A model generated the notes under the pieces. It was not told where the DNA came from, did not search any database, and was given only the letters and a program-made list of their open reading frames with translations. Shown here one piece after another: positions 1 through 46,078 of a DNA stretch of 46,078 nucleotides. Position 1 is the first letter of the stretch. Each line of letters starts with the position of its first letter. The DNA comes from a virus. The translations under genes and the position numbers were made by a program. Location of the stretch: the IMG/VR virus record IMGVR_UViG_3300044679_000230, positions 1 to 46,078 of that record; one strand, given 5' to 3'.

Positions 1-801
1 CTACGGCCTTTTGCCGACGAACAATTCCACCGTGTCTGTGTCGGGGATCGCATCGTTCGAGGCGATGCGGCCTTGGTACGGGATGTTGAATTTGGTGAAG
101 GCGTCGGTCAGCACCTTCGCCGTATCGGGCGGCTCGCCGCCGCGGACGTAGAGGCTGATGCCGAGCGCCGGCGCGGTGCCGAAGATCGCGGTGAATTCGG
201 GGCCGCTCGCGTCCCACCCGGCCTGGCGCAGGATCGTCGCGATGCGGTTGGCGTAAAGATAGGCCTCGTCATCGTCCGGGACGCACGAGACGACGACCCG
301 GCCGTGCGCCAGCGGCTGCAGATAGGCGACCATCTCGGCAGCGGCCTGGTCGCCGATCCGGCGCGGCTCCATCCCGGCCCGGAACGCCTTGATCCGCACG
401 GCCAGCGCATCGGCCTCGGCAGAGAGCGCGGCGAAGCCGGCATCCGGCGTGTCGAACGATATCGCCGGCTCGGGGCCCGGTCCCGGCGGCAGCGTCTTGC
501 TCGCCGCGTCGAACGCTTCCCAGGTCGCGTGAAGGCGGCGGGTCATCCGCGCGGAATCTTCCGGCTGCGTCGCCGTACCCCGATCCGCGGCCTCCCGCGT
601 CCCGCGCCGCTCGGTCCAGACCGTCGCCGCGATCGCGGCCGCGCCGACGAGCGCCGCGAGCAGCAGCGCGTCGCGCCGAACCGTCGCGCGCTCCGGCAGC
701 AACACCGCACCGGCGCAGGCGAGCACCACCATCAGGACGACAGCGATCGTCGGCACCCATATCGCCAAGGCCGCCCAGTTCACACCGCTTAGCCAGTTCA
801 T
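1..801 (-). CDS. hypothetical membrane-anchored protein
   Basis: Complete 266-residue reading frame; its stop codon occupies the first three bases of the window. The N-terminus has two hydrophobic stretches (about residues 10-36 and 46-62), followed by a soluble charged region and a mixed alpha/beta C-terminal half. I do not recognise a family. It lies 19 nt downstream of nadE on the same strand, so the two may be cotranscribed. Composition is that of the host chromosome rather than of the prophage. Confidence 0.7.
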   Translation of the reverse strand: MNWLSGVNWAALAIWVPTIAVVLMVVLACAGAVLLPERATVRRDALLLAALVGAAAIAATVWTERRGTREAADRGTATQPEDSARMTRRLHATWEAFDAASKTLPPGPGPEPAISFDTPDAGFAALSAEADALAVRIKAFRAGMEPRRIGDQAAAEMVAYLQPLAHGRVVVSCVPDDDEAYLYANRIATILRQAGWDASGPEFTAIFGTAPALGISLYVRGGEPPDTAKVLTDAFTKFNIPYQGRIASNDAIPDTDTVELFVGKRP

Positions 802-820
802 CGCCGCTCAGCCAATCCCC

Positions 821-2893
821 TCAGACCGTGTCGGGGACATTGCGCTCCAACTCGGCGAGCCATACCGCGGCATGTGCGTCGGATGGCGCGCGCCAATCGC
901 CGCGGGGCGACAGCGACCCGCCCGACGAGATTTTCGGTCCGTTCGGCAAGGCCGAGCGCTTGAACTGGCTGGTCTCGAAAAACCGGGTGAGGAAGACGCG
1001 CATCCACTTCTTGATGTCCGCGAGATCGAACGCACGGTGCGCCGCCGCCGGCGTGTTCGGCGGCCACCCGCCCTGGTCGCGGTCGTGCCAGGCATGCCAG
1101 GCGAGATAGGCGATCTTTGACGGCGAAAACCCGAACCGCGTCGCGTAATAGAGCGTGAAGTCCTGCAGCGCGTAAGGGCCGACAAAGCTCTCGGTCGACT
1201 GGATGAGGCCGTCGGCGCCGGCCGGAACCAGCTCGGGCGAGATCTCGGTGGCGAGGATGTCGTGCAGGATCGCCGCCGTCTCCTCGTCGATATCACCGCT
1301 CGCCGCGACAAAGCGGATCAGGTGCTGGATCAGCGTCTTCGACACCGACGCGTTCGGGTTGTAATGCGACATGTGATCGCCGACGCCATAGGTGCACCAG
1401 CCCAGCGCCAGCTCGCTCAAATCGCCGGTGCCGACCACCAGCGCGCGGTGGTGGTTGGCGAGGCGAAAGAGATAATCGGTGCGCAGCCCCGCCTGCACGT
1501 TCTCGAAGGTCACGTCGTATTGCAATTCGCCGCGCGCATGCGGATGCCCGATATCATCGAGCATCTGCCGTGCCGCCGGGCGGATGTCGATCTCGGACGC
1601 GGTCACGCCCAGCGCCTTCATCAGCCGCCAGGCGTTAGCCTTGGTCGTATCGCTGGTCGCAAAGCCGGGAAGCGTATAGGCCAGCACGTTCGCGCGCGGC
1701 AGGCCGAGCTGCTCCATCGCCTTGGTCGCGACGATCAGCGCCTGCGTCGAATCGAGCCCGCCCGAAACGCCGATCACCAGCTTTTCGAGCCCCGTTGCCC
1801 GGAGCCGCCGGGCCAGCCCCTGAACCTGGATGTTGTAGGCCTCGTAGCAATTCTCGGCGAGCATCGCCGGGTCGGCCGGGACGAACGGGAAACGCTCGAC
1901 CGTGCGGCGGAGATCGATGGGCGCGGCCGGCGCGGCAAACTCGAACTCGACCCGGCGCCACTCGCCGGCAAGGCCCCGCGCGCAGTCGCCGAACGTGTTG
2001 GTGCGCATGCGCTCCTGCCTGATGCGGCCGACATCGACATCCGCGATCGCCAGTTCCGCGGTCGCGCTGAACCGCGCGGTCTCGGCGAGCGGGTTGCCCA
2101 ATTCGAAGATGCCGCCCTGCCCGTCCCAGGCGAGGTCGGTCGTCGACTCGCCGGCGCCGGCAGCCGAATAGGCGTAGGCGGCAAGGCAGCGCAGCGATTG
2201 CGACGCGCAGAGCAGCCGCCGCGTCTGCGCCTTGCCGATCGTGATGTTGCTGGCCGAGAGGTTCAGGAGGATCTCGGCGCCCGCCGCGGCGCCGGCGCTG
2301 CTCGGCGGCGACGGCACCCACACATCCTCGCAAATCTCGACATGGAATGTGAACGGGGCCGGCCCGGTCGCGGCGAAGATCAGATCGACCCCGAACGGTG
2401 CGCTCTGCCCGCCAACCGCGATCGTCTCGCCCCGCACCCCCTCGCCCGAGGCGAAATGCCGCCGCTCGTAGAACTCGCGGTAGTTCGGCAGAAAGACCTT
2501 CGGCACGATCCCCAGCAGCCGCCCGCGATGCATGACGGCGGCACAGTTGTACAGCCCACCCCGCCACCTGAGCGGCGCCCCGACCGCGAAAACCGGATTG
2601 ACCTCGCGGCTCGCCGCGATCAGCCCCGCGATCTCGCGCTCGACCGCGTCGAGCAGCGGCGCCTGAAACAGCAGATCGTCGATCGCATAAGCCGACAGCC
2701 CGAGCTCGGGAAAGACAATGAGCCCGACCCCCGCCGCGTCCCCCTCACCCAGCAGCGCCCTGAACTGCACCCGGTTCTTCTCCGGCTCGGCCACCGCCAC
2801 CGGCGGCACTCCCACCCCCACCCGCACCAATTCGTGCCGGTACGGGTTCAGAAACGGCAGCGGGTCAGGGGATTTCGCGGAGGCTGATTTCAT
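821..2893 (-). CDS. nadE: glutamine-dependent NAD+ synthetase
   Basis: Last step of NAD biosynthesis: amidation of nicotinate adenine dinucleotide with ATP and ammonia from glutamine. At 690 residues it is the long two-domain form. The N-terminal nitrilase-fold glutaminase has the expected triad: Glu near 63 (FPELGLSAY), Lys near 132 (IVPKVFLPN) and Cys near 188 (VEICEDVW). The C-terminal synthetase domain has the ATP P-loop SGGLDST near residue 375 and the family motif [12 protein letters not shown]. An AGG ribosome site lies 6 nt before the ATG. It is the best host marker in the window. Confidence 0.96.
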
Positions 2894-2926
2894 TGAAACC
2901 TATAAGTACTCAAAATGAGCATTATA

Positions 2927-3205
2927 TCAATCCATGCCCATCACGACGACGCCGACTCGGCTGGCCGCGCTAGCCAAGGCGCGGTCTTTGGTCGCCAACG
3001 GCACGCCCAGTCGCATCGCCAACTCCAGGTAACTGGCGTCATACCCGCTCAGGCGCTCGCTTCGCGCCAAATCGAGGATGCGTCCAAAAGCATGCCTCGT
3101 CGTTTCGGAGTCGACGGTTACAGCCAGGGAATCGAGCAGCGCGACAAATGCAGCCGCATCGGCGGACACGATCCGGCCAAGGGGAACTTGAAAAACCCCA
3201 GCCAT
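2927..3205 (-). pseudogene. vapC: vapC-type PIN toxin, 5' end lost at prophage junction
   Basis: The 92 residues from ATG 3205 contain the C-terminal two thirds of a VapC/PIN ribonuclease: the segment from RIVSADAAAFVALLD, then ARSERLSGYDASYLELA and GVPLATKDRAL, the typical PIN end with its acidic residues. The N-terminal part with the first catalytic Asp is missing, and similarity stops near the GRI segment (about 3170-3183), just before the integrase gene. The preceding residues (MAGVFQVPL) do not look like VapC. The simplest reading is that phage integration cut vapC; the 5' part and any vapB antitoxin would lie beyond the right prophage end. Family call is confident, the mechanism is inference. 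Confidence 0.7.
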
Positions 3206-3270
3206 TCTCCCAATTCCAGCCTTTCTGCGCCTCTCCCCGACCTGCCGGGGTGCAACATAGGGGTGCACGA
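3170..3270. other. probable left prophage end (attL region)
   Basis: Host-like vapC coding sequence ends and phage sequence begins here, directly before the integrase gene, the usual arrangement at an attachment site. The segment holds a small inverted repeat (GGGG, 11 nt, CCCC at 3181-3199) and a direct repeat GGGGTGCA at 3247-3254 and 3260-3267 that could be an arm site. The core cannot be defined without the matching right end, which I did not find. Confidence 0.4.
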
Positions 3271-4703
3271 TGGTCGGACGAATGAGAATGCAGCACGCGG
3301 ACAAGCACAAGGGTTTCTGGCGTCCAGGGTTCACGATCCCGAAGGAATTGGTCGATCATATCCCTGCCGAGTACGTCGATCATAGCGGCAAGCCGTTGCG
3401 CGGCAAACGGTGGATCAAGGGTCCATCGACCGGCATCCGGATCACCGACCTTGAACGCGAGGGCGAGGCTCAGAAGCTCATCAACGCGTTCGGCGAGAGG
3501 TATGTCGAGCCCGCGATCACGGCGGCTCGACATATCCTCCACCCGCCGAAGATGTTCCGCGTCGTCAAGCCGAGCGCGAACCTCCTACATCGGTCGCTAG
3601 GGCTCGGCATCACCTATGATCTCGTCCCGGAGGGTACGCGGGTCGAGTCGCCGTCGATGGCATTCGACGATCTCGGCTTCCAGATCGAGCAGCCGAGGCC
3701 GATCGTTGACGTGACGCCGACGAAGGGTCCGGTCGATCTCGAAACGGTGATGGACCACCGCGAGACCGATCTCCATGCGGACGGCAAACGATCGCGCCCG
3801 GAACAGGTAGTCAACCGCCGCAAGGCGTGGCGCGCCGCGATGCTCGGTCTGTTCAAGTGGGGGAAAGAGCGCGGTAAGCCGAGCCCGGACGATATGGGCA
3901 CGTACACGGACACGGATATGGAGGCATATCGCACCTATCTGGTCCGGCTCGACATGGCGTCCGGCGGCACCCTCTCATTCCATCGCATCTACGCGATCCG
4001 GGCGATGTTCCGCTGCGCGAAGGTCCACAAGCTGATCGCGATCGATCCGTGCGACCGCAAGGGTTTCCAGCCTCGCAAGCAGAAAAAGGCGACGAAGCCG
4101 CAGACGGTGGACGAGCTTCGCCGCGTCCTCCCGGCGGCACTCCGGTCGCCGAAACCCGCCGTCAAGTTCGGCGTCATCCTGTCTCGCTATACGGGTGCCA
4201 ACAACAGCGAGATTTTCGAGGCGATGGCGTCGGAGTTTTATCAGATCGGCGAGCAGTGGGTATGGGATACCCGTGGCCGTATCCTGAAAGACCCGCGTGG
4301 CGATGGCGAGCATCGTGGTCGCTTGACGCCCCTCCACCCGGCGGTGATCGGCGCGGGATTTCCTGCCTATATCGCCACCCGGACCGGCAAGCGACTGTTC
4401 GACGGCTCCGCGAACGTCCATAGCGACGACTGCAACACGCTCTGCCACAAACCGGACGACGGCGAGAAGATCGAGAAGACCTTTAAGAGTCTCCGCAAGG
4501 TCTTCACCGATCAGATCACGAAGGCCGCTGGTAAGGTTCTCGGCAGTGAGTCGATGGGCGAGTACCTGTCGGGCCATCGCCCGGAAAGCATCCATCGCGG
4601 CTGGTACGTGTTCCATGAACTGCCGGAGAACTTTCCCGATGTCGTCCAGGTGATCGACGCGCTCCCCGCGATGCCGGTTGACGAGCAGAGGGCGGCGGCA
4701 TGA
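3270..4703 (+). CDS. int: tyrosine-recombinase-type phage integrase (divergent)
   Basis: 477 residues. An SAM-like core-binding domain is plausible around residues 175-265 and a catalytic domain follows. Recognisable landmarks are RYTGANNSEIF (about 307-317, the usual ArgI box), RLTPLHP (about 351-357), FKSLRK (about 405-410), LSGHR (about 432-436) and the tyrosine candidate in GWYVF (about 445). The normal TGAR arginine is Asn here and the HxxR His is Lys, so assignment rests on the overall pattern and position at the prophage end. AGGGG lies 6 nt before ATG. It would catalyse site-specific integration and excision. Confidence 0.8.
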   Translation: MVGRMRMQHADKHKGFWRPGFTIPKELVDHIPAEYVDHSGKPLRGKRWIKGPSTGIRITDLEREGEAQKLINAFGERYVEPAITAARHILHPPKMFRVVKPSANLLHRSLGLGITYDLVPEGTRVESPSMAFDDLGFQIEQPRPIVDVTPTKGPVDLETVMDHRETDLHADGKRSRPEQVVNRRKAWRAAMLGLFKWGKERGKPSPDDMGTYTDTDMEAYRTYLVRLDMASGGTLSFHRIYAIRAMFRCAKVHKLIAIDPCDRKGFQPRKQKKATKPQTVDELRRVLPAALRSPKPAVKFGVILSRYTGANNSEIFEAMASEFYQIGEQWVWDTRGRILKDPRGDGEHRGRLTPLHPAVIGAGFPAYIATRTGKRLFDGSANVHSDDCNTLCHKPDDGEKIEKTFKSLRKVFTDQITKAAGKVLGSESMGEYLSGHRPESIHRGWYVFHELPENFPDVVQVIDALPAMPVDEQRAAA

Positions 4704-4745
4704 TCTGGAAAATTACCGTGACCACGGCGGGGATGACCCCGCCGC

Positions 4746-4753
4746 CTAAATAA
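4746..4753 (+). promoter_or_regulatory. TAAATA-type late promoter candidate (small RNA?)
   Basis: CTAAATAA with no gene after it; two small hairpins (stem GCCCAC/GTGGGC, then GGGCG/CGCCC) and an intrinsic terminator ending near 4844 follow. One of three octamers that are paired with a terminator rather than a gene. Confidence 0.4.
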
Positions 4754-4759
4754 GCTCGG

Positions 4760-4844
4760 AGCCCACGAAGGGTGGGCCGGGGCGCTTTCCTCGCCCTATT
4801 TCCGACCTGAAAATGCCGCCGAGTAGTCACGGCGGTATTTTTTT
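4760..4844 (+). ncRNA. candidate small RNA between integrase and tail genes
   Basis: About 85 nt between the octamer at 4746 and the terminator at 4814-4844, with two internal hairpins and no reading frame. It could be merely the 3' untranslated part of the integrase mRNA; only the promoter-like octamer argues for an independent RNA. Confidence 0.3.
4814..4844 (+). terminator. intrinsic terminator
   Basis: Stem TGCCGCC (4814-4820) with GGCGGTA (4831-4837), one wobble pair, followed by a run of T to 4844. It separates the integrase from the late genes. Confidence 0.75.
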
Positions 4845-4875
4845 GCCGACAGTAAAGGTTTTGAGGAACGCCCGA

Positions 4876-4883
4876 CTAAATAC
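4876..4883 (+). promoter_or_regulatory. TAAATA-type late promoter, leaderless class
   Basis: CTAAATAC, 3 nt before ATG 4887, no Shine-Dalgarno in range. If TAAATA acts as a -10 element, transcription would start at about the ATG. Confidence 0.7.
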
Positions 4884-4886
4884 GGC

Positions 4887-5591
4887 ATGCCCGATCCCAC
4901 AACCCCCGCAAAAGACCTGACCCTCCCTACCGTAAACGGCGATAGCAGCGATTGGGGCGGGCTCATCAATACAAATTTCAGCGCCATCGATACCGCGCTC
5001 GGCGGCACGCTAGCGCTGTCAATCTCCGGCAATACCACCCTCACGACGACTCAAGCTGCGAGCACCGGATACACATTCACCGGGACGCTATCGAGCCCGG
5101 CGACAATCACGTGGCCCGCCTTCTTCGGCATGCTCGCGATCACGAATTCGACCACGGGCGGACAGTCGATCACATGTGGAATTTCGGGTGGCGGAGAGAC
5201 CGTCGTCGCGTTGAGCGGCGAGACGACCGTCGCGTGGTCTGACGGGACAAACTTCATTCGTATGTCCGGCACGGGTGGTGCGATCCCCATCGCGGCTGGC
5301 AATGGTACCGCTGCCGGGTACGTCGCCAAGTCGGGTCCTGGTCTTCTGTATTGGGTTCGAGGCGATGCCAGCGGCGGCAGTGGTTGGCTGATGGTCTTCG
5401 ATGCGACAAGCGTGCCTGCGGACGGCGCTGTAGAGCCAGTCCTGTCCTTCCCAATCAACCCGTGGGGATCGCTTAGCGAGTGCGCCGCGCCGATGGCATT
5501 CCTAAACGGCATCGTAGTCGTCTTCTCCACGACCGGGCCTATGACGAAGACAGGATCAACCAGCGCCTTTCTATCGTGGAGGGTTCAATGA
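4887..5591 (+). CDS. phage surface/tail protein
   Basis: 234 residues, Ser/Thr/Gly-rich beta structure typical of phage fibre-associated proteins. The N-terminus (LPTVNGDSSDWGGLINTNF) resembles the start of many tail-fibre-type proteins. The C-terminal 75 residues (WLMVFDATSVPADGAV, then NGIVVVFSTTGP and TK) repeat in the next gene, so this is a shared module. First gene of a late unit; the start is set by the octamer 3 nt upstream. Confidence 0.7.
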   Translation: MPDPTTPAKDLTLPTVNGDSSDWGGLINTNFSAIDTALGGTLALSISGNTTLTTTQAASTGYTFTGTLSSPATITWPAFFGMLAITNSTTGGQSITCGISGGGETVVALSGETTVAWSDGTNFIRMSGTGGAIPIAAGNGTAAGYVAKSGPGLLYWVRGDASGGSGWLMVFDATSVPADGAVEPVLSFPINPWGSLSECAAPMAFLNGIVVVFSTTGPMTKTGSTSAFLSWRVQ

Positions 5592-5592
5592 C

Positions 5593-5922
5593 ATGGCTCA
5601 TGGAGCTTCCACCGCCCTTGAGGGTGCTCACATTATCAAGTCGAGCGCCGGTATTCTTTCAAACCTATACATAGCCGGGTCACTCAGCAGCGGCTATTTG
5701 ATGGTCTTCAACTCGGCGACTGTTCCCGCCGATGGTGCCGTGACTCCGGTAATAAGCCTGAATTTGGCTATTACCGGCCCCGCGCCCGGTGTCTTCAATG
5801 GCATCAATTTTGACAATTACCCGGCCTATTTCAGCAACGGGATTGTCGCTGTCTACTCGACTACCGGCCCCTACACGAAGACTGAAGCGGCGGATGCCTA
5901 TTTTAATTGGGATGCCGAGTAG
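5593..5922 (+). CDS. small phage surface protein, paralog of the preceding C-terminus
   Basis: 109 residues. YLMVFNSATVPADGAV, FSNGIVAVYSTTGP and a final W match the C-terminal module of the preceding protein, so it looks like a stand-alone copy of that domain. GGAGGG lies 10 nt before the ATG, and the gene begins 1 nt after the previous stop, so it is cotranscribed. Exact function unknown; a virion accessory or fibre-tip role is inference. Confidence 0.65.
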   Translation: MAHGASTALEGAHIIKSSAGILSNLYIAGSLSSGYLMVFNSATVPADGAVTPVISLNLAITGPAPGVFNGINFDNYPAYFSNGIVAVYSTTGPYTKTEAADAYFNWDAE

Positions 5923-5924
5923 TC

Positions 5925-6089
5925 ATGTTGGGGTTTGGACCGATTTCATCAGCACCTATTTCGGCTGAACCAGCGCGCTCTTTCTGGGGCGTGCAATGGG
6001 ATCGTCTTCTCTCGGTTGGCCGATCTGGTTTCAGGCCGATCAAGTGGATCGGGCGGAGCTTGGCCGGATGGATAGACGGCCTGACGTAA
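5925..6089 (+). CDS. very small phage protein
   Basis: 54 residues beginning MLGFGPISSAPIS. Short proteins with this kind of N-terminus are common in alphaproteobacterial phages between structural genes; function unknown. It starts 2 nt after the preceding stop and its stop overlaps the next start (TAATG), so translation is probably coupled. Confidence 0.5.
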   Translation: MLGFGPISSAPISAEPARSFWGVQWDRLLSVGRSGFRPIKWIGRSLAGWIDGLT

Positions 6090-6319
6090 TGGCAAAGCAA
6101 ATTAGGAAATTCATCTTCGACCGGCGTAGCACCAATGCCTTGGTTGAGCACATGGTTGGGGTAGTCGCCGAATTCTCTGAGTCCTCTGATACCGAAACCA
6201 TACGGCGTGGCGTTATGGAGATGGCCGCGACGCTCGCCACCCAATATCCCGATCCTCGCGCTCGACGCGGGTATATTGAAATGATCTCCGATGGACTGTC
6301 TGTAGTTCTACCCAGGTAA
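6089..6319 (+). CDS. hypothetical phage protein
   Basis: 76 residues, predicted helical (MAKQIRKFIFDRRSTNALVE onward). The start is chosen at the ATG in the TAATG overlap with the preceding gene. No family recognised. Last gene of the first late unit. Confidence 0.55.
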   Translation: MAKQIRKFIFDRRSTNALVEHMVGVVAEFSESSDTETIRRGVMEMAATLATQYPDPRARRGYIEMISDGLSVVLPR

Positions 6320-6343
6320 ACCGAGACGACGGTCTCAATGTAT

Positions 6344-6380
6344 TAAAAGGCGCGGGCCGAAGGGCAGCGTCTTTTTTTGT
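6344..6380 (+). terminator. probable intrinsic terminator
   Basis: Imperfect GC-rich stem (GGCGC with GCGTC, plus an inner GCC/GGC) followed by seven T at 6372-6378, directly before the next octamer. The stem is weak, hence moderate confidence. Confidence 0.45.
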
Positions 6381-6384
6381 ACAT

Positions 6385-6392
6385 CTAAATAC
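6385..6392 (+). promoter_or_regulatory. TAAATA-type late promoter, leaderless class
   Basis: CTAAATAC, 4 nt before ATG 6397; no Shine-Dalgarno. Follows a likely terminator, so it should open the head-gene unit on its own. Confidence 0.72.
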
Positions 6393-6396
6393 GGAC

Positions 6397-7368
6397 ATGA
6401 AGTCCGTAGCAAAACTCGCGAATGACATCGCCCCGATTGTCCGGGGTGACAACACCTACACCTTCGTCTTCTCGGATGGGCAGATCGATCGTCAGGGTGA
6501 TCGGGTCAATCCGGATGGCTGGGTTCTCGACGACTTCGAGAAGAACCCCGTCGTCCAGTGGTGCCACGATTGGGAAAGCCCGCCGATCGGTCGCGCCAGC
6601 AACGTCCGGGTCGAAGATGACCGGCTGCTCGGCGACATCACCTTCGCGGACACCCCGTTCGCACAAGAGGTTCGCTCGCTCGTGGAGGGCGGTTTCCTCC
6701 GGGGTGTGAGCGTCGGCTTCCAACCCCTCGAATACGAATACAGCGCCGATCCGGACCGCAATAAGGACATCGAGCGCCAAGCCCTGCTCGAAGTCTCCCT
6801 CGCGCCGATCCCCGCGAACCCCCGGTGTCTCATCGAGGCCAACGGCAAGGGTCTCAGCACCCCCACGATTACCGCGTGGATAACGAAGCGTGCTGCCGAC
6901 AAGCGGATACCGGCAGACGAGCGGGCCATCCTGAAGAGTCTCCTAAATACCCGCACCGAAGAAAAAGAATTTTCGACCGAGGAAATTACCCTGATGGCAT
7001 CAGCCCAAATCCTGAAACTGGCACGCGGCGAAATTAAGCGCGCAAACGCCGAGATCAACCGGCTCCGGGCGCGGTTCAAGTCCGATGACGACATGGACGA
7101 TGAAGAGAAGGACGAGCACGAGGACCCGGACATTCATCTGAAGACCGCTGCCGCGCACTTCAAGGCGGCTGACGAGCTTCACGATGCCGCCTACGAGCAC
7201 CACGAGGAAGGGATGAAGTGCATCACCCGGTGCATCAAGGCGCTCGGCGACGGCGAAGACAACGAGCCGGACGGTGAAGTCGAAAAAGACGAGTCCGAAG
7301 ACGACGCCGATGCAGAGATCGAGAAGATTCTCGCTCGCGGCACCGCAAAGTATCTGCGCGGTAAATAA
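6397..7368 (+). CDS. prohead maturation protease with scaffold-like C-terminus
   Basis: 323 residues. Residues about 20-150 match the caudovirus prohead serine protease: QIDRQGDRVNPDGW, then NPVVQWCHDWESPPIG with the His of the catalytic site, GVSVGF with the Ser, and LLEVSLAPIPANP. The C-terminal half is helical and strongly acidic, like a scaffold (delta) domain. The protease would process capsid and scaffold during head assembly. First gene of the head operon. An internal octamer (6943) and an internal ribosome site with ATG 6994 suggest a nested scaffold product. Confidence 0.9.
   Translation: MKSVAKLANDIAPIVRGDNTYTFVFSDGQIDRQGDRVNPDGWVLDDFEKNPVVQWCHDWESPPIGRASNVRVEDDRLLGDITFADTPFAQEVRSLVEGGFLRGVSVGFQPLEYEYSADPDRNKDIERQALLEVSLAPIPANPRCLIEANGKGLSTPTITAWITKRAADKRIPADERAILKSLLNTRTEEKEFSTEEITLMASAQILKLARGEIKRANAEINRLRARFKSDDDMDDEEKDEHEDPDIHLKTAAAHFKAADELHDAAYEHHEEGMKCITRCIKALGDGEDNEPDGEVEKDESEDDADAEIEKILARGTAKYLRGK
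6943..6950 (+). promoter_or_regulatory. internal TAAATA octamer in the protease gene
   Basis: CTAAATAC inside coding sequence, 43 nt before an in-frame internal ATG (6994) that has a good GAGGAA site. It could give a separate scaffold transcript, or it may be chance. Confidence 0.35.
6994..7368 (+). CDS. putative nested capsid scaffold
   Basis: In-frame internal start within the protease gene: GAGGAA at 6979-6984, 9 nt, ATG. It would give a 124-residue, helical, highly acidic protein (MASAQILKLARGEIKR onward) with no protease residues. Phage lambda makes its scaffold Nu3 from an internal start of the protease gene C, which is the precedent. The ribosome site is seen; production of the protein is inference. 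Confidence 0.45.
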   Translation: MASAQILKLARGEIKRANAEINRLRARFKSDDDMDDEEKDEHEDPDIHLKTAAAHFKAADELHDAAYEHHEEGMKCITRCIKALGDGEDNEPDGEVEKDESEDDADAEIEKILARGTAKYLRGK

Positions 7369-7401
7369 GAAGAGTTTCAAGGGAGGCAGCAGTGCCCATC
7401 A

Positions 7402-8616
7402 ATGTCCGACGTAGCACGTATTCAGGCTCAAATCGCAGCGCTTCAGGAAGAACTCGTCACCGAGTCTGAGCGGCCTAATTTCTCCCCCGAGAAGTTCGGG
7501 AAGATCGAAAAGAAGATCAACCAGCTTGCCGAGCAGAAGAGCGCGATGGACCGCGCCCGCGAGGTCCTCGCACAGAAGGCACAGCCATCCCGCAACAACG
7601 GTGAATGGTCGTACGGCGAGATGCTTCAGGCGGTCATGAGGGCCGGGACGAAGGGAGCAATCGACTCCCGATTGTCCAAGGCCGGCATCGCCGAGTCCGA
7701 TCCCGCGTCCGGCGGCTTCGCCATCCAGCCCGAACTAGCCGCTTGGATTTACGAGCGCATGTATCAGGAAGGCCAGTGGCTCAAGCGCTGTGACCATACC
7801 CCGATCGCCACCAACACGAACGCCCTCAAGATCACCGCCGTCCAGGACTCAAGCCGCGTCGTCGGCAGCCAGTACGGCGGCGTCTATGCGGTTTGGCTTC
7901 AGGAAAACGGCACGATCACCGAGAGCGAGCCGAAGTATCGGCAGGTTTCTTTCGACCTGAAGAAGCTCGCCGCTTTCTGGGGCGTCACCGATGAAATGCT
8001 CGCTGATGCGGCGGTCCTGACCTCGAAGGCTCCGGAATATTTCGAGCGCGCGATGCGCTTCCAGCTTGAGGACTCGATCGTTCGAGGAACTGGTGCGGGT
8101 CAGCCCCTTGGCTTCCTGAACAGCCCCGCGCTGGTCACGGCGACCGCCGATAAGGGACAGGCCACCAAGACGATCACCTTCAACAACATCCTGAACATGC
8201 TCACCCACACGTGGGGTGCGCTGTCGGATTACTGCTGGTTCGCCAACGCGGACACCTACGCGCAAATCCTGAGCATGTCTCAGCAGATGGGCACGGCGGG
8301 TCAGTCCATGTTTTGGGCTGGTGGTGGCGTGAATGCGCCGGGCGCGACCCTCGCCGGTATCCCGCTCGTGTTCACCGAGCAGTCCTCAACCCTCGGCTCT
8401 GTCGGCGACTTTGTGCTCTGCAACATGAAGGAATTCATGGTCGTCGATAAGTCGAGCCCACAGATGATGGCTTCGCCGCACGTCTACTTCCAGCAAGACA
8501 AAATGGCCTATCGGCTTGTCGGTCGCTTCGACGGCCAGCCGATGTGGGAACAGCCGCTCACCCCCGCTCAGGGTTCGAGCCTGAAGTCCCCGTTCATCGC
8601 CCTGGCCGCACGTTAA
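7402..8616 (+). CDS. major capsid protein, HK97 fold
   Basis: 404 residues. A helical, charged N-terminal region (about 1-75, delta-like) is followed by the HK97-type capsid core: SDPASGGFAIQPELAAWIY, then FDLKKLAAFWGVTDEMLADA, FERAMRFQLEDSIVRGTGAGQPLGF in two parts and a C-terminal KMAYRLVGRFDGQP. These are typical of the phage major capsid family. The start is the ATG 15 nt after GGGAGG; the nearer GTG 7392 is out of frame. Forms the icosahedral shell; follows the protease as in HK97. Confidence 0.92.
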   Translation: MSDVARIQAQIAALQEELVTESERPNFSPEKFGKIEKKINQLAEQKSAMDRAREVLAQKAQPSRNNGEWSYGEMLQAVMRAGTKGAIDSRLSKAGIAESDPASGGFAIQPELAAWIYERMYQEGQWLKRCDHTPIATNTNALKITAVQDSSRVVGSQYGGVYAVWLQENGTITESEPKYRQVSFDLKKLAAFWGVTDEMLADAAVLTSKAPEYFERAMRFQLEDSIVRGTGAGQPLGFLNSPALVTATADKGQATKTITFNNILNMLTHTWGALSDYCWFANADTYAQILSMSQQMGTAGQSMFWAGGGVNAPGATLAGIPLVFTEQSSTLGSVGDFVLCNMKEFMVVDKSSPQMMASPHVYFQQDKMAYRLVGRFDGQPMWEQPLTPAQGSSLKSPFIALAAR

Positions 8617-8635
8617 TCAAGAGGTTTACGCATAT

Positions 8636-9142
8636 ATGGCAACCGCATTTTCCCTTCCAGAAGAAGCACAGATCGTCAGCCTCTTGGCTCCCGCTGCCGA
8701 TGCTGGTGGCCGGACCTCCGGCTACGTGACGCTCGACAATGCTCACAAGGCTTTCATCGTCTGCCACATCAACCAGGGCAACGCCGCGACGATCGCACTG
8801 ACGCCGCTTCAGGCTCAGGACGACGGTGGCACTGGCTCGAAGGCGATCAGCAACGCAACGCCGATCTTCTACGTCGAGTCGACCGCCGCCGGAGACACGC
8901 TGACCCGGACCACGGGCACCAGCTACACGACCGGCGCGGGCACCACGATCAAGTTGGTCGTGTTCGAGCTTGATCCGTCCAACGTGCTCGATGTGAACGG
9001 CGCTGGTTTCACGACCAGCCCATTCACGCACATCGCGATCCAGACCGGCGCGAGCAATGCCGCGAACATTACAGAGGCAACCCTGTACGTGACGCCGCTC
9101 CGCTATCGCGGAAACCCGGTGCCGACTACGACTTCCGTCTAA
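8636..9142 (+). CDS. probable capsid-associated protein
   Basis: 168 residues, beta-rich. It carries a pattern common in small phage head proteins: YVTLDNAHKAFIVCHINQGN, then TLTPLQAQD-like and ITEATLYVTPLRYRG near the end. AGAGG lies upstream of the ATG. Directly after the capsid gene, so a decoration or head-stabilising role is likely, but this is from position and composition. Confidence 0.7.
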   Translation: MATAFSLPEEAQIVSLLAPAADAGGRTSGYVTLDNAHKAFIVCHINQGNAATIALTPLQAQDDGGTGSKAISNATPIFYVESTAAGDTLTRTTGTSYTTGAGTTIKLVVFELDPSNVLDVNGAGFTTSPFTHIAIQTGASNAANITEATLYVTPLRYRGNPVPTTTSV

Positions 9143-9157
9143 CGAGGTTTTTTCTTG

Positions 9158-9889
9158 ATGTCCGTTATCTCGAACAACGAAAGCGTCGGCTCCCTCACCC
9201 GGTTCATCGAAAACTCGAACTACGAGACGGTAGCCGAGTTCAAGGCCACATTGCTGCGCGATGACTTCGTTGGTCCGACCACGGTCCCCGCTGCGGGTTC
9301 TCCGGCTACGGGCTATCCGTGGGTTGCGAAGATCGTCGATACGTCGGGCACCCCGACCGTCGCCGCAGTCTCGAACTTCTCGGGTGGTGCCGTCGCGTGT
9401 GCGCTCGATGCGACCTCAGAAGCTCAGGAAGCGACCCTCTACGCGAACGACGTGCTGAATTGGGATGCCACCAAGGGACTGGTATGGGAGGGCTTGATCG
9501 CTCTCTCCGTGCTCCCCACGGGCACCGCTACCGCCGCGTTCGGCGTCACGTCGACATGGTCCGCCCGGTTTGGCGAGACCTACCGGATGAACTTCGAGGT
9601 CGGGTCATCGGGTCTGGTCAATTACCAGAAGGCAGATGGTGTGGCGACGGTATCCACGTCTTCGGGCGTCACCTTGTCGGCGAATGCGTTTCACGTCTTC
9701 CGCATCGATTCCCGCGACACCAGCAACGTCGTCTACTCGATCGATGGAGTCTCAGTCGGCACGGCCAGCTTTGGCGCTACTGGTGCATCAGCGGTCCTTC
9801 AACCCCTGGCCGGCGTAGCGAAAGCATCCGGCACGGGCGTCGCGACCCTTCAGGCCGATCGTATCATGCTCGCGATGTCCCGCTCGTAA
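9158..9889 (+). CDS. putative head protein with lectin-like fold
   Basis: 243 residues, beta-rich. The order of segments (LRDDF near 37-41, then GLVWEGLIALSVLP, FGETYRMNFEVGSSG, HVFRIDSRDTSNVVYSIDG) resembles concanavalin-like jelly-roll domains found in phage head or fibre proteins. I prefer ATG 9158 (10 nt after GAGG) over TTG 9155. Fold assignment is a judgement by eye. Confidence 0.6.
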   Translation: MSVISNNESVGSLTRFIENSNYETVAEFKATLLRDDFVGPTTVPAAGSPATGYPWVAKIVDTSGTPTVAAVSNFSGGAVACALDATSEAQEATLYANDVLNWDATKGLVWEGLIALSVLPTGTATAAFGVTSTWSARFGETYRMNFEVGSSGLVNYQKADGVATVSTSSGVTLSANAFHVFRIDSRDTSNVVYSIDGVSVGTASFGATGASAVLQPLAGVAKASGTGVATLQADRIMLAMSRS

Positions 9890-9903
9890 AGGGAGGGGCT
9901 CGT

Positions 9904-10233
9904 GTGGCTTTCGTCGATCTCGACACTTTCACGGCGACCATAGGGTCGGGCGACACTCAGTCCAACCAAATCAATCTCGGCAACAAGACCCTCGTTGGCT
10001 TTTCGATTGGATTGGAATGGACGAGCGCCAACCTTCAGCTTGAGATGAGCCCGGACGGCGGCACCACGTGGCTGGACCTGCTTCTCTACACAAGCGAAAT
10101 CGCCGCGAGCACCTTCGTTACCGTTGACCCGTTTTCGTCGGGCTGGTTTGGCGTCAACTGCATCCGGGGCACCGCGAGTGCCACTCAGACCGATGGCGCG
10201 ACCATTACGTTCCTCGCGCGGGGCTTCAACTAA
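9904..10233 (+). CDS. hypothetical virion protein
   Basis: 109 residues, beta-rich, starting at GTG 9904 a few nt after a strong GGGAGGGG site. Phrases such as LEMSPDGGTTWLDL are common in small phage structural proteins. Located 14 nt after the preceding gene, in the head operon. Function unknown. Confidence 0.6.
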   Translation: MAFVDLDTFTATIGSGDTQSNQINLGNKTLVGFSIGLEWTSANLQLEMSPDGGTTWLDLLLYTSEIAASTFVTVDPFSSGWFGVNCIRGTASATQTDGATITFLARGFN

Positions 10234-10245
10234 CCGAGGGGCGAC

Positions 10246-10869
10246 ATGCAGCTTGTCATCGCCCCTGATAGCGTCCCGCTCGAAGACGCCTCGATCGCCC
10301 CGGACACAGGAACTCCGCAGTGGTTCCGGAACGCGAACCCTAATCTCTCGATCCCGAAGACCCTGTGCCCCGCATGGTGGCTGAACCAGATTCAGAGCGA
10401 GCTATACAAGCTCTGCGTCGCCGGCAACGTCATCGCCTCGCCGACCAAAACCGGCCAGTGCTGGCAAGCCCTTCTCGGCTCCCACACTTTCCAGGACACG
10501 TCGGGCACCCCCAACGCGATCGTCATCAACCCGCCGAGCGGGCTGACCGTCGATGCGCTCGTGGAGGGGATGGAAATCACGGTCATCGTGGGGAATGCAT
10601 CGACAGGCTCCGCCGTGACGATGGAGTTCGGCGGAATCACGAAAAACGTGAAGCGCCCGGACGGCTCGAACCTTCACGCCGATGACATCGGTCCGGGCGA
10701 TTTCAAATTCTACTTCGATGGCACGCAGTGGAAGCTCTTCTTTGACACGATGAGCAACAACCTCGCGTATTTCGCCTCCCCTCTCGTGGGTGCCGAATCC
10801 GGTCTCGTCAACGAGGTCGCCCTCGGTAGCGGCCTCGCCATGTCGGGCAATGTCCTCTCCGTGACCTGA
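10246..10869 (+). CDS. phage structural protein (paralog of the next gene)
   Basis: 207 residues. Shared order with the following gene: SVPL near the N-terminus, then WWLNQIQSEL, SHTFQDTSGTPNAIV, LTVDALVEGMEITV, STGSAVTMEFGGITK, and a C-terminal GSGLAMSGNVLSV. The last motif is frequent at the ends of tail-fibre-type proteins. GGGGCG lies just before the ATG. Probably a fibre or surface component. Confidence 0.65.
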   Translation: MQLVIAPDSVPLEDASIAPDTGTPQWFRNANPNLSIPKTLCPAWWLNQIQSELYKLCVAGNVIASPTKTGQCWQALLGSHTFQDTSGTPNAIVINPPSGLTVDALVEGMEITVIVGNASTGSAVTMEFGGITKNVKRPDGSNLHADDIGPGDFKFYFDGTQWKLFFDTMSNNLAYFASPLVGAESGLVNEVALGSGLAMSGNVLSVT

Positions 10870-10891
10870 ACGCGTTGACGGGTGCCGCTCG

Positions 10892-10899
10892 GTAAATAC
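10892..10899 (+). promoter_or_regulatory. TAAATA-type late promoter, hairpin class
   Basis: GTAAATAC within CGCTCGGTAAATAC, a 14-mer also present at 11870 and 25867. Its end is in the left arm (10898-10905) of a hairpin before the next gene. Confidence 0.65.
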
Positions 10900-10920
10900 C
10901 TGGAAGAATTATTTCCAGGT
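10898..10920 (+). promoter_or_regulatory. ribosome-site-masking hairpin
   Basis: ACCTGGAA (10898-10905) pairs perfectly with TTCCAGGT (10913-10920), whose AGGT is the likely Shine-Dalgarno 7 nt before ATG 10928. A transcript starting about 6 nt after the octamer (near 10905) would lack the left arm and leave the site open. Confidence 0.6.
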
Positions 10921-10927
10921 TTTCTGA

Positions 10928-11791
10928 ATGGCTAACTACGTCATTGCGACTAATTCCGTTCCTCTGAACGAAGCCGATACCGCACCGGGTTCCGGGACCT
11001 CTCAATATTTCACAGACGGCAATCCGGCGACTGGTCAACTCGCTACCGTCGTCCCCGGCTACTGGCTCAATATGGTCCAGGCGGAGATCGTCAATCTGAT
11101 TATCGCCGGAGGCGTCACCCCCTCGGTCAGCGATTGGCAGCAAGTATGGCAGGCGGTCCTCGCCAGCCACACATTCATGGACACGTCGGGGACGGCGAAC
11201 GAGATCATAGTCGCCGCACATTCCCCGCTCACCGTGGATGCGCTGATCCCCGGCCAGGAAGTCACCATCATGGTCGCCAATGCCACGACTGGCAGCGCTG
11301 TCAGCCTGAACTTCGGCGGCATCACCAAGCCGGTCCAGCGGTGGAACGGCTCGAACCTCCAAGAGAACGACCTGCTCGCCAACGTGGCCTATCGTTTCAT
11401 CTACACGAGCGCAAACGTCTGGAAGTGGTTCACCGATTTCGGTCCGCTCATCGCGACATTCGCGTGTCCGCTGATGGGTTGCCCAAGCGGCCAGCCAATC
11501 GAAGTATTCCTGGGTAGCGGTCTCACGATGACCGGCAACGTGCTGTCTGCTGTGGGTGGACCTCCGCCTGTCTCGCCGCCTGTGTCGTCGCCTCCTGTGA
11601 GCCCGCCGGTCAGTCCGGTCGCGCCGCCGGTAAGCCCCCCGGTATCGCCACCCGTGACCCCTCCGGTGTCACCGCCGGTATCGTCGCCCCCGGTCAGTCC
11701 TCCGGTCTCGCCACCCGTCTCCCCGCCTGTCTCTCCGGTCGGCGACGGGTTCGACTGCGGAGATTGCGGAGATGATGATGATGATGCGTAA
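10928..11791 (+). CDS. phage surface protein with proline repeats and acidic Cys tail
   Basis: 287 residues. Residues 1-210 are a paralog of the preceding protein (WLNMVQAEIV, SHTFMDTSGTANEII, LTVDALIPGQEVTI, GSGLTMTGNVLSAV). Then come about 60 residues made of PPVSPPVS-type repeats, ending in a short acidic tail with two cysteines (DCGDCG, then five Asp). The repeat would form an extended stalk and the tail a possible metal or partner site. First gene after a hairpin-class octamer. Likely a fibre or virion-surface component; exact role unknown. Confidence 0.65.
   Translation: MANYVIATNSVPLNEADTAPGSGTSQYFTDGNPATGQLATVVPGYWLNMVQAEIVNLIIAGGVTPSVSDWQQVWQAVLASHTFMDTSGTANEIIVAAHSPLTVDALIPGQEVTIMVANATTGSAVSLNFGGITKPVQRWNGSNLQENDLLANVAYRFIYTSANVWKWFTDFGPLIATFACPLMGCPSGQPIEVFLGSGLTMTGNVLSAVGGPPPVSPPVSSPPVSPPVSPVAPPVSPPVSPPVTPPVSPPVSSPPVSPPVSPPVSPPVSPVGDGFDCGDCGDDDDDA
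11563..11745 (+). repeat. in-frame proline-valine-serine repeat
   Basis: Tandem degenerate 9-12 nt units coding for PPVS and PPVSPPVS variants, in the C-terminal part of the surface protein. Units differ at third positions, so the amino-acid pattern is what is kept. Repeat number could vary between isolates. Confidence 0.8.
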
Positions 11792-11875
11792 CTCATTGTT
11801 TTTGCTAACTGATTAACGACGGTTCGCCCAGCAGGGCGCAAAGCGAGCCGGAAGGGGTCAGTTGGGGGACGCTCG

Positions 11876-11883
11876 GTAAATAC
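11876..11883 (+). promoter_or_regulatory. TAAATA-type late promoter, hairpin class
   Basis: GTAAATAC in the same CGCTCGGTAAATAC context as at 10886. Overlaps the left arm of the hairpin before the baseplate gene. Confidence 0.65.
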
Positions 11884-11902
11884 CTCGTACTCTTCGAGGT
11901 AT
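11880..11902 (+). promoter_or_regulatory. ribosome-site-masking hairpin
   Basis: ATACCTCG (11880-11887) pairs with CGAGGTAT (11895-11902). GAGGT in the right arm lies 9 nt before the TTG start at 11910. The predicted start of transcription (near 11889) is after the left arm. Confidence 0.6.
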
Positions 11903-11909
11903 TACGGAG

Positions 11910-13082
11910 TTGCCGTTTCAGCGTCCTACTATCCAGCAGATAATCCAGCAAAATCAGGCACAGATACTTTCGTATCTGCCGGGAACTAATCCTTATCTTC
12001 CGGGCAGCGATCTTCAAATCCTCGCCTATGTTCTCGCTGGTCTTCAATATCTCCGCTACGGGTATCTAGATTGGATTGCCCAACAGGCCATTCCAGTCAC
12101 CGCGACCGGCGAGTCCCTGTCGGCGTGGGCGGCTCTCAAAGGGCTTCAGCTTGAAAGCGCCACACCCGCCACGGGCTCCGTCCAGTTCTCCGGGACCCCC
12201 GGCGCGACCATTCCCGATCTCACCATCTTGGTCCGGGCGGATGGATACCTCTACGCGATCCCCACCGGGTTCGGCGGCACCATCGGCGGCGGCGGGACCT
12301 TCTCCACGACTGCCGTCGCGACGACTGCCGGGATCGCCTCGAACTTCGTCACTGGTTCGCCCTACTCGACGCTACAGCTTCAGACCTCACTCTCGGGTGT
12401 TCTCAACACCGTCTCGGTCACCTCGAACTTCACGGGCGGCGCAGATGTAGAGACCGAGGACAGCCTCCGTACCCGGCTCATCGAGCTTTTCTCGAACCCG
12501 CCGCAAGGTGGCTGCCTTGCCGACTACGTGACATGGGCGCTCGCCGCGACCCCGGCGATCACGCGAGCTTGGTCAGCCGGACCGCCCGTCATGGGACCGG
12601 GCTCGGTCAGCGTCTATTTCATGGAGGATGAGATCGAAGCCGCCTACTCCGGTGTCCCGCAAGGCGACAACGGGGTCAGCACCTATGAAAGCCGAGGTAC
12701 GACCGCGACCGGCGATCAGCTCATCCTAGCGAACGCGCTGTATAACCTGCGTCCGGCAACGGCGATCGTCTATGCGATGGCACCGAGTGCGGTTGCGATC
12801 CCGATCACGCTTGCCGAAGTCCCCGTCAACGCAACGATCCGCTCGGCGATCTCCACCGCGTACTCTAGCTTCTTCATCATGAATGCCAGCCCGGTCGGTG
12901 TGCTTCTTCCCGATCTGACGGCGGGCGGTACGGTGCGCCTGTCCGAGCTATACGATGAGATCAGCGCGGTCAGCGGGCTCGACTACTTCGAGATCACGTC
13001 CTGGAATAGCACCACCCCGGCGGATATCACCCTGAGCGAGACAGGCCAGATCGCCATTCCCGGTTCAATATCATATGTATAG
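11910..13082 (+). CDS. baseplate assembly protein J (Mu gp47-like)
   Basis: 390 residues. Matches the baseplate J family: N-terminal LPGTNPYLPGSDLQILAYV segment and YLDWIAQQAIPVTATGE, a central SGTPGATIPDLTILVRADG, then ADVETEDSLRTRLIELFSNPPQGG and DYVTWALAATPAITRAWS. It builds the wedge of contractile-tail baseplates. The TTG start is chosen because GAGGT, in the hairpin arm, is 9 nt upstream. No ATG lies near the conserved N-terminus. Confidence 0.88.
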   Translation: MPFQRPTIQQIIQQNQAQILSYLPGTNPYLPGSDLQILAYVLAGLQYLRYGYLDWIAQQAIPVTATGESLSAWAALKGLQLESATPATGSVQFSGTPGATIPDLTILVRADGYLYAIPTGFGGTIGGGGTFSTTAVATTAGIASNFVTGSPYSTLQLQTSLSGVLNTVSVTSNFTGGADVETEDSLRTRLIELFSNPPQGGCLADYVTWALAATPAITRAWSAGPPVMGPGSVSVYFMEDEIEAAYSGVPQGDNGVSTYESRGTTATGDQLILANALYNLRPATAIVYAMAPSAVAIPITLAEVPVNATIRSAISTAYSSFFIMNASPVGVLLPDLTAGGTVRLSELYDEISAVSGLDYFEITSWNSTTPADITLSETGQIAIPGSISYV

Positions 13083-13087
13083 CAAGT

Positions 13088-13975
13088 TCATGGTGTCTTA
13101 CGGCGGCGACGTGCACGTCCCAGATTTTCCAGCGAATTTTTTACCTTGTGCAACTCCGCTGCCAGGACGGCACTGCGACCAGTGGCGATACTTCGCCATT
13201 TAAACATAAAGGCTTCGCAACCGATCATCGTCAGAAGAATGGTTCCATAGCCGATCGATGCCAGGGTCGCTTTTGCCATGTGAACATGCGTCGCTATGAT
13301 ATCCAACAAGGGTGGAACGGAAAGTATTGCTATAACTGTCGTAACACTCCCCAATACGATAACGCGTCGTCTCTGCGGCCTCTTTATATAAAATTCTTCT
13401 ATGACTTCAATGCCCGCGCGACGTATTTCAACTTCTCTACGCTCAGCGTCAGCTTTCGGCGTTTTAGAAAGCGGTCCGATTTCCGAAATCCTTTCGTCCA
13501 GAAGTTTTCGGGCGCTGTGAATCAGCGCGGTCAGATAAAATCTTCTACATTGCCAATTCCATAAATCAAACAGACAATATGTGGCCAGGATACGGGAATA
13601 ATCCTCAAGGATGCGCAACCAGAAAAATAATGCAAGAAGCAGTATAGCGATTAAAATAAATTGGCTATGAAATATGTTGTGACGAAATAACGTGGTTTTA
13701 AATGATTCAGGTCGTACCCACAATCGAACCATTCTCAACTCGACTCCGACACAAATCGCCCATAACAATACTAATCCACCCGAAAGGAGGTAGGTCGTAT
13801 ATTGCGATAAACCGATGACAGTAAAAAATGATAATGGATATTCTTGATCTGGGCTGCTGAACAACAAAACAGAGGGTATGATCGCGATCGTGACTATCCA
13901 CACAACGGCCAACGTGCTCGCTAGTCCGTCCATCTCATCCTTGTAGCCGTGGAGTTCATCATCCCAATTGGCCAT
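13088..13975 (-). CDS. multi-span membrane protein, phage cargo
   Basis: 295 residues from ATG 13975, with GGGAGG 9 nt upstream. Hydrophobic segments at about 20-42, 52-76, 100-122 and two near 210-265 give four to five membrane spans; the middle third is a charged cytoplasmic region. The gene is AT-richer than its neighbours, is opposite in strand, and fits between two late units without a TAAATA octamer, features of a cargo (moron) gene. No family recognised; exclusion of other phages or lysogenic conversion are possibilities only. Confidence 0.65.
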   Translation of the reverse strand: MANWDDELHGYKDEMDGLASTLAVVWIVTIAIIPSVLLFSSPDQEYPLSFFTVIGLSQYTTYLLSGGLVLLWAICVGVELRMVRLWVRPESFKTTLFRHNIFHSQFILIAILLLALFFWLRILEDYSRILATYCLFDLWNWQCRRFYLTALIHSARKLLDERISEIGPLSKTPKADAERREVEIRRAGIEVIEEFYIKRPQRRRVIVLGSVTTVIAILSVPPLLDIIATHVHMAKATLASIGYGTILLTMIGCEAFMFKWRSIATGRSAVLAAELHKVKNSLENLGRARRRRKTP

Positions 13976-14144
13976 GCAGGTATCCTCCCGAGTCCCCCGG
14001 AAAACGATCCCCTCTAAGCCGATTTGCACCGCTTTTAATATGAAATGGAGATTGTTTGCGGCTTCGACGCCGCACACATTTGCGCGAGCGTTATGCGCAA
14101 AATACGGGAGTACATGAATTTGATATCAACCTAAGTCCCAGCGG

Positions 14145-14807
14145 TTAGGTGACGATCTGGAAGGCTCCGACCCCAGCACTCGCCTCTACACCTGCGAGCG
14201 GCACGCCCACGTTTTCGAGCCCAGTAAGCTCGGCTCCGCCGAGGGTATCGCCAGTGTCGGGATCGGAGACGGTGAGGAAGATTTCCTCAAGAGGTTGCCC
14301 TGTTGCGGTCCACCCATCCTGATCGGTGATCTGGACGGGAATGCTGAAAATCCAACGATAGATGTAGCGGCTGAGGTCGTACTCGACGCGACCGCATTCG
14401 ACGAACTGGAAGCCCTTGATGGCGTGCCCGATGACCGGATCAGACTGATCGGGGAGGTTCGGGTTCTCGATCAACGAGTAGGGGTTCCAATTCAAGATCG
14501 CCCGAAAGATCGAGAACTCGACTTGATCGAATTGCTGAGCCGTCGCCTGCCCGCGATTATCGTTGCCCGACTGGACCGCATCGACGTTCGAGAAGATCAC
14601 GTCGATCGCGATCTGCTTGCTCACGAACTGGAAGAGCGCGGTCATCGAGTCGTTGTCTTCGGCCTTGTCCCCATACGGCATCACGACCGCGACGGGGAAC
14701 TTGGTGAAGACCTGATTTTGGAGCCCGACGAACTCTGCGGCACCGATGACCCGGCCATTGAAGATAGGAAGTCGCTTTAGCTGGGTGATGACGTTGACGA
14801 GGCTCAT
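14145..14807 (-). CDS. tail terminator-like protein
   Basis: 220 residues (MSLVNVITQLKRLPIFNGRV onward). By position, after tail tube and chaperone genes, it could be the tail terminator or a gp37-like tail protein, but sequence alone does not fix this. GAGGAACGGA lies before the ATG, and the start overlaps the preceding stop by 4 nt. It is the last gene of the minus-strand tube unit. Confidence 0.55.
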   Translation of the reverse strand: MSLVNVITQLKRLPIFNGRVIGAAEFVGLQNQVFTKFPVAVVMPYGDKAEDNDSMTALFQFVSKQIAIDVIFSNVDAVQSGNDNRGQATAQQFDQVEFSIFRAILNWNPYSLIENPNLPDQSDPVIGHAIKGFQFVECGRVEYDLSRYIYRWIFSIPVQITDQDGWTATGQPLEEIFLTVSDPDTGDTLGGAELTGLENVGVPLAGVEASAGVGAFQIVT

Positions 14808-15007
14808 TTCCGTTCCTCAAGCTCGGCGATCCGGGCGTACCACCAGCGCAATTCGCTGATCGTGCACCCCATCGCATCCGCCCGACTCCAGTTGAAATAC
14901 TTGGCCGCAGCCGCGAGCGACGCTTCCCAATCTTTTGGCGCGAACACCATGAAGCCGATCTTCAGGAACGGAAATGACTCGATGATCCCGCCATTATTCC
15001 TGGGCAT
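14804..15007 (-). CDS. GpE-prime-like tail chaperone extension
   Basis: 67 residues. The end (YFNWSRADAMGCTISELRWWYARIAELEE) resembles the P2 GpE family, in which a short helix-rich piece with ELxxWW is fused by frameshifting to the preceding chaperone. Here the frame overlaps gene 14994-15257 by 14 nt and has its own ATG at 15007. It lies in the +1 (or -2) frame relative to the upstream gene. Expression may be by coupling or frameshifting. Confidence 0.6.
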   Translation of the reverse strand: MPRNNGGIIESFPFLKIGFMVFAPKDWEASLAAAAKYFNWSRADAMGCTISELRWWYARIAELEERK

Positions 15008-15257
15008 TCTCGCTGAACGTACCGAAGATGAACGTGACGCACTTCAGGTAATCGCTCATCGCCATCTGATCGATTAGAAGCGGTTGTACCTTCGAGATCG
15101 CCGCGATGATCTGCTTGTTCTGCTCCATACCGGAGAGGTTCTGGACTTTAATCATCTCGCCGATTGTGGGTTCGCGCAGACGCACTTCCGTAATGGCGGG
15201 GTCTACATCGTTCAGTTTCAGCGGCTTCGAGAGCACGATCGTCGTTTCTTTGTTCAT
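14994..15257 (-). CDS. tail assembly chaperone (P2 gpE / Mu gp41 type)
   Basis: 87 residues. KPLKLNDVDPAITEVRLREPTIGEM and a C-terminal segment with SDYLKCVTFIFGTF match the phage tail assembly chaperone family between tube and tape-measure genes. It prevents premature assembly of tape measure with tube. Starts 8 nt after the tube gene. Confidence 0.75.
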   Translation of the reverse strand: MNKETTIVLSKPLKLNDVDPAITEVRLREPTIGEMIKVQNLSGMEQNKQIIAAISKVQPLLIDQMAMSDYLKCVTFIFGTFSENAQE

Positions 15258-15265
15258 CAGATTAC

Positions 15266-15640
15266 TTACGAGCTAACAGTGCCTTCGGTGATGGTTTCTG
15301 CCGCGAATGACAGTTCCATCGTGGCCTCGGACTCGTTCACGACCGGCTGTTCCATCAGGTCTGCGTTCGTCATCGTCAGCGTCTTGCCGTTCGCGAGTAC
15401 CGCGACGATCGTGGCGTTGGTCAGGTTCGAGTAGAAGGACAGCGGGGTATCGGACTGATCCCGCCCCTCAAACTTCAACGTCGCGGGCATCAGCGTTTGC
15501 TTGAAGCCCGGATACGGGTCCGACATGCTGGTGAGGGGTTCGTTTCGGAAGTTCTGCGAAGTCCAGGTGAAGTTACCGACGACCTCTACCGTGTTTCCAT
15601 TGATTGTAATATTGGCTACACCAGCCAGACGATTTGCCAT
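15266..15640 (-). CDS. tail tube protein
   Basis: 124 residues. RLAGVANITINGNTVEVVGNF and QTLMPATLKFEGRDQSDTPLSF in two parts fit the Mu gpM / P2 FII-type tube family. The C-terminal MTNADLMEQPVVNESEATMELSFAAE is also typical. It polymerises inside the contractile sheath. First gene of a minus-strand unit with a hairpin-class octamer at 15674-15681. Confidence 0.8.
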   Translation of the reverse strand: MANRLAGVANITINGNTVEVVGNFTWTSQNFRNEPLTSMSDPYPGFKQTLMPATLKFEGRDQSDTPLSFYSNLTNATIVAVLANGKTLTMTNADLMEQPVVNESEATMELSFAAETITEGTVSS

Positions 15641-15653
15641 TAGACGATAAAAC

Positions 15654-15674
15654 CTCGGAGATATTGTCTCCGAG
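15654..15674 (-). promoter_or_regulatory. ribosome-site-masking hairpin (tail tube)
   Basis: Read on the minus strand, CTCGGAGA (15674-15667) pairs with TCTCCGAG (15661-15654); GAG plus the next G forms the likely Shine-Dalgarno 12 nt before ATG 15640. Pairing may extend through flanking ATAAA/TTTAT. Predicted transcription start near 15668 removes almost all of the left arm. Confidence 0.58.
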
Positions 15675-15681
15675 TATTTAT
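15674..15681 (-). promoter_or_regulatory. TAAATA-type late promoter, hairpin class
   Basis: ATAAATAC on the minus strand, upstream of the tail tube gene. Faces away from the octamer at 15729, so the two form a divergent pair. Confidence 0.65.
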
Positions 15682-15728
15682 CTGTGCGGCATCATTCCTT
15701 CGTCGGGAAGCTGCTACCCTTCGGTCGG

Positions 15729-15736
15729 GTAAATAT
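15729..15736 (+). promoter_or_regulatory. TAAATA-type late promoter, leaderless class
   Basis: GTAAATAT, 5 nt before ATG 15742, no Shine-Dalgarno. The octamer sits in a short palindrome, GGTAAATATTACC (15728-15740). Confidence 0.68.
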
Positions 15737-15741
15737 TACCG

Positions 15742-17949
15742 ATGACCGACAAGGGATATATCTTACCCATTGGGGTAGCCGACGCCGCGAGCACCGCGAT
15801 CAAAAACATCAACCAAACGCTGAAGGACCTTCAGCGCACGGTGAAGGACGCGAGCGGTGCGACTGATGACGCGACCCGGAAGGACAAAAACCGCTTCGAC
15901 GGGCTCAACAAGGGCATCAGCGTTTTCGCGAAAAACGCGCGGACCGAACTGCTCGCGCTGACCAAGAACTTCGCCTCCGTCGAAGGCAAGATTGGCAAGA
16001 CGATCGAGACCTTCGGCAAAGCCTTCGATCTCGGTGGGCTCGCGATCGGCGCGGGATTGGCGATCAAAGCGGTCGAAGGAATCGCCGACGCCTACCGCAG
16101 CGCCGCGAAGGAAGCTCAGAGCCTCCTACAAGTCGGCGCTCGAACCGGGCTCCGCCAAGGGCCGCTTCAGCAATTCCAGGCGTTCACCAACCTCGCCGGT
16201 CTCAATCCAGGCGATGCCGACAAGATGCTTCAGTCGGTCGCGACCTGGAAAATGCAGGCGAAGCAGTTCGCGCTCGATCCCAAAATTCAGACCCTTCTTC
16301 GGCTCTCCGGTGCGGACATCAACAAGGATGACGCCGATACGGTCATCTACAAGGTTCTCAATGCGGCTAGGAATAATCGAAATGGGCTGAGTGCGGCGGG
16401 GATGTTCCCCGCTCGGATCGGTCAGGCACTCGGCGTCGAGGACTTCGACCGGCTCGTCCAGATGCCGAAGGATATGTTCGATCGCATCCTCGAAGACTCG
16501 AAGAACGTCGCGATCGAGAGCGACAAGACCCTCGATACATTCCGCCGCATGGACCTGATGGTGCATGAGTGGGAGCAGGTCTTCCACAACATCACCACGG
16601 ACATCAAAAACGCACTCGGGAGCCTCGGTCCTGGAGGTGCGCTAGCGGTTGGCGGCATCGGCGCGGTCGGTGGCGGATTGCTCGGCGGTCTTCTCGTCAA
16701 GCGTCTGCTTGGCGGCGTACTCGGGTGGCTCGGCAAGTCCCTCGGCCTTGCCAGTGCGGCAGACGTTGGTGCGGCAACTGGAGCCGCAGCCGGTGCTACG
16801 GGCGCTGAAGTCGCTGCTGGTATCGGCTTCCTCGCATGGCTCGGTAGTATCGCCGGAACCGGCGCACTCGGCGCGGTCGGTGGCTGGTTTGCCCATCATT
16901 TGGGACCGGAAGCAGCAGGCACCGCGACCGGAGGAACCTACGATAATCCAGGTATGACGCCGTATGGGATGCCGAGCGTTGATGAGACCCGCAAGGCACT
17001 CACACCGCCGACAGCACCCGGTCCGAACACCCAACTCGACAATATCAAAAAGGCTATCCAGCTAACCGAGTCGGCGAACGGCTACAACAGTGTCCCATTG
17101 CCGGGTCATTCGGCCACCGGCCCGATGCAGATCATGCCGGATACGTGGGTTCAGTATGCCCACCCCGGCGAGCGCATCAGCAATCCGGAAGACAACATCC
17201 GCGTCGGCAATCGGATCATCGACCATCTCGCGGCAATCTACGGCAACGACCCCGACAAGATCGCCTATGCGTATGCGAATGGCTCGATCACGTCGCCCGA
17301 TCGTAACCCCGGCTACGTCGCCAAATTCCGCAAGAACTTCGATTCACTCGGCACGGCTGCGCCAGCAGCCGTAAATGGGCTTGTCGGGGCGATCGAGGGT
17401 CTACCGGAATTTCAGCGGCATCAGCAGCTATCCAATTATTGCGCCCGACTCGTGAACATGGCTCTCACCAAGGTCGGTCTGCCGCCAATCACGGACAAAT
17501 TCGGTCACGTCTCCAATGTTGCGACCGACGCTTCCGGTTGGGGCACGGGGGTCGCCCCGGATCAAGGTCAAGCTGGCGATCTCGGCGTCGATATGTATGG
17601 GCATGGCCGGGGCGAACTCGGTGGTCATGTCGGCGTGCTGACGGGTCGTAAACGGCCCGATGGCAAGGGTGGCTGGGAATACGAGTTCGATTCATCTCAT
17701 CGGCTCGGAGATGCCGGTACGGGTGCCGGAACCGATTGGCGGCATCTCGATCTGATTCGGCGCGCGCCGAACGTCGCGCCTGATCCGTCTACAGTCGCCA
17801 AGCAGAAGCAAGACGACGACAACAAGTCCAGCCACGAGGTCACCGTCAGCTTCGCGAACATGCCGTCCGGTGCGCGAGCGAACGTCAGTCAGGCCAGTGG
17901 CGATGCGAACCTCAACCTGCGTACGAGATACGCGATGAACGTGGTCTGA
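15742..17949 (+). CDS. tape measure protein with lytic transglycosylase and CHAP/NlpC-like domains
   Basis: 735 residues. The N-terminus is helical and coiled-coil-like (to about 280), then there are hydrophobic Gly/Ala stretches (about 295-395). Residues about 433-533 are a soluble lytic transglycosylase (SLT) domain: LTESANGYNS with the catalytic Glu near 442, GPMQIMPDTW, NIRVGNRIIDHL and AYANGS. Residues about 557-640 look like a Cys-His peptidase/amidase: NYCARLVNMAL with Cys near 566 and ELGGHVGVLTG with His near 628. It sets tail length and probably opens the cell wall at infection. It is short for a tape measure, so a short tail is expected. Confidence 0.85.
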   Translation: MTDKGYILPIGVADAASTAIKNINQTLKDLQRTVKDASGATDDATRKDKNRFDGLNKGISVFAKNARTELLALTKNFASVEGKIGKTIETFGKAFDLGGLAIGAGLAIKAVEGIADAYRSAAKEAQSLLQVGARTGLRQGPLQQFQAFTNLAGLNPGDADKMLQSVATWKMQAKQFALDPKIQTLLRLSGADINKDDADTVIYKVLNAARNNRNGLSAAGMFPARIGQALGVEDFDRLVQMPKDMFDRILEDSKNVAIESDKTLDTFRRMDLMVHEWEQVFHNITTDIKNALGSLGPGGALAVGGIGAVGGGLLGGLLVKRLLGGVLGWLGKSLGLASAADVGAATGAAAGATGAEVAAGIGFLAWLGSIAGTGALGAVGGWFAHHLGPEAAGTATGGTYDNPGMTPYGMPSVDETRKALTPPTAPGPNTQLDNIKKAIQLTESANGYNSVPLPGHSATGPMQIMPDTWVQYAHPGERISNPEDNIRVGNRIIDHLAAIYGNDPDKIAYAYANGSITSPDRNPGYVAKFRKNFDSLGTAAPAAVNGLVGAIEGLPEFQRHQQLSNYCARLVNMALTKVGLPPITDKFGHVSNVATDASGWGTGVAPDQGQAGDLGVDMYGHGRGELGGHVGVLTGRKRPDGKGGWEYEFDSSHRLGDAGTGAGTDWRHLDLIRRAPNVAPDPSTVAKQKQDDDNKSSHEVTVSFANMPSGARANVSQASGDANLNLRTRYAMNVV

Positions 17950-17964
17950 CGGCCATAGAAACGA

Positions 17965-18543
17965 ATGCTCCTTGGTGCCCCGCTACTTTCGACCCCCCTC
18001 CTAGCTCCATCCTTCCCGCCGCTTCCTCCGCTGCCGGTCTTCCCGCCGCTTGAGGAAATCGTCGCCACCGATATCGCCGATCTGTGGAACCCGTTCCTCG
18101 GTGGAGCGGACTTCCAGGTCGTTGGTCAAATCCTCGCGACGAACCAGGATTTGGTCACGGCGGTCACGATTCTTTTGTTCACGAACCGGCGCGCCGATCC
18201 ATCGGACATCCTGCCTGTTCCGTTCAGCACAGATCGCGGCGGCTGGTGGGGCTCGACCTACTTGCAGACCGACCCGCTTGCTGGCTTCCAGCTTGGCTCG
18301 CGTCTATGGTTGCTCGCCCGTAGCGTCTCAAACACGCAACTGTTGATAACGGCTCAAGGCTACTGTCAGGAAGCACTCGCCTGGATCAAGAACCGGGGTA
18401 TCGCCAAGACGATCACCGTGACGACCTCATTCCTGAACGGCAATCGGTCCATCCTCAGCATCGGGATCGAGATCATCAAGCCGAGCGGACAGGCGGTGAA
18501 CTGGTCCTACAATTGGGCTTGGGATCAAGTCGCGGTCTCTTGA
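17965..18543 (+). CDS. Mu gp46-like baseplate protein
   Basis: 192 residues. After a proline-rich N-terminus (1-30) the body matches the phage GP46 family: STDRGGWWGSTY, FQLGSRLWLLARSV, ITAQGYCQEALAWI and GIAKTITVTTSF. In Mu this is a baseplate component encoded with spike and wedge genes. It follows the tape measure gene by 15 nt; the ribosome site is weak. Confidence 0.8.
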   Translation: MLLGAPLLSTPLLAPSFPPLPPLPVFPPLEEIVATDIADLWNPFLGGADFQVVGQILATNQDLVTAVTILLFTNRRADPSDILPVPFSTDRGGWWGSTYLQTDPLAGFQLGSRLWLLARSVSNTQLLITAQGYCQEALAWIKNRGIAKTITVTTSFLNGNRSILSIGIEIIKPSGQAVNWSYNWAWDQVAVS

Positions 18544-18599
18544 AGACGCCACTCGGTACGATTTAATATCATGGCATGAGCGAAATCGAAGGTTGAACG

Positions 18600-19010
18600 A
18601 TGTTCCTGAAGGTCCTCGCCGTTGGGATGATCGGCGTCGGTGCTCTCGTGGGCGTCAATTATGTCGCCAACCGCAATCCCGGATTAAGCGAAGCACAGGC
18701 CAAGCAGACATGGGATCAGGCTTATCGGATATTCGAGGATAACCTGCCCAAGCCGGTCACAATTGGTCGTTACAGGATTGAGCAGACGCTTGGCGCGGAC
18801 GAGTGCTTCGTGACCAATCTCGATCTCTATCACTTCGGCTATGCACCACCATCGCCAGGGTGGGACGAAATACCGACCGGCAACCAACCTGTCATGACCG
18901 CTTTGGAAGCTTGCAAGCATCAGGTAGACGCAGCCGAGACGCTCTCCGAGAATTATCTGCGCGAGCATAATCCGGCAGATCGCCATCTCCCGGAAAACCG
19001 GCAGAATTAG
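18600..19010 (+). CDS. hypothetical exported or membrane-anchored protein
   Basis: 136 residues with an N-terminal hydrophobic segment (about 4-23, LKVLAVGMIGVGALVGVNYV) that could be an anchor or signal sequence. The remainder is soluble and has two cysteines. GAAGG lies 7 nt before the ATG. No family recognised; placed after a late unit, so it could be cargo or have a lysis role. Confidence 0.6.
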   Translation: MFLKVLAVGMIGVGALVGVNYVANRNPGLSEAQAKQTWDQAYRIFEDNLPKPVTIGRYRIEQTLGADECFVTNLDLYHFGYAPPSPGWDEIPTGNQPVMTALEACKHQVDAAETLSENYLREHNPADRHLPENRQN

Positions 19011-19068
19011 CATGTCTGCCAATTACCCGAGTAATAGCTAAATGGAGACGCCGATATAATTAGCAATA

Positions 19069-19785
19069 ATGCAGTTTATATGTTCACATTGCCGTCTTCC
19101 AAAAACTCCAAGTGAAATGGGAAAGGATGTTTCTAGGAAGAACGGTGGCCTCCGCTCGTGGTGCAAGACATGTCTAGCTGCAAAGCGTCGAGAATCTCGT
19201 GTTTGGAAGCGTTTTTGGCTTTTCGACGATCCTAATGCTCCGGACAAATATTGCGTATCCTGCAAAACGCGAAAGCCGAAAACGGATTTCCGTGAAGAGG
19301 CGGGCCGTCGAGACGGCTATTATCCTTATTGCATCGAGTGTCAACGGTTCAAAAATCGCGTCGAAAGTATGTCGGCGGAGCGATTAGAAAAACATCGAGC
19401 AGCTACGAATCAACGCGCGAAACGGCGCAAGGATGCTGACCCGAGACTGTACAAGATAAAATCAATGTTGCGGACAGCGAAATGTCGTGCACCCGGTCGG
19501 GGGTATGAGTTCCTTATCACCGAGGACCATCTAGGGGATTGGCGGCATATTGAATACTGCCCGGTATTTGCGTGGATCAAGCTCGACTGGAATCGGGAAG
19601 GCGAACCGGGCGATGACTCCCCGACGATCGACCGCATCAACAGTGATCTCGGCTATGTCCCTGGCAACGTCCGGATCATTAGCTGGCGTGCGAACAGCTT
19701 ACGAAAAGATGGTACGGCAACCGAGTTTGCGTATCTTCTCAAAGATGCATCAAGGCATTCGGAGACAGAGCGGCTCGCAGGTTAA
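19069..19785 (+). CDS. HNH-type homing endonuclease
   Basis: 238 residues. Two zinc-knuckle pairs at the N-terminus (CSHCRLP with CKTC, then CVSCKTRK with CIEC) are followed by the conserved end SPTIDRINSDLGYVPGNVRIISWRAN, split here as seen, typical of free-standing phage HNH endonucleases. It cuts DNA at a defined site and promotes its own spread. AT-richer than neighbours and placed at the end of a unit, converging on the spike gene with a 4-nt overlap: a mobile insertion. No octamer; GCTAAAT and AATTAGC form a weak hairpin before the ATG. Confidence 0.82.
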   Translation: MQFICSHCRLPKTPSEMGKDVSRKNGGLRSWCKTCLAAKRRESRVWKRFWLFDDPNAPDKYCVSCKTRKPKTDFREEAGRRDGYYPYCIECQRFKNRVESMSAERLEKHRAATNQRAKRRKDADPRLYKIKSMLRTAKCRAPGRGYEFLITEDHLGDWRHIEYCPVFAWIKLDWNREGEPGDDSPTIDRINSDLGYVPGNVRIISWRANSLRKDGTATEFAYLLKDASRHSETERLAG

Positions 19786-20411
19786 GTGTTCGGTTCGCCG
19801 GTATTCCCATCACCGGGAGTGACGCCCGAATGGGTATGCGTTTTTAAGCTGACCCCCGAAACGATTACATCACCGCTCGCGCCCGTGATATTCACGGTAG
19901 CCGAGCTACCGCCCATGTTGATCGTGACGCCGTTCGAGGCCGTGCCGACATTGATCGTCACGCTGGCCGTGGTGTCACCGACATTGATCGTCTTGCCGAA
20001 TAGGGTGGTGATCCAGCCGAGCGCACCTTTCAGGATCAGGCGGAGCGTTCCCCCGTTCCCCTGTGCGTTCGCCCCATCGATCATATAGTCGACAGTCTCG
20101 CCACCGTTGAGGCCGGTAGGGCGGTAGCGAGGATCGGTAGTGGCGACGATGGCTTGGGACCCGTGCGAACCACCGTTGTTCGATAGGGTGACACCCTGCG
20201 CGCCCGGTAGGGGCATCGTCGTTCGGCCAAATTCTTGTACCCGTGGAACACCGTCGCGTAGCTCGCCGGGATAGCCAAGCGTCTGCCATGACTGATAGGC
20301 CGGTTGGCTGTCGTCACCGACCTGTAGAGTGACGCGCCGAGTAATGTTGTGAACTCGCGCCCAAATTTTTTCTATAAGACCGTAGTCGATCCGCCCTTCA
20401 CTCGATGGCAT
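19782..20411 (-). CDS. baseplate spike protein (P2 gpV / Mu gp45-like)
   Basis: 209 residues. The N-terminus binds the hub (RIDYGLIEKIWARVHNITRR), then an OB-fold-like part has GVTLSNNGGSHGSQAIVATTD. A repetitive beta-helix shaft (TINVG, TINMGGSSATVNITG) follows. The end has KTHTHSG and TGEP, the His-x-His that holds an iron ion at the tip of such spikes. It forms the membrane-piercing needle. Starts 4 nt after the hub gene. Confidence 0.85.
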   Translation of the reverse strand: MPSSEGRIDYGLIEKIWARVHNITRRVTLQVGDDSQPAYQSWQTLGYPGELRDGVPRVQEFGRTTMPLPGAQGVTLSNNGGSHGSQAIVATTDPRYRPTGLNGGETVDYMIDGANAQGNGGTLRLILKGALGWITTLFGKTINVGDTTASVTINVGTASNGVTINMGGSSATVNITGASGDVIVSGVSLKTHTHSGVTPGDGNTGEPNT

Positions 20412-20415
20412 TACT

Positions 20416-21612
20416 TTATTGATTGTCTCCCTGCATGAGATTCTGTCCGATCGCAGGCACGGGGATATATGGTGCAGGCTTCAACGCCGACCCCGGCATA
20501 CAGGTCAGGACCGTTCGAGTACCATTCTCATCGCGATCGTATTCGCAAGCCGCGATAATGAGGTCCGAGTTGATCTTCAGCGTCGGTAGCTGAACCCCGA
20601 CTACCGTATTCACCTTCCATAGATTCCCCGCCCCATCGCGCCACCCGGTGACCGTCACCTGTGTCATGAGGGAGCGACCGATCCGGCGGTTCATCTCCCA
20701 ATTGGCCCGCTGCTGAACAAGCGCAGGGCTCGGGTAATGATCCATCAGGACGATTTTCGATCGGCTTGTACGGATTTGCTGATCTACCTGTGCCGATCCG
20801 AATATGGAATTTGCGATGGCAGCGCCGGGAATTTGTCCAGCAGCGCCGATGTAAAGATTATGGAACCGCTGACTCCAATCGACCCGCACAGCAGCGGCTT
20901 CAACATTCTGTCCTTCAACGAGTGACGATCCCGCGCGTGTGGTGCCAACTGTATTGATGACCAGATTGCCATTCTCATCGTCATAGAGAAGCAACTGGCA
21001 CATTCGACAAAGCGACTCGATTACCGAGTAGACGCTTTCACCAAACGTCACTTGATAGGCTTGGGCAGGTCCGGTGGGCAGCGGTTGATCGGGTGCCAGA
21101 AACGACAGTCCGACGTTCGGGGTCTGCTGACTTAGGATTGCTGCAATAGTTGTCTTCAGGCTTGCACCGGAACTAAAGCCCCACGGCGGTCCGACGTATG
21201 AGGAGTCAACCACGTCCTCGGTATTCGACCTCCCCTCGATGACCACGCGGTGGGTGCGTGCGTCATAGGTGGGTAAGTAGTTGTCGATATACCCGGTTAT
21301 GATGATGTTCGAGCCGAGGTAGACCTGACACGCCGAGCCGGGGACGATCACGGCGCTATTGTCGGAGTTCGGGAACCGCTCGGTCAGCGAGATCGTGAAC
21401 CGTGAGGGCGGTCCGGCGTCGATGTCCCGAATGACTGAACTGGTCAGCCATCCCTCTAGGGTCTTACCCCCTGTCCGGATGGTGAGTTGATCCCCGACGC
21501 CCGGACTCGGGGGTGTCGCGGGTGCAGGTTCAGTCGCGGTGGATTTGACGGTCGGTGAGGGGGCGGTGACATTTACGTCGTCGAAAGTAAGTGTCGAAAC
21601 TGGTGATCCCAT
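20416..21612 (-). CDS. baseplate hub protein (Mu gp44 / P2 gpD-like)
   Basis: 398 residues. After a low-complexity start, LTIRTGGKTLEGWLTSSVIRDID and SRFTISLTERFP match the Mu gpP hub. Further family features are GSACQVYLGSNIIITGYIDNY, RVVIEGRSNTEDVVDSSY and LLYDDENGNLVINTVG. It anchors the spike and contacts the tube. A leaderless-class octamer is 5 nt before ATG. Divergent from 21691. Confidence 0.85.
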   Translation of the reverse strand: MGSPVSTLTFDDVNVTAPSPTVKSTATEPAPATPPSPGVGDQLTIRTGGKTLEGWLTSSVIRDIDAGPPSRFTISLTERFPNSDNSAVIVPGSACQVYLGSNIIITGYIDNYLPTYDARTHRVVIEGRSNTEDVVDSSYVGPPWGFSSGASLKTTIAAILSQQTPNVGLSFLAPDQPLPTGPAQAYQVTFGESVYSVIESLCRMCQLLLYDDENGNLVINTVGTTRAGSSLVEGQNVEAAAVRVDWSQRFHNLYIGAAGQIPGAAIANSIFGSAQVDQQIRTSRSKIVLMDHYPSPALVQQRANWEMNRRIGRSLMTQVTVTGWRDGAGNLWKVNTVVGVQLPTLKINSDLIIAACEYDRDENGTRTVLTCMPGSALKPAPYIPVPAIGQNLMQGDNQ

Positions 21613-21617
21613 AAAGG

Positions 21618-21625
21618 GTATTTAT
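21618..21625 (-). promoter_or_regulatory. TAAATA-type late promoter, leaderless class
   Basis: ATAAATAC on the minus strand, 5 nt (CCTTT) before ATG 21612; no Shine-Dalgarno. Confidence 0.7.
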
Positions 21626-21655
21626 CGGCGCGGTGAGGGAGCCGCTGCGAACCGG

Positions 21656-21663
21656 GTAAATAT
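21656..21663 (+). promoter_or_regulatory. TAAATA-type late promoter
   Basis: GTAAATAT, 27 nt before ATG 21691, which has GAGG 11 nt upstream. A conventional short leader rather than leaderless. Divergent partner of 21618. Confidence 0.55.
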
Positions 21664-21690
21664 GAAAGACATATCGAGGCTCATGTTTAA

Positions 21691-22206
21691 ATGCACGTGG
21701 AAGGCGCGACCGCGCGAGGTCGGTACGAAATTGTTTGCTACGATCGTTTGGGTGAAGAGGTGTGGCGAGACATCGCCGACAACTCGGTCACGATTGTCGG
21801 CAAGAACTTGGCTCTCACCAGCTATCTCGGCGTCAATGGCGGAGCGGCCCCCGGCGGGTCCGGACCATACGTGGGGCTGATCTCAGCTACCGGCTTCACG
21901 GCGACTTCCACCTCAGACACCATGACCGCTCATCCTGGCTGGACTGAGAGCACCGTAACTGCGAACCGGGTAGCCGCTTCCTGGAGCGCTGCTTCTGGCG
22001 GCTCTATCTCGGTTAGCTCGTATCTCTCATTCCCGATCCTCGGGACCGACACGCTACAAGGGTGCTTCCTCGTGTTCGGTTCCGGCGCTTCCGCCACGAT
22101 CGGCAACGGCGGAGGCACCCTCTATTCGGCTGGCACCTTCAACGCCGGATCGTACGTGGTCGCCGAGTACAACACGATCGGCGTCATCTACACGGCCTCG
22201 CTCTAG
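21691..22206 (+). CDS. phage tail/fibre-associated protein
   Basis: 171 residues. RGRYEIVCYDRLGEEVWRDI, NSVTIVGKN, YVGLISATGF and the rest follow the order of a widespread phage protein in which a short N-terminal domain precedes GKN and GLIS motifs. Probably fibre or baseplate periphery. The alternative start ATG 21662 is in another frame and gives a shadow. Confidence 0.65.
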   Translation: MHVEGATARGRYEIVCYDRLGEEVWRDIADNSVTIVGKNLALTSYLGVNGGAAPGGSGPYVGLISATGFTATSTSDTMTAHPGWTESTVTANRVAASWSAASGGSISVSSYLSFPILGTDTLQGCFLVFGSGASATIGNGGGTLYSAGTFNAGSYVVAEYNTIGVIYTASL

Positions 22207-22220
22207 AAGGGGGAACTGAT

Positions 22221-22982
22221 ATGCCCACCACCGCAGGCGGTTTCGGCATGGGGCCGTTTGGTAGAGGTCTTTTCTCGGAAGGGGTGACAATCGTCACGGT
22301 CACCGAGACAGCACCAGCGGGGGACGCATCGGCCACGTTCCCACCGCCGCTTGATCTGACCCCGTATATCCAGCCCGCCTACGTGATGCCGACACCGCAA
22401 TACTCTAGCGCCGATCTCCTCGTGATGATCGAGAACCTATTGCCGATCGGTCCCGCCTATCCCCGGCTCCCTGGCACCACCCAGACGGCATTGTTTAAGG
22501 CACTGGCGGGCTCCGAGTTCATCGTCCAGAGCGCCTCGGTGAATCTGCTCTCGGATGTCTTTCCCGCCACGACAATCGACTTCACGCAGGAGTGGATGGA
22601 GAGCGTCGGCTTGCCCGATCCGTGCTGGACCGGGACGCCCACAATCGAGCAAATCCAGAAGGCGATCGTCGCCCGGCTGATCGCTCAAGGTGGCGCGAGT
22701 ATCCCCTATCTCGAACACTTCTGCGCGACGCTCGGATACCCCGATACTACGTTCACCGAGTTCGGCACGTTCGGCGCGGGCTCTACAGCGGGATCGCGGT
22801 GCAATGGACCGCAGTGGGCAAGCGCGCTCGAAGTAAACAATCCCGAGTTCGTCATCACTTACTTCCGCGCTGGTAGCTCCGGTGCCGGCGATCCCCTGGC
22901 CTCGTGGGGCAACAGCGCGTTGATCTGCGAACTCAAGCGGATCGTCGGCGCTCATATCACTCTGATTTTCGACTACGCCTGA
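22221..22982 (+). CDS. Mu gp48-like baseplate protein
   Basis: 253 residues from ATG 22221, 9 nt after AAGGGGG. After a Pro-rich start, LLVMIENLLPIGPAYPRLPGT and LLSDVFPATTIDFTQEWMESVGLPD fit the DUF2313/gp48 family of baseplate proteins; ICELKRIVGAHITLIFDY closes it as in that family. Follows 21691 and ends with a 10-nt convergent overlap with the HNH gene. Confidence 0.82.
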   Translation: MPTTAGGFGMGPFGRGLFSEGVTIVTVTETAPAGDASATFPPPLDLTPYIQPAYVMPTPQYSSADLLVMIENLLPIGPAYPRLPGTTQTALFKALAGSEFIVQSASVNLLSDVFPATTIDFTQEWMESVGLPDPCWTGTPTIEQIQKAIVARLIAQGGASIPYLEHFCATLGYPDTTFTEFGTFGAGSTAGSRCNGPQWASALEVNNPEFVITYFRAGSSGAGDPLASWGNSALICELKRIVGAHITLIFDYA

Positions 22983-23626
22983 GTACGCATGTACCGGATG
23001 ACGGCTTCGAGTTCCTCGATTACCGCATCACTTTTAAGGCTGTTGGCCCGCCAACTGATGAGCCTCACATTTCCCGGAACATATCCGAGGCTATTGTCGA
23101 TGCGATCTATTGAAGGTGAAGCAGCACAACATTTGCTGCTTGTCCAGTCGAACTCGATGCTGAGAACTGGACAAACCGAAATATAATCCAGATCAGGAAA
23201 ATCCGCCGCTGTGATCTCAAAATCAAGCCGCTCTCGCGTTGCTCTTGTACGGGCAGCGATAAGCATCTTCCGTAACTTGAATGCCTTTGGGTTCGCGGCA
23301 AGCTTCCGATGATAGACAACCCGTGTTGCAGCGGCTTTTTGTGCTCTTCGGTACTGGGTATTTTCATACTCCTGTTCTTTTGCTCTGACATCAGGGCGTT
23401 TTCGGTATTCTGAGCGCCGCCGCTTAAAATCGGAGGTCGATCGGTATTCGCTAAAATATTTTCTTCGTTTTTCCTTGATGTCCGGTCGCTGATTTCGATC
23501 CCGTGTTGCCGCCGCGCGGCATTTCTTACAATGACCGCATAGCTTGTCCTTATTACGCTTGTCGGGCGAAAAATCTACTGCCGTTTTTTCCTCATGGCAT
23601 TTCCGACATACCTTCGTGAATTCCAT
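22973..23626 (-). CDS. HNH-type homing endonuclease
   Basis: 217 residues. An N-terminal zinc knuckle (CRKCHEEK and CGHCKKC) and a conserved C-terminus (SPSIDRIDNSLGYVPGNVRLISWRAN) match the endonuclease at 19069, but the middle differs. AT-richer than neighbours. Transcribed against the gp48-like gene. Its ribosome site (ACGGAG, 11 nt before ATG) is in the right arm of a long hairpin that holds its octamer, as described for T4 I-TevI. Confidence 0.82.
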   Translation of the reverse strand: MEFTKVCRKCHEEKTAVDFSPDKRNKDKLCGHCKKCRAAATRDRNQRPDIKEKRRKYFSEYRSTSDFKRRRSEYRKRPDVRAKEQEYENTQYRRAQKAAATRVVYHRKLAANPKAFKLRKMLIAARTRATRERLDFEITAADFPDLDYISVCPVLSIEFDWTSSKCCAASPSIDRIDNSLGYVPGNVRLISWRANSLKSDAVIEELEAVIRYMRTQA

Positions 23627-23641
23627 ACATTTCGCGGCTCC

Positions 23642-23649
23642 GTAAATAT
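23642..23649 (+). promoter_or_regulatory. TAAATA-type late promoter, hairpin class
   Basis: GTAAATAT. Reads toward GTG 23720; GGAG at 23703-23706 is its probable ribosome site. Confidence 0.55.
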
Positions 23650-23694
23650 TGGAGAACCCCGCTGCTCTGTCAGTGCACCGGAAGTTCTCTGAAA

Positions 23695-23702
23695 GTATTT
23701 AC
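23695..23702 (-). promoter_or_regulatory. TAAATA-type late promoter, hairpin class
   Basis: GTAAATAC on the minus strand, reading toward the HNH gene at 23626. Confidence 0.55.
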
Positions 23703-23719
23703 GGAGCATTGTCACACTG

Positions 23720-24250
23720 GTGATAAAAATAACCGTGCCAGATGCGCACCTTCTCCACTTTAAGAAGAACAACATTCGCCAAGCGCTGCGCGAGTCCGGC
23801 CAGCTTATAGTGAAGGAGGCCCGCGCGCTCACCCGGTCGGATAGCGGTGGAGGGCGCGCTTATTCGACGCCGCCCAGCATTGGGAAGGGCGTCCACTACA
23901 GTTCGGCCCCTTTTGAGCCTCCGGCGCGCCTATCAGGCCAATTGACGGGCTCGATCGGAATGAAGGTCCAGCGCGGCGGCGAGCGCATCCAGATTTACGA
24001 CGGCAGCTTCTACTCCCGCTTCCTCGAAGTGGGTGCCGAGGGTGGCGCGGGCACGAACCAGAAGGGCGGTCGCGGACGCCGCAATCCCCGCGCCGGCAAC
24101 AGCCGGAAGAACCCAAAGCTCGGCAATTCCTCGGTCCGGGTCCTCGAACCCCGCCCGTTCATTTCTCGTGCGGCTGCCGACCATGAGACCGAAATACGCG
24201 ACAAGATCGCCGAGGCGGTCGCGAAGGACATTGAGTTTGGGAAGGCATGA
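23720..24250 (+). CDS. tail completion / neck protein (HK97 gp10-like)
   Basis: 176 residues from GTG 23720. LRESGQLIVKEARALT, PPARLSGQLTGSIGMKVQ and FYSRFLEVGAEGG fit the HK97 gp10 family of neck or tail-completion proteins. PRPFISRAAADHE near the C-terminus is also typical. The central Gly/Arg/Asn-rich stretch (about 110-135) looks like an insertion. Followed at 1 nt by the next gene. Confidence 0.75.
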   Translation: MIKITVPDAHLLHFKKNNIRQALRESGQLIVKEARALTRSDSGGGRAYSTPPSIGKGVHYSSAPFEPPARLSGQLTGSIGMKVQRGGERIQIYDGSFYSRFLEVGAEGGAGTNQKGGRGRRNPRAGNSRKNPKLGNSSVRVLEPRPFISRAAADHETEIRDKIAEAVAKDIEFGKA

Positions 24251-24251
24251 C

Positions 24252-24578
24252 ATGGAACCGATTTTGATAAAGACAGAAGATGAAGCGATCGATCTGATCG
24301 ACCGGGTAGCGACGGCGGCACCGTTCAGAGCGGCTCAGGACCCGAACGATCTGATGGGGCGCGTCGAGCAACTCGCGCAAATCCTCGGATCGGTCATAGT
24401 GCGGATTCACGAGCGACTATCGCCGGAGCTTCAGCTTCACATGATGAACGCGTTGCTCGACACGTTGCAGAACGGGGTCCTCGCTTCGAGCGCGATCACC
24501 GCACAACCGAAAGCCCCGACACCCGAGCAGCTTGCCGCCGAGTTGATGAACGCGAACAAGTCCCGGACCATACATTGA
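24252..24578 (+). CDS. hypothetical helical phage protein
   Basis: 108 residues from ATG 24252, 1 nt after the preceding stop. Acidic and helical (EDEAIDLIDRVATAAPFRAA, then LGSVIVRIHERLSPELQLHM). No family recognised. Among head-tail connection genes. Confidence 0.6.
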   Translation: MEPILIKTEDEAIDLIDRVATAAPFRAAQDPNDLMGRVEQLAQILGSVIVRIHERLSPELQLHMMNALLDTLQNGVLASSAITAQPKAPTPEQLAAELMNANKSRTIH

Positions 24579-24676
24579 TGCTGTCGGTGGCGACCGGGCG
24601 GGAGTTCGTCGCGATCCGTAAGCCGGATCAAGCCGCCGTCGCCGCACCACGTGACCGGCTCTTGATTGCGGCATCG

Positions 24677-24684
24677 GTAAATAG
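24677..24684 (+). promoter_or_regulatory. TAAATA-type late promoter, leaderless class
   Basis: GTAAATAG, 7 nt before ATG 24692, the longest spacer in this class. Decides the start of the following gene. Confidence 0.55.
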
Positions 24685-24691
24685 TAACGCC

Positions 24692-25045
24692 ATGAGCCGA
24701 GCCAAGGATTTCACCCCGCCCATCGATGCGACCGTCGAATACGAGACCGTCTCGTTCGACTTCGGTCCGGCGTTCGCGTCCGGTGTCAGCATCTCCGAGA
24801 TCAATTCGGTGACGTGCTCGGTCAGTGCTCTAAGTCAGAACCCAGATGCCGACGCAAGCTCCCGGCTTTCGGGATCACCATCATTGGCCGCATCGACCAC
24901 CACAGGCGTCGCGGGTGGACAGGTCAACCAGCTTGTTGGCGGGATGGTTGGCGGGGTGCTCTATCTGCTACGGGCCGTCGTCGAGACGACGGACGGCCAG
25001 ACGCTCAGCCTGTGGGCGCGGCTCTATTGTGATACCCCCGATTAG
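24692..25045 (+). CDS. fibre-tail adaptor-like small virion protein
   Basis: 117 residues, beta-rich. The order RAKDFTPPIDATVEYETVSF, FGPAFASG, then VGGVLYLLRAVVETTDGQTLS resembles small Ig-like phage adaptor proteins found near connector genes. I choose ATG 24692 because of the octamer. A longer form from ATG 24578, overlapping the preceding stop (TGATG), is possible and would add 38 residues of no recognisable type. Confidence 0.55.
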   Translation: MSRAKDFTPPIDATVEYETVSFDFGPAFASGVSISEINSVTCSVSALSQNPDADASSRLSGSPSLAASTTTGVAGGQVNQLVGGMVGGVLYLLRAVVETTDGQTLSLWARLYCDTPD

Positions 25046-25130
25046 GAATCTGTCGCCTTAACGCTTGCATATATTGCCAGTCGTAGACGAAAATGTTCGT
25101 GAATATGCAACCGAAGGCACGGCACGCACT

Positions 25131-25415
25131 ATGTGGATTCCACACATCAAATCGCTGATCGTGTTCATCTTATATGTGTCCGGCATCATCATGATTTTAA
25201 ATGGCACTGGTGGCCATATTCCATTCATCAAACTAAAAATACTAGAAGCACACGACTTACCGGCGGGTTTCGGGTTACTCGTTATGGGTATCTTGTTAGG
25301 AGCCCTTTGGAGACCTCGTGCCATAAAGACCGAGAAAAAAATCATCTGGGGTGAAACCGGCTCGGTCAAAGAAGAAACAACTACCATAACCGATGTCCGG
25401 GGAAGTCCACCTTAA
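25131..25415 (+). CDS. small membrane protein, phage cargo
   Basis: 94 residues from ATG 25131, with two membrane spans (about 8-27 and 47-62) and a charged tail. AT-richer than its neighbours, no octamer, and its end overlaps the opposite-strand adaptor gene by 4 nt. Start uncertain: GAAGG is 13 nt upstream, and a TTG at 25065 would add 22 residues. Function unknown; cargo or holin-like are guesses. Confidence 0.5.
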   Translation: MWIPHIKSLIVFILYVSGIIMILNGTGGHIPFIKLKILEAHDLPAGFGLLVMGILLGALWRPRAIKTEKKIIWGETGSVKEETTTITDVRGSPP

Positions 25416-25822
25416 ACGTCGGTAACAGCTTCGAGCATACAATCCCATTGAAGGAATCGGGTCTTTCCATCGACTTCCATCACCCGCCAGACCCGGAAGC
25501 GCTCCTTCCGGGTTCTGCCGTCCGGGGTCTCCATGATCCGTTCGATCACGTAAGTCATATCGACGGTCGCCATATTCGGCGGCGTGAACCACCGGCAGAA
25601 GACGCGGTGAGTGAGTGCGCGATCTATCACACCGGGTGAAGACATCGCGTTTACGGAGTCGAAAAACACCATCGGCCCCGTTGGGATAATGTCGGCGGCA
25701 AATTCAATCGGGTCCTCTAGCACCTCGATCACGCCGGTCGCGCCGGGAGCGGGATCGGGAAGGTCATGCCGGCGATATAAGGTGACTAAATAACGCAATT
25801 GGCCGATGCGCAGGGGTTCCAT
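25412..25822 (-). CDS. head-tail adaptor (HK97 gp7 / SPP1 gp16-like)
   Basis: 136 residues from ATG 25822. RIGQLRYLVTLYRRHDLPDP and VFCRWFTPPNMATVDMTYVI fit the phage head-tail joining family; WRVMEVDGKTRFLQWDCMLE is the usual C-terminal strand set. It bridges the connector and the tail. A longer frame upstream has no support; the octamer 4 nt before this ATG decides the start. Divergent from the connector gene at 25885. Confidence 0.8.
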   Translation of the reverse strand: MEPLRIGQLRYLVTLYRRHDLPDPAPGATGVIEVLEDPIEFAADIIPTGPMVFFDSVNAMSSPGVIDRALTHRVFCRWFTPPNMATVDMTYVIERIMETPDGRTRKERFRVWRVMEVDGKTRFLQWDCMLEAVTDV

Positions 25823-25826
25823 GCTC

Positions 25827-25834
25827 GTATTTAC
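25827..25834 (-). promoter_or_regulatory. TAAATA-type late promoter, leaderless class
   Basis: GTAAATAC on the minus strand, 4 nt (GAGC) before ATG 25822. The following 15 nt GTAAATACGAGCATG are identical to those of the divergent partner. Confidence 0.75.
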
Positions 25835-25872
25835 GACGGCGAGCCTCGCAGATCGTCGGGCCGGCACGCTCG

Positions 25873-25880
25873 GTAAATAC
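25873..25880 (+). promoter_or_regulatory. TAAATA-type late promoter, leaderless class
   Basis: GTAAATAC, 4 nt (GAGC) before ATG 25885, in the CGCTCGGTAAATAC context shared with 10886 and 11870. Confidence 0.75.
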
Positions 25881-25884
25881 GAGC

Positions 25885-26562
25885 ATGAGTAAGCCCTTCT
25901 ACACGACACTCCGAGTGGACACCGCGCCAGCCTCCGAACCCGTCACGGTCCAACAGGCGAAGCAGTATTGCCGGATATACCAACACGGCTATGACGATCT
26001 TATCGGCTCACTCATCACGGTCGCCCGGACCACGGTCGAAAACTACTTATCTCGCGCCCTGATCGAGCAAACACTCGCCTGGACCGTAAAGACGATCCCC
26101 GAAGATACGAACCCCTACGGAGCCGGAGCCGCGTATGCGGCAGAGCTTGGTTGGTGGTTCGGGACCGCCGGCCACCGCACCGATACCTTCGAGCTTCCAC
26201 GGGCTCCGGTCGCATCGGTCAATCTGGTGTGCGTGCTCGATCATACGGGCACTCAAACCGCACTCACCGACGATTGCTACTTCTGCGATACCGACCTCGA
26301 TCCAGCCCGGCTCGCCATCTATTGGTGGAAGGTCCGGGAGCTTCCCGAACCCCCTACGGGACGCATCCAGCACATCTGGTTCAACATCACATGCGGCTAC
26401 CCCACCGGCACGATCCCGGTGCCGATCACCCAGGCGATCCTTCTGCTCGTGAACTACCTATTCGAGCGCCGTGGGGATGAAGTCACCGATACGGACATCC
26501 CATCCGCGATCTGGCATCTACTGAACCCCTATAAGATCGAGTTCTTCGGCAGCACGCCGTAA
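25885..26562 (+). CDS. head-tail connector (HK97 gp6-like)
   Basis: 225 residues. The gp6 family features are EPVTVQQAKQYCRIYQHGYDD near the start, then LIGSLITVARTTVENYLSRALIEQ and TQAILLLVNYLFERRGD. This ring-forming connector joins portal and tail. First gene of its unit, leaderless-class start. Confidence 0.82.
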   Translation: MSKPFYTTLRVDTAPASEPVTVQQAKQYCRIYQHGYDDLIGSLITVARTTVENYLSRALIEQTLAWTVKTIPEDTNPYGAGAAYAAELGWWFGTAGHRTDTFELPRAPVASVNLVCVLDHTGTQTALTDDCYFCDTDLDPARLAIYWWKVRELPEPPTGRIQHIWFNITCGYPTGTIPVPITQAILLLVNYLFERRGDEVTDTDIPSAIWHLLNPYKIEFFGSTP

Positions 26563-26594
26563 GCCGGTGTCGGCGGGTCAGTGAGTCGCCGCGC

Positions 26595-26602
26595 CTAAAT
26601 AC
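26595..26602 (+). promoter_or_regulatory. TAAATA-type late promoter, leaderless class
   Basis: CTAAATAC, 4 nt (CTTC) before ATG 26607, no Shine-Dalgarno. Confidence 0.75.
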
Positions 26603-26606
26603 CTTC

Positions 26607-26921
26607 ATGTTAAAGGTAAAGCCGCGAGACGGCCTGAAAATCCGCGATCCGCAGCGCGGTGACTTGATCGAACCCGAAGGCCGCATGGTCCCGCGCACCA
26701 CGTACTGGCTTCACCGCCTCCGTGACCGCGATGTCGTCCTATTGGCGGACGAGCCGGACGAGAAGAAGACCGAGGTCATCACCAAGGCGCGGAAGCCTCG
26801 CTCTGCGGAGCAGAAGCAGCGGCAGCCCGCCTCCGGCGATCAGACCGGCGCAGCCGGGCAGCCACAGACCATAAACGTCACGGTCAGTGAAGCACTCGAC
26901 GCACAAGATCATACAGCCTGA
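26607..26921 (+). CDS. DUF2635 protein (Mu gp38-like)
   Basis: 104 residues. LKVKPRDGLKIRDPQRGDLI and PEGRMVPRTTYWLHRLRDRDV are the DUF2635 signature; this small gene precedes the sheath gene in Mu-like phages, as here. Function unknown. The last 50 residues are charged and variable. Confidence 0.8.
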   Translation: MLKVKPRDGLKIRDPQRGDLIEPEGRMVPRTTYWLHRLRDRDVVLLADEPDEKKTEVITKARKPRSAEQKQRQPASGDQTGAAGQPQTINVTVSEALDAQDHTA

Positions 26922-26942
26922 ATGGAGGCGCTATTGAAGTAA

Positions 26943-28655
26943 ATGGCAGTTCAAATTCCGTTTAATTACATCCCACAAGATTGGCTAGTTCCTGGGTTCT
27001 TTTTTGAAGTTCAGCCGCTCGACAATACCGGGCTGCTCCCCTTCCAAAGCCTTCTGATTGGTCAGGTTCTTTCCACAGGTTCTCTCGGTCCTACAACCGT
27101 CGCCACGAGCGCGGCGAGTGCCACCGGCGAGACGCTTCATTTCACCAGCGTCCCCGCAAACGTCGTCCCCGGCATGGTGGTGTTGAACCTCACACACGGT
27201 TCAACCATCGCATCCGGAACGACTGTCGTCTCGACGACCGGCACGACCGTTGTGCTGTCGGCGGCGGTCGCGTCGGGTGGCCCGTCCGAAGGCGACACCA
27301 TTCAGTTCTACCCGCCGAGCCAGCCGGTCTATGTGAGCACGGCGACGGCGGCTCTCGGCCTATTCGGGCCGGGCTCGATGCTCGCGAACATGGTCGCCGA
27401 GTTCCGGTCGATCAATGGAACCGGAACCCTCTACTGCCTCCCGCTAATCGATGATCCGTCGTCGGTCGCCGCGACCGGCACGATCACCGTCGCGGGCACC
27501 GTGACCAATGTCGGGGTCATCAGTCTCTACGTGGCTGGCGTCTCGGTCCCCGTGGTGGTCACGCCGTCGATGAGCAACGCGAGCATCGCCGTGGCGATGG
27601 TCTCGGCGATCAACTCGAACTCGAACCTACCCGTCGTGGCGTCGGGCTCGACTTTCCCGATCACGCTGACCGCAAACAACGCGGGCATCGAGGGCAACAA
27701 CATCGATGTCCGGATCAATTACTACGGCCAGCAAAACAACGAAGTTCTCCCGGCGGGCCTCACGTTCACGTTCTCCGGAATGTCCGGCGGTGAGGTCAAC
27801 CCGTCGCTGACCGTCCCGCTCGCGAACTGCGGCAGCATGCCTTTCGACGCGATCGGCGCGCCGTACACGGACAGCACCTCGCTCACGTCGATGCAGGATT
27901 TCCTCAACGACTCGACGGGTCGGTGGAGCTTCCAGAACCAGCTTTTCGGACATTACTTCGCGCACTCTGCGAATTCGGTCGGGAGCCTGACGACGCTGGC
28001 TCAGGACCAGAACTTCCAGCATTTCTCGATCACCGGGCTCTTGGGCTGCCCGAACCCGCCTTATCAGATCGCGGCAGCTTCGTGCGCGCAAGCTGCGGTC
28101 TCGACAGCCGCGCAGGTCGGACAGCCGTTTAACACGCTGCCGCTGACGAACTGCCTGCCGCCGAACACGCCGAGCACGGTTTTCACGATCGAGGATCGGC
28201 AGACCCTACTCGCGGACGGCATCGCAACCCTTCGGGCCGCGCCGGGCAACCAACTGGTCATCGACCGGATGGTGACCACGTACACGGAGAACGCGTACGG
28301 GCAGCCCGACGATAGCTACCAGAACGCCGAGAAGCTGTTCACGGTCGCGTATGTCGTCAAATACACCGCGAGCATTCTGTCATCGCTCTACAGCCGCGTG
28401 TCACTTGCTGCTGACGGGACGCGTGTCCCGGTCGGTGCGGCGATCGTCACCCCAAGCGTCGTCCAGGGTACGATGATAAACATCTACACGACGCTGGTAT
28501 CGCAGGCGATCTGCCAGGACTTGGACAACTTCATTGCCAACGTCCAGGTCCAGATCAACGCGGTGAACCGGAACCGGCTGGATATCCTCATGCCGATCAC
28601 CCCGATCAACCAGCTTGATACGGTCGCGGTCGCGGTTCAGTTGGTCCTCGGCTAA
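26943..28655 (+). CDS. tail sheath protein (Mu gpL-like)
   Basis: 570 residues. IPFNYIPQDWLVPGFFFEV and LPFQSLLIGQVLSTGS match the N-terminus of Mu-like sheath proteins. Later segments such as FQHFSITGLLGCPNPPYQIA and LFTVAYVVKYTASILSSLYS fit the conserved C-terminal half. A Ser/Thr/Val-rich insert (about 50-110) is extra. It contracts around the tube at infection. Starts 21 nt after the preceding stop with GGAGG upstream. Confidence 0.87.
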   Translation: MAVQIPFNYIPQDWLVPGFFFEVQPLDNTGLLPFQSLLIGQVLSTGSLGPTTVATSAASATGETLHFTSVPANVVPGMVVLNLTHGSTIASGTTVVSTTGTTVVLSAAVASGGPSEGDTIQFYPPSQPVYVSTATAALGLFGPGSMLANMVAEFRSINGTGTLYCLPLIDDPSSVAATGTITVAGTVTNVGVISLYVAGVSVPVVVTPSMSNASIAVAMVSAINSNSNLPVVASGSTFPITLTANNAGIEGNNIDVRINYYGQQNNEVLPAGLTFTFSGMSGGEVNPSLTVPLANCGSMPFDAIGAPYTDSTSLTSMQDFLNDSTGRWSFQNQLFGHYFAHSANSVGSLTTLAQDQNFQHFSITGLLGCPNPPYQIAAASCAQAAVSTAAQVGQPFNTLPLTNCLPPNTPSTVFTIEDRQTLLADGIATLRAAPGNQLVIDRMVTTYTENAYGQPDDSYQNAEKLFTVAYVVKYTASILSSLYSRVSLAADGTRVPVGAAIVTPSVVQGTMINIYTTLVSQAICQDLDNFIANVQVQINAVNRNRLDILMPITPINQLDTVAVAVQLVLG

Positions 28656-28680
28656 GCCTGATTCGCCACTGCGATCCGAG

Positions 28681-28710
28681 AGCCCCGGACGATCGTCCGG
28701 GGCTTTCTTT
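28681..28710 (+). terminator. strong intrinsic terminator
   Basis: Perfect 10-bp stem AGCCCCGGAC / GTCCGGGGCT with a GATC loop, followed by TTTCTTTTT. The next octamer starts at 28713, so sheath and gpN units are transcriptionally separated. Confidence 0.92.
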
Positions 28711-28712
28711 TT

Positions 28713-28720
28713 CTAAATAC
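28713..28720 (+). promoter_or_regulatory. TAAATA-type late promoter, leaderless class
   Basis: CTAAATAC, 4 nt (CCCT) before ATG 28725. Directly after a strong terminator with no room for another -35/-10 promoter, so it is the best single argument that the octamer is itself a promoter. Confidence 0.8.
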
Positions 28721-28724
28721 CCCT

Positions 28725-29333
28725 ATGCCACTGCTCAGCACGACGCCCTTCGCGGCATCCCTTCAACCGGCGAGTTTTAGAGGAATACCCTTCCAGGCCG
28801 TGGGCGCGACGATCCGATCGGGCCAGCGCGCAGCGGTCCATGAGTACCCGTATCGAGATACGCCCCTCACGGAGCCGCTCGGCAAGAGTGCGCGGCAATA
28901 CGTCGTGGAAGGCTTCCTCGTTGGGGACGATGTAGCAGCGCAGTACCAGAACCTCCTTACGGCGCTCGAAGCGGACGGTCCGGGGACGCTCGTACATCCG
29001 GTTTTCGGACAGCTTCAGGTCGTGGCCCTGCCGATCTCGGAGACCGAGCAGAACCTCGCAGGCCGATACGTCAGCTTCCGGCTGATCTTCGTCGAAGCGG
29101 GGAGCGTGCTCTATCCGACCACCGGCCAGGACAGCCAAGCCGACACGATCAATGCGGCGGCGATGGCACAGAACAACAGCAGCTTCAGCAACGATGTCAG
29201 CGGCGGCAGCCTGCCGCCTGCTTCCACCATGAGCCCGCCAGCGGCCAATGAGAACACGCCGAGCCAGACCTACAACGATCTCGGCGACGCCGCCGTCACC
29301 ACCAACACCACCGGGTTCGAGGCCGCTGCATAA
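28725..29333 (+). CDS. Mu gpN-like DNA circularisation protein, N-terminal part
   Basis: 202 residues. ASFRGIPFQAVGATIRSGQRA, YPYRDTPLTEPLGKSARQY, VVEGFLVGDDVAAQYQNLL and GTLVHPVFGQLQV match the N-terminal domain of the Mu gpN/DNA circularisation family, a tail/baseplate protein injected with DNA. The family usually continues into a C-terminal helical domain; here this is a separate gene overlapping at TAATG. Confidence 0.82.
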   Translation: MPLLSTTPFAASLQPASFRGIPFQAVGATIRSGQRAAVHEYPYRDTPLTEPLGKSARQYVVEGFLVGDDVAAQYQNLLTALEADGPGTLVHPVFGQLQVVALPISETEQNLAGRYVSFRLIFVEAGSVLYPTTGQDSQADTINAAAMAQNNSSFSNDVSGGSLPPASTMSPPAANENTPSQTYNDLGDAAVTTNTTGFEAAA

Positions 29334-30199
29334 TGGCGACCCCCTACTCCACATATGTGATCTCGCGCAGCGTCGTCCCGACGATCATGAAGTTCGCCTA
29401 CATCGCGACGCGGCTCGGCATTTTCGCCACGCAGGTCTATCGGACCGTGGCCGGACTGACCCCGCCGACAGGCTACTCGTATGGTCGATATTACGACTCC
29501 GGCGACCCGCTCTTGCAGTTCGCGACAAGCGCAACATCCGTCACCGACCTCATCAATCAGGGTGTTGTCCTACGCGCCAGTCTCACGACCGCGCTGACTG
29601 ATCTCGTGACGACGGCGGCGACCGAGGACATCGGCGTATACTTGGAGCCTGCCGTCTATTCGGCTTTCACAGCGCTCGTCTCGTGCTCGGCAACACCCTC
29701 CGATACGATCGCCTCGATGTCCGCGCTTGCCGGGAATCCCGGCTACCTGCCGCCGCCGATCGTGGTGGGCGGGGATGAGATCGGCACCGAGATCGGATCG
29801 CTTGCCGCGCGGACCGCCGCACTGATCCGGAAGGCTGCGCTTATCAATCTAGCGACCGCTACCTCTCTGTACACACCGAGTAGCTCGAACGACGCGATCG
29901 TGCTCCGCAACTCGGTGAGCGCGCTCTTCGATGCCGAATTGTCGTTGTTGGGATCATGGTTTCAGGACGCCGATTATGCCGCCCTGAGCACGCTCAGAAT
30001 GGCCGTCGTCAACGATCTGAACACGCGAGCCTCGGTGCTCGAACCGCTCGTCCAGGTCAACTACACGAGCAACCTGCCGAGCTTGGTGATCGCGTACCAG
30101 TTATACGCGGATGCCACACAGGCCGATGCGCTGACCGCGAGAAACGATCCGGTCGATCCGGGTTTCTTCCCGCTCATGGTGGAAGCGCTAGCTATCTGA
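29333..30199 (+). CDS. Mu gpN-like protein, C-terminal part
   Basis: 288 residues. The last half (AALIRKAALINLATATSL, DAELSLLGSWFQDADYAAL, LRMAVVNDLNTRASVLEPLV, LPSLVIAYQLYADATQAD, ARNDPVDPGFFP) fits the C-terminal domain of Mu gpN proteins. The ATG overlaps the preceding stop (TAATG), so the two are coupled. The gene may have been split from one ancestor. Confidence 0.7.
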   Translation: MATPYSTYVISRSVVPTIMKFAYIATRLGIFATQVYRTVAGLTPPTGYSYGRYYDSGDPLLQFATSATSVTDLINQGVVLRASLTTALTDLVTTAATEDIGVYLEPAVYSAFTALVSCSATPSDTIASMSALAGNPGYLPPPIVVGGDEIGTEIGSLAARTAALIRKAALINLATATSLYTPSSSNDAIVLRNSVSALFDAELSLLGSWFQDADYAALSTLRMAVVNDLNTRASVLEPLVQVNYTSNLPSLVIAYQLYADATQADALTARNDPVDPGFFPLMVEALAI

Positions 30200-30448
30200 T
30201 GCGGACACGCGGACGACATGATAATTGCCGCTCAAGGTCTTCCACAACTCAGCCTTCCCGTCAGCATAGACGGTCTCTAGGCCAGGATGATCGGGGCGAA
30301 CCTCCCAACCGTTCTCTCCAAAAATTTGTCCAAGAAACGGCTCGGCATCTTTCCGATAGAGTCGTTCCAGATTTTTGCGCGCAGCCGCGTCAGACACCTC
30401 CAGGATGGCTTTCACTTGCTGGCAGGATCGGCGTCTATATGTGGGCAT
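30188..30448 (-). CDS. hypothetical small phage protein
   Basis: 86 residues from ATG 30448. Basic N-terminus (MPTYRRRSCQQVKAILEVSD), charged throughout. It follows the portal gene on the same strand by 68 nt and overlaps the end of the gpN part by 12 nt. No clear ribosome site; a TTG at 30508 would lengthen it by 20 residues. Unknown function. Confidence 0.5.
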   Translation of the reverse strand: MPTYRRRSCQQVKAILEVSDAAARKNLERLYRKDAEPFLGQIFGENGWEVRPDHPGLETVYADGKAELWKTLSGNYHVVRVSASDS

Positions 30449-30516
30449 GGCAGTTGTCCAAGTTTTCTCCGTAGAAATTCTATTAGAGACTGCCCCAAGA
30501 AAAATCAAGCCCGCTA

Positions 30517-31908
30517 TCAGATACTTGGCGCGCGATCGTCAGGATCATCGGCGGGGGTATCGGGAGCGCCTTCATCCCCATCACCACCACGCGCCGGGCG
30601 TCCGGATTGATCGCTGCCGATCCCAGCATCCGACTCATTCTGCTGCGGCAGCGTCCCCAACGGGACCATATTGGCGGGCACATAGATGAGATCGCCATCC
30701 GGGACCGGCGGCAGGCCGTTGGCTGCGCGGTTCTCATTGACGGTGAAAACCGAGCCGGTAAAGCCGAGATTGGCCGTGTTGATGCGGGTCTGAAGATCGG
30801 CCTTGAACATGCCCTCGAAGTCGAACGCGATCTCATAGTCATCGGCGTCGATCTCGAACTGCTTGTAGAGCGTTTGCACCATCCGCTCGGTATAGCTGGA
30901 CAGGCAGCTATTGAAATACTCGGTCTCTAATTGCACGAGACCGGATGCCGCCTCCGACTTATCAGCGATCCCGAGCTTGCTCAGCGGGACCCGGAAGTAG
31001 CGGGCGATCTGCTCGACCTGGAAGCGGGATTGCTCGACGAATTGCGTATCGACGAACGACAGCATCGCAGACTGGAATTCCGCACCCACCGGGAGCACTC
31101 CAAGCCCACCCGTATTGCGCGGTCCGGAGAAGGTCTCGTTCCATGCCGCCTGAATACGCTCGATCGTCTCTTTGCCCTGGACGCCGGGCTTGTCCGGGAC
31201 CTGCCGCTTGATGAACCCGGAGAGTCGGCTGCCCTGGCCGACGAAACGCGATGACGCTTCCTCAAGACCGAGGGCGAGGCCGATCTGCTCCTTTGCGAGC
31301 AGCACCCGGTTAGTGCCAAAGAGGCCGTTGATGTAGGAGAGCCATTTGAAGTGAAGCACGTCGTCGCGATGAATGCTCATCGGCATGTCGCGGAGTACGG
31401 CGAGTTCGTGCAATCCCTGCCGGGACACGTTGTAGAACCACGAGTTCGGGTCCTCGGCGGTTTCGCGCAGTTGCACGTGCTGCGCGTTGATCGGGATTAG
31501 GGCGACCGGTACGCCAGCACCGTCACGGAGGATGACCGCATAGGCATTGCCATTGACGATCAGATTGACGAGCGTGAACTCACAGAAGTCGTGCCATGTC
31601 TGGTAGTCGTTCGGCGATCGGAACAGCCGACTCAGATAATGGTTTTTTGCTAGGCGCTTCTTTCCATTCTCCAACTTCTCGTACAGCCGGATCGGCAGCT
31701 TCGCGATGTCTGACGAGATGATCTGGACGCACGCGAGTACGACCGACTGCTGAAGCGCGCTGATCTCGTTGACCGGCACGCCCGCGACGGTCTGCGAGTA
31801 CCCGAGACCGAACCACCCATCGAGGTCTTCGTAGGACTTCTTTTGCGACCGGAAGAATGTTGATCGAGATGGTCGGAAGAATTCGACCAAAGGCGTTAAA
31901 ATACTCAT
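30517..31908 (-). CDS. portal protein, HK97 type
   Basis: 463 residues. VNEISALQQSVVLACVQIIS, IAKLPIRLYEK, HYLSRLFRSPNDYQTWHDF, LVNLIVNGNAYAVILRD, FEGMFKADLQTRINTANLGF and NENRAANGLPPVPDGD are the classic portal pattern. It forms the dodecameric DNA gate. The acidic, Pro-rich C-terminus (about 425-463) is variable in the family. Leaderless-class start. Confidence 0.92.
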   Translation of the reverse strand: MSILTPLVEFFRPSRSTFFRSQKKSYEDLDGWFGLGYSQTVAGVPVNEISALQQSVVLACVQIISSDIAKLPIRLYEKLENGKKRLAKNHYLSRLFRSPNDYQTWHDFCEFTLVNLIVNGNAYAVILRDGAGVPVALIPINAQHVQLRETAEDPNSWFYNVSRQGLHELAVLRDMPMSIHRDDVLHFKWLSYINGLFGTNRVLLAKEQIGLALGLEEASSRFVGQGSRLSGFIKRQVPDKPGVQGKETIERIQAAWNETFSGPRNTGGLGVLPVGAEFQSAMLSFVDTQFVEQSRFQVEQIARYFRVPLSKLGIADKSEAASGLVQLETEYFNSCLSSYTERMVQTLYKQFEIDADDYEIAFDFEGMFKADLQTRINTANLGFTGSVFTVNENRAANGLPPVPDGDLIYVPANMVPLGTLPQQNESDAGIGSDQSGRPARGGDGDEGAPDTPADDPDDRAPSI

Positions 31909-31912
31909 GTTG

Positions 31913-31920
31913 ATATTTAG
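31913..31920 (-). promoter_or_regulatory. TAAATA-type late promoter, leaderless class
   Basis: CTAAATAT on the minus strand, 4 nt (CAAC) before ATG 31908. With 31950 it forms an inverted repeat, CGCTAAATAT on each side of 26 nt. Confidence 0.75.
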
Positions 31921-31949
31921 CGAGACGACCCGCCACCAGCGGCGTCGCG

Positions 31950-31957
31950 CTAAATAT
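31950..31957 (+). promoter_or_regulatory. TAAATA-type late promoter, leaderless class
   Basis: CTAAATAT, 4 nt (TCTT) before ATG 31962, no Shine-Dalgarno. Confidence 0.75.
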
Positions 31958-31961
31958 TCTT

Positions 31962-33512
31962 ATGTCGATAGCCTCCCCGATCTGGGTAAACCAGACTTCC
32001 GAAACCACTGGACTTGATGCCTATAATCTTGATGCGCCCAGCACGGAGTATCTGAGCTTCCGGTCGCGCTATGCGAATAGCGCTCGTGTTCCATTTGTGG
32101 CTACTGACGGCAGCAACTTCGAGGTGGGCATCGGGCGGCTCGTCTACGGGTCACCCGATCAGATCACCCGAGATATCATCGTCTCATCCTCGAACGCGGG
32201 ATCGGCGGTTAGCTGGCTCACCGGCACTCGTCAGGTCTACGCGTTCGAGCTTTCAGGGTCCGCGTACCCGCTCCCGTTCACGATCGGGTTCACGCTCGAT
32301 CAGTCCTATTGGGGCAGCGATCTCGTCTTCACCGGCAACGAGCCGCAGACGCTCACCCTGCCCGCCTTGAACACGGTACCCGCCGGGTGGGCATTCACCC
32401 TGAAGAACTCATCCAACGCGCTGCTCACCCTGGCTCCGCAAGACACCGATCAGATTGAGAACTTCGGCACCGGCTCCGAGTGGATCGTGCCGCCCGGCGC
32501 GGGCGCACAGGTCACACCCGATCAGACTAGCGTGCTGTGGCGGCTGATCTCGATCACCCCGCCAAAGGCAGGCATCGGCAACGTCACCGACTTCACGAGC
32601 GATGTGACCGCGCATGTCTCGTCCTGGAATAACGTCTACATCTTCACCGGGTCATCGGCGGCATCGCTGACCTTGCCGGTCTTTGACGATGTGCCTGATG
32701 GCTATCTGATCGAGCTAAAGAACGACGGGACAGCGCCCGTCACGATCATGCCCGCCGATACGGGCACCGACGCGATCGAGGACCTCGGCGCTGGCGTCGG
32801 CTTTACCGTCCATTGCAATGCCAGCATGCAAATCCGTCCCGATCATACGGTGTGGCGGATTCTTCAAACCTTCCCGCACGGTTACGACCGGGTGACCGTC
32901 GTCACGGCGTCCGGGACCGTGACGCCTGCGCTCAACCAGTCCGTCATTGTCATCAACAAGACGGTTCCTGCCGCGACCGCCGTGACGCTTCCGACGAGTC
33001 CGCCAGTCGGTAAGACCTACTCGATTATCGACGGCGCGGGTAACGCGAACACCTACAACATCACCCTTTCCGGCTCCGCGAACATCGACGGCTCGGCAAC
33101 CTACGTCGTATCGACGAATTGGGGCTCTGCGGCCCTGATCTGGAATGGCACGATCTGGAACGTTCTGAACCGTGTCGTCCCCGCGCCCTCGAACACGCAG
33201 CCCATTCGCGTAATCACGTCGGGATCGTCCGTGACGGCGACAGACTCCGATGGCGTTATCGTGATGAATTTGGGGACGCCCGCCGCATCCACCGTGGCCC
33301 TTCCTGCGTCGCCGCTGACCGGCCAGTCGATCACCGTCGTGGACGGCGCGGGAAATGCCTACACCTACAACATCACCGTTACGGCGAGTGCCACGATCAA
33401 TGGGAATTCGTCGTGGACGATCGGGTCCAACTACAACGCGGTCACGTTCGCCTATAACGGTTCGACCTGGAATGTAATCAACCGCTTCACCAACGGCGCA
33501 TTTGGATTGTGA
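31962..33512 (+). CDS. tail fibre-like / surface protein with repeats
   Basis: 516 residues. The N-terminus (DRPS-free but with EVGIGRLVYGSPDQITRDII and SSSNAGSAVSWLTGTRQVYAF) is a common phage fibre-attachment domain. Later there are two repeats of about 85 residues, each with DGAGNA, TYNIT, a Ser/Ala strand and YNG or WNG followed by WNVINR or WNVLNR, typical of fibre shafts. It would bind host surface or decorate the virion. Single-gene unit. Confidence 0.75.
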   Translation: MSIASPIWVNQTSETTGLDAYNLDAPSTEYLSFRSRYANSARVPFVATDGSNFEVGIGRLVYGSPDQITRDIIVSSSNAGSAVSWLTGTRQVYAFELSGSAYPLPFTIGFTLDQSYWGSDLVFTGNEPQTLTLPALNTVPAGWAFTLKNSSNALLTLAPQDTDQIENFGTGSEWIVPPGAGAQVTPDQTSVLWRLISITPPKAGIGNVTDFTSDVTAHVSSWNNVYIFTGSSAASLTLPVFDDVPDGYLIELKNDGTAPVTIMPADTGTDAIEDLGAGVGFTVHCNASMQIRPDHTVWRILQTFPHGYDRVTVVTASGTVTPALNQSVIVINKTVPAATAVTLPTSPPVGKTYSIIDGAGNANTYNITLSGSANIDGSATYVVSTNWGSAALIWNGTIWNVLNRVVPAPSNTQPIRVITSGSSVTATDSDGVIVMNLGTPAASTVALPASPLTGQSITVVDGAGNAYTYNITVTASATINGNSSWTIGSNYNAVTFAYNGSTWNVINRFTNGAFGL

Positions 33513-33520
33513 CGACGAAC

Positions 33521-33528
33521 CTAAATAG
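33521..33528 (+). promoter_or_regulatory. TAAATA-type late promoter candidate (small RNA?)
   Basis: CTAAATAG just after the fibre gene stop; no reading frame follows before the terminator at 33630. Confidence 0.45.
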
Positions 33529-33534
33529 CCGGGA

Positions 33535-33652
33535 CAAGACGGCAAGTGTCCAGGTTTTCAGTCATTTCCGAACAACACCGTCAACCGGCAGCATCGACAT
33601 ATCCTTCGGAGCGTGGCCGGTAAACAAGCTCCGGGCCGGAGCGGTTTTTCTC
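33535..33652 (+). ncRNA. candidate small RNA
   Basis: About 118 nt between an octamer and an intrinsic terminator without a credible gene. It could also be simply the 3' end of the fibre mRNA. Confidence 0.4.
33630..33652 (+). terminator. intrinsic terminator
   Basis: GCTCCG (33630-33635) and CGGAGC (33639-33644), 3-nt loop, then GG and five T. Confidence 0.7.
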
Positions 33653-33878
33653 TCGTAGAGTTGTGGTAACGCTCGAAGGAAATGCATCACCCGATCCGGC
33701 TCGGAGCCCGCTTCGAGGTCTCATGCAAAGCGCGAGCACCATCCCATAGGGGGGTCTCGGCGCTGCCAGAACCTCCGTTTGAAGACCGCCCCCCAATGAC
33801 TCTCATGTGTCCACGAAAACCCGGTCGCCTCGAATCGGCCAGTTTCCACAAAATGAAACGACGGGTTCCCCGAACAAC
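33653..33878. other. non-coding stretch before the terminase unit
   Basis: 226 nt with no convincing gene: the short frames on both strands have poor composition and no family. I see no promoter other than the octamer at 33879. Confidence 0.5.
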
Positions 33879-33886
33879 GTAAATAC
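33879..33886 (+). promoter_or_regulatory. TAAATA-type late promoter, hairpin class
   Basis: GTAAATAC forming the left part of a hairpin before GTG 33917. Confidence 0.65.
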
Positions 33887-33911
33887 CCCGCAACATTTTC
33901 TCGGGGTTTAC
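33879..33911 (+). promoter_or_regulatory. ribosome-site-masking hairpin
   Basis: GTAAATACCCCG (33879-33890) pairs with CGGGGTTTAC (33902-33911), with TA bulged. GGGGT in the right arm lies 9 nt before the GTG start. Predicted transcription start (near 33892) is just past the left arm. Confidence 0.62.
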
Positions 33912-33916
33912 TACAG

Positions 33917-34216
33917 GTGTTCGACACACTCAATAACTTCAACGCAAACTCGGCATCGTTTCTTGCGCATCTGGAAAAACTTCCGGACCCGCCGAGTGTC
34001 GAAGACGCCGATCTGCTCACGTCGCTCATCAAGTCGTTGGGCTACTTCGCGGACGGTTTTCGGCTGCTCGCTCAGCTTGCCAACGAGCGCAACGATCCGG
34101 ACCGCGACACGACCGCCTCTACCGCGAGGGCAATCGCCGCACGGATCGAGCATCGGCGGGACCAGTACGCGCGGCGGCTTCTCGCACTCACCCCGCATGG
34201 CGGGCTGCCGAATTGA
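33917..34216 (+). CDS. hypothetical phage protein
   Basis: 99 residues from GTG 33917, helical (FLAHLEKLPDPPSVEDADLL, then RAIAARIEHRRDQYARRL). No family recognised. First gene of the packaging unit, under a hairpin-class octamer. Confidence 0.6.
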   Translation: MFDTLNNFNANSASFLAHLEKLPDPPSVEDADLLTSLIKSLGYFADGFRLLAQLANERNDPDRDTTASTARAIAARIEHRRDQYARRLLALTPHGGLPN

Positions 34217-34599
34217 GCGCCGACGAAGCTCTGTTCGAGCCATTCCGCCCGCGTCGCCCGATGGACGACTACCGGGTCATCACAATCAACGGGTACGTCA
34301 ATGTGCTCAAGGTGCCTCCGGATGCGGTCTCCGGATACGAGGTCTATGCGATCATCCTTCAGGATCGAACTCGGATCGAGTTCCGCTACGGCCTCCGGTT
34401 CTTCCAGACGACGGAAGCCTTTGATGCATGGGTGGATCGGATCAATGAGGGGGGAGCCGAGGCGAGAGACTTCGCCTACATCGGGTTCGACGGTTCGCCG
34501 GATCGCTTCGCCGATCCGGATGAGTTGACCGCCCTCATCCACGATTGTTGGGAAATCTACACACTGCGCGAGGCGCTGTTTGATGGCGCGCCCGCGTAA
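34213..34599 (+). CDS. hypothetical phage protein
   Basis: 128 residues; I keep TTG 34213, which overlaps the preceding stop (TTGA), but ATG 34261 is possible. Mixed alpha/beta (YRVITINGYVNVLKVPPDAV, IILQDRTRIEFRYGLRFFQT). No family recognised. It overlaps the terminase small subunit gene by 17 nt. Confidence 0.6.
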   Translation: MSADEALFEPFRPRRPMDDYRVITINGYVNVLKVPPDAVSGYEVYAIILQDRTRIEFRYGLRFFQTTEAFDAWVDRINEGGAEARDFAYIGFDGSPDRFADPDELTALIHDCWEIYTLREALFDGAPA

Positions 34600-34963
34600 G
34601 CCCACCGCGATCCTGGAAGCGAACGGTGCATTCGACAAGAACCCGCAACGCCGCCGTCAGGACCTCGCCTCGAACGAGCCGATCGGAGCACCACCCCACT
34701 GGCTGACCGACGCCGAGGCCACGATCTGGCGAGAGACCGTCCTGATCGCGCCGGTCGGTCTGTTCACAGCACCCGATCGGTACATGCTCGCGCAGTTCTG
34801 TGAGCTTCAGGCGAAGCTCGAAAAGCGGGTCATCAACACGACCGAACGGAACATCCTCACCCGGCTAATTGCCGCGATGGGGATGACACCGGCTGACCGG
34901 AGCCGGGTGTCCGCATCACCCCAAAAACAAGAAAATGACCCCGACAACGAGTTCGCCAACTGA
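34583..34963 (+). CDS. terS: terminase small subunit, P27 type
   Basis: 126 residues. The start ARPRKPTAILEANGAFDKNP and the middle (PPHWLTDAEATIWRE, LFTAPDRYMLAQFCEL, MGMTPADRSRV) are the P27 family pattern of DNA-recognising terminase small subunits. Overlaps the large subunit gene by 29 nt. Confidence 0.88.
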   Translation: MARPRKPTAILEANGAFDKNPQRRRQDLASNEPIGAPPHWLTDAEATIWRETVLIAPVGLFTAPDRYMLAQFCELQAKLEKRVINTTERNILTRLIAAMGMTPADRSRVSASPQKQENDPDNEFAN

Positions 34964-37019
34964 TCGGAGCACGGCTCATCAGTACGACAGATGGCGGGGC
35001 ACCAGCGCATCACGCGGATATGACCGGAAATGGAAGAAGCTCCGGGACGCGTATCTCGCCGAGCATCCTCTGTGCGAGGTCTGCTCGACACCCGATAGCC
35101 CGGTCATCGCGACCCTCGTTCACCACGTCATCCCGGTAGAGGAAGCACCGGAGCGGCTGCTCGATCCGACCAACCTCCAATCAGTCTGTGACCCCTGCCA
35201 CGAGCGTACCCACGTCCGACTCAGATCACCACGTAGGAAGCGCGCAGAGCCCGCTACAGCGCCGAAACGTCGCCGGGCCGTCAGAGCCAGCCCAAAGATC
35301 GATCACGCCGTCAGCGAGGCGCAGGCAGACCCGCACTGCCGGATCGGGTGGCGCTATGCGGAGGATGTTGTCGCCGGTCAGGTCATCGCGGGAAAGCACA
35401 CCCGGCAAGCCTGTGAACGGGCACTCCGCGACTACCACCGAGCCGGGACGCCGAAGTTCGCCTATGTGTTCGACGCCGAGAAGGCGTCACCGATCTGCCG
35501 GTTCGCCGAGCGCTGCGTCCATACGAAGGGCGAGCTTGCCGGTGAGTACATCAAGCTCGAACCGTGGCAGGTCTTCATCCTCATCCAGCTTTGGGGCTGG
35601 TATCACGATCGGGGTGCGCGATCCGGGAAGCGCCGCTTCCGCCGGGCGTACATCGAGATCGCACGCGGCAACGGGAAGTCGCTACTGCTGACGATCATGG
35701 GGCTCTACGTGCTCGTGACGGAGCGCGGTGCCCCGGAGGTGTACTCGGCGGCGATCTCGCGCGATCAGGCGAAGGAAATTTGGCTGCCTGCGAAGCTCAT
35801 GATGGAGCAGCACCCGGACAAAGCCGCGAAATGGGGTATCGAGACCAGCCAGACCGCGATCACCAGCAAGAGGACCGGCGGGCGCTTCCTACCGATCTCA
35901 TCGGAGGCCGCGAATGCCGAAGGCAAGACGCCCTCGATCGGACTCGTGGACGAGCTTCACGTCCATCCGGACGATCGTCTCTACAACGTCGTCCAGCGTG
36001 GCTGCGCGAAGCGCGCGGAAAGTATGCTCGTCTCGATCACCACGGCGGGCTCGAACATCTCCGGGGTCTGCTACGAGAAGCGGGACTATCTGCTCAAGGT
36101 GTTGGAAGGCACCCTCGAAGACGAGTCCCTGTTCGGCGTCGTCTACACGATCGACGACAGCGATGACTGGAAAGACCCGAAAGTCTGGCCGAAGGCCAAT
36201 CCCAACCTCAACATCAGCATCGACGAAGACTCGATCCGGGTTGCCGTCGCCGAAGCCATCAACAGCCCGATCAGCCAGAACGACGTAAAGACCAAGCACC
36301 TGAACATCTGGTGTCAGGCGTCGGTCGCGTGGCTCTCGATGGAGGCATGGGCTCGGTGCGGCGGTGATCTCGATCTCGCCGAGTTCGAGGGTCAGCCGTG
36401 CTGGGTTGGGCTCGATCTTTCCACCCGGAGCGATATCACCGCGAAGGTGCTGCTGTTCCGGCGCGACGGGTCGGATGGCGGTCAACCGCGCTGGTTCATG
36501 TTCCCCCGGCATTACGTGCCAGCGATGACGCTCGATCAGAACGTCTCGTACCGGAAATGGCAGGGCCAGGGATTCATGAAAACGACCCCCGGCGAGGTCA
36601 CGAACTTCGATCAGATCGAGGCCGATCTCATCGAGGACACGAAGCGGTTCGACGTTCGAGGCGTGGCCGTTGAGTCCTGGCAGAGCGCCCAACTCAAGCA
36701 GCACATCGAGGAACTCGGTCTGCCCGTGTATGAGGTCCGGAACGTCTACTCGATGATGTCCGCTCCGATGAAAGAGATGGAGGCACTGATCCTCGATCGG
36801 CGGTTCCACCACGACCGGCGGGATGATTGCCTCAACTGGCAAGCCTCCAACGTGATCGCCCGGACCGACTACAAGGGCAATGTGACCCCGGATAAGGAAT
36901 TCCCTCGGAACAAGATCGACTCTGTCGTCGCGGCGCTATTCGGCCTCAGCATCGCGATCTCCGAACCGGAGCCTCAATACCTGGAAGATGAGGGCGTGGG
37001 CATCGTCTGGCTAAGATAG
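34935..37019 (+). CDS. terL: HNH nuclease fused to terminase large subunit
   Basis: 694 residues in one frame. Residues about 15-100 are a complete HNH domain: GYDRKWKKLRDAYLAEHPLC, CEVC, LVHHVIPVEE, DPTNLQSVCDPCHERTH. A basic linker (about 100-125) leads into an HK97-type terminase: AEDVVAGQVIAGKHTRQACE, Walker A in EIARGNGKSLLL (near 242-248), Walker B in GLVDELHVH (near 334-340), nuclease residues in WVGLDLSTRSDIT, VAVESWQS and NKIDSVVAALFGLS. In related phages HNH and TerL are separate neighbouring genes. Packages DNA into the prohead. Confidence 0.92.
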   Translation: MTPTTSSPTDRSTAHQYDRWRGTSASRGYDRKWKKLRDAYLAEHPLCEVCSTPDSPVIATLVHHVIPVEEAPERLLDPTNLQSVCDPCHERTHVRLRSPRRKRAEPATAPKRRRAVRASPKIDHAVSEAQADPHCRIGWRYAEDVVAGQVIAGKHTRQACERALRDYHRAGTPKFAYVFDAEKASPICRFAERCVHTKGELAGEYIKLEPWQVFILIQLWGWYHDRGARSGKRRFRRAYIEIARGNGKSLLLTIMGLYVLVTERGAPEVYSAAISRDQAKEIWLPAKLMMEQHPDKAAKWGIETSQTAITSKRTGGRFLPISSEAANAEGKTPSIGLVDELHVHPDDRLYNVVQRGCAKRAESMLVSITTAGSNISGVCYEKRDYLLKVLEGTLEDESLFGVVYTIDDSDDWKDPKVWPKANPNLNISIDEDSIRVAVAEAINSPISQNDVKTKHLNIWCQASVAWLSMEAWARCGGDLDLAEFEGQPCWVGLDLSTRSDITAKVLLFRRDGSDGGQPRWFMFPRHYVPAMTLDQNVSYRKWQGQGFMKTTPGEVTNFDQIEADLIEDTKRFDVRGVAVESWQSAQLKQHIEELGLPVYEVRNVYSMMSAPMKEMEALILDRRFHHDRRDDCLNWQASNVIARTDYKGNVTPDKEFPRNKIDSVVAALFGLSIAISEPEPQYLEDEGVGIVWLR

Positions 37020-37030
37020 GAAGACGAGTC

Positions 37031-37145
37031 GTCAAAGCTGTCACTTGCGCGCGCGTAAACAGATTACACCGACGATATGGTCGATAGAGGAAGAAGAAGG
37101 CCGAACAAAAAATTTATGTTCGCGCACGCGAGTGACAGCTTTGAC
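37031..37145. repeat. 25-bp inverted repeat between convergent genes
   Basis: Left arm 37031-37055 starts GTCAAAGCTGTCACT and right arm 37121-37145 ends AGTGACAGCTTTGAC; 23 of 25 positions are complementary, 65 nt apart. The centre is A-rich (aaaaaatttatg near 37107). It lies between terL and the convergent DUF3987 gene. Possible bidirectional terminator, replication or processing site. Confidence 0.75.
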
Positions 37146-37168
37146 AACTCACCCATCGATGGTTGCTC

Positions 37169-39124
37169 CTAATACGCATCGACCACCACCTTCGATTGAT
37201 TGGCGATCTTTTCCCGGATTGCGGCCCGTCGCTCCCGTTCCTGTTCGGCACGCTCCGCGTATTTCGTATGGACGATCGGATTGACCACGTAGGTGATCGA
37301 GTTGACCTGTCGTCCCGGAACTACGGTCAGCCAGTTCGCATCGACCAATCCATCGACGGCGCGTTCGAGCCGCTTGCGGTGCTTGTCGAATTCCGGCTTC
37401 GCCCGGTAGAGGTCGCGAGCCGTCAAGCGCTCCGAGTGGTGGGCGAGGATGTGATCGGCGATCCATCGGACATCACTCCCGCTGGCGTCGTATTCGTCAA
37501 AATACCGGGAGTAGATGCGGATCGCGTTTGGGATCAAGAACTGCATCATCAGATCGTGAACGCGTTTCGCGGTCTCGCCCGACACGATCATCCGATCATC
37601 GGCCAGCATGTACCCGTGCTGCTCATGGTAATCCACGAGGTGCATCACCAGCACGAGGCGGGCGAACTGCCCATGTAGCTTCGCCGCGTGCGCCCGGAAG
37701 GCCGGTGACAGCACGGGGAGCGATTTCAGCGCGTAGGTGATCCGCTCGATGCGCTCGCGGTACGGCTCTGCCGCCCCTGACAGCGTAATCGGTTCGCCGT
37801 TGTACGTCTGGTTTACGAGGAAGCGGATCATCTGCTCGTACTGCGAGATCGCCTCCCGGTCGGGCTGGCGATGCGATCCCATCGACACGGTGCCAATCTC
37901 GTAGACGAGAAACCGCTGCATCAGACCGTCATCGGTCAGGCCGGGTGCCATAGATGCGAGCTTGTTCTCCTGTACCTTGCCGACGATGCAGGCGGACCAG
38001 TTCCGGATGTTGCCGTGCCTGCCGACGCGATCGACGGGGAGCGACCCGCCATCCCACAGCTTGAGCGCATTCGGGCGATCCTTGCCGCTCTTGCCGCGAT
38101 AGGCGTCAAAACTGCCCGTAAACGCGGCCAGTTCGTCAATCTTCAGGAGGATGCCGCGAGGGTTATCCAGGAGGATTTCCTGCAATGACTCCATAGTGTA
38201 GTCGGTCGCAACGAGCCGCCGCAGCGCGGGCTCTTCGGGCTCGACGGGCGGTTCGCCTGGGTCATCGCCCTTGCCGTTGAGCGCGCTGGCCTTCTGGTTC
38301 TCCCACGACTTCAGCGCGACTTTATACGCGCCCATCTGGCGGCTATACGCGGTTCGAGCTTCATCATCCTGTTCACGCCATTCACGTTCTATGTGTTCGA
38401 GCGGAGCCGCCGCCGCATTGAGTGCCGCCGTGTGCGTGACGCCCGGATCACCGACTGCCTTGCACCACAGCCTCGCGCTCTCTGTCCAGGTCCAGTCGTC
38501 GGTATGCTGGATGACGATTTGATCGTCGATCGCAGCCGCCGATACCGCGAGTGACGCCATTGCGACCGTTGCCGGGGTGATCCCCATGCGATCAGCCGTA
38601 TCCCAGGCGAAGTCCCGGATCGCCTTCGGCAGCATGTCTGGGCTCAGCACCGGCTCCGGCGTCAGCGTGCCGAACAAATCCACGGGATCATGCGCGCCTT
38701 CTACGCGGGCATTCTCTGCTTCCGGCCTGACATCAGCATTGGTGGGCCGGTTCTCCGTCTCTTCCGTGGGGAGTGTGAAATTCGGGCGATATGGTTCGCC
38801 CTTGGCGGGATCACGATCCCAATCGTCGCAATCGTCCTGTATCCGCTCCCAGATCGTCTTGAGCGCGAGCGGACGATTGAACCATTGCTTTTCCGGGATA
38901 TCGAGCTTCCATGACTCTTCGAGCTTGACGGCGTGCTCCTGTTCCCAGGTTGCGACGATCTCCCGGTATCGCCGGTCGCAATGCTCCCGATATGCTTGGT
39001 CTGTCGGGAATTTCCGTTTCTCGCGCTCTATTAGCTCCGCCTGCCACGCATAAACAGTGACCATACGTGGTGCCGAAGTATTGCCGAGATCGGCAGTCTG
39101 ACCTAAATACTCTGTATCACTCAT
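37169..39124 (-). CDS. DUF3987-family replication protein (helicase/primase-associated)
   Basis: 651 residues from ATG 39124. The N-terminus is divergent; residues about 190-470 match DUF3987: SARLWCKAVGDPGVTHTAAL (P-loop position), ILLDNPRGILLKIDELAAF with Walker B, YRGKSGKDRPNALKLWDGG, ACIVGKVQENKLASM and DGLMQRFLV. The expected P-loop lysine is a histidine. Such proteins act in phage DNA replication. Late-type promoter absent; an octamer on the opposite strand at 39103 could make antisense RNA over its start. Confidence 0.78.
   Translation of the reverse strand: MSDTEYLGQTADLGNTSAPRMVTVYAWQAELIEREKRKFPTDQAYREHCDRRYREIVATWEQEHAVKLEESWKLDIPEKQWFNRPLALKTIWERIQDDCDDWDRDPAKGEPYRPNFTLPTEETENRPTNADVRPEAENARVEGAHDPVDLFGTLTPEPVLSPDMLPKAIRDFAWDTADRMGITPATVAMASLAVSAAAIDDQIVIQHTDDWTWTESARLWCKAVGDPGVTHTAALNAAAAPLEHIEREWREQDDEARTAYSRQMGAYKVALKSWENQKASALNGKGDDPGEPPVEPEEPALRRLVATDYTMESLQEILLDNPRGILLKIDELAAFTGSFDAYRGKSGKDRPNALKLWDGGSLPVDRVGRHGNIRNWSACIVGKVQENKLASMAPGLTDDGLMQRFLVYEIGTVSMGSHRQPDREAISQYEQMIRFLVNQTYNGEPITLSGAAEPYRERIERITYALKSLPVLSPAFRAHAAKLHGQFARLVLVMHLVDYHEQHGYMLADDRMIVSGETAKRVHDLMMQFLIPNAIRIYSRYFDEYDASGSDVRWIADHILAHHSERLTARDLYRAKPEFDKHRKRLERAVDGLVDANWLTVVPGRQVNSITYVVNPIVHTKYAERAEQERERRAAIREKIANQSKVVVDAY
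39103..39110 (+). promoter_or_regulatory. TAAATA-type late promoter candidate, antisense
   Basis: CTAAATAC on the plus strand, inside codons 5-8 of the minus-strand replication gene, with a perfect terminator 82 nt downstream. Confidence 0.45.
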
Positions 39125-39228
39125 GACCCCATGTACTCTCCATGCAAAAGGGTTGCGGTTGTACTCTTCCAATCTTCGTCTTCCGTGATAGCCGCTCGGA
39201 CCTAATCCTTCCGAGCGGTTTTCTTTTT
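39117..39228 (+). ncRNA. candidate antisense RNA over the replication gene start
   Basis: About 110 nt between octamer and terminator, covering the first codons and ribosome site of the DUF3987 gene on the opposite strand. It includes a possible 20-codon frame (ATG 39123 to TGA 39186) with no known product. Confidence 0.4.
39192..39228 (+). terminator. intrinsic terminator (plus strand)
   Basis: Perfect 9-bp stem CCGCTCGGA (39192-39200) and TCCGAGCGG (39210-39218), followed by TTTTCTTTTT. The T-run is on the plus strand only, and no annotated plus-strand gene ends here. Confidence 0.85.
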
Positions 39229-39579
39229 GATCCAGTCGATGACGACGGCTGGATCGTAGTAGTAGAACTTCCCGAACTTGCGAGCGGCGGGTCCGGTGCC
39301 GAGTGAATGAACCCGCGCGAGGGCGCTGATCCCGATCCGGAAGCCGTCTGCGCGGAGCCGATCGGTCATCTCTCGCCGGGTCAACCATCCAACTGGCGGC
39401 ACCTGCTCTCGCGCCCACGCCGCCGCCGATCGCCAGCAATAGAAAATCGGTCGCCCGATCCGCTGACATGCCGGTCCTTTCCCCCGGTAGGAGAGGTTGG
39501 CAAGTTCATGATGGGAAATCTCGAAGAATTGGCGGCTGATCTCCCGCGCCGTCTGCTCCCGCGTCAACAAATCATCCAT
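39202..39579 (-). CDS. double helix-turn-helix protein (excisionase-like)
   Basis: 125 residues from ATG 39579. Two similar halves each have a HTH pattern and an aromatic wing: LTREQTAREISRQF with RPIFYCWRSAAAWARE, and LTRREMTDRLRADG with KFGKFYYYDPAVVIDWIKK. This resembles MerR-type HTH_17/AlpA/excisionase proteins in tandem. Could be an excisionase or regulator. Upstream of and co-directional with the replication gene. Confidence 0.65.
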   Translation of the reverse strand: MDDLLTREQTAREISRQFFEISHHELANLSYRGKGPACQRIGRPIFYCWRSAAAWAREQVPPVGWLTRREMTDRLRADGFRIGISALARVHSLGTGPAARKFGKFYYYDPAVVIDWIKKKTARKD

Positions 39580-39661
39580 CTTTGGCACACCTGATCCCTC
39601 GCTATTTGCTCGATACTTACACGTATATAGGCCAAACATCTTGCCGAGCGACAAGTTTGAG

Positions 39662-39669
39662 ATAAATAC
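39662..39669 (+). promoter_or_regulatory. TAAATA-type late promoter, leaderless class
   Basis: ATAAATAC, 4 nt (ACTC) before GTG 39674, no Shine-Dalgarno. The only leaderless candidate with a GTG start. Confidence 0.62.
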
Positions 39670-39673
39670 ACTC

Positions 39674-40066
39674 GTGCCAGACCCAAAGATGACGATAGAC
39701 GATATTCGGGATTTCACCCGCTGCATGCGCCGCACTACTTCAACGGACGATGCAGAGGTATTAGAGGCGGTCCAGGAGGCGAACCGGATACTCGATCGCT
39801 ACTCTTGTACTTGGGCGAGCTTCTGGTGGGATGTTGAGGCCGCTATCCGGTATCGGCTGCAAACCACGATGCCGACTGTGGACGATGCGTTCGAGGAACT
39901 GCTCGCGACGCTCCGACCGGGGAGCTACCGCGAGTTCATCGCCGGGATGCAGAAGCAGTGGGAAACGCGGCGTCGCCTGAGCGACCGTCAACGGGAGCTT
40001 CTCGATGATGCGCTACACGACGCAAATATTCGGCTGTGGCCGAGATTTATTGATTGGGAGAGATAA
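39674..40066 (+). CDS. hypothetical helical phage protein
   Basis: 130 residues from GTG 39674, almost all helical and acidic (TIDDIRDFTRCMRRTT, then VLEAVQEANRILDRY). No family recognised. A TTG at 39641 would precede the octamer and is less likely. Followed by 40076. Confidence 0.6.
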   Translation: MPDPKMTIDDIRDFTRCMRRTTSTDDAEVLEAVQEANRILDRYSCTWASFWWDVEAAIRYRLQTTMPTVDDAFEELLATLRPGSYREFIAGMQKQWETRRRLSDRQRELLDDALHDANIRLWPRFIDWER

Positions 40067-40075
40067 AAACAAACT

Positions 40076-40510
40076 ATGGAACATCTGGTACAAATCTTAG
40101 AGAACGAGCGTGGTGAGGCGCTCTATTACAACGTCAACGAAAACCGTTTCTGCATGAAGACTACTACCGGATATACGGTCTCCGTGGGTATCCGGAGCTT
40201 CCTGAAGACGCTTGACGGCACCCGCGTCGCATTATGCGAAGGATTCTTGCCGTTCGTTCAGAAGCACATCGGCAAGCTCCGGACAGAACGTCATGCACCC
40301 GAACCGCTAGCCGTGGATGTGGTGATCGGGGAGGGAGTTCCCGAAGTGCGGGCTGCGCTCTCTCATCGGATTCCCATGATAGCCGACGACGTGGTGGTAA
40401 GGCTGGATGATGTTGAAATCGAGCGGGAACGTCTTCGCCGTGCTGCCGACGCCGAATGCGCGGGACCGCACGAAGTGCATGCCGAGGTCGGAACACTTGT
40501 CGCGTCCTGA
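40076..40510 (+). CDS. hypothetical phage protein
   Basis: 144 residues, mixed alpha/beta; begins EHLVQILENERGEALYYN. No family recognised. It starts 9 nt after the previous gene, without a clear ribosome site, and overlaps the next by 32 nt. Confidence 0.6.
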   Translation: MEHLVQILENERGEALYYNVNENRFCMKTTTGYTVSVGIRSFLKTLDGTRVALCEGFLPFVQKHIGKLRTERHAPEPLAVDVVIGEGVPEVRAALSHRIPMIADDVVVRLDDVEIERERLRRAADAECAGPHEVHAEVGTLVAS

Positions 40511-40757
40511 CCACGACGAACCCCGCGAAGCATCGCAAGCTCGCGCCCGCGAGAAGGCCGCTGAGGTTCGTCGGAGCGGTGAGGAAATCTGGCGGCGCTG
40601 GCTAGCGCTTAGCGGTCCGCGCAAGCAACCTCATCCTGCGCCGCCCAAACCGGGTGTGAGAAGAGGTCGTCCACCAAAGCGGTCCGCCGGGACGATGCCT
40701 GAGCGCCGTACCGGCGCTCCCATTCCCGCCGACGCTCCGCGTTCCGTTCCACGGTGA
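40479..40757 (+). CDS. hypothetical basic protein
   Basis: 92 residues from ATG 40479, very charged (EPREASQARAREKAAEVRRS), with an AT-hook-like RGRPPK near residue 67. The last third overlaps the minus-strand gene at 40609 by 149 nt, so one of the two may be shorter than drawn. Low certainty. Confidence 0.45.
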   Translation: MPRSEHLSRPDHDEPREASQARAREKAAEVRRSGEEIWRRWLALSGPRKQPHPAPPKPGVRRGRPPKRSAGTMPERRTGAPIPADAPRSVPR

Positions 40758-40836
40758 TGCCGATCGCGCCGCCAAGCACATCCAGCTTGACGAGCACGGT
40801 CCGGATGCGCGCGAGGACCTCGTGCTCTCGTTTCAT
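40609..40836 (-). CDS. hypothetical small protein
   Basis: 75 residues from ATG 40836, 2 nt after the stop of the preceding minus gene, which suggests coupling. Helical N-terminus (REHEVLARIRTVLVKLDVLG). Overlaps the plus-strand gene at 40479. Confidence 0.5.
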   Translation of the reverse strand: MKREHEVLARIRTVLVKLDVLGGAIGITVERNAERRREWERRYGAQASSRRTALVDDLFSHPVWAAQDEVACADR

Positions 40837-40838
40837 GG

Positions 40839-41102
40839 TCAGCGGAATATCTCCGGCGGCGTGTAGTCGCGGTAATCGGGATCGCTCTCCCACGGCCAAG
40901 TAAAATCTTGGAGGTATCGCGCCACGTCGAGCGTGCGAAGCTCGTAGCCACGGCACAGTATGGTCCAGGTGTTGACGCGCCTTCCCGTGTATCGGTTCCG
41001 AACGCACCACGCATCGGGATCGCCATCCCAACAGTAATATTGGCGGAGAGTCCGCAAAATCTCGCCGGGTGGCTCATCCGCCGTCCTAATACACTGCCGC
41101 AT
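40839..41102 (-). CDS. hypothetical small protein, Trp/Tyr-rich
   Basis: 87 residues with many aromatic residues (YYCWDGDPDAWCVRNRYTGR, TWPWESDPDYRDYTPP). The repeated aromatic-Asp pattern suggests a compact beta protein; no family recognised. A variant octamer (GGAAATAC, 41108-41115, minus) lies 5 nt before its ATG. Confidence 0.55.
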   Translation of the reverse strand: MRQCIRTADEPPGEILRTLRQYYCWDGDPDAWCVRNRYTGRRVNTWTILCRGYELRTLDVARYLQDFTWPWESDPDYRDYTPPEIFR

Positions 41103-41107
41103 AAAGA

Positions 41108-41132
41108 GTATTTCCGCGAAACTCGGAAATAC
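41108..41132 (-). promoter_or_regulatory. variant octamer in a palindrome
   Basis: GTATTTCCG (41108-41116) and CGGAAATAC (41124-41132) are perfect complements. On the minus strand GGAAATAC is 5 nt before ATG 41102, so it may be a weak member of the TAAATA class. Confidence 0.4.
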
Positions 41133-41212
41133 GGCGTCCCGACCCTATGATTCTGCGCCAATTATGCGTCGGACATCCGCGATGTATGGCACCCGATAAG
41201 TCTCCGATAGCT

Positions 41213-41316
41213 GTCAACGAAAATCGGCGAGGGAAAATCGGTAACACTGAAGATAAACTAGAGTGCCGCCGATTTTCGTTGACAGATGACTTCAAGCTAC
41301 GCCGATTTTCGTTGAC
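41213..41316. repeat. three copies of a 17-bp site between divergent genes
   Basis: GTCAACGAAAATCGGCG occurs at 41213-41229, and inverted at 41267-41283 and 41300-41316, all exact. A partial copy (GAAAATCGG) is at 41233-41241. In reverse each site contains TTGAC, so the two inverted copies could overlap -35 elements. Likely operators for a phage regulator, or iterons of an origin. Confidence 0.75.
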
Positions 41317-41376
41317 GCTATATTAGGCATCTCTGCCGTTCGGCGTGCGAGAATACGGTTATTAGTTGTAGCAACC

Positions 41377-41405
41377 TTGACACCAAGGGATCGAATAGGC
41401 ATATG
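41377..41405 (+). promoter_or_regulatory. possible early sigma-70-type promoter
   Basis: A perfect TTGACA (41377-41382), 17 nt, then CATATG (41400-41405), a weak -10. Precedes the early-looking operon at 41493. Confidence 0.4.
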
Positions 41406-41427
41406 TGCCGTCGCCCCGCGCGTGGCC

Positions 41428-41472
41428 CGGCCCGGTCGGTGTGGGGTGAAGTCTGAGTTACCGACCGGGCCG
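41428..41472 (+). other. 13-bp stem hairpin in the 5' leader of the early operon
   Basis: CGGCCCGGTCGGT (41428-41440) pairs perfectly with ACCGACCGGGCCG (41460-41472), 19-nt loop, 20 nt before the start codon at 41493. No T-run follows, so it is not a plain terminator. It could be a regulatory leader or a protein-binding site. Confidence 0.6.
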
Positions 41473-41492
41473 AGTCTCTAGGAGCCCCACCT

Positions 41493-41735
41493 ATGAGCAT
41501 CACCTATTTCGACGATCTCAACCCGGCAGCGGTCCAGCGTGCGCGAGCCGCAGCACGCCGTGTCGGCTGGCGCGTCAAGAAGGCGCGGAGCCAGCGGCAT
41601 TACAATCAGCGCGGCGGACTCATGCTGGTTGACGAGCGGAATGTCGTCGTGGATGGCCGCGACTTCGACCTGACCCCGGAGATGGTCGAAGAGATCATCG
41701 ACCGCGCGAAGGCGCATGCCCGCAAGGCCGTTTAA
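41493..41735 (+). CDS. small basic protein
   Basis: 80 residues, GGAG 10 nt before ATG. The order (NPAAVQRARAAARRVGWRVKK, then GGLMLVDERNVVVDGRDFDL) is a small alpha/beta type, probably a DNA- or RNA-binding accessory protein, but no family recognised. First gene of the early-looking operon. Confidence 0.65.
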   Translation: MSITYFDDLNPAAVQRARAAARRVGWRVKKARSQRHYNQRGGLMLVDERNVVVDGRDFDLTPEMVEEIIDRAKAHARKAV

Positions 41736-41823
41736 ACGTCTCTCTGCGCCCGAATTTGTTGCGGTAAGGGAAGCAGAACCAATTGATCCCTAACGCTTGT
41801 TGCGATGTTGCGGAGGGTAAGCA

Positions 41824-43089
41824 ATGGACTACTTGGAGCCGTGGCCGGAGCCCGTTGTTGGCGTCGAGCTACTCGATGCGATCGAGGCGCAGTTCCGCCG
41901 CTATCTCAGCATGCCGGACGGCTCACCGGAGGCAGTCTCTCTGTGGGTTGTCTTCTCTCACGCGATCGGTGCCAGCCGGATCGCACCCCGTCTCAGCGTT
42001 CAGTCGCCGGTTAGGCAATGCGGCAAGACCACCCTGCTTGGGCTGTTGACGCGGCTGTGCCGCCATCCCGTCGCCGCATCCAACATCTCGGCAGCCTCAG
42101 TCTATGGGGTGATCGAAGCCGAGCACCCGACGCTCATCTTGGATGAGGCCGACACTTATTTTCAGCGGGGCGGTGCGCTTGTCGGGATTCTCAACTCGGG
42201 TCACGCCCGCGACACCGCTTACGTCTTTCGGCAGGTCGGCGGCGTCACGGTCAAATACGAGACGTACGCGGCGATTGCGATAGCGGCTATCGGCAGGCTC
42301 GCCGCGCCGATCGAGGATCGCTCTGTCATCGTGCGGATGCAGCGCAAGAGGCGCGGTGAGACGCTTGAGGTTTGGAGCGAAGCCGATACTGCCGACTTGA
42401 CCGTGCTGGCCCGCAAGGCGTCGCGGTGGGTTGACGACAACACCGCCGCGCTTCAGACCGCCCGTCCAGCTATGCCCGAAGGGATCAGCGGACGAGCCGC
42501 CGACAATTGCCGCATTCTGCTCGCCATCGCCGATACGGCGGGCGGCGAATGGCCCGTGCGGGCGCGGCGCGCCGTCCAACTGCTCTGCGGGAGCATCGAC
42601 GATCCGAGCGCGGCGGAAACCCTGATCGGCGACATTCATGACATCTTCGCCACCCACGGCGACCGCATTACGAGTGCCGATTTGTGCCGCAAGCTCGCCG
42701 CGCTCGAATACCGCCCGTGGGAGCATCTAACGCAGCACAAGCTATCGCGAATGCTAGCGCCGTTTCAGATACGGCCCCGCGTGATCCGCTTTGGTTCGCG
42801 CACCCCGCACGGCTATGAGCGCGCGCAGTTCGAGGACGCCGCCGAGCGTTACACGACTGGAAGCGCAACATCGCAACAACCCGCGCGCAAGGCCGCATCT
42901 CGGCGATCATCACCGCAACACAAACCTCCCGCCTGGAGCGTCGATGGTGCTGGCCGCGTGACCGTGCACCCGGACGATGACGCGATCCGTCTCGCCCAGA
43001 TGTATGAGAAGGTTGCGCAGAAGCAGCACGTCGAGACACGGCGGGCGAAGCGATCCGCCGCCCCGACCGTTGCAAGTCCGCCCACCTGA
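41824..43089 (+). CDS. DUF3631 ATPase, helicase/primase-associated
   Basis: 421 residues; GGAGGG upstream of ATG. Residues about 1-300 match DUF3631: SPVRQCGKTTLLGLL (Walker A, near 60-70), ASNISAASVYGVIEAEHPTL in part, LILDEADTYF (Walker B, near 101-108), GILNSGHARDTAYVFRQ and IEDRSVIVRMQRK. The C-terminal 100 residues are low-complexity and basic. Such proteins are DNA-replication ATPases of phages and plasmids. Confidence 0.82.
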   Translation: MDYLEPWPEPVVGVELLDAIEAQFRRYLSMPDGSPEAVSLWVVFSHAIGASRIAPRLSVQSPVRQCGKTTLLGLLTRLCRHPVAASNISAASVYGVIEAEHPTLILDEADTYFQRGGALVGILNSGHARDTAYVFRQVGGVTVKYETYAAIAIAAIGRLAAPIEDRSVIVRMQRKRRGETLEVWSEADTADLTVLARKASRWVDDNTAALQTARPAMPEGISGRAADNCRILLAIADTAGGEWPVRARRAVQLLCGSIDDPSAAETLIGDIHDIFATHGDRITSADLCRKLAALEYRPWEHLTQHKLSRMLAPFQIRPRVIRFGSRTPHGYERAQFEDAAERYTTGSATSQQPARKAASRRSSPQHKPPAWSVDGAGRVTVHPDDDAIRLAQMYEKVAQKQHVETRRAKRSAAPTVASPPT

Positions 43090-43100
43090 AGATTGCTGAG

Positions 43101-43742
43101 ATGCCGAACGTCCACACCACCCGCGAGGCATGGCTGAGCGCGATTGCGGACGCCCTACAGGGGGTGTTCGCCGATTGTGGTGCTCAGATGCCCCGCGATC
43201 ATATCCGCGTCACGTGCGGCTTTCCCTCGCATGCCGCGACGGCCCGGAAGCGGCGGCGTATCGGCGAGTGTTGGTCAAGCGTCCATTCGGCGGACGGGAC
43301 TTTCGAGATCATGGTTTCGCCGACGCTGGCGGAGCCGGAACGCGTCGCTGGCGTCCTGGCCCACGAACTCGTCCACGCTACGGTTGGCGTCGAGTGCGGC
43401 CACAAGGGTCCGTTCCGGCGGCTCGCGCTCGCCATTGGCCTTGAAGGCAAGATGACCGAAACCAGCGAGGGCGCGGCGTTCAAGCGGATGATTGCGCCGA
43501 TCCTCGATTCAGCCGGTCCTTACCCGCACGCCGCCCTTGATGTGGACGCGTCGCCGGAGAAGTCGCAATCCGCCCGGCTGCATAAGGTCGAATGTCCTGA
43601 GTGCGGATATCTCTGCCGGGTCAGCCGCAAATGGCTCGACGAAATTGGTCCGCCACATTGCCCACTACATGGGGCAATGGAAGAAGCCGACGCGGCTTCT
43701 ACACCGCCGACGTTTCAGCCCCGGTTGGCGGCTGCGTCTTGA
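43101..43742 (+). CDS. SprT-like putative metalloprotease
   Basis: 213 residues. GVLAHELVHATVG near residue 85-97 is an HExxH zinc site, and the C-terminal CPECGYLCRVSRKW with CPLHG is a zinc ribbon, the SprT-like arrangement. In cells such proteins act on DNA-protein crosslinks; a phage role in replication is inference. 11 nt after the ATPase gene. Confidence 0.75.
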   Translation: MPNVHTTREAWLSAIADALQGVFADCGAQMPRDHIRVTCGFPSHAATARKRRRIGECWSSVHSADGTFEIMVSPTLAEPERVAGVLAHELVHATVGVECGHKGPFRRLALAIGLEGKMTETSEGAAFKRMIAPILDSAGPYPHAALDVDASPEKSQSARLHKVECPECGYLCRVSRKWLDEIGPPHCPLHGAMEEADAASTPPTFQPRLAAAS

Positions 43743-43762
43743 ACGAAAAGGAAAACCTCAAC

Positions 43763-43948
43763 ATGGCTATCATCGCGCGTCCCCGTGGGATTTTCAGGCG
43801 GCGACAGCCCGCGCCTCTCGAACACGATGTCCAGACCGAGGACAGCGGTGGGCCACGGCTGATCCCGGAGAGCGTTTATCGGCGGAACGGCTATGAGCCG
43901 CCTTTCGACAAACTTCCGTGGGAGGAAGACTGGCGAGCGCAACAATAA
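43763..43948 (+). CDS. hypothetical small protein
   Basis: 61 residues from ATG 43763 with AAAGGA about 10 nt upstream; Arg-rich (RPRGIFRRRQPAPLEHDV). The end is Pro/Trp-rich. Stop is directly followed by the next start. No family recognised. Confidence 0.55.
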   Translation: MAIIARPRGIFRRRQPAPLEHDVQTEDSGGPRLIPESVYRRNGYEPPFDKLPWEEDWRAQQ

Positions 43949-44203
43949 ATGATAATCGGTGTCCAAATTCGAGCCGCCCGCGCATTGATCGGCTGGACGG
44001 CACCGACGCTGGCAGACCGCGCTAACGTTAGTCTAGGGACGGTTCAGCGAGCCGAAAACGCGGAGGGTGTTCCCCGGACCACTGCCTTGAACCTGTATGC
44101 GATTCAGCGGGCTCTTGAAGATGCCGGTGTCGTATTCCTGGACGATGGAGAGATGCGGGCGGGAAGTTTTGGAGTCCGCCTGAAGATCGAGCCATGCGGA
44201 TGA
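43949..44203 (+). CDS. HTH (XRE-type) regulator
   Basis: 84 residues. IRAARALIGWTAPTLADRAN followed by VSLGTVQRAENA is a helix-turn-helix of the XRE type; the C-terminal LYAIQRALEDAGVVFLDDG is typical of small alphaproteobacterial regulators. It could repress or regulate the early promoter region with the 17-bp sites, but this is not shown. Confidence 0.8.
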   Translation: MIIGVQIRAARALIGWTAPTLADRANVSLGTVQRAENAEGVPRTTALNLYAIQRALEDAGVVFLDDGEMRAGSFGVRLKIEPCG

Positions 44204-44212
44204 TCGCCGCAC

Positions 44213-44438
44213 CTAGCCGCCCCGCCGCGCCCGTTTCCGGCTCGCCAGCACCGACGATCCGCCCGCCGGTAGAGGCGGCTTTACCGGCCTCGGCGCGACC
44301 GGCGGCGACAGCTTCGCTAGGATCGCCTTTAGCTCCCGGTTCTCATCGCTGAAGGGGAATTTGGCCGCATCGAGCGTCCTGGCGAGGAACCCGGCACAGC
44401 TTTTCGATTTCATCCGGTGTGAGCGCTTCGAGCGGCAT
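44213..44438 (-). pseudogene. small phage gene with an apparent frameshift
   Basis: From ATG 44438 the frame reads MPLEALTPDEIEKLC and then goes wrong; the neighbouring frame continues GFLARTLDAAKFPFSDENRE and on to a stop at 44213. One extra base near 44390-44395 would explain it. A gene of this type (LTPDEIEKL start) is common in alphaproteobacterial prophages. It could be a true pseudogene, a sequencing error or a programmed shift. Confidence 0.45.
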
Positions 44439-44447
44439 CCGGACGTT

Positions 44448-44658
44448 TTATCTATCGGCCCACACAATCGCCAATTCTGCCGGTCGCTCGCCGCAGTTGT
44501 CGCAGCGCAGCCGTCGCTTCAGATCAAGAATGCGGACATAGCCGGGAAGACCGAGTCCGGTGACGGAGATGTGCGCGACGAGTCGGCACTGGCATTCGAC
44601 CCCGCACGCGATCGGCGGCTGTCAGGTCTTCGACTCGCGCCTCGAATAGTGCTTTCAT
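44448..44658 (-). pseudogene. zinc-finger-type phage gene with an apparent frameshift
   Basis: From ATG 44658 the frame reads MKALFEARVEDLTAADRVR; the next frame continues ECQCRLVAHISVTGLGLPGY and LKRRLRCDNCGERPAELAIV to a TAA at 44448. Removing one G from the GGGG run (plus-strand CCCC, 44600-44603) joins them into one protein with two zinc-type Cys pairs, a known prophage family. 9 nt upstream of the previous entry, same strand. Confidence 0.5.
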
Positions 44659-44703
44659 CGGGGATCACGGTTGGTTTATGTTCCCCTTAGGTTCTCTCGT
44701 GCG

Positions 44704-44717
44704 CTGATCTACGTCAA
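44704..44717. promoter_or_regulatory. FNR/FixK-like box
   Basis: CTGATCTACGTCAA is close to the TTGAT-N4-ATCAA consensus, with one mismatch in each half. It lies 84 nt before the gene at 44801. Sequence match only. Confidence 0.35.
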
Positions 44718-44800
44718 TCCGGTCCGAGTTTGGTAGAGTCGGCCCGCAAGCACGGGAAGCGAGATCGGCTCCCCAAACGACAAGAGCAGGAGTCGCGGGG

Positions 44801-45025
44801 ATGATGCAGATCATAATTCTGGCAGCCCTGTGCCTCGTGTCATTGTTCTGGCTTGGGCCTTGGTGCTCCGTGCTGTTCGGAGGCAAGCCGTTTCTCGCCG
44901 TACTCGGGACCCTGGCAATCGCGCTCGCACTAGCGCACCTCTGGCCGTGGTTAACACCACCCCTAGTGTTCGCCCTGATCGGCGCGATCATCACCGCCAA
45001 TTGGCGGGTTCGTCGCGGCGTCTAA
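44801..45025 (+). CDS. small membrane protein
   Basis: 74 residues with two membrane spans (about 3-25 and 31-65 in two parts). AGGAG lies 8 nt before ATG 44801. Its stop overlaps the next start (TAATG). No family; could be phage cargo, holin-like, or host. Confidence 0.65.
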   Translation: MMQIIILAALCLVSLFWLGPWCSVLFGGKPFLAVLGTLAIALALAHLWPWLTPPLVFALIGAIITANWRVRRGV

Positions 45026-45570
45026 TGAAAAAGGCTATCGTCTCCATCTTCGCGATCGTCGGAGTGCTCTTCCTTGGCGGCTTCGGCATCGACTCAATGG
45101 CAACCGTTCCCGGCTATGCCGTGGTCTTTCTCGACGATGATGCGAAAACCTACTTCGCACCGCAATGTGCTGAGGAATGGCAACACCGGCCCGGTACAGG
45201 CAGACACGCCCGCCGCAGTACCGTCGCCGAGGCGACGCGATTGGGTTACAAGTCGGATGCCCCGTGCCGCGAGACCGGCGCATTCGCCGAGGATGATCGC
45301 TCCCTATCCGGGCTGTTGCTCGTCAAGCTCGGCATCCTGCCGCCGTACGTGCATTGGTGGGATAAGGGATACCGGACGGAGGCTGGAAATGTCGATCCGG
45401 TCGGTGAACAGAGCCTCAATCCGGTGCAAACCGTTTTCGGCTATCTCGAATGGATCGTCGGGCTCCTACTCGGTTTGTATTATCTGGCGATCCCGGCAGC
45501 CATCGTGATTGCGATCGTATTTGGTCTCGGCTCGGCGATCCTACAGCGAGTACGCCGCCGCCGTACCTAG
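45025..45570 (+). CDS. membrane protein with soluble middle
   Basis: 181 residues from ATG 45025. Membrane segments at about 4-24 and 146-172, with an 120-residue non-membrane part between. The middle holds three cysteines. No family recognised. Coupled to the preceding gene. Confidence 0.65.
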   Translation: MKKAIVSIFAIVGVLFLGGFGIDSMATVPGYAVVFLDDDAKTYFAPQCAEEWQHRPGTGRHARRSTVAEATRLGYKSDAPCRETGAFAEDDRSLSGLLLVKLGILPPYVHWWDKGYRTEAGNVDPVGEQSLNPVQTVFGYLEWIVGLLLGLYYLAIPAAIVIAIVFGLGSAILQRVRRRRT

Positions 45571-45586
45571 TCGGGGGTCCATCCGC

Positions 45587-46078
45587 ATGTCTCTGTTCGG
45601 CTTCCTCAAACCCAGGCAGTCTCCCGAGTCCATCTATGACCTTTGCCTCAGAGAACAGCCGTCAAGCGAATGGGATGAGGCGGACGACACGATCACGTTC
45701 GGAGTGATCCGTGAGATCGCTTTCGACATTGAAAACTCAATGGCACAGGCGAAACTGTTGGTGCCACGAGGCGATCAATGCGTCGAGTTGCTGAGCCACA
45801 GCTACGTGAAACCCGTCAAGATGTTTGGGGGTTGGCGGGTGAATGCCGAACCGTCCATCGGGATGATGGGCCGTAACAAGCTTGTCGGGGGAACGATCCC
45901 GCTTGAAGCGGGCGATGTCGTCCAGATTTCGATGGTCAAGGATTCAACGCTGCTCACCGAACCAGATTTCCCACGCACCCCGGACGGCTGGACCGCAAAC
46001 ATGTTCGCAAAGTTCCTGCCCCACCAAGGCTATCGGATGGGTCAGGTCTACTACTTCAAAGGGCCGTGGAATCCCTGA
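45587..46078 (+). CDS. hypothetical protein
   Basis: 163 residues from ATG 45587, ending at the last base of the window. GGGGG lies about 10 nt upstream. Mixed alpha/beta without membrane segments. Not recognised; whether phage or host is unclear. Confidence 0.6.
   Translation: MSLFGFLKPRQSPESIYDLCLREQPSSEWDEADDTITFGVIREIAFDIENSMAQAKLLVPRGDQCVELLSHSYVKPVKMFGGWRVNAEPSIGMMGRNKLVGGTIPLEAGDVVQISMVKDSTLLTEPDFPRTPDGWTANMFAKFLPHQGYRMGQVYYFKGPWNP

Follow-up and report, generated by a model that had tools for sequence, protein, structure and literature searches.

We found that a single short element, [ACG]TAAATA[CTG], stands before the virion genes of a small temperate phage and is likely to be a T4-type late promoter. 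The anatomy of the promoter is shown. The factor that reads it, its lateness and its effect on translation are inferred, and the proposed mechanism as a whole, although likely, is offered without mapped 5' ends.

The window, that is, the whole stretch of DNA analysed, is IMG/VR record IMGVR_UViG_3300044679_000230, a prophage-like element of 46,078 bp and 60% GC. Its left end contains the following genes:

821..2893, minus strand: host glutamine-dependent NAD synthase, in the alphaproteobacterial left host flank
3270..4703, plus strand: integrase (PHROG phrog_1, E 3.6e-7), without an upstream motif

The NAD synthase is 71% identical to that of the nearest alphaproteobacterial genome sampled, and we consider the phage temperate because it has an integrase. 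The virion set is complete. On the head side it includes a prohead protease, HK97-type capsid, portal, TerS, HNH-fused TerL and adaptors. On the tail side there are a sheath, tube, SLT-domain protein (the probable tape measure), DNA_circ, Mu-like hub, gp45-, gp46- and gp48-like proteins, baseplate J and fibres. These genes are spread across both strands in about 18 units. The right part of the window encodes DUF3987, DUF3631, a SprT-like protein and a small XRE regulator. Neither a right attachment site nor a right host flank was found in the window, and the record may therefore be cut at 46078. Rfam and tRNA scans of the window were both empty, a simple scan found no sigma-70-type promoter in the early region, and no endolysin or holin family was recognised across 1-46078, the SLT domain of the 735-aa protein aside.

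Several other features of this DNA were observed. TerL (34935-37019) has an N-terminal HNH domain fused within one open reading frame; the HNH gene is separate in related phages. Two related HNH-type genes (19069-19785 and 22973-23626) are inserted among the tail genes, and only one has a late promoter. At its C-terminal end the fibre-like protein encoded at 10928-11791 has both a long proline-rich repeat (PPVSPPVS...) and an acidic tail. Before the early region, at 41165-41330, CCGATTTTCGTTGAC occurs three to four times, in either orientation, in an arrangement like that of iterons or operators.

The TAAATA hexamer occurs far more often than expected. There are 25 matches on the two strands, compared to 3.7 +/- 2.0 expected from dinucleotide shuffles, and none of 100 shuffles reached this count. 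TAAATA-N5-ATG is present seven times, compared to 0.05 expected, and the largest number in any shuffle was one. An additional site, at 39674, has the identical spacing to GTG instead of ATG. A preliminary description of the window had proposed a shuffle test of significance; this has now been done, and the excess is strong. Five of the 25 sites have no clear gene. Flanking the hexamer, only a preceding G or C and a following C or T were preferred. One copy, CTAAATAC at 6944, is inside the prohead protease gene and might serve an internal scaffold start as its promoter.

The gene-associated sites have no -35 element. That is, among these 20 sites no column between -42 and -3 relative to TAAATA exceeded 0.42 bits, and TTGACA-like matches upstream were at background level only. 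All 18 virion units have TAAATA on the coding strand no more than 71 nt upstream, compared to 0 of 12 non-virion or host genes used for comparison. These two counts are descriptive and not blind: the unit boundaries and the comparison genes were chosen with the motif known. Two non-virion genes outside the list of 12, at 22973 (minus) and 39674 (plus), do carry the element.

The T4 late promoter, TATAAATA, spans -13 to -6, and the variant CTAAATA of Aeromonas phage Aeh1 begins at -12 (PMC1524935). Based on this register in T4-like phages, the last A of TAAATA is at -6 and +1 falls six bases further on, so that TAAATA-N5-ATG puts +1 on the AUG. A start about 6 nt after TAAATA is strongly implied by the position of the AUG and by hairpins that such a start would disrupt, and we consider it likely.

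Twelve sites are close to a start codon. Each is read as a putative late promoter:

4876..4889, plus strand: CTAAATAC, 3 nt to ATG 4887, tail-fibre-like gene (PHROG tail fibre match)
6385..6399, plus strand: CTAAATAC, 4 nt to ATG 6397, prohead protease
15729..15744, plus strand: GTAAATAT, 5 nt to ATG 15742, 735-aa SLT-domain protein, probable tape measure; divergent from 15680 (minus)
21610..21625, minus strand: ATAAATAC, 5 nt to ATG 21612, baseplate hub, Mu gpP-like
24677..24694, plus strand: GTAAATAG, 7 nt to ATG 24692
25820..25834, minus strand: GTAAATAC, 4 nt to ATG 25822, head completion protein
25873..25887, plus strand: GTAAATAC, 4 nt to ATG 25885, head-tail adaptor; divergent from 25833 (minus)
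26595..26609, plus strand: CTAAATAC, 4 nt to ATG 26607, small protein upstream of the sheath gene
28713..28727, plus strand: CTAAATAC, 4 nt to ATG 28725, DNA_circ_N; an intrinsic terminator lies directly before it
31906..31920, minus strand: CTAAATAT, 4 nt to ATG 31908, portal
31950..31964, plus strand: CTAAATAT, 4 nt to ATG 31962, tail fibre; divergent from 31919 (minus)
39662..39676, plus strand: ATAAATAC, 4 nt to GTG 39674, 130-aa all-helical orphan

In 8 of these 12 units the predicted +1 coincides with the start codon's first base, and in the remainder it is 1-3 nt off. The mean anti-Shine-Dalgarno energy was -1.3 kcal/mol at the 12 start-proximal genes, compared to -5.2 at 23 other starts and -3.2 at random positions; the Shine-Dalgarno sequence is weaker at the 12 than at the other starts (Mann-Whitney p = 4.5e-4). 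The natural reading is that mRNA is leaderless at about 12 of the 20 sites, an inference from sequence alone, with no 5' ends mapped. Leaderless T4-type promoters appear to be undescribed in the literature that we searched.

The preliminary description had listed these twelve octamers, 3-7 nt from their start codons and exactly 4 nt in eight cases. It had also claimed that there is no constant -35 sequence, that these starts lack a Shine-Dalgarno sequence and that the octamer at 28713 directly follows a terminator, which is visible in the sequence. All of these claims held, the absence of a -35 for all 20 gene-associated sites. Its claim that the mRNAs are mostly leaderless held only in part, for about 12 of 20 sites and as an inference. 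The list was incomplete by about eight gene-associated sites, and a second device, a hairpin over the ribosome-binding site at four sites, had been missed.

The additional sites, about eight in number, are 7362, 10893, 11877, 21657, 23643 and 33880 on the plus strand and 15680 and 23701 on the minus strand. Their genes are not leaderless, and at four of them a hairpin sequesters the ribosome-binding site (RBS). Again as putative late promoters, they are:

7361..7404, plus strand: probable late promoter GTAAATAA, inside the protease gene at its 3' end; leader present, with a strong Shine-Dalgarno, ATG 7402, major capsid protein (Phage_capsid)
10892..10930, plus strand: GTAAATAC with RBS-sequestering hairpin CCTGGAA..TTCCAGG, ATG 10928, tail-fibre-like
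11876..11912, plus strand: GTAAATAC with hairpin CCTCG..CGAGG, TTG 11910, baseplate J
15640..15681, minus strand: ATAAATAC with hairpin CTCGGAG..CTCCGAG, extended by GATAAA/TTTATC, ATG 15640, tail tube
21656..21693, plus strand: GTAAATAT, leadered with a Shine-Dalgarno, ATG 21691; divergent from 21624 (minus)
23642..23722, plus strand: GTAAATAT, for the tail completion/neck gene at 23720; faces 23701 (minus)
23626..23702, minus strand: GTAAATAC, for the HNH-like gene 22973-23626
33879..33919, plus strand: GTAAATAC with hairpin CCCCG..CGGGG, GTG 33917, unit leading to TerS/TerL

The sites at 23643 (plus) and 23701 (minus) face each other, and transcripts of the HNH gene and the neck gene would overlap in antisense between 23626 and 23720. 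There are complementary arms between these two facing promoters.

The hairpins at 10893, 11877, 15680 (minus) and 33880 share one arrangement: a perfect stem of 5-8 bp begins at the first base after TAAATA and is followed by a T-run. A hairpin and T-run directly after TAAATA were found at 4 of 25 sites, compared to 0.07-0.22 expected. In read-through RNA the stem reaches over the promoter element (at 15680, GATAAA pairs with TTTATC) and covers the AGG, GAGG or GGGG that serves as the Shine-Dalgarno sequence. RNA begun at the T4-register +1 would start only after five bases of the 5' arm, and the hairpin would be lost. Predicted folds were -20 to -37 kcal/mol for full read-through RNA and -6.5 to -11 for RNA started at +1, and much of this drop is due to the shorter RNA. 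The predicted gain in Shine-Dalgarno accessibility was clear at 10893 and 11877 and weak at 33880, where the unpaired value in the fold was 0.26 for read-through and 0.35 for late RNA.

Late starts within a hairpin over the RBS are documented for T4 e, soc, 49 and I-TevI and for Aeh1 mobE (PMC2988022; PMC3014915). The defining property of the T4 gene e type, a hairpin in which the RBS is paired to sequence that precedes the late +1, is present at the four sites, with a weak effect at 33880. Because the predicted start would disrupt the hairpins, they are independent support for the start position.

We also considered that the hairpins and T-runs might be terminators. We do not favour this as the main reading, since most of the T-run is paired with TAAATA itself and no gene ends upstream of the tube-gene hairpin at 15680. 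The structures may still act in this way on read-through RNA.

In the mechanism that we propose, a single element at -12 to -6, without a -35, would be read by host RNA polymerase with a gp55-type specificity factor. Each of the virion units, which in this temperate phage are scrambled over two strands, has a copy of its own. Transcription would start about 6 nt past TAAATA. At about 12 units this would be at the AUG or within about 3 nt of it, giving leaderless or nearly leaderless mRNA, and at four other units it would be inside a hairpin that otherwise hides the ribosome-binding region. Both arrangements are inferred to allow translation only from RNA begun at the gene's own late promoter, and not from read-through RNA.

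The preliminary description had interpreted the motif as a T4-like single-element promoter that defines a late class and is read with a special sigma. The first part is supported wherever sequence can test it, including its presence at every virion unit. As to the second, the motif is absent from all 12 non-virion comparison genes, and lateness itself remains inferred. As to the third, the register matches that of T4, but the window encodes no recognisable gp55-like protein.

We found similar promoters in other phages. A DNA pattern search for divergent promoter pairs found jumbo contigs, among them G395; AT-rich contigs among the matches were probably due to chance. G395 is an uncultured 500-kb phage contig that encodes gp55 (E = 8.9e-25). 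It has 27 TAAATA-N5-ATG and 76 TAAATA-N4-ATG sites, 103 in all, compared to 0 in a reversed-pattern control, and in 95 kb of the contig 28 of 51 TAAATA sites were 4-5 nt before a start codon. G402 (152 kb) has 15 and 10 sites of the leaderless pattern (controls, 0 and 2), and a phrog_234 search found no gp55 in it. The leaderless pattern was not clearly above control in T4 or in five other phages with gp55, namely Delftia PhiW-14, S-CAM9, Moby, VH7D and Sinorhizobium phage Phosso. In T4 there were 10 sites compared to 5 in the control at N5, and 0 compared to 7 at N4; in Phosso the element is ~20-38 nt before ordinary leaders with a Shine-Dalgarno sequence. Four host-related genomes had no excess of TAAATA-N5-ATG. 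Since the excess is found in phage contigs and not in host-related genomes, the architecture is phage-specific. We conclude that leaderless T4-type promoters are a trait of a lineage and are not general.

In L199, L311-L314 (contig IMGVR_UViG_3300049988_000286, 500 kb) and L315, many proteins encoded behind leaderless late promoters start with MRxxxL/IxE (for example, MRYHELVE and MRNFIDIVNE), like the T4 capsid-targeting N-termini that are cut by the prohead protease.

Single-protein searches of viral_contigs with the sheath and portal found no close relatives of the phage, and the motif pattern was found in none of about 240 loci from alignment searches (about 160 sheath-related and about 80 portal-related). 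Conservation within the phage's own lineage could therefore not be shown. The closest relatives, L086 and L087, have sheaths of 39-43% identity and ordinary operons, without the motif. The sheath relatives, these two and phiKM1 included, have their virion genes in one-strand operons. The sample of the host family was only 7 genomes.

Which factor reads the promoters is not settled. In T4 it is gp55 (PHROG phrog_234). The window had no match to phrog_234, and hmmsearch --max with a profile of seven diverse phage gp55s gave a best E of 1.3. An AF2 model of the 39674 product was all-helical (pLDDT 80) and had no sigma-like structure match; AF2 gave no usable model of the 40076 product. None of 385 alphaproteobacterial genomes matched phrog_234, in a search without a positive control. 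Thus, one mark of a T4-type system, a phage-encoded gp55-type sigma, is not met in the available sequence, from a record that is possibly truncated.

It is possible that the phage has its own specificity factor, either a strongly diverged gp55 type or an unrelated protein, among its orphan proteins or just past the right end. This may as well be right as wrong. In its favour, the record may be cut, several orphan proteins are encoded in 39.6-46 kb, and phrog_234 also missed gp55 in the partial contigs G401 and G402, which have the leaderless motif. Against it are the failure of the sensitive search with diverse gp55s and the lack of any sigma-like resemblance in the 39674 product.

Alternatively, a T4-like or jumbo phage that co-infects the cell may provide the factor in trans, as a helper-dependent or spying late switch. 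The window has T4-type promoters and no recognisable gp55, gp55 phages with like promoters exist, and the alphaproteobacterial genomes had no phrog_234 match, with the caveat given above. However, unlike known satellites, the phage encodes an integrase, packaging genes and a full virion set of its own. In addition, the record may be incomplete, and no co-occurrence of the two phages has been shown. We regard a factor that is diverged or beyond the end of the record as more likely, and one supplied by another phage as less likely, if more interesting. A bolder reading is that this is a complete temperate phage without its own sigma, in which gp55 of an incoming T4-like phage triggers the lytic late phase, each gene being translated only from RNA of its own late promoter. 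This is unlikely but not excluded.

The remaining alternatives fare worse than the T4-type reading. TAAATA could be the -10 element of a host sigma factor, near start codons by happenstance, and alphaproteobacteria do contain leaderless genes. We consider this very unlikely: TAAATA-N5-ATG was at control level in the four host-related genomes, related prophages of such hosts lack the motif, and there is neither a -35 nor an extended element. It is also very unlikely that the motif is an operator or translation signal and not a promoter. In its favour, each hairpin site is an inverted repeat overlapping the motif, but the orientation of the motif follows the gene, the site at 28714 is directly behind a terminator, divergent pairs require two starts, and T4 precedent explains the hairpins. 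Finally, chance or composition (in a genome of 60% GC, intergenic DNA is marked by AT-rich words) is all but excluded by the excess over shuffles, none of which matched either the word or the spaced pattern, and by the fixed spacing and the empty reversed-pattern control in G395.

T4-type late transcription was previously described in large lytic phages that carry gp55. Here its promoter logic, together with the hairpin device, occurs in a small temperate phage whose virion genes are unrelated, which suggests that the system is mobile as a set of cis elements. Promoters for individual genes would also explain the shuffling of virion genes across both strands. In addition, one uncultured jumbo phage contig appears to have more than a hundred leaderless T4-type late promoters.

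By its virion genes the phage resembles the SfV/Mu-like myophages and Komagataeibacter phage phiKM1, with which it shares a homologous sheath, hub, DNA_circ (split into two genes in phiKM1), HK97-type capsid and TerL. In contrast to this phage, those have one-strand operons and no enrichment of TAAATA. The head and tail genes are not those of the Straboviridae or T4-like phages; the capsid, portal and TerL are HK97-type and the tail is Mu/SfV-like. By its promoters the phage resembles T4 (gp55/gp33/gp45) and Aeh1 (CTAAATA), which also have a single TAAATA-core element at -12 to -6, without a -35, before virion genes. It differs from them in that most starts are predicted to be leaderless, no gp55 was found, and the carrier is a 46-kb temperate phage with a Mu/SfV-type tail and an HK97-type head. 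The hairpins have the arrangement of T4 e, soc, 49 and I-TevI and Aeh1 mobE, in which the late promoter overlaps the 5' arm of an RBS-hiding hairpin and only late transcripts are translatable. Here the genes that would be controlled are virion genes (tail tube, baseplate J, fibre and the unit leading to terminase), beside leaderless units. G395 and G402, with genomes much larger than that of the window phage, share [ACG]TAAATA[CTG] 3-4 nt before ATG at dozens of genes; the preferred spacing in G395 is one nt shorter than in the window phage, and G395 encodes gp55.
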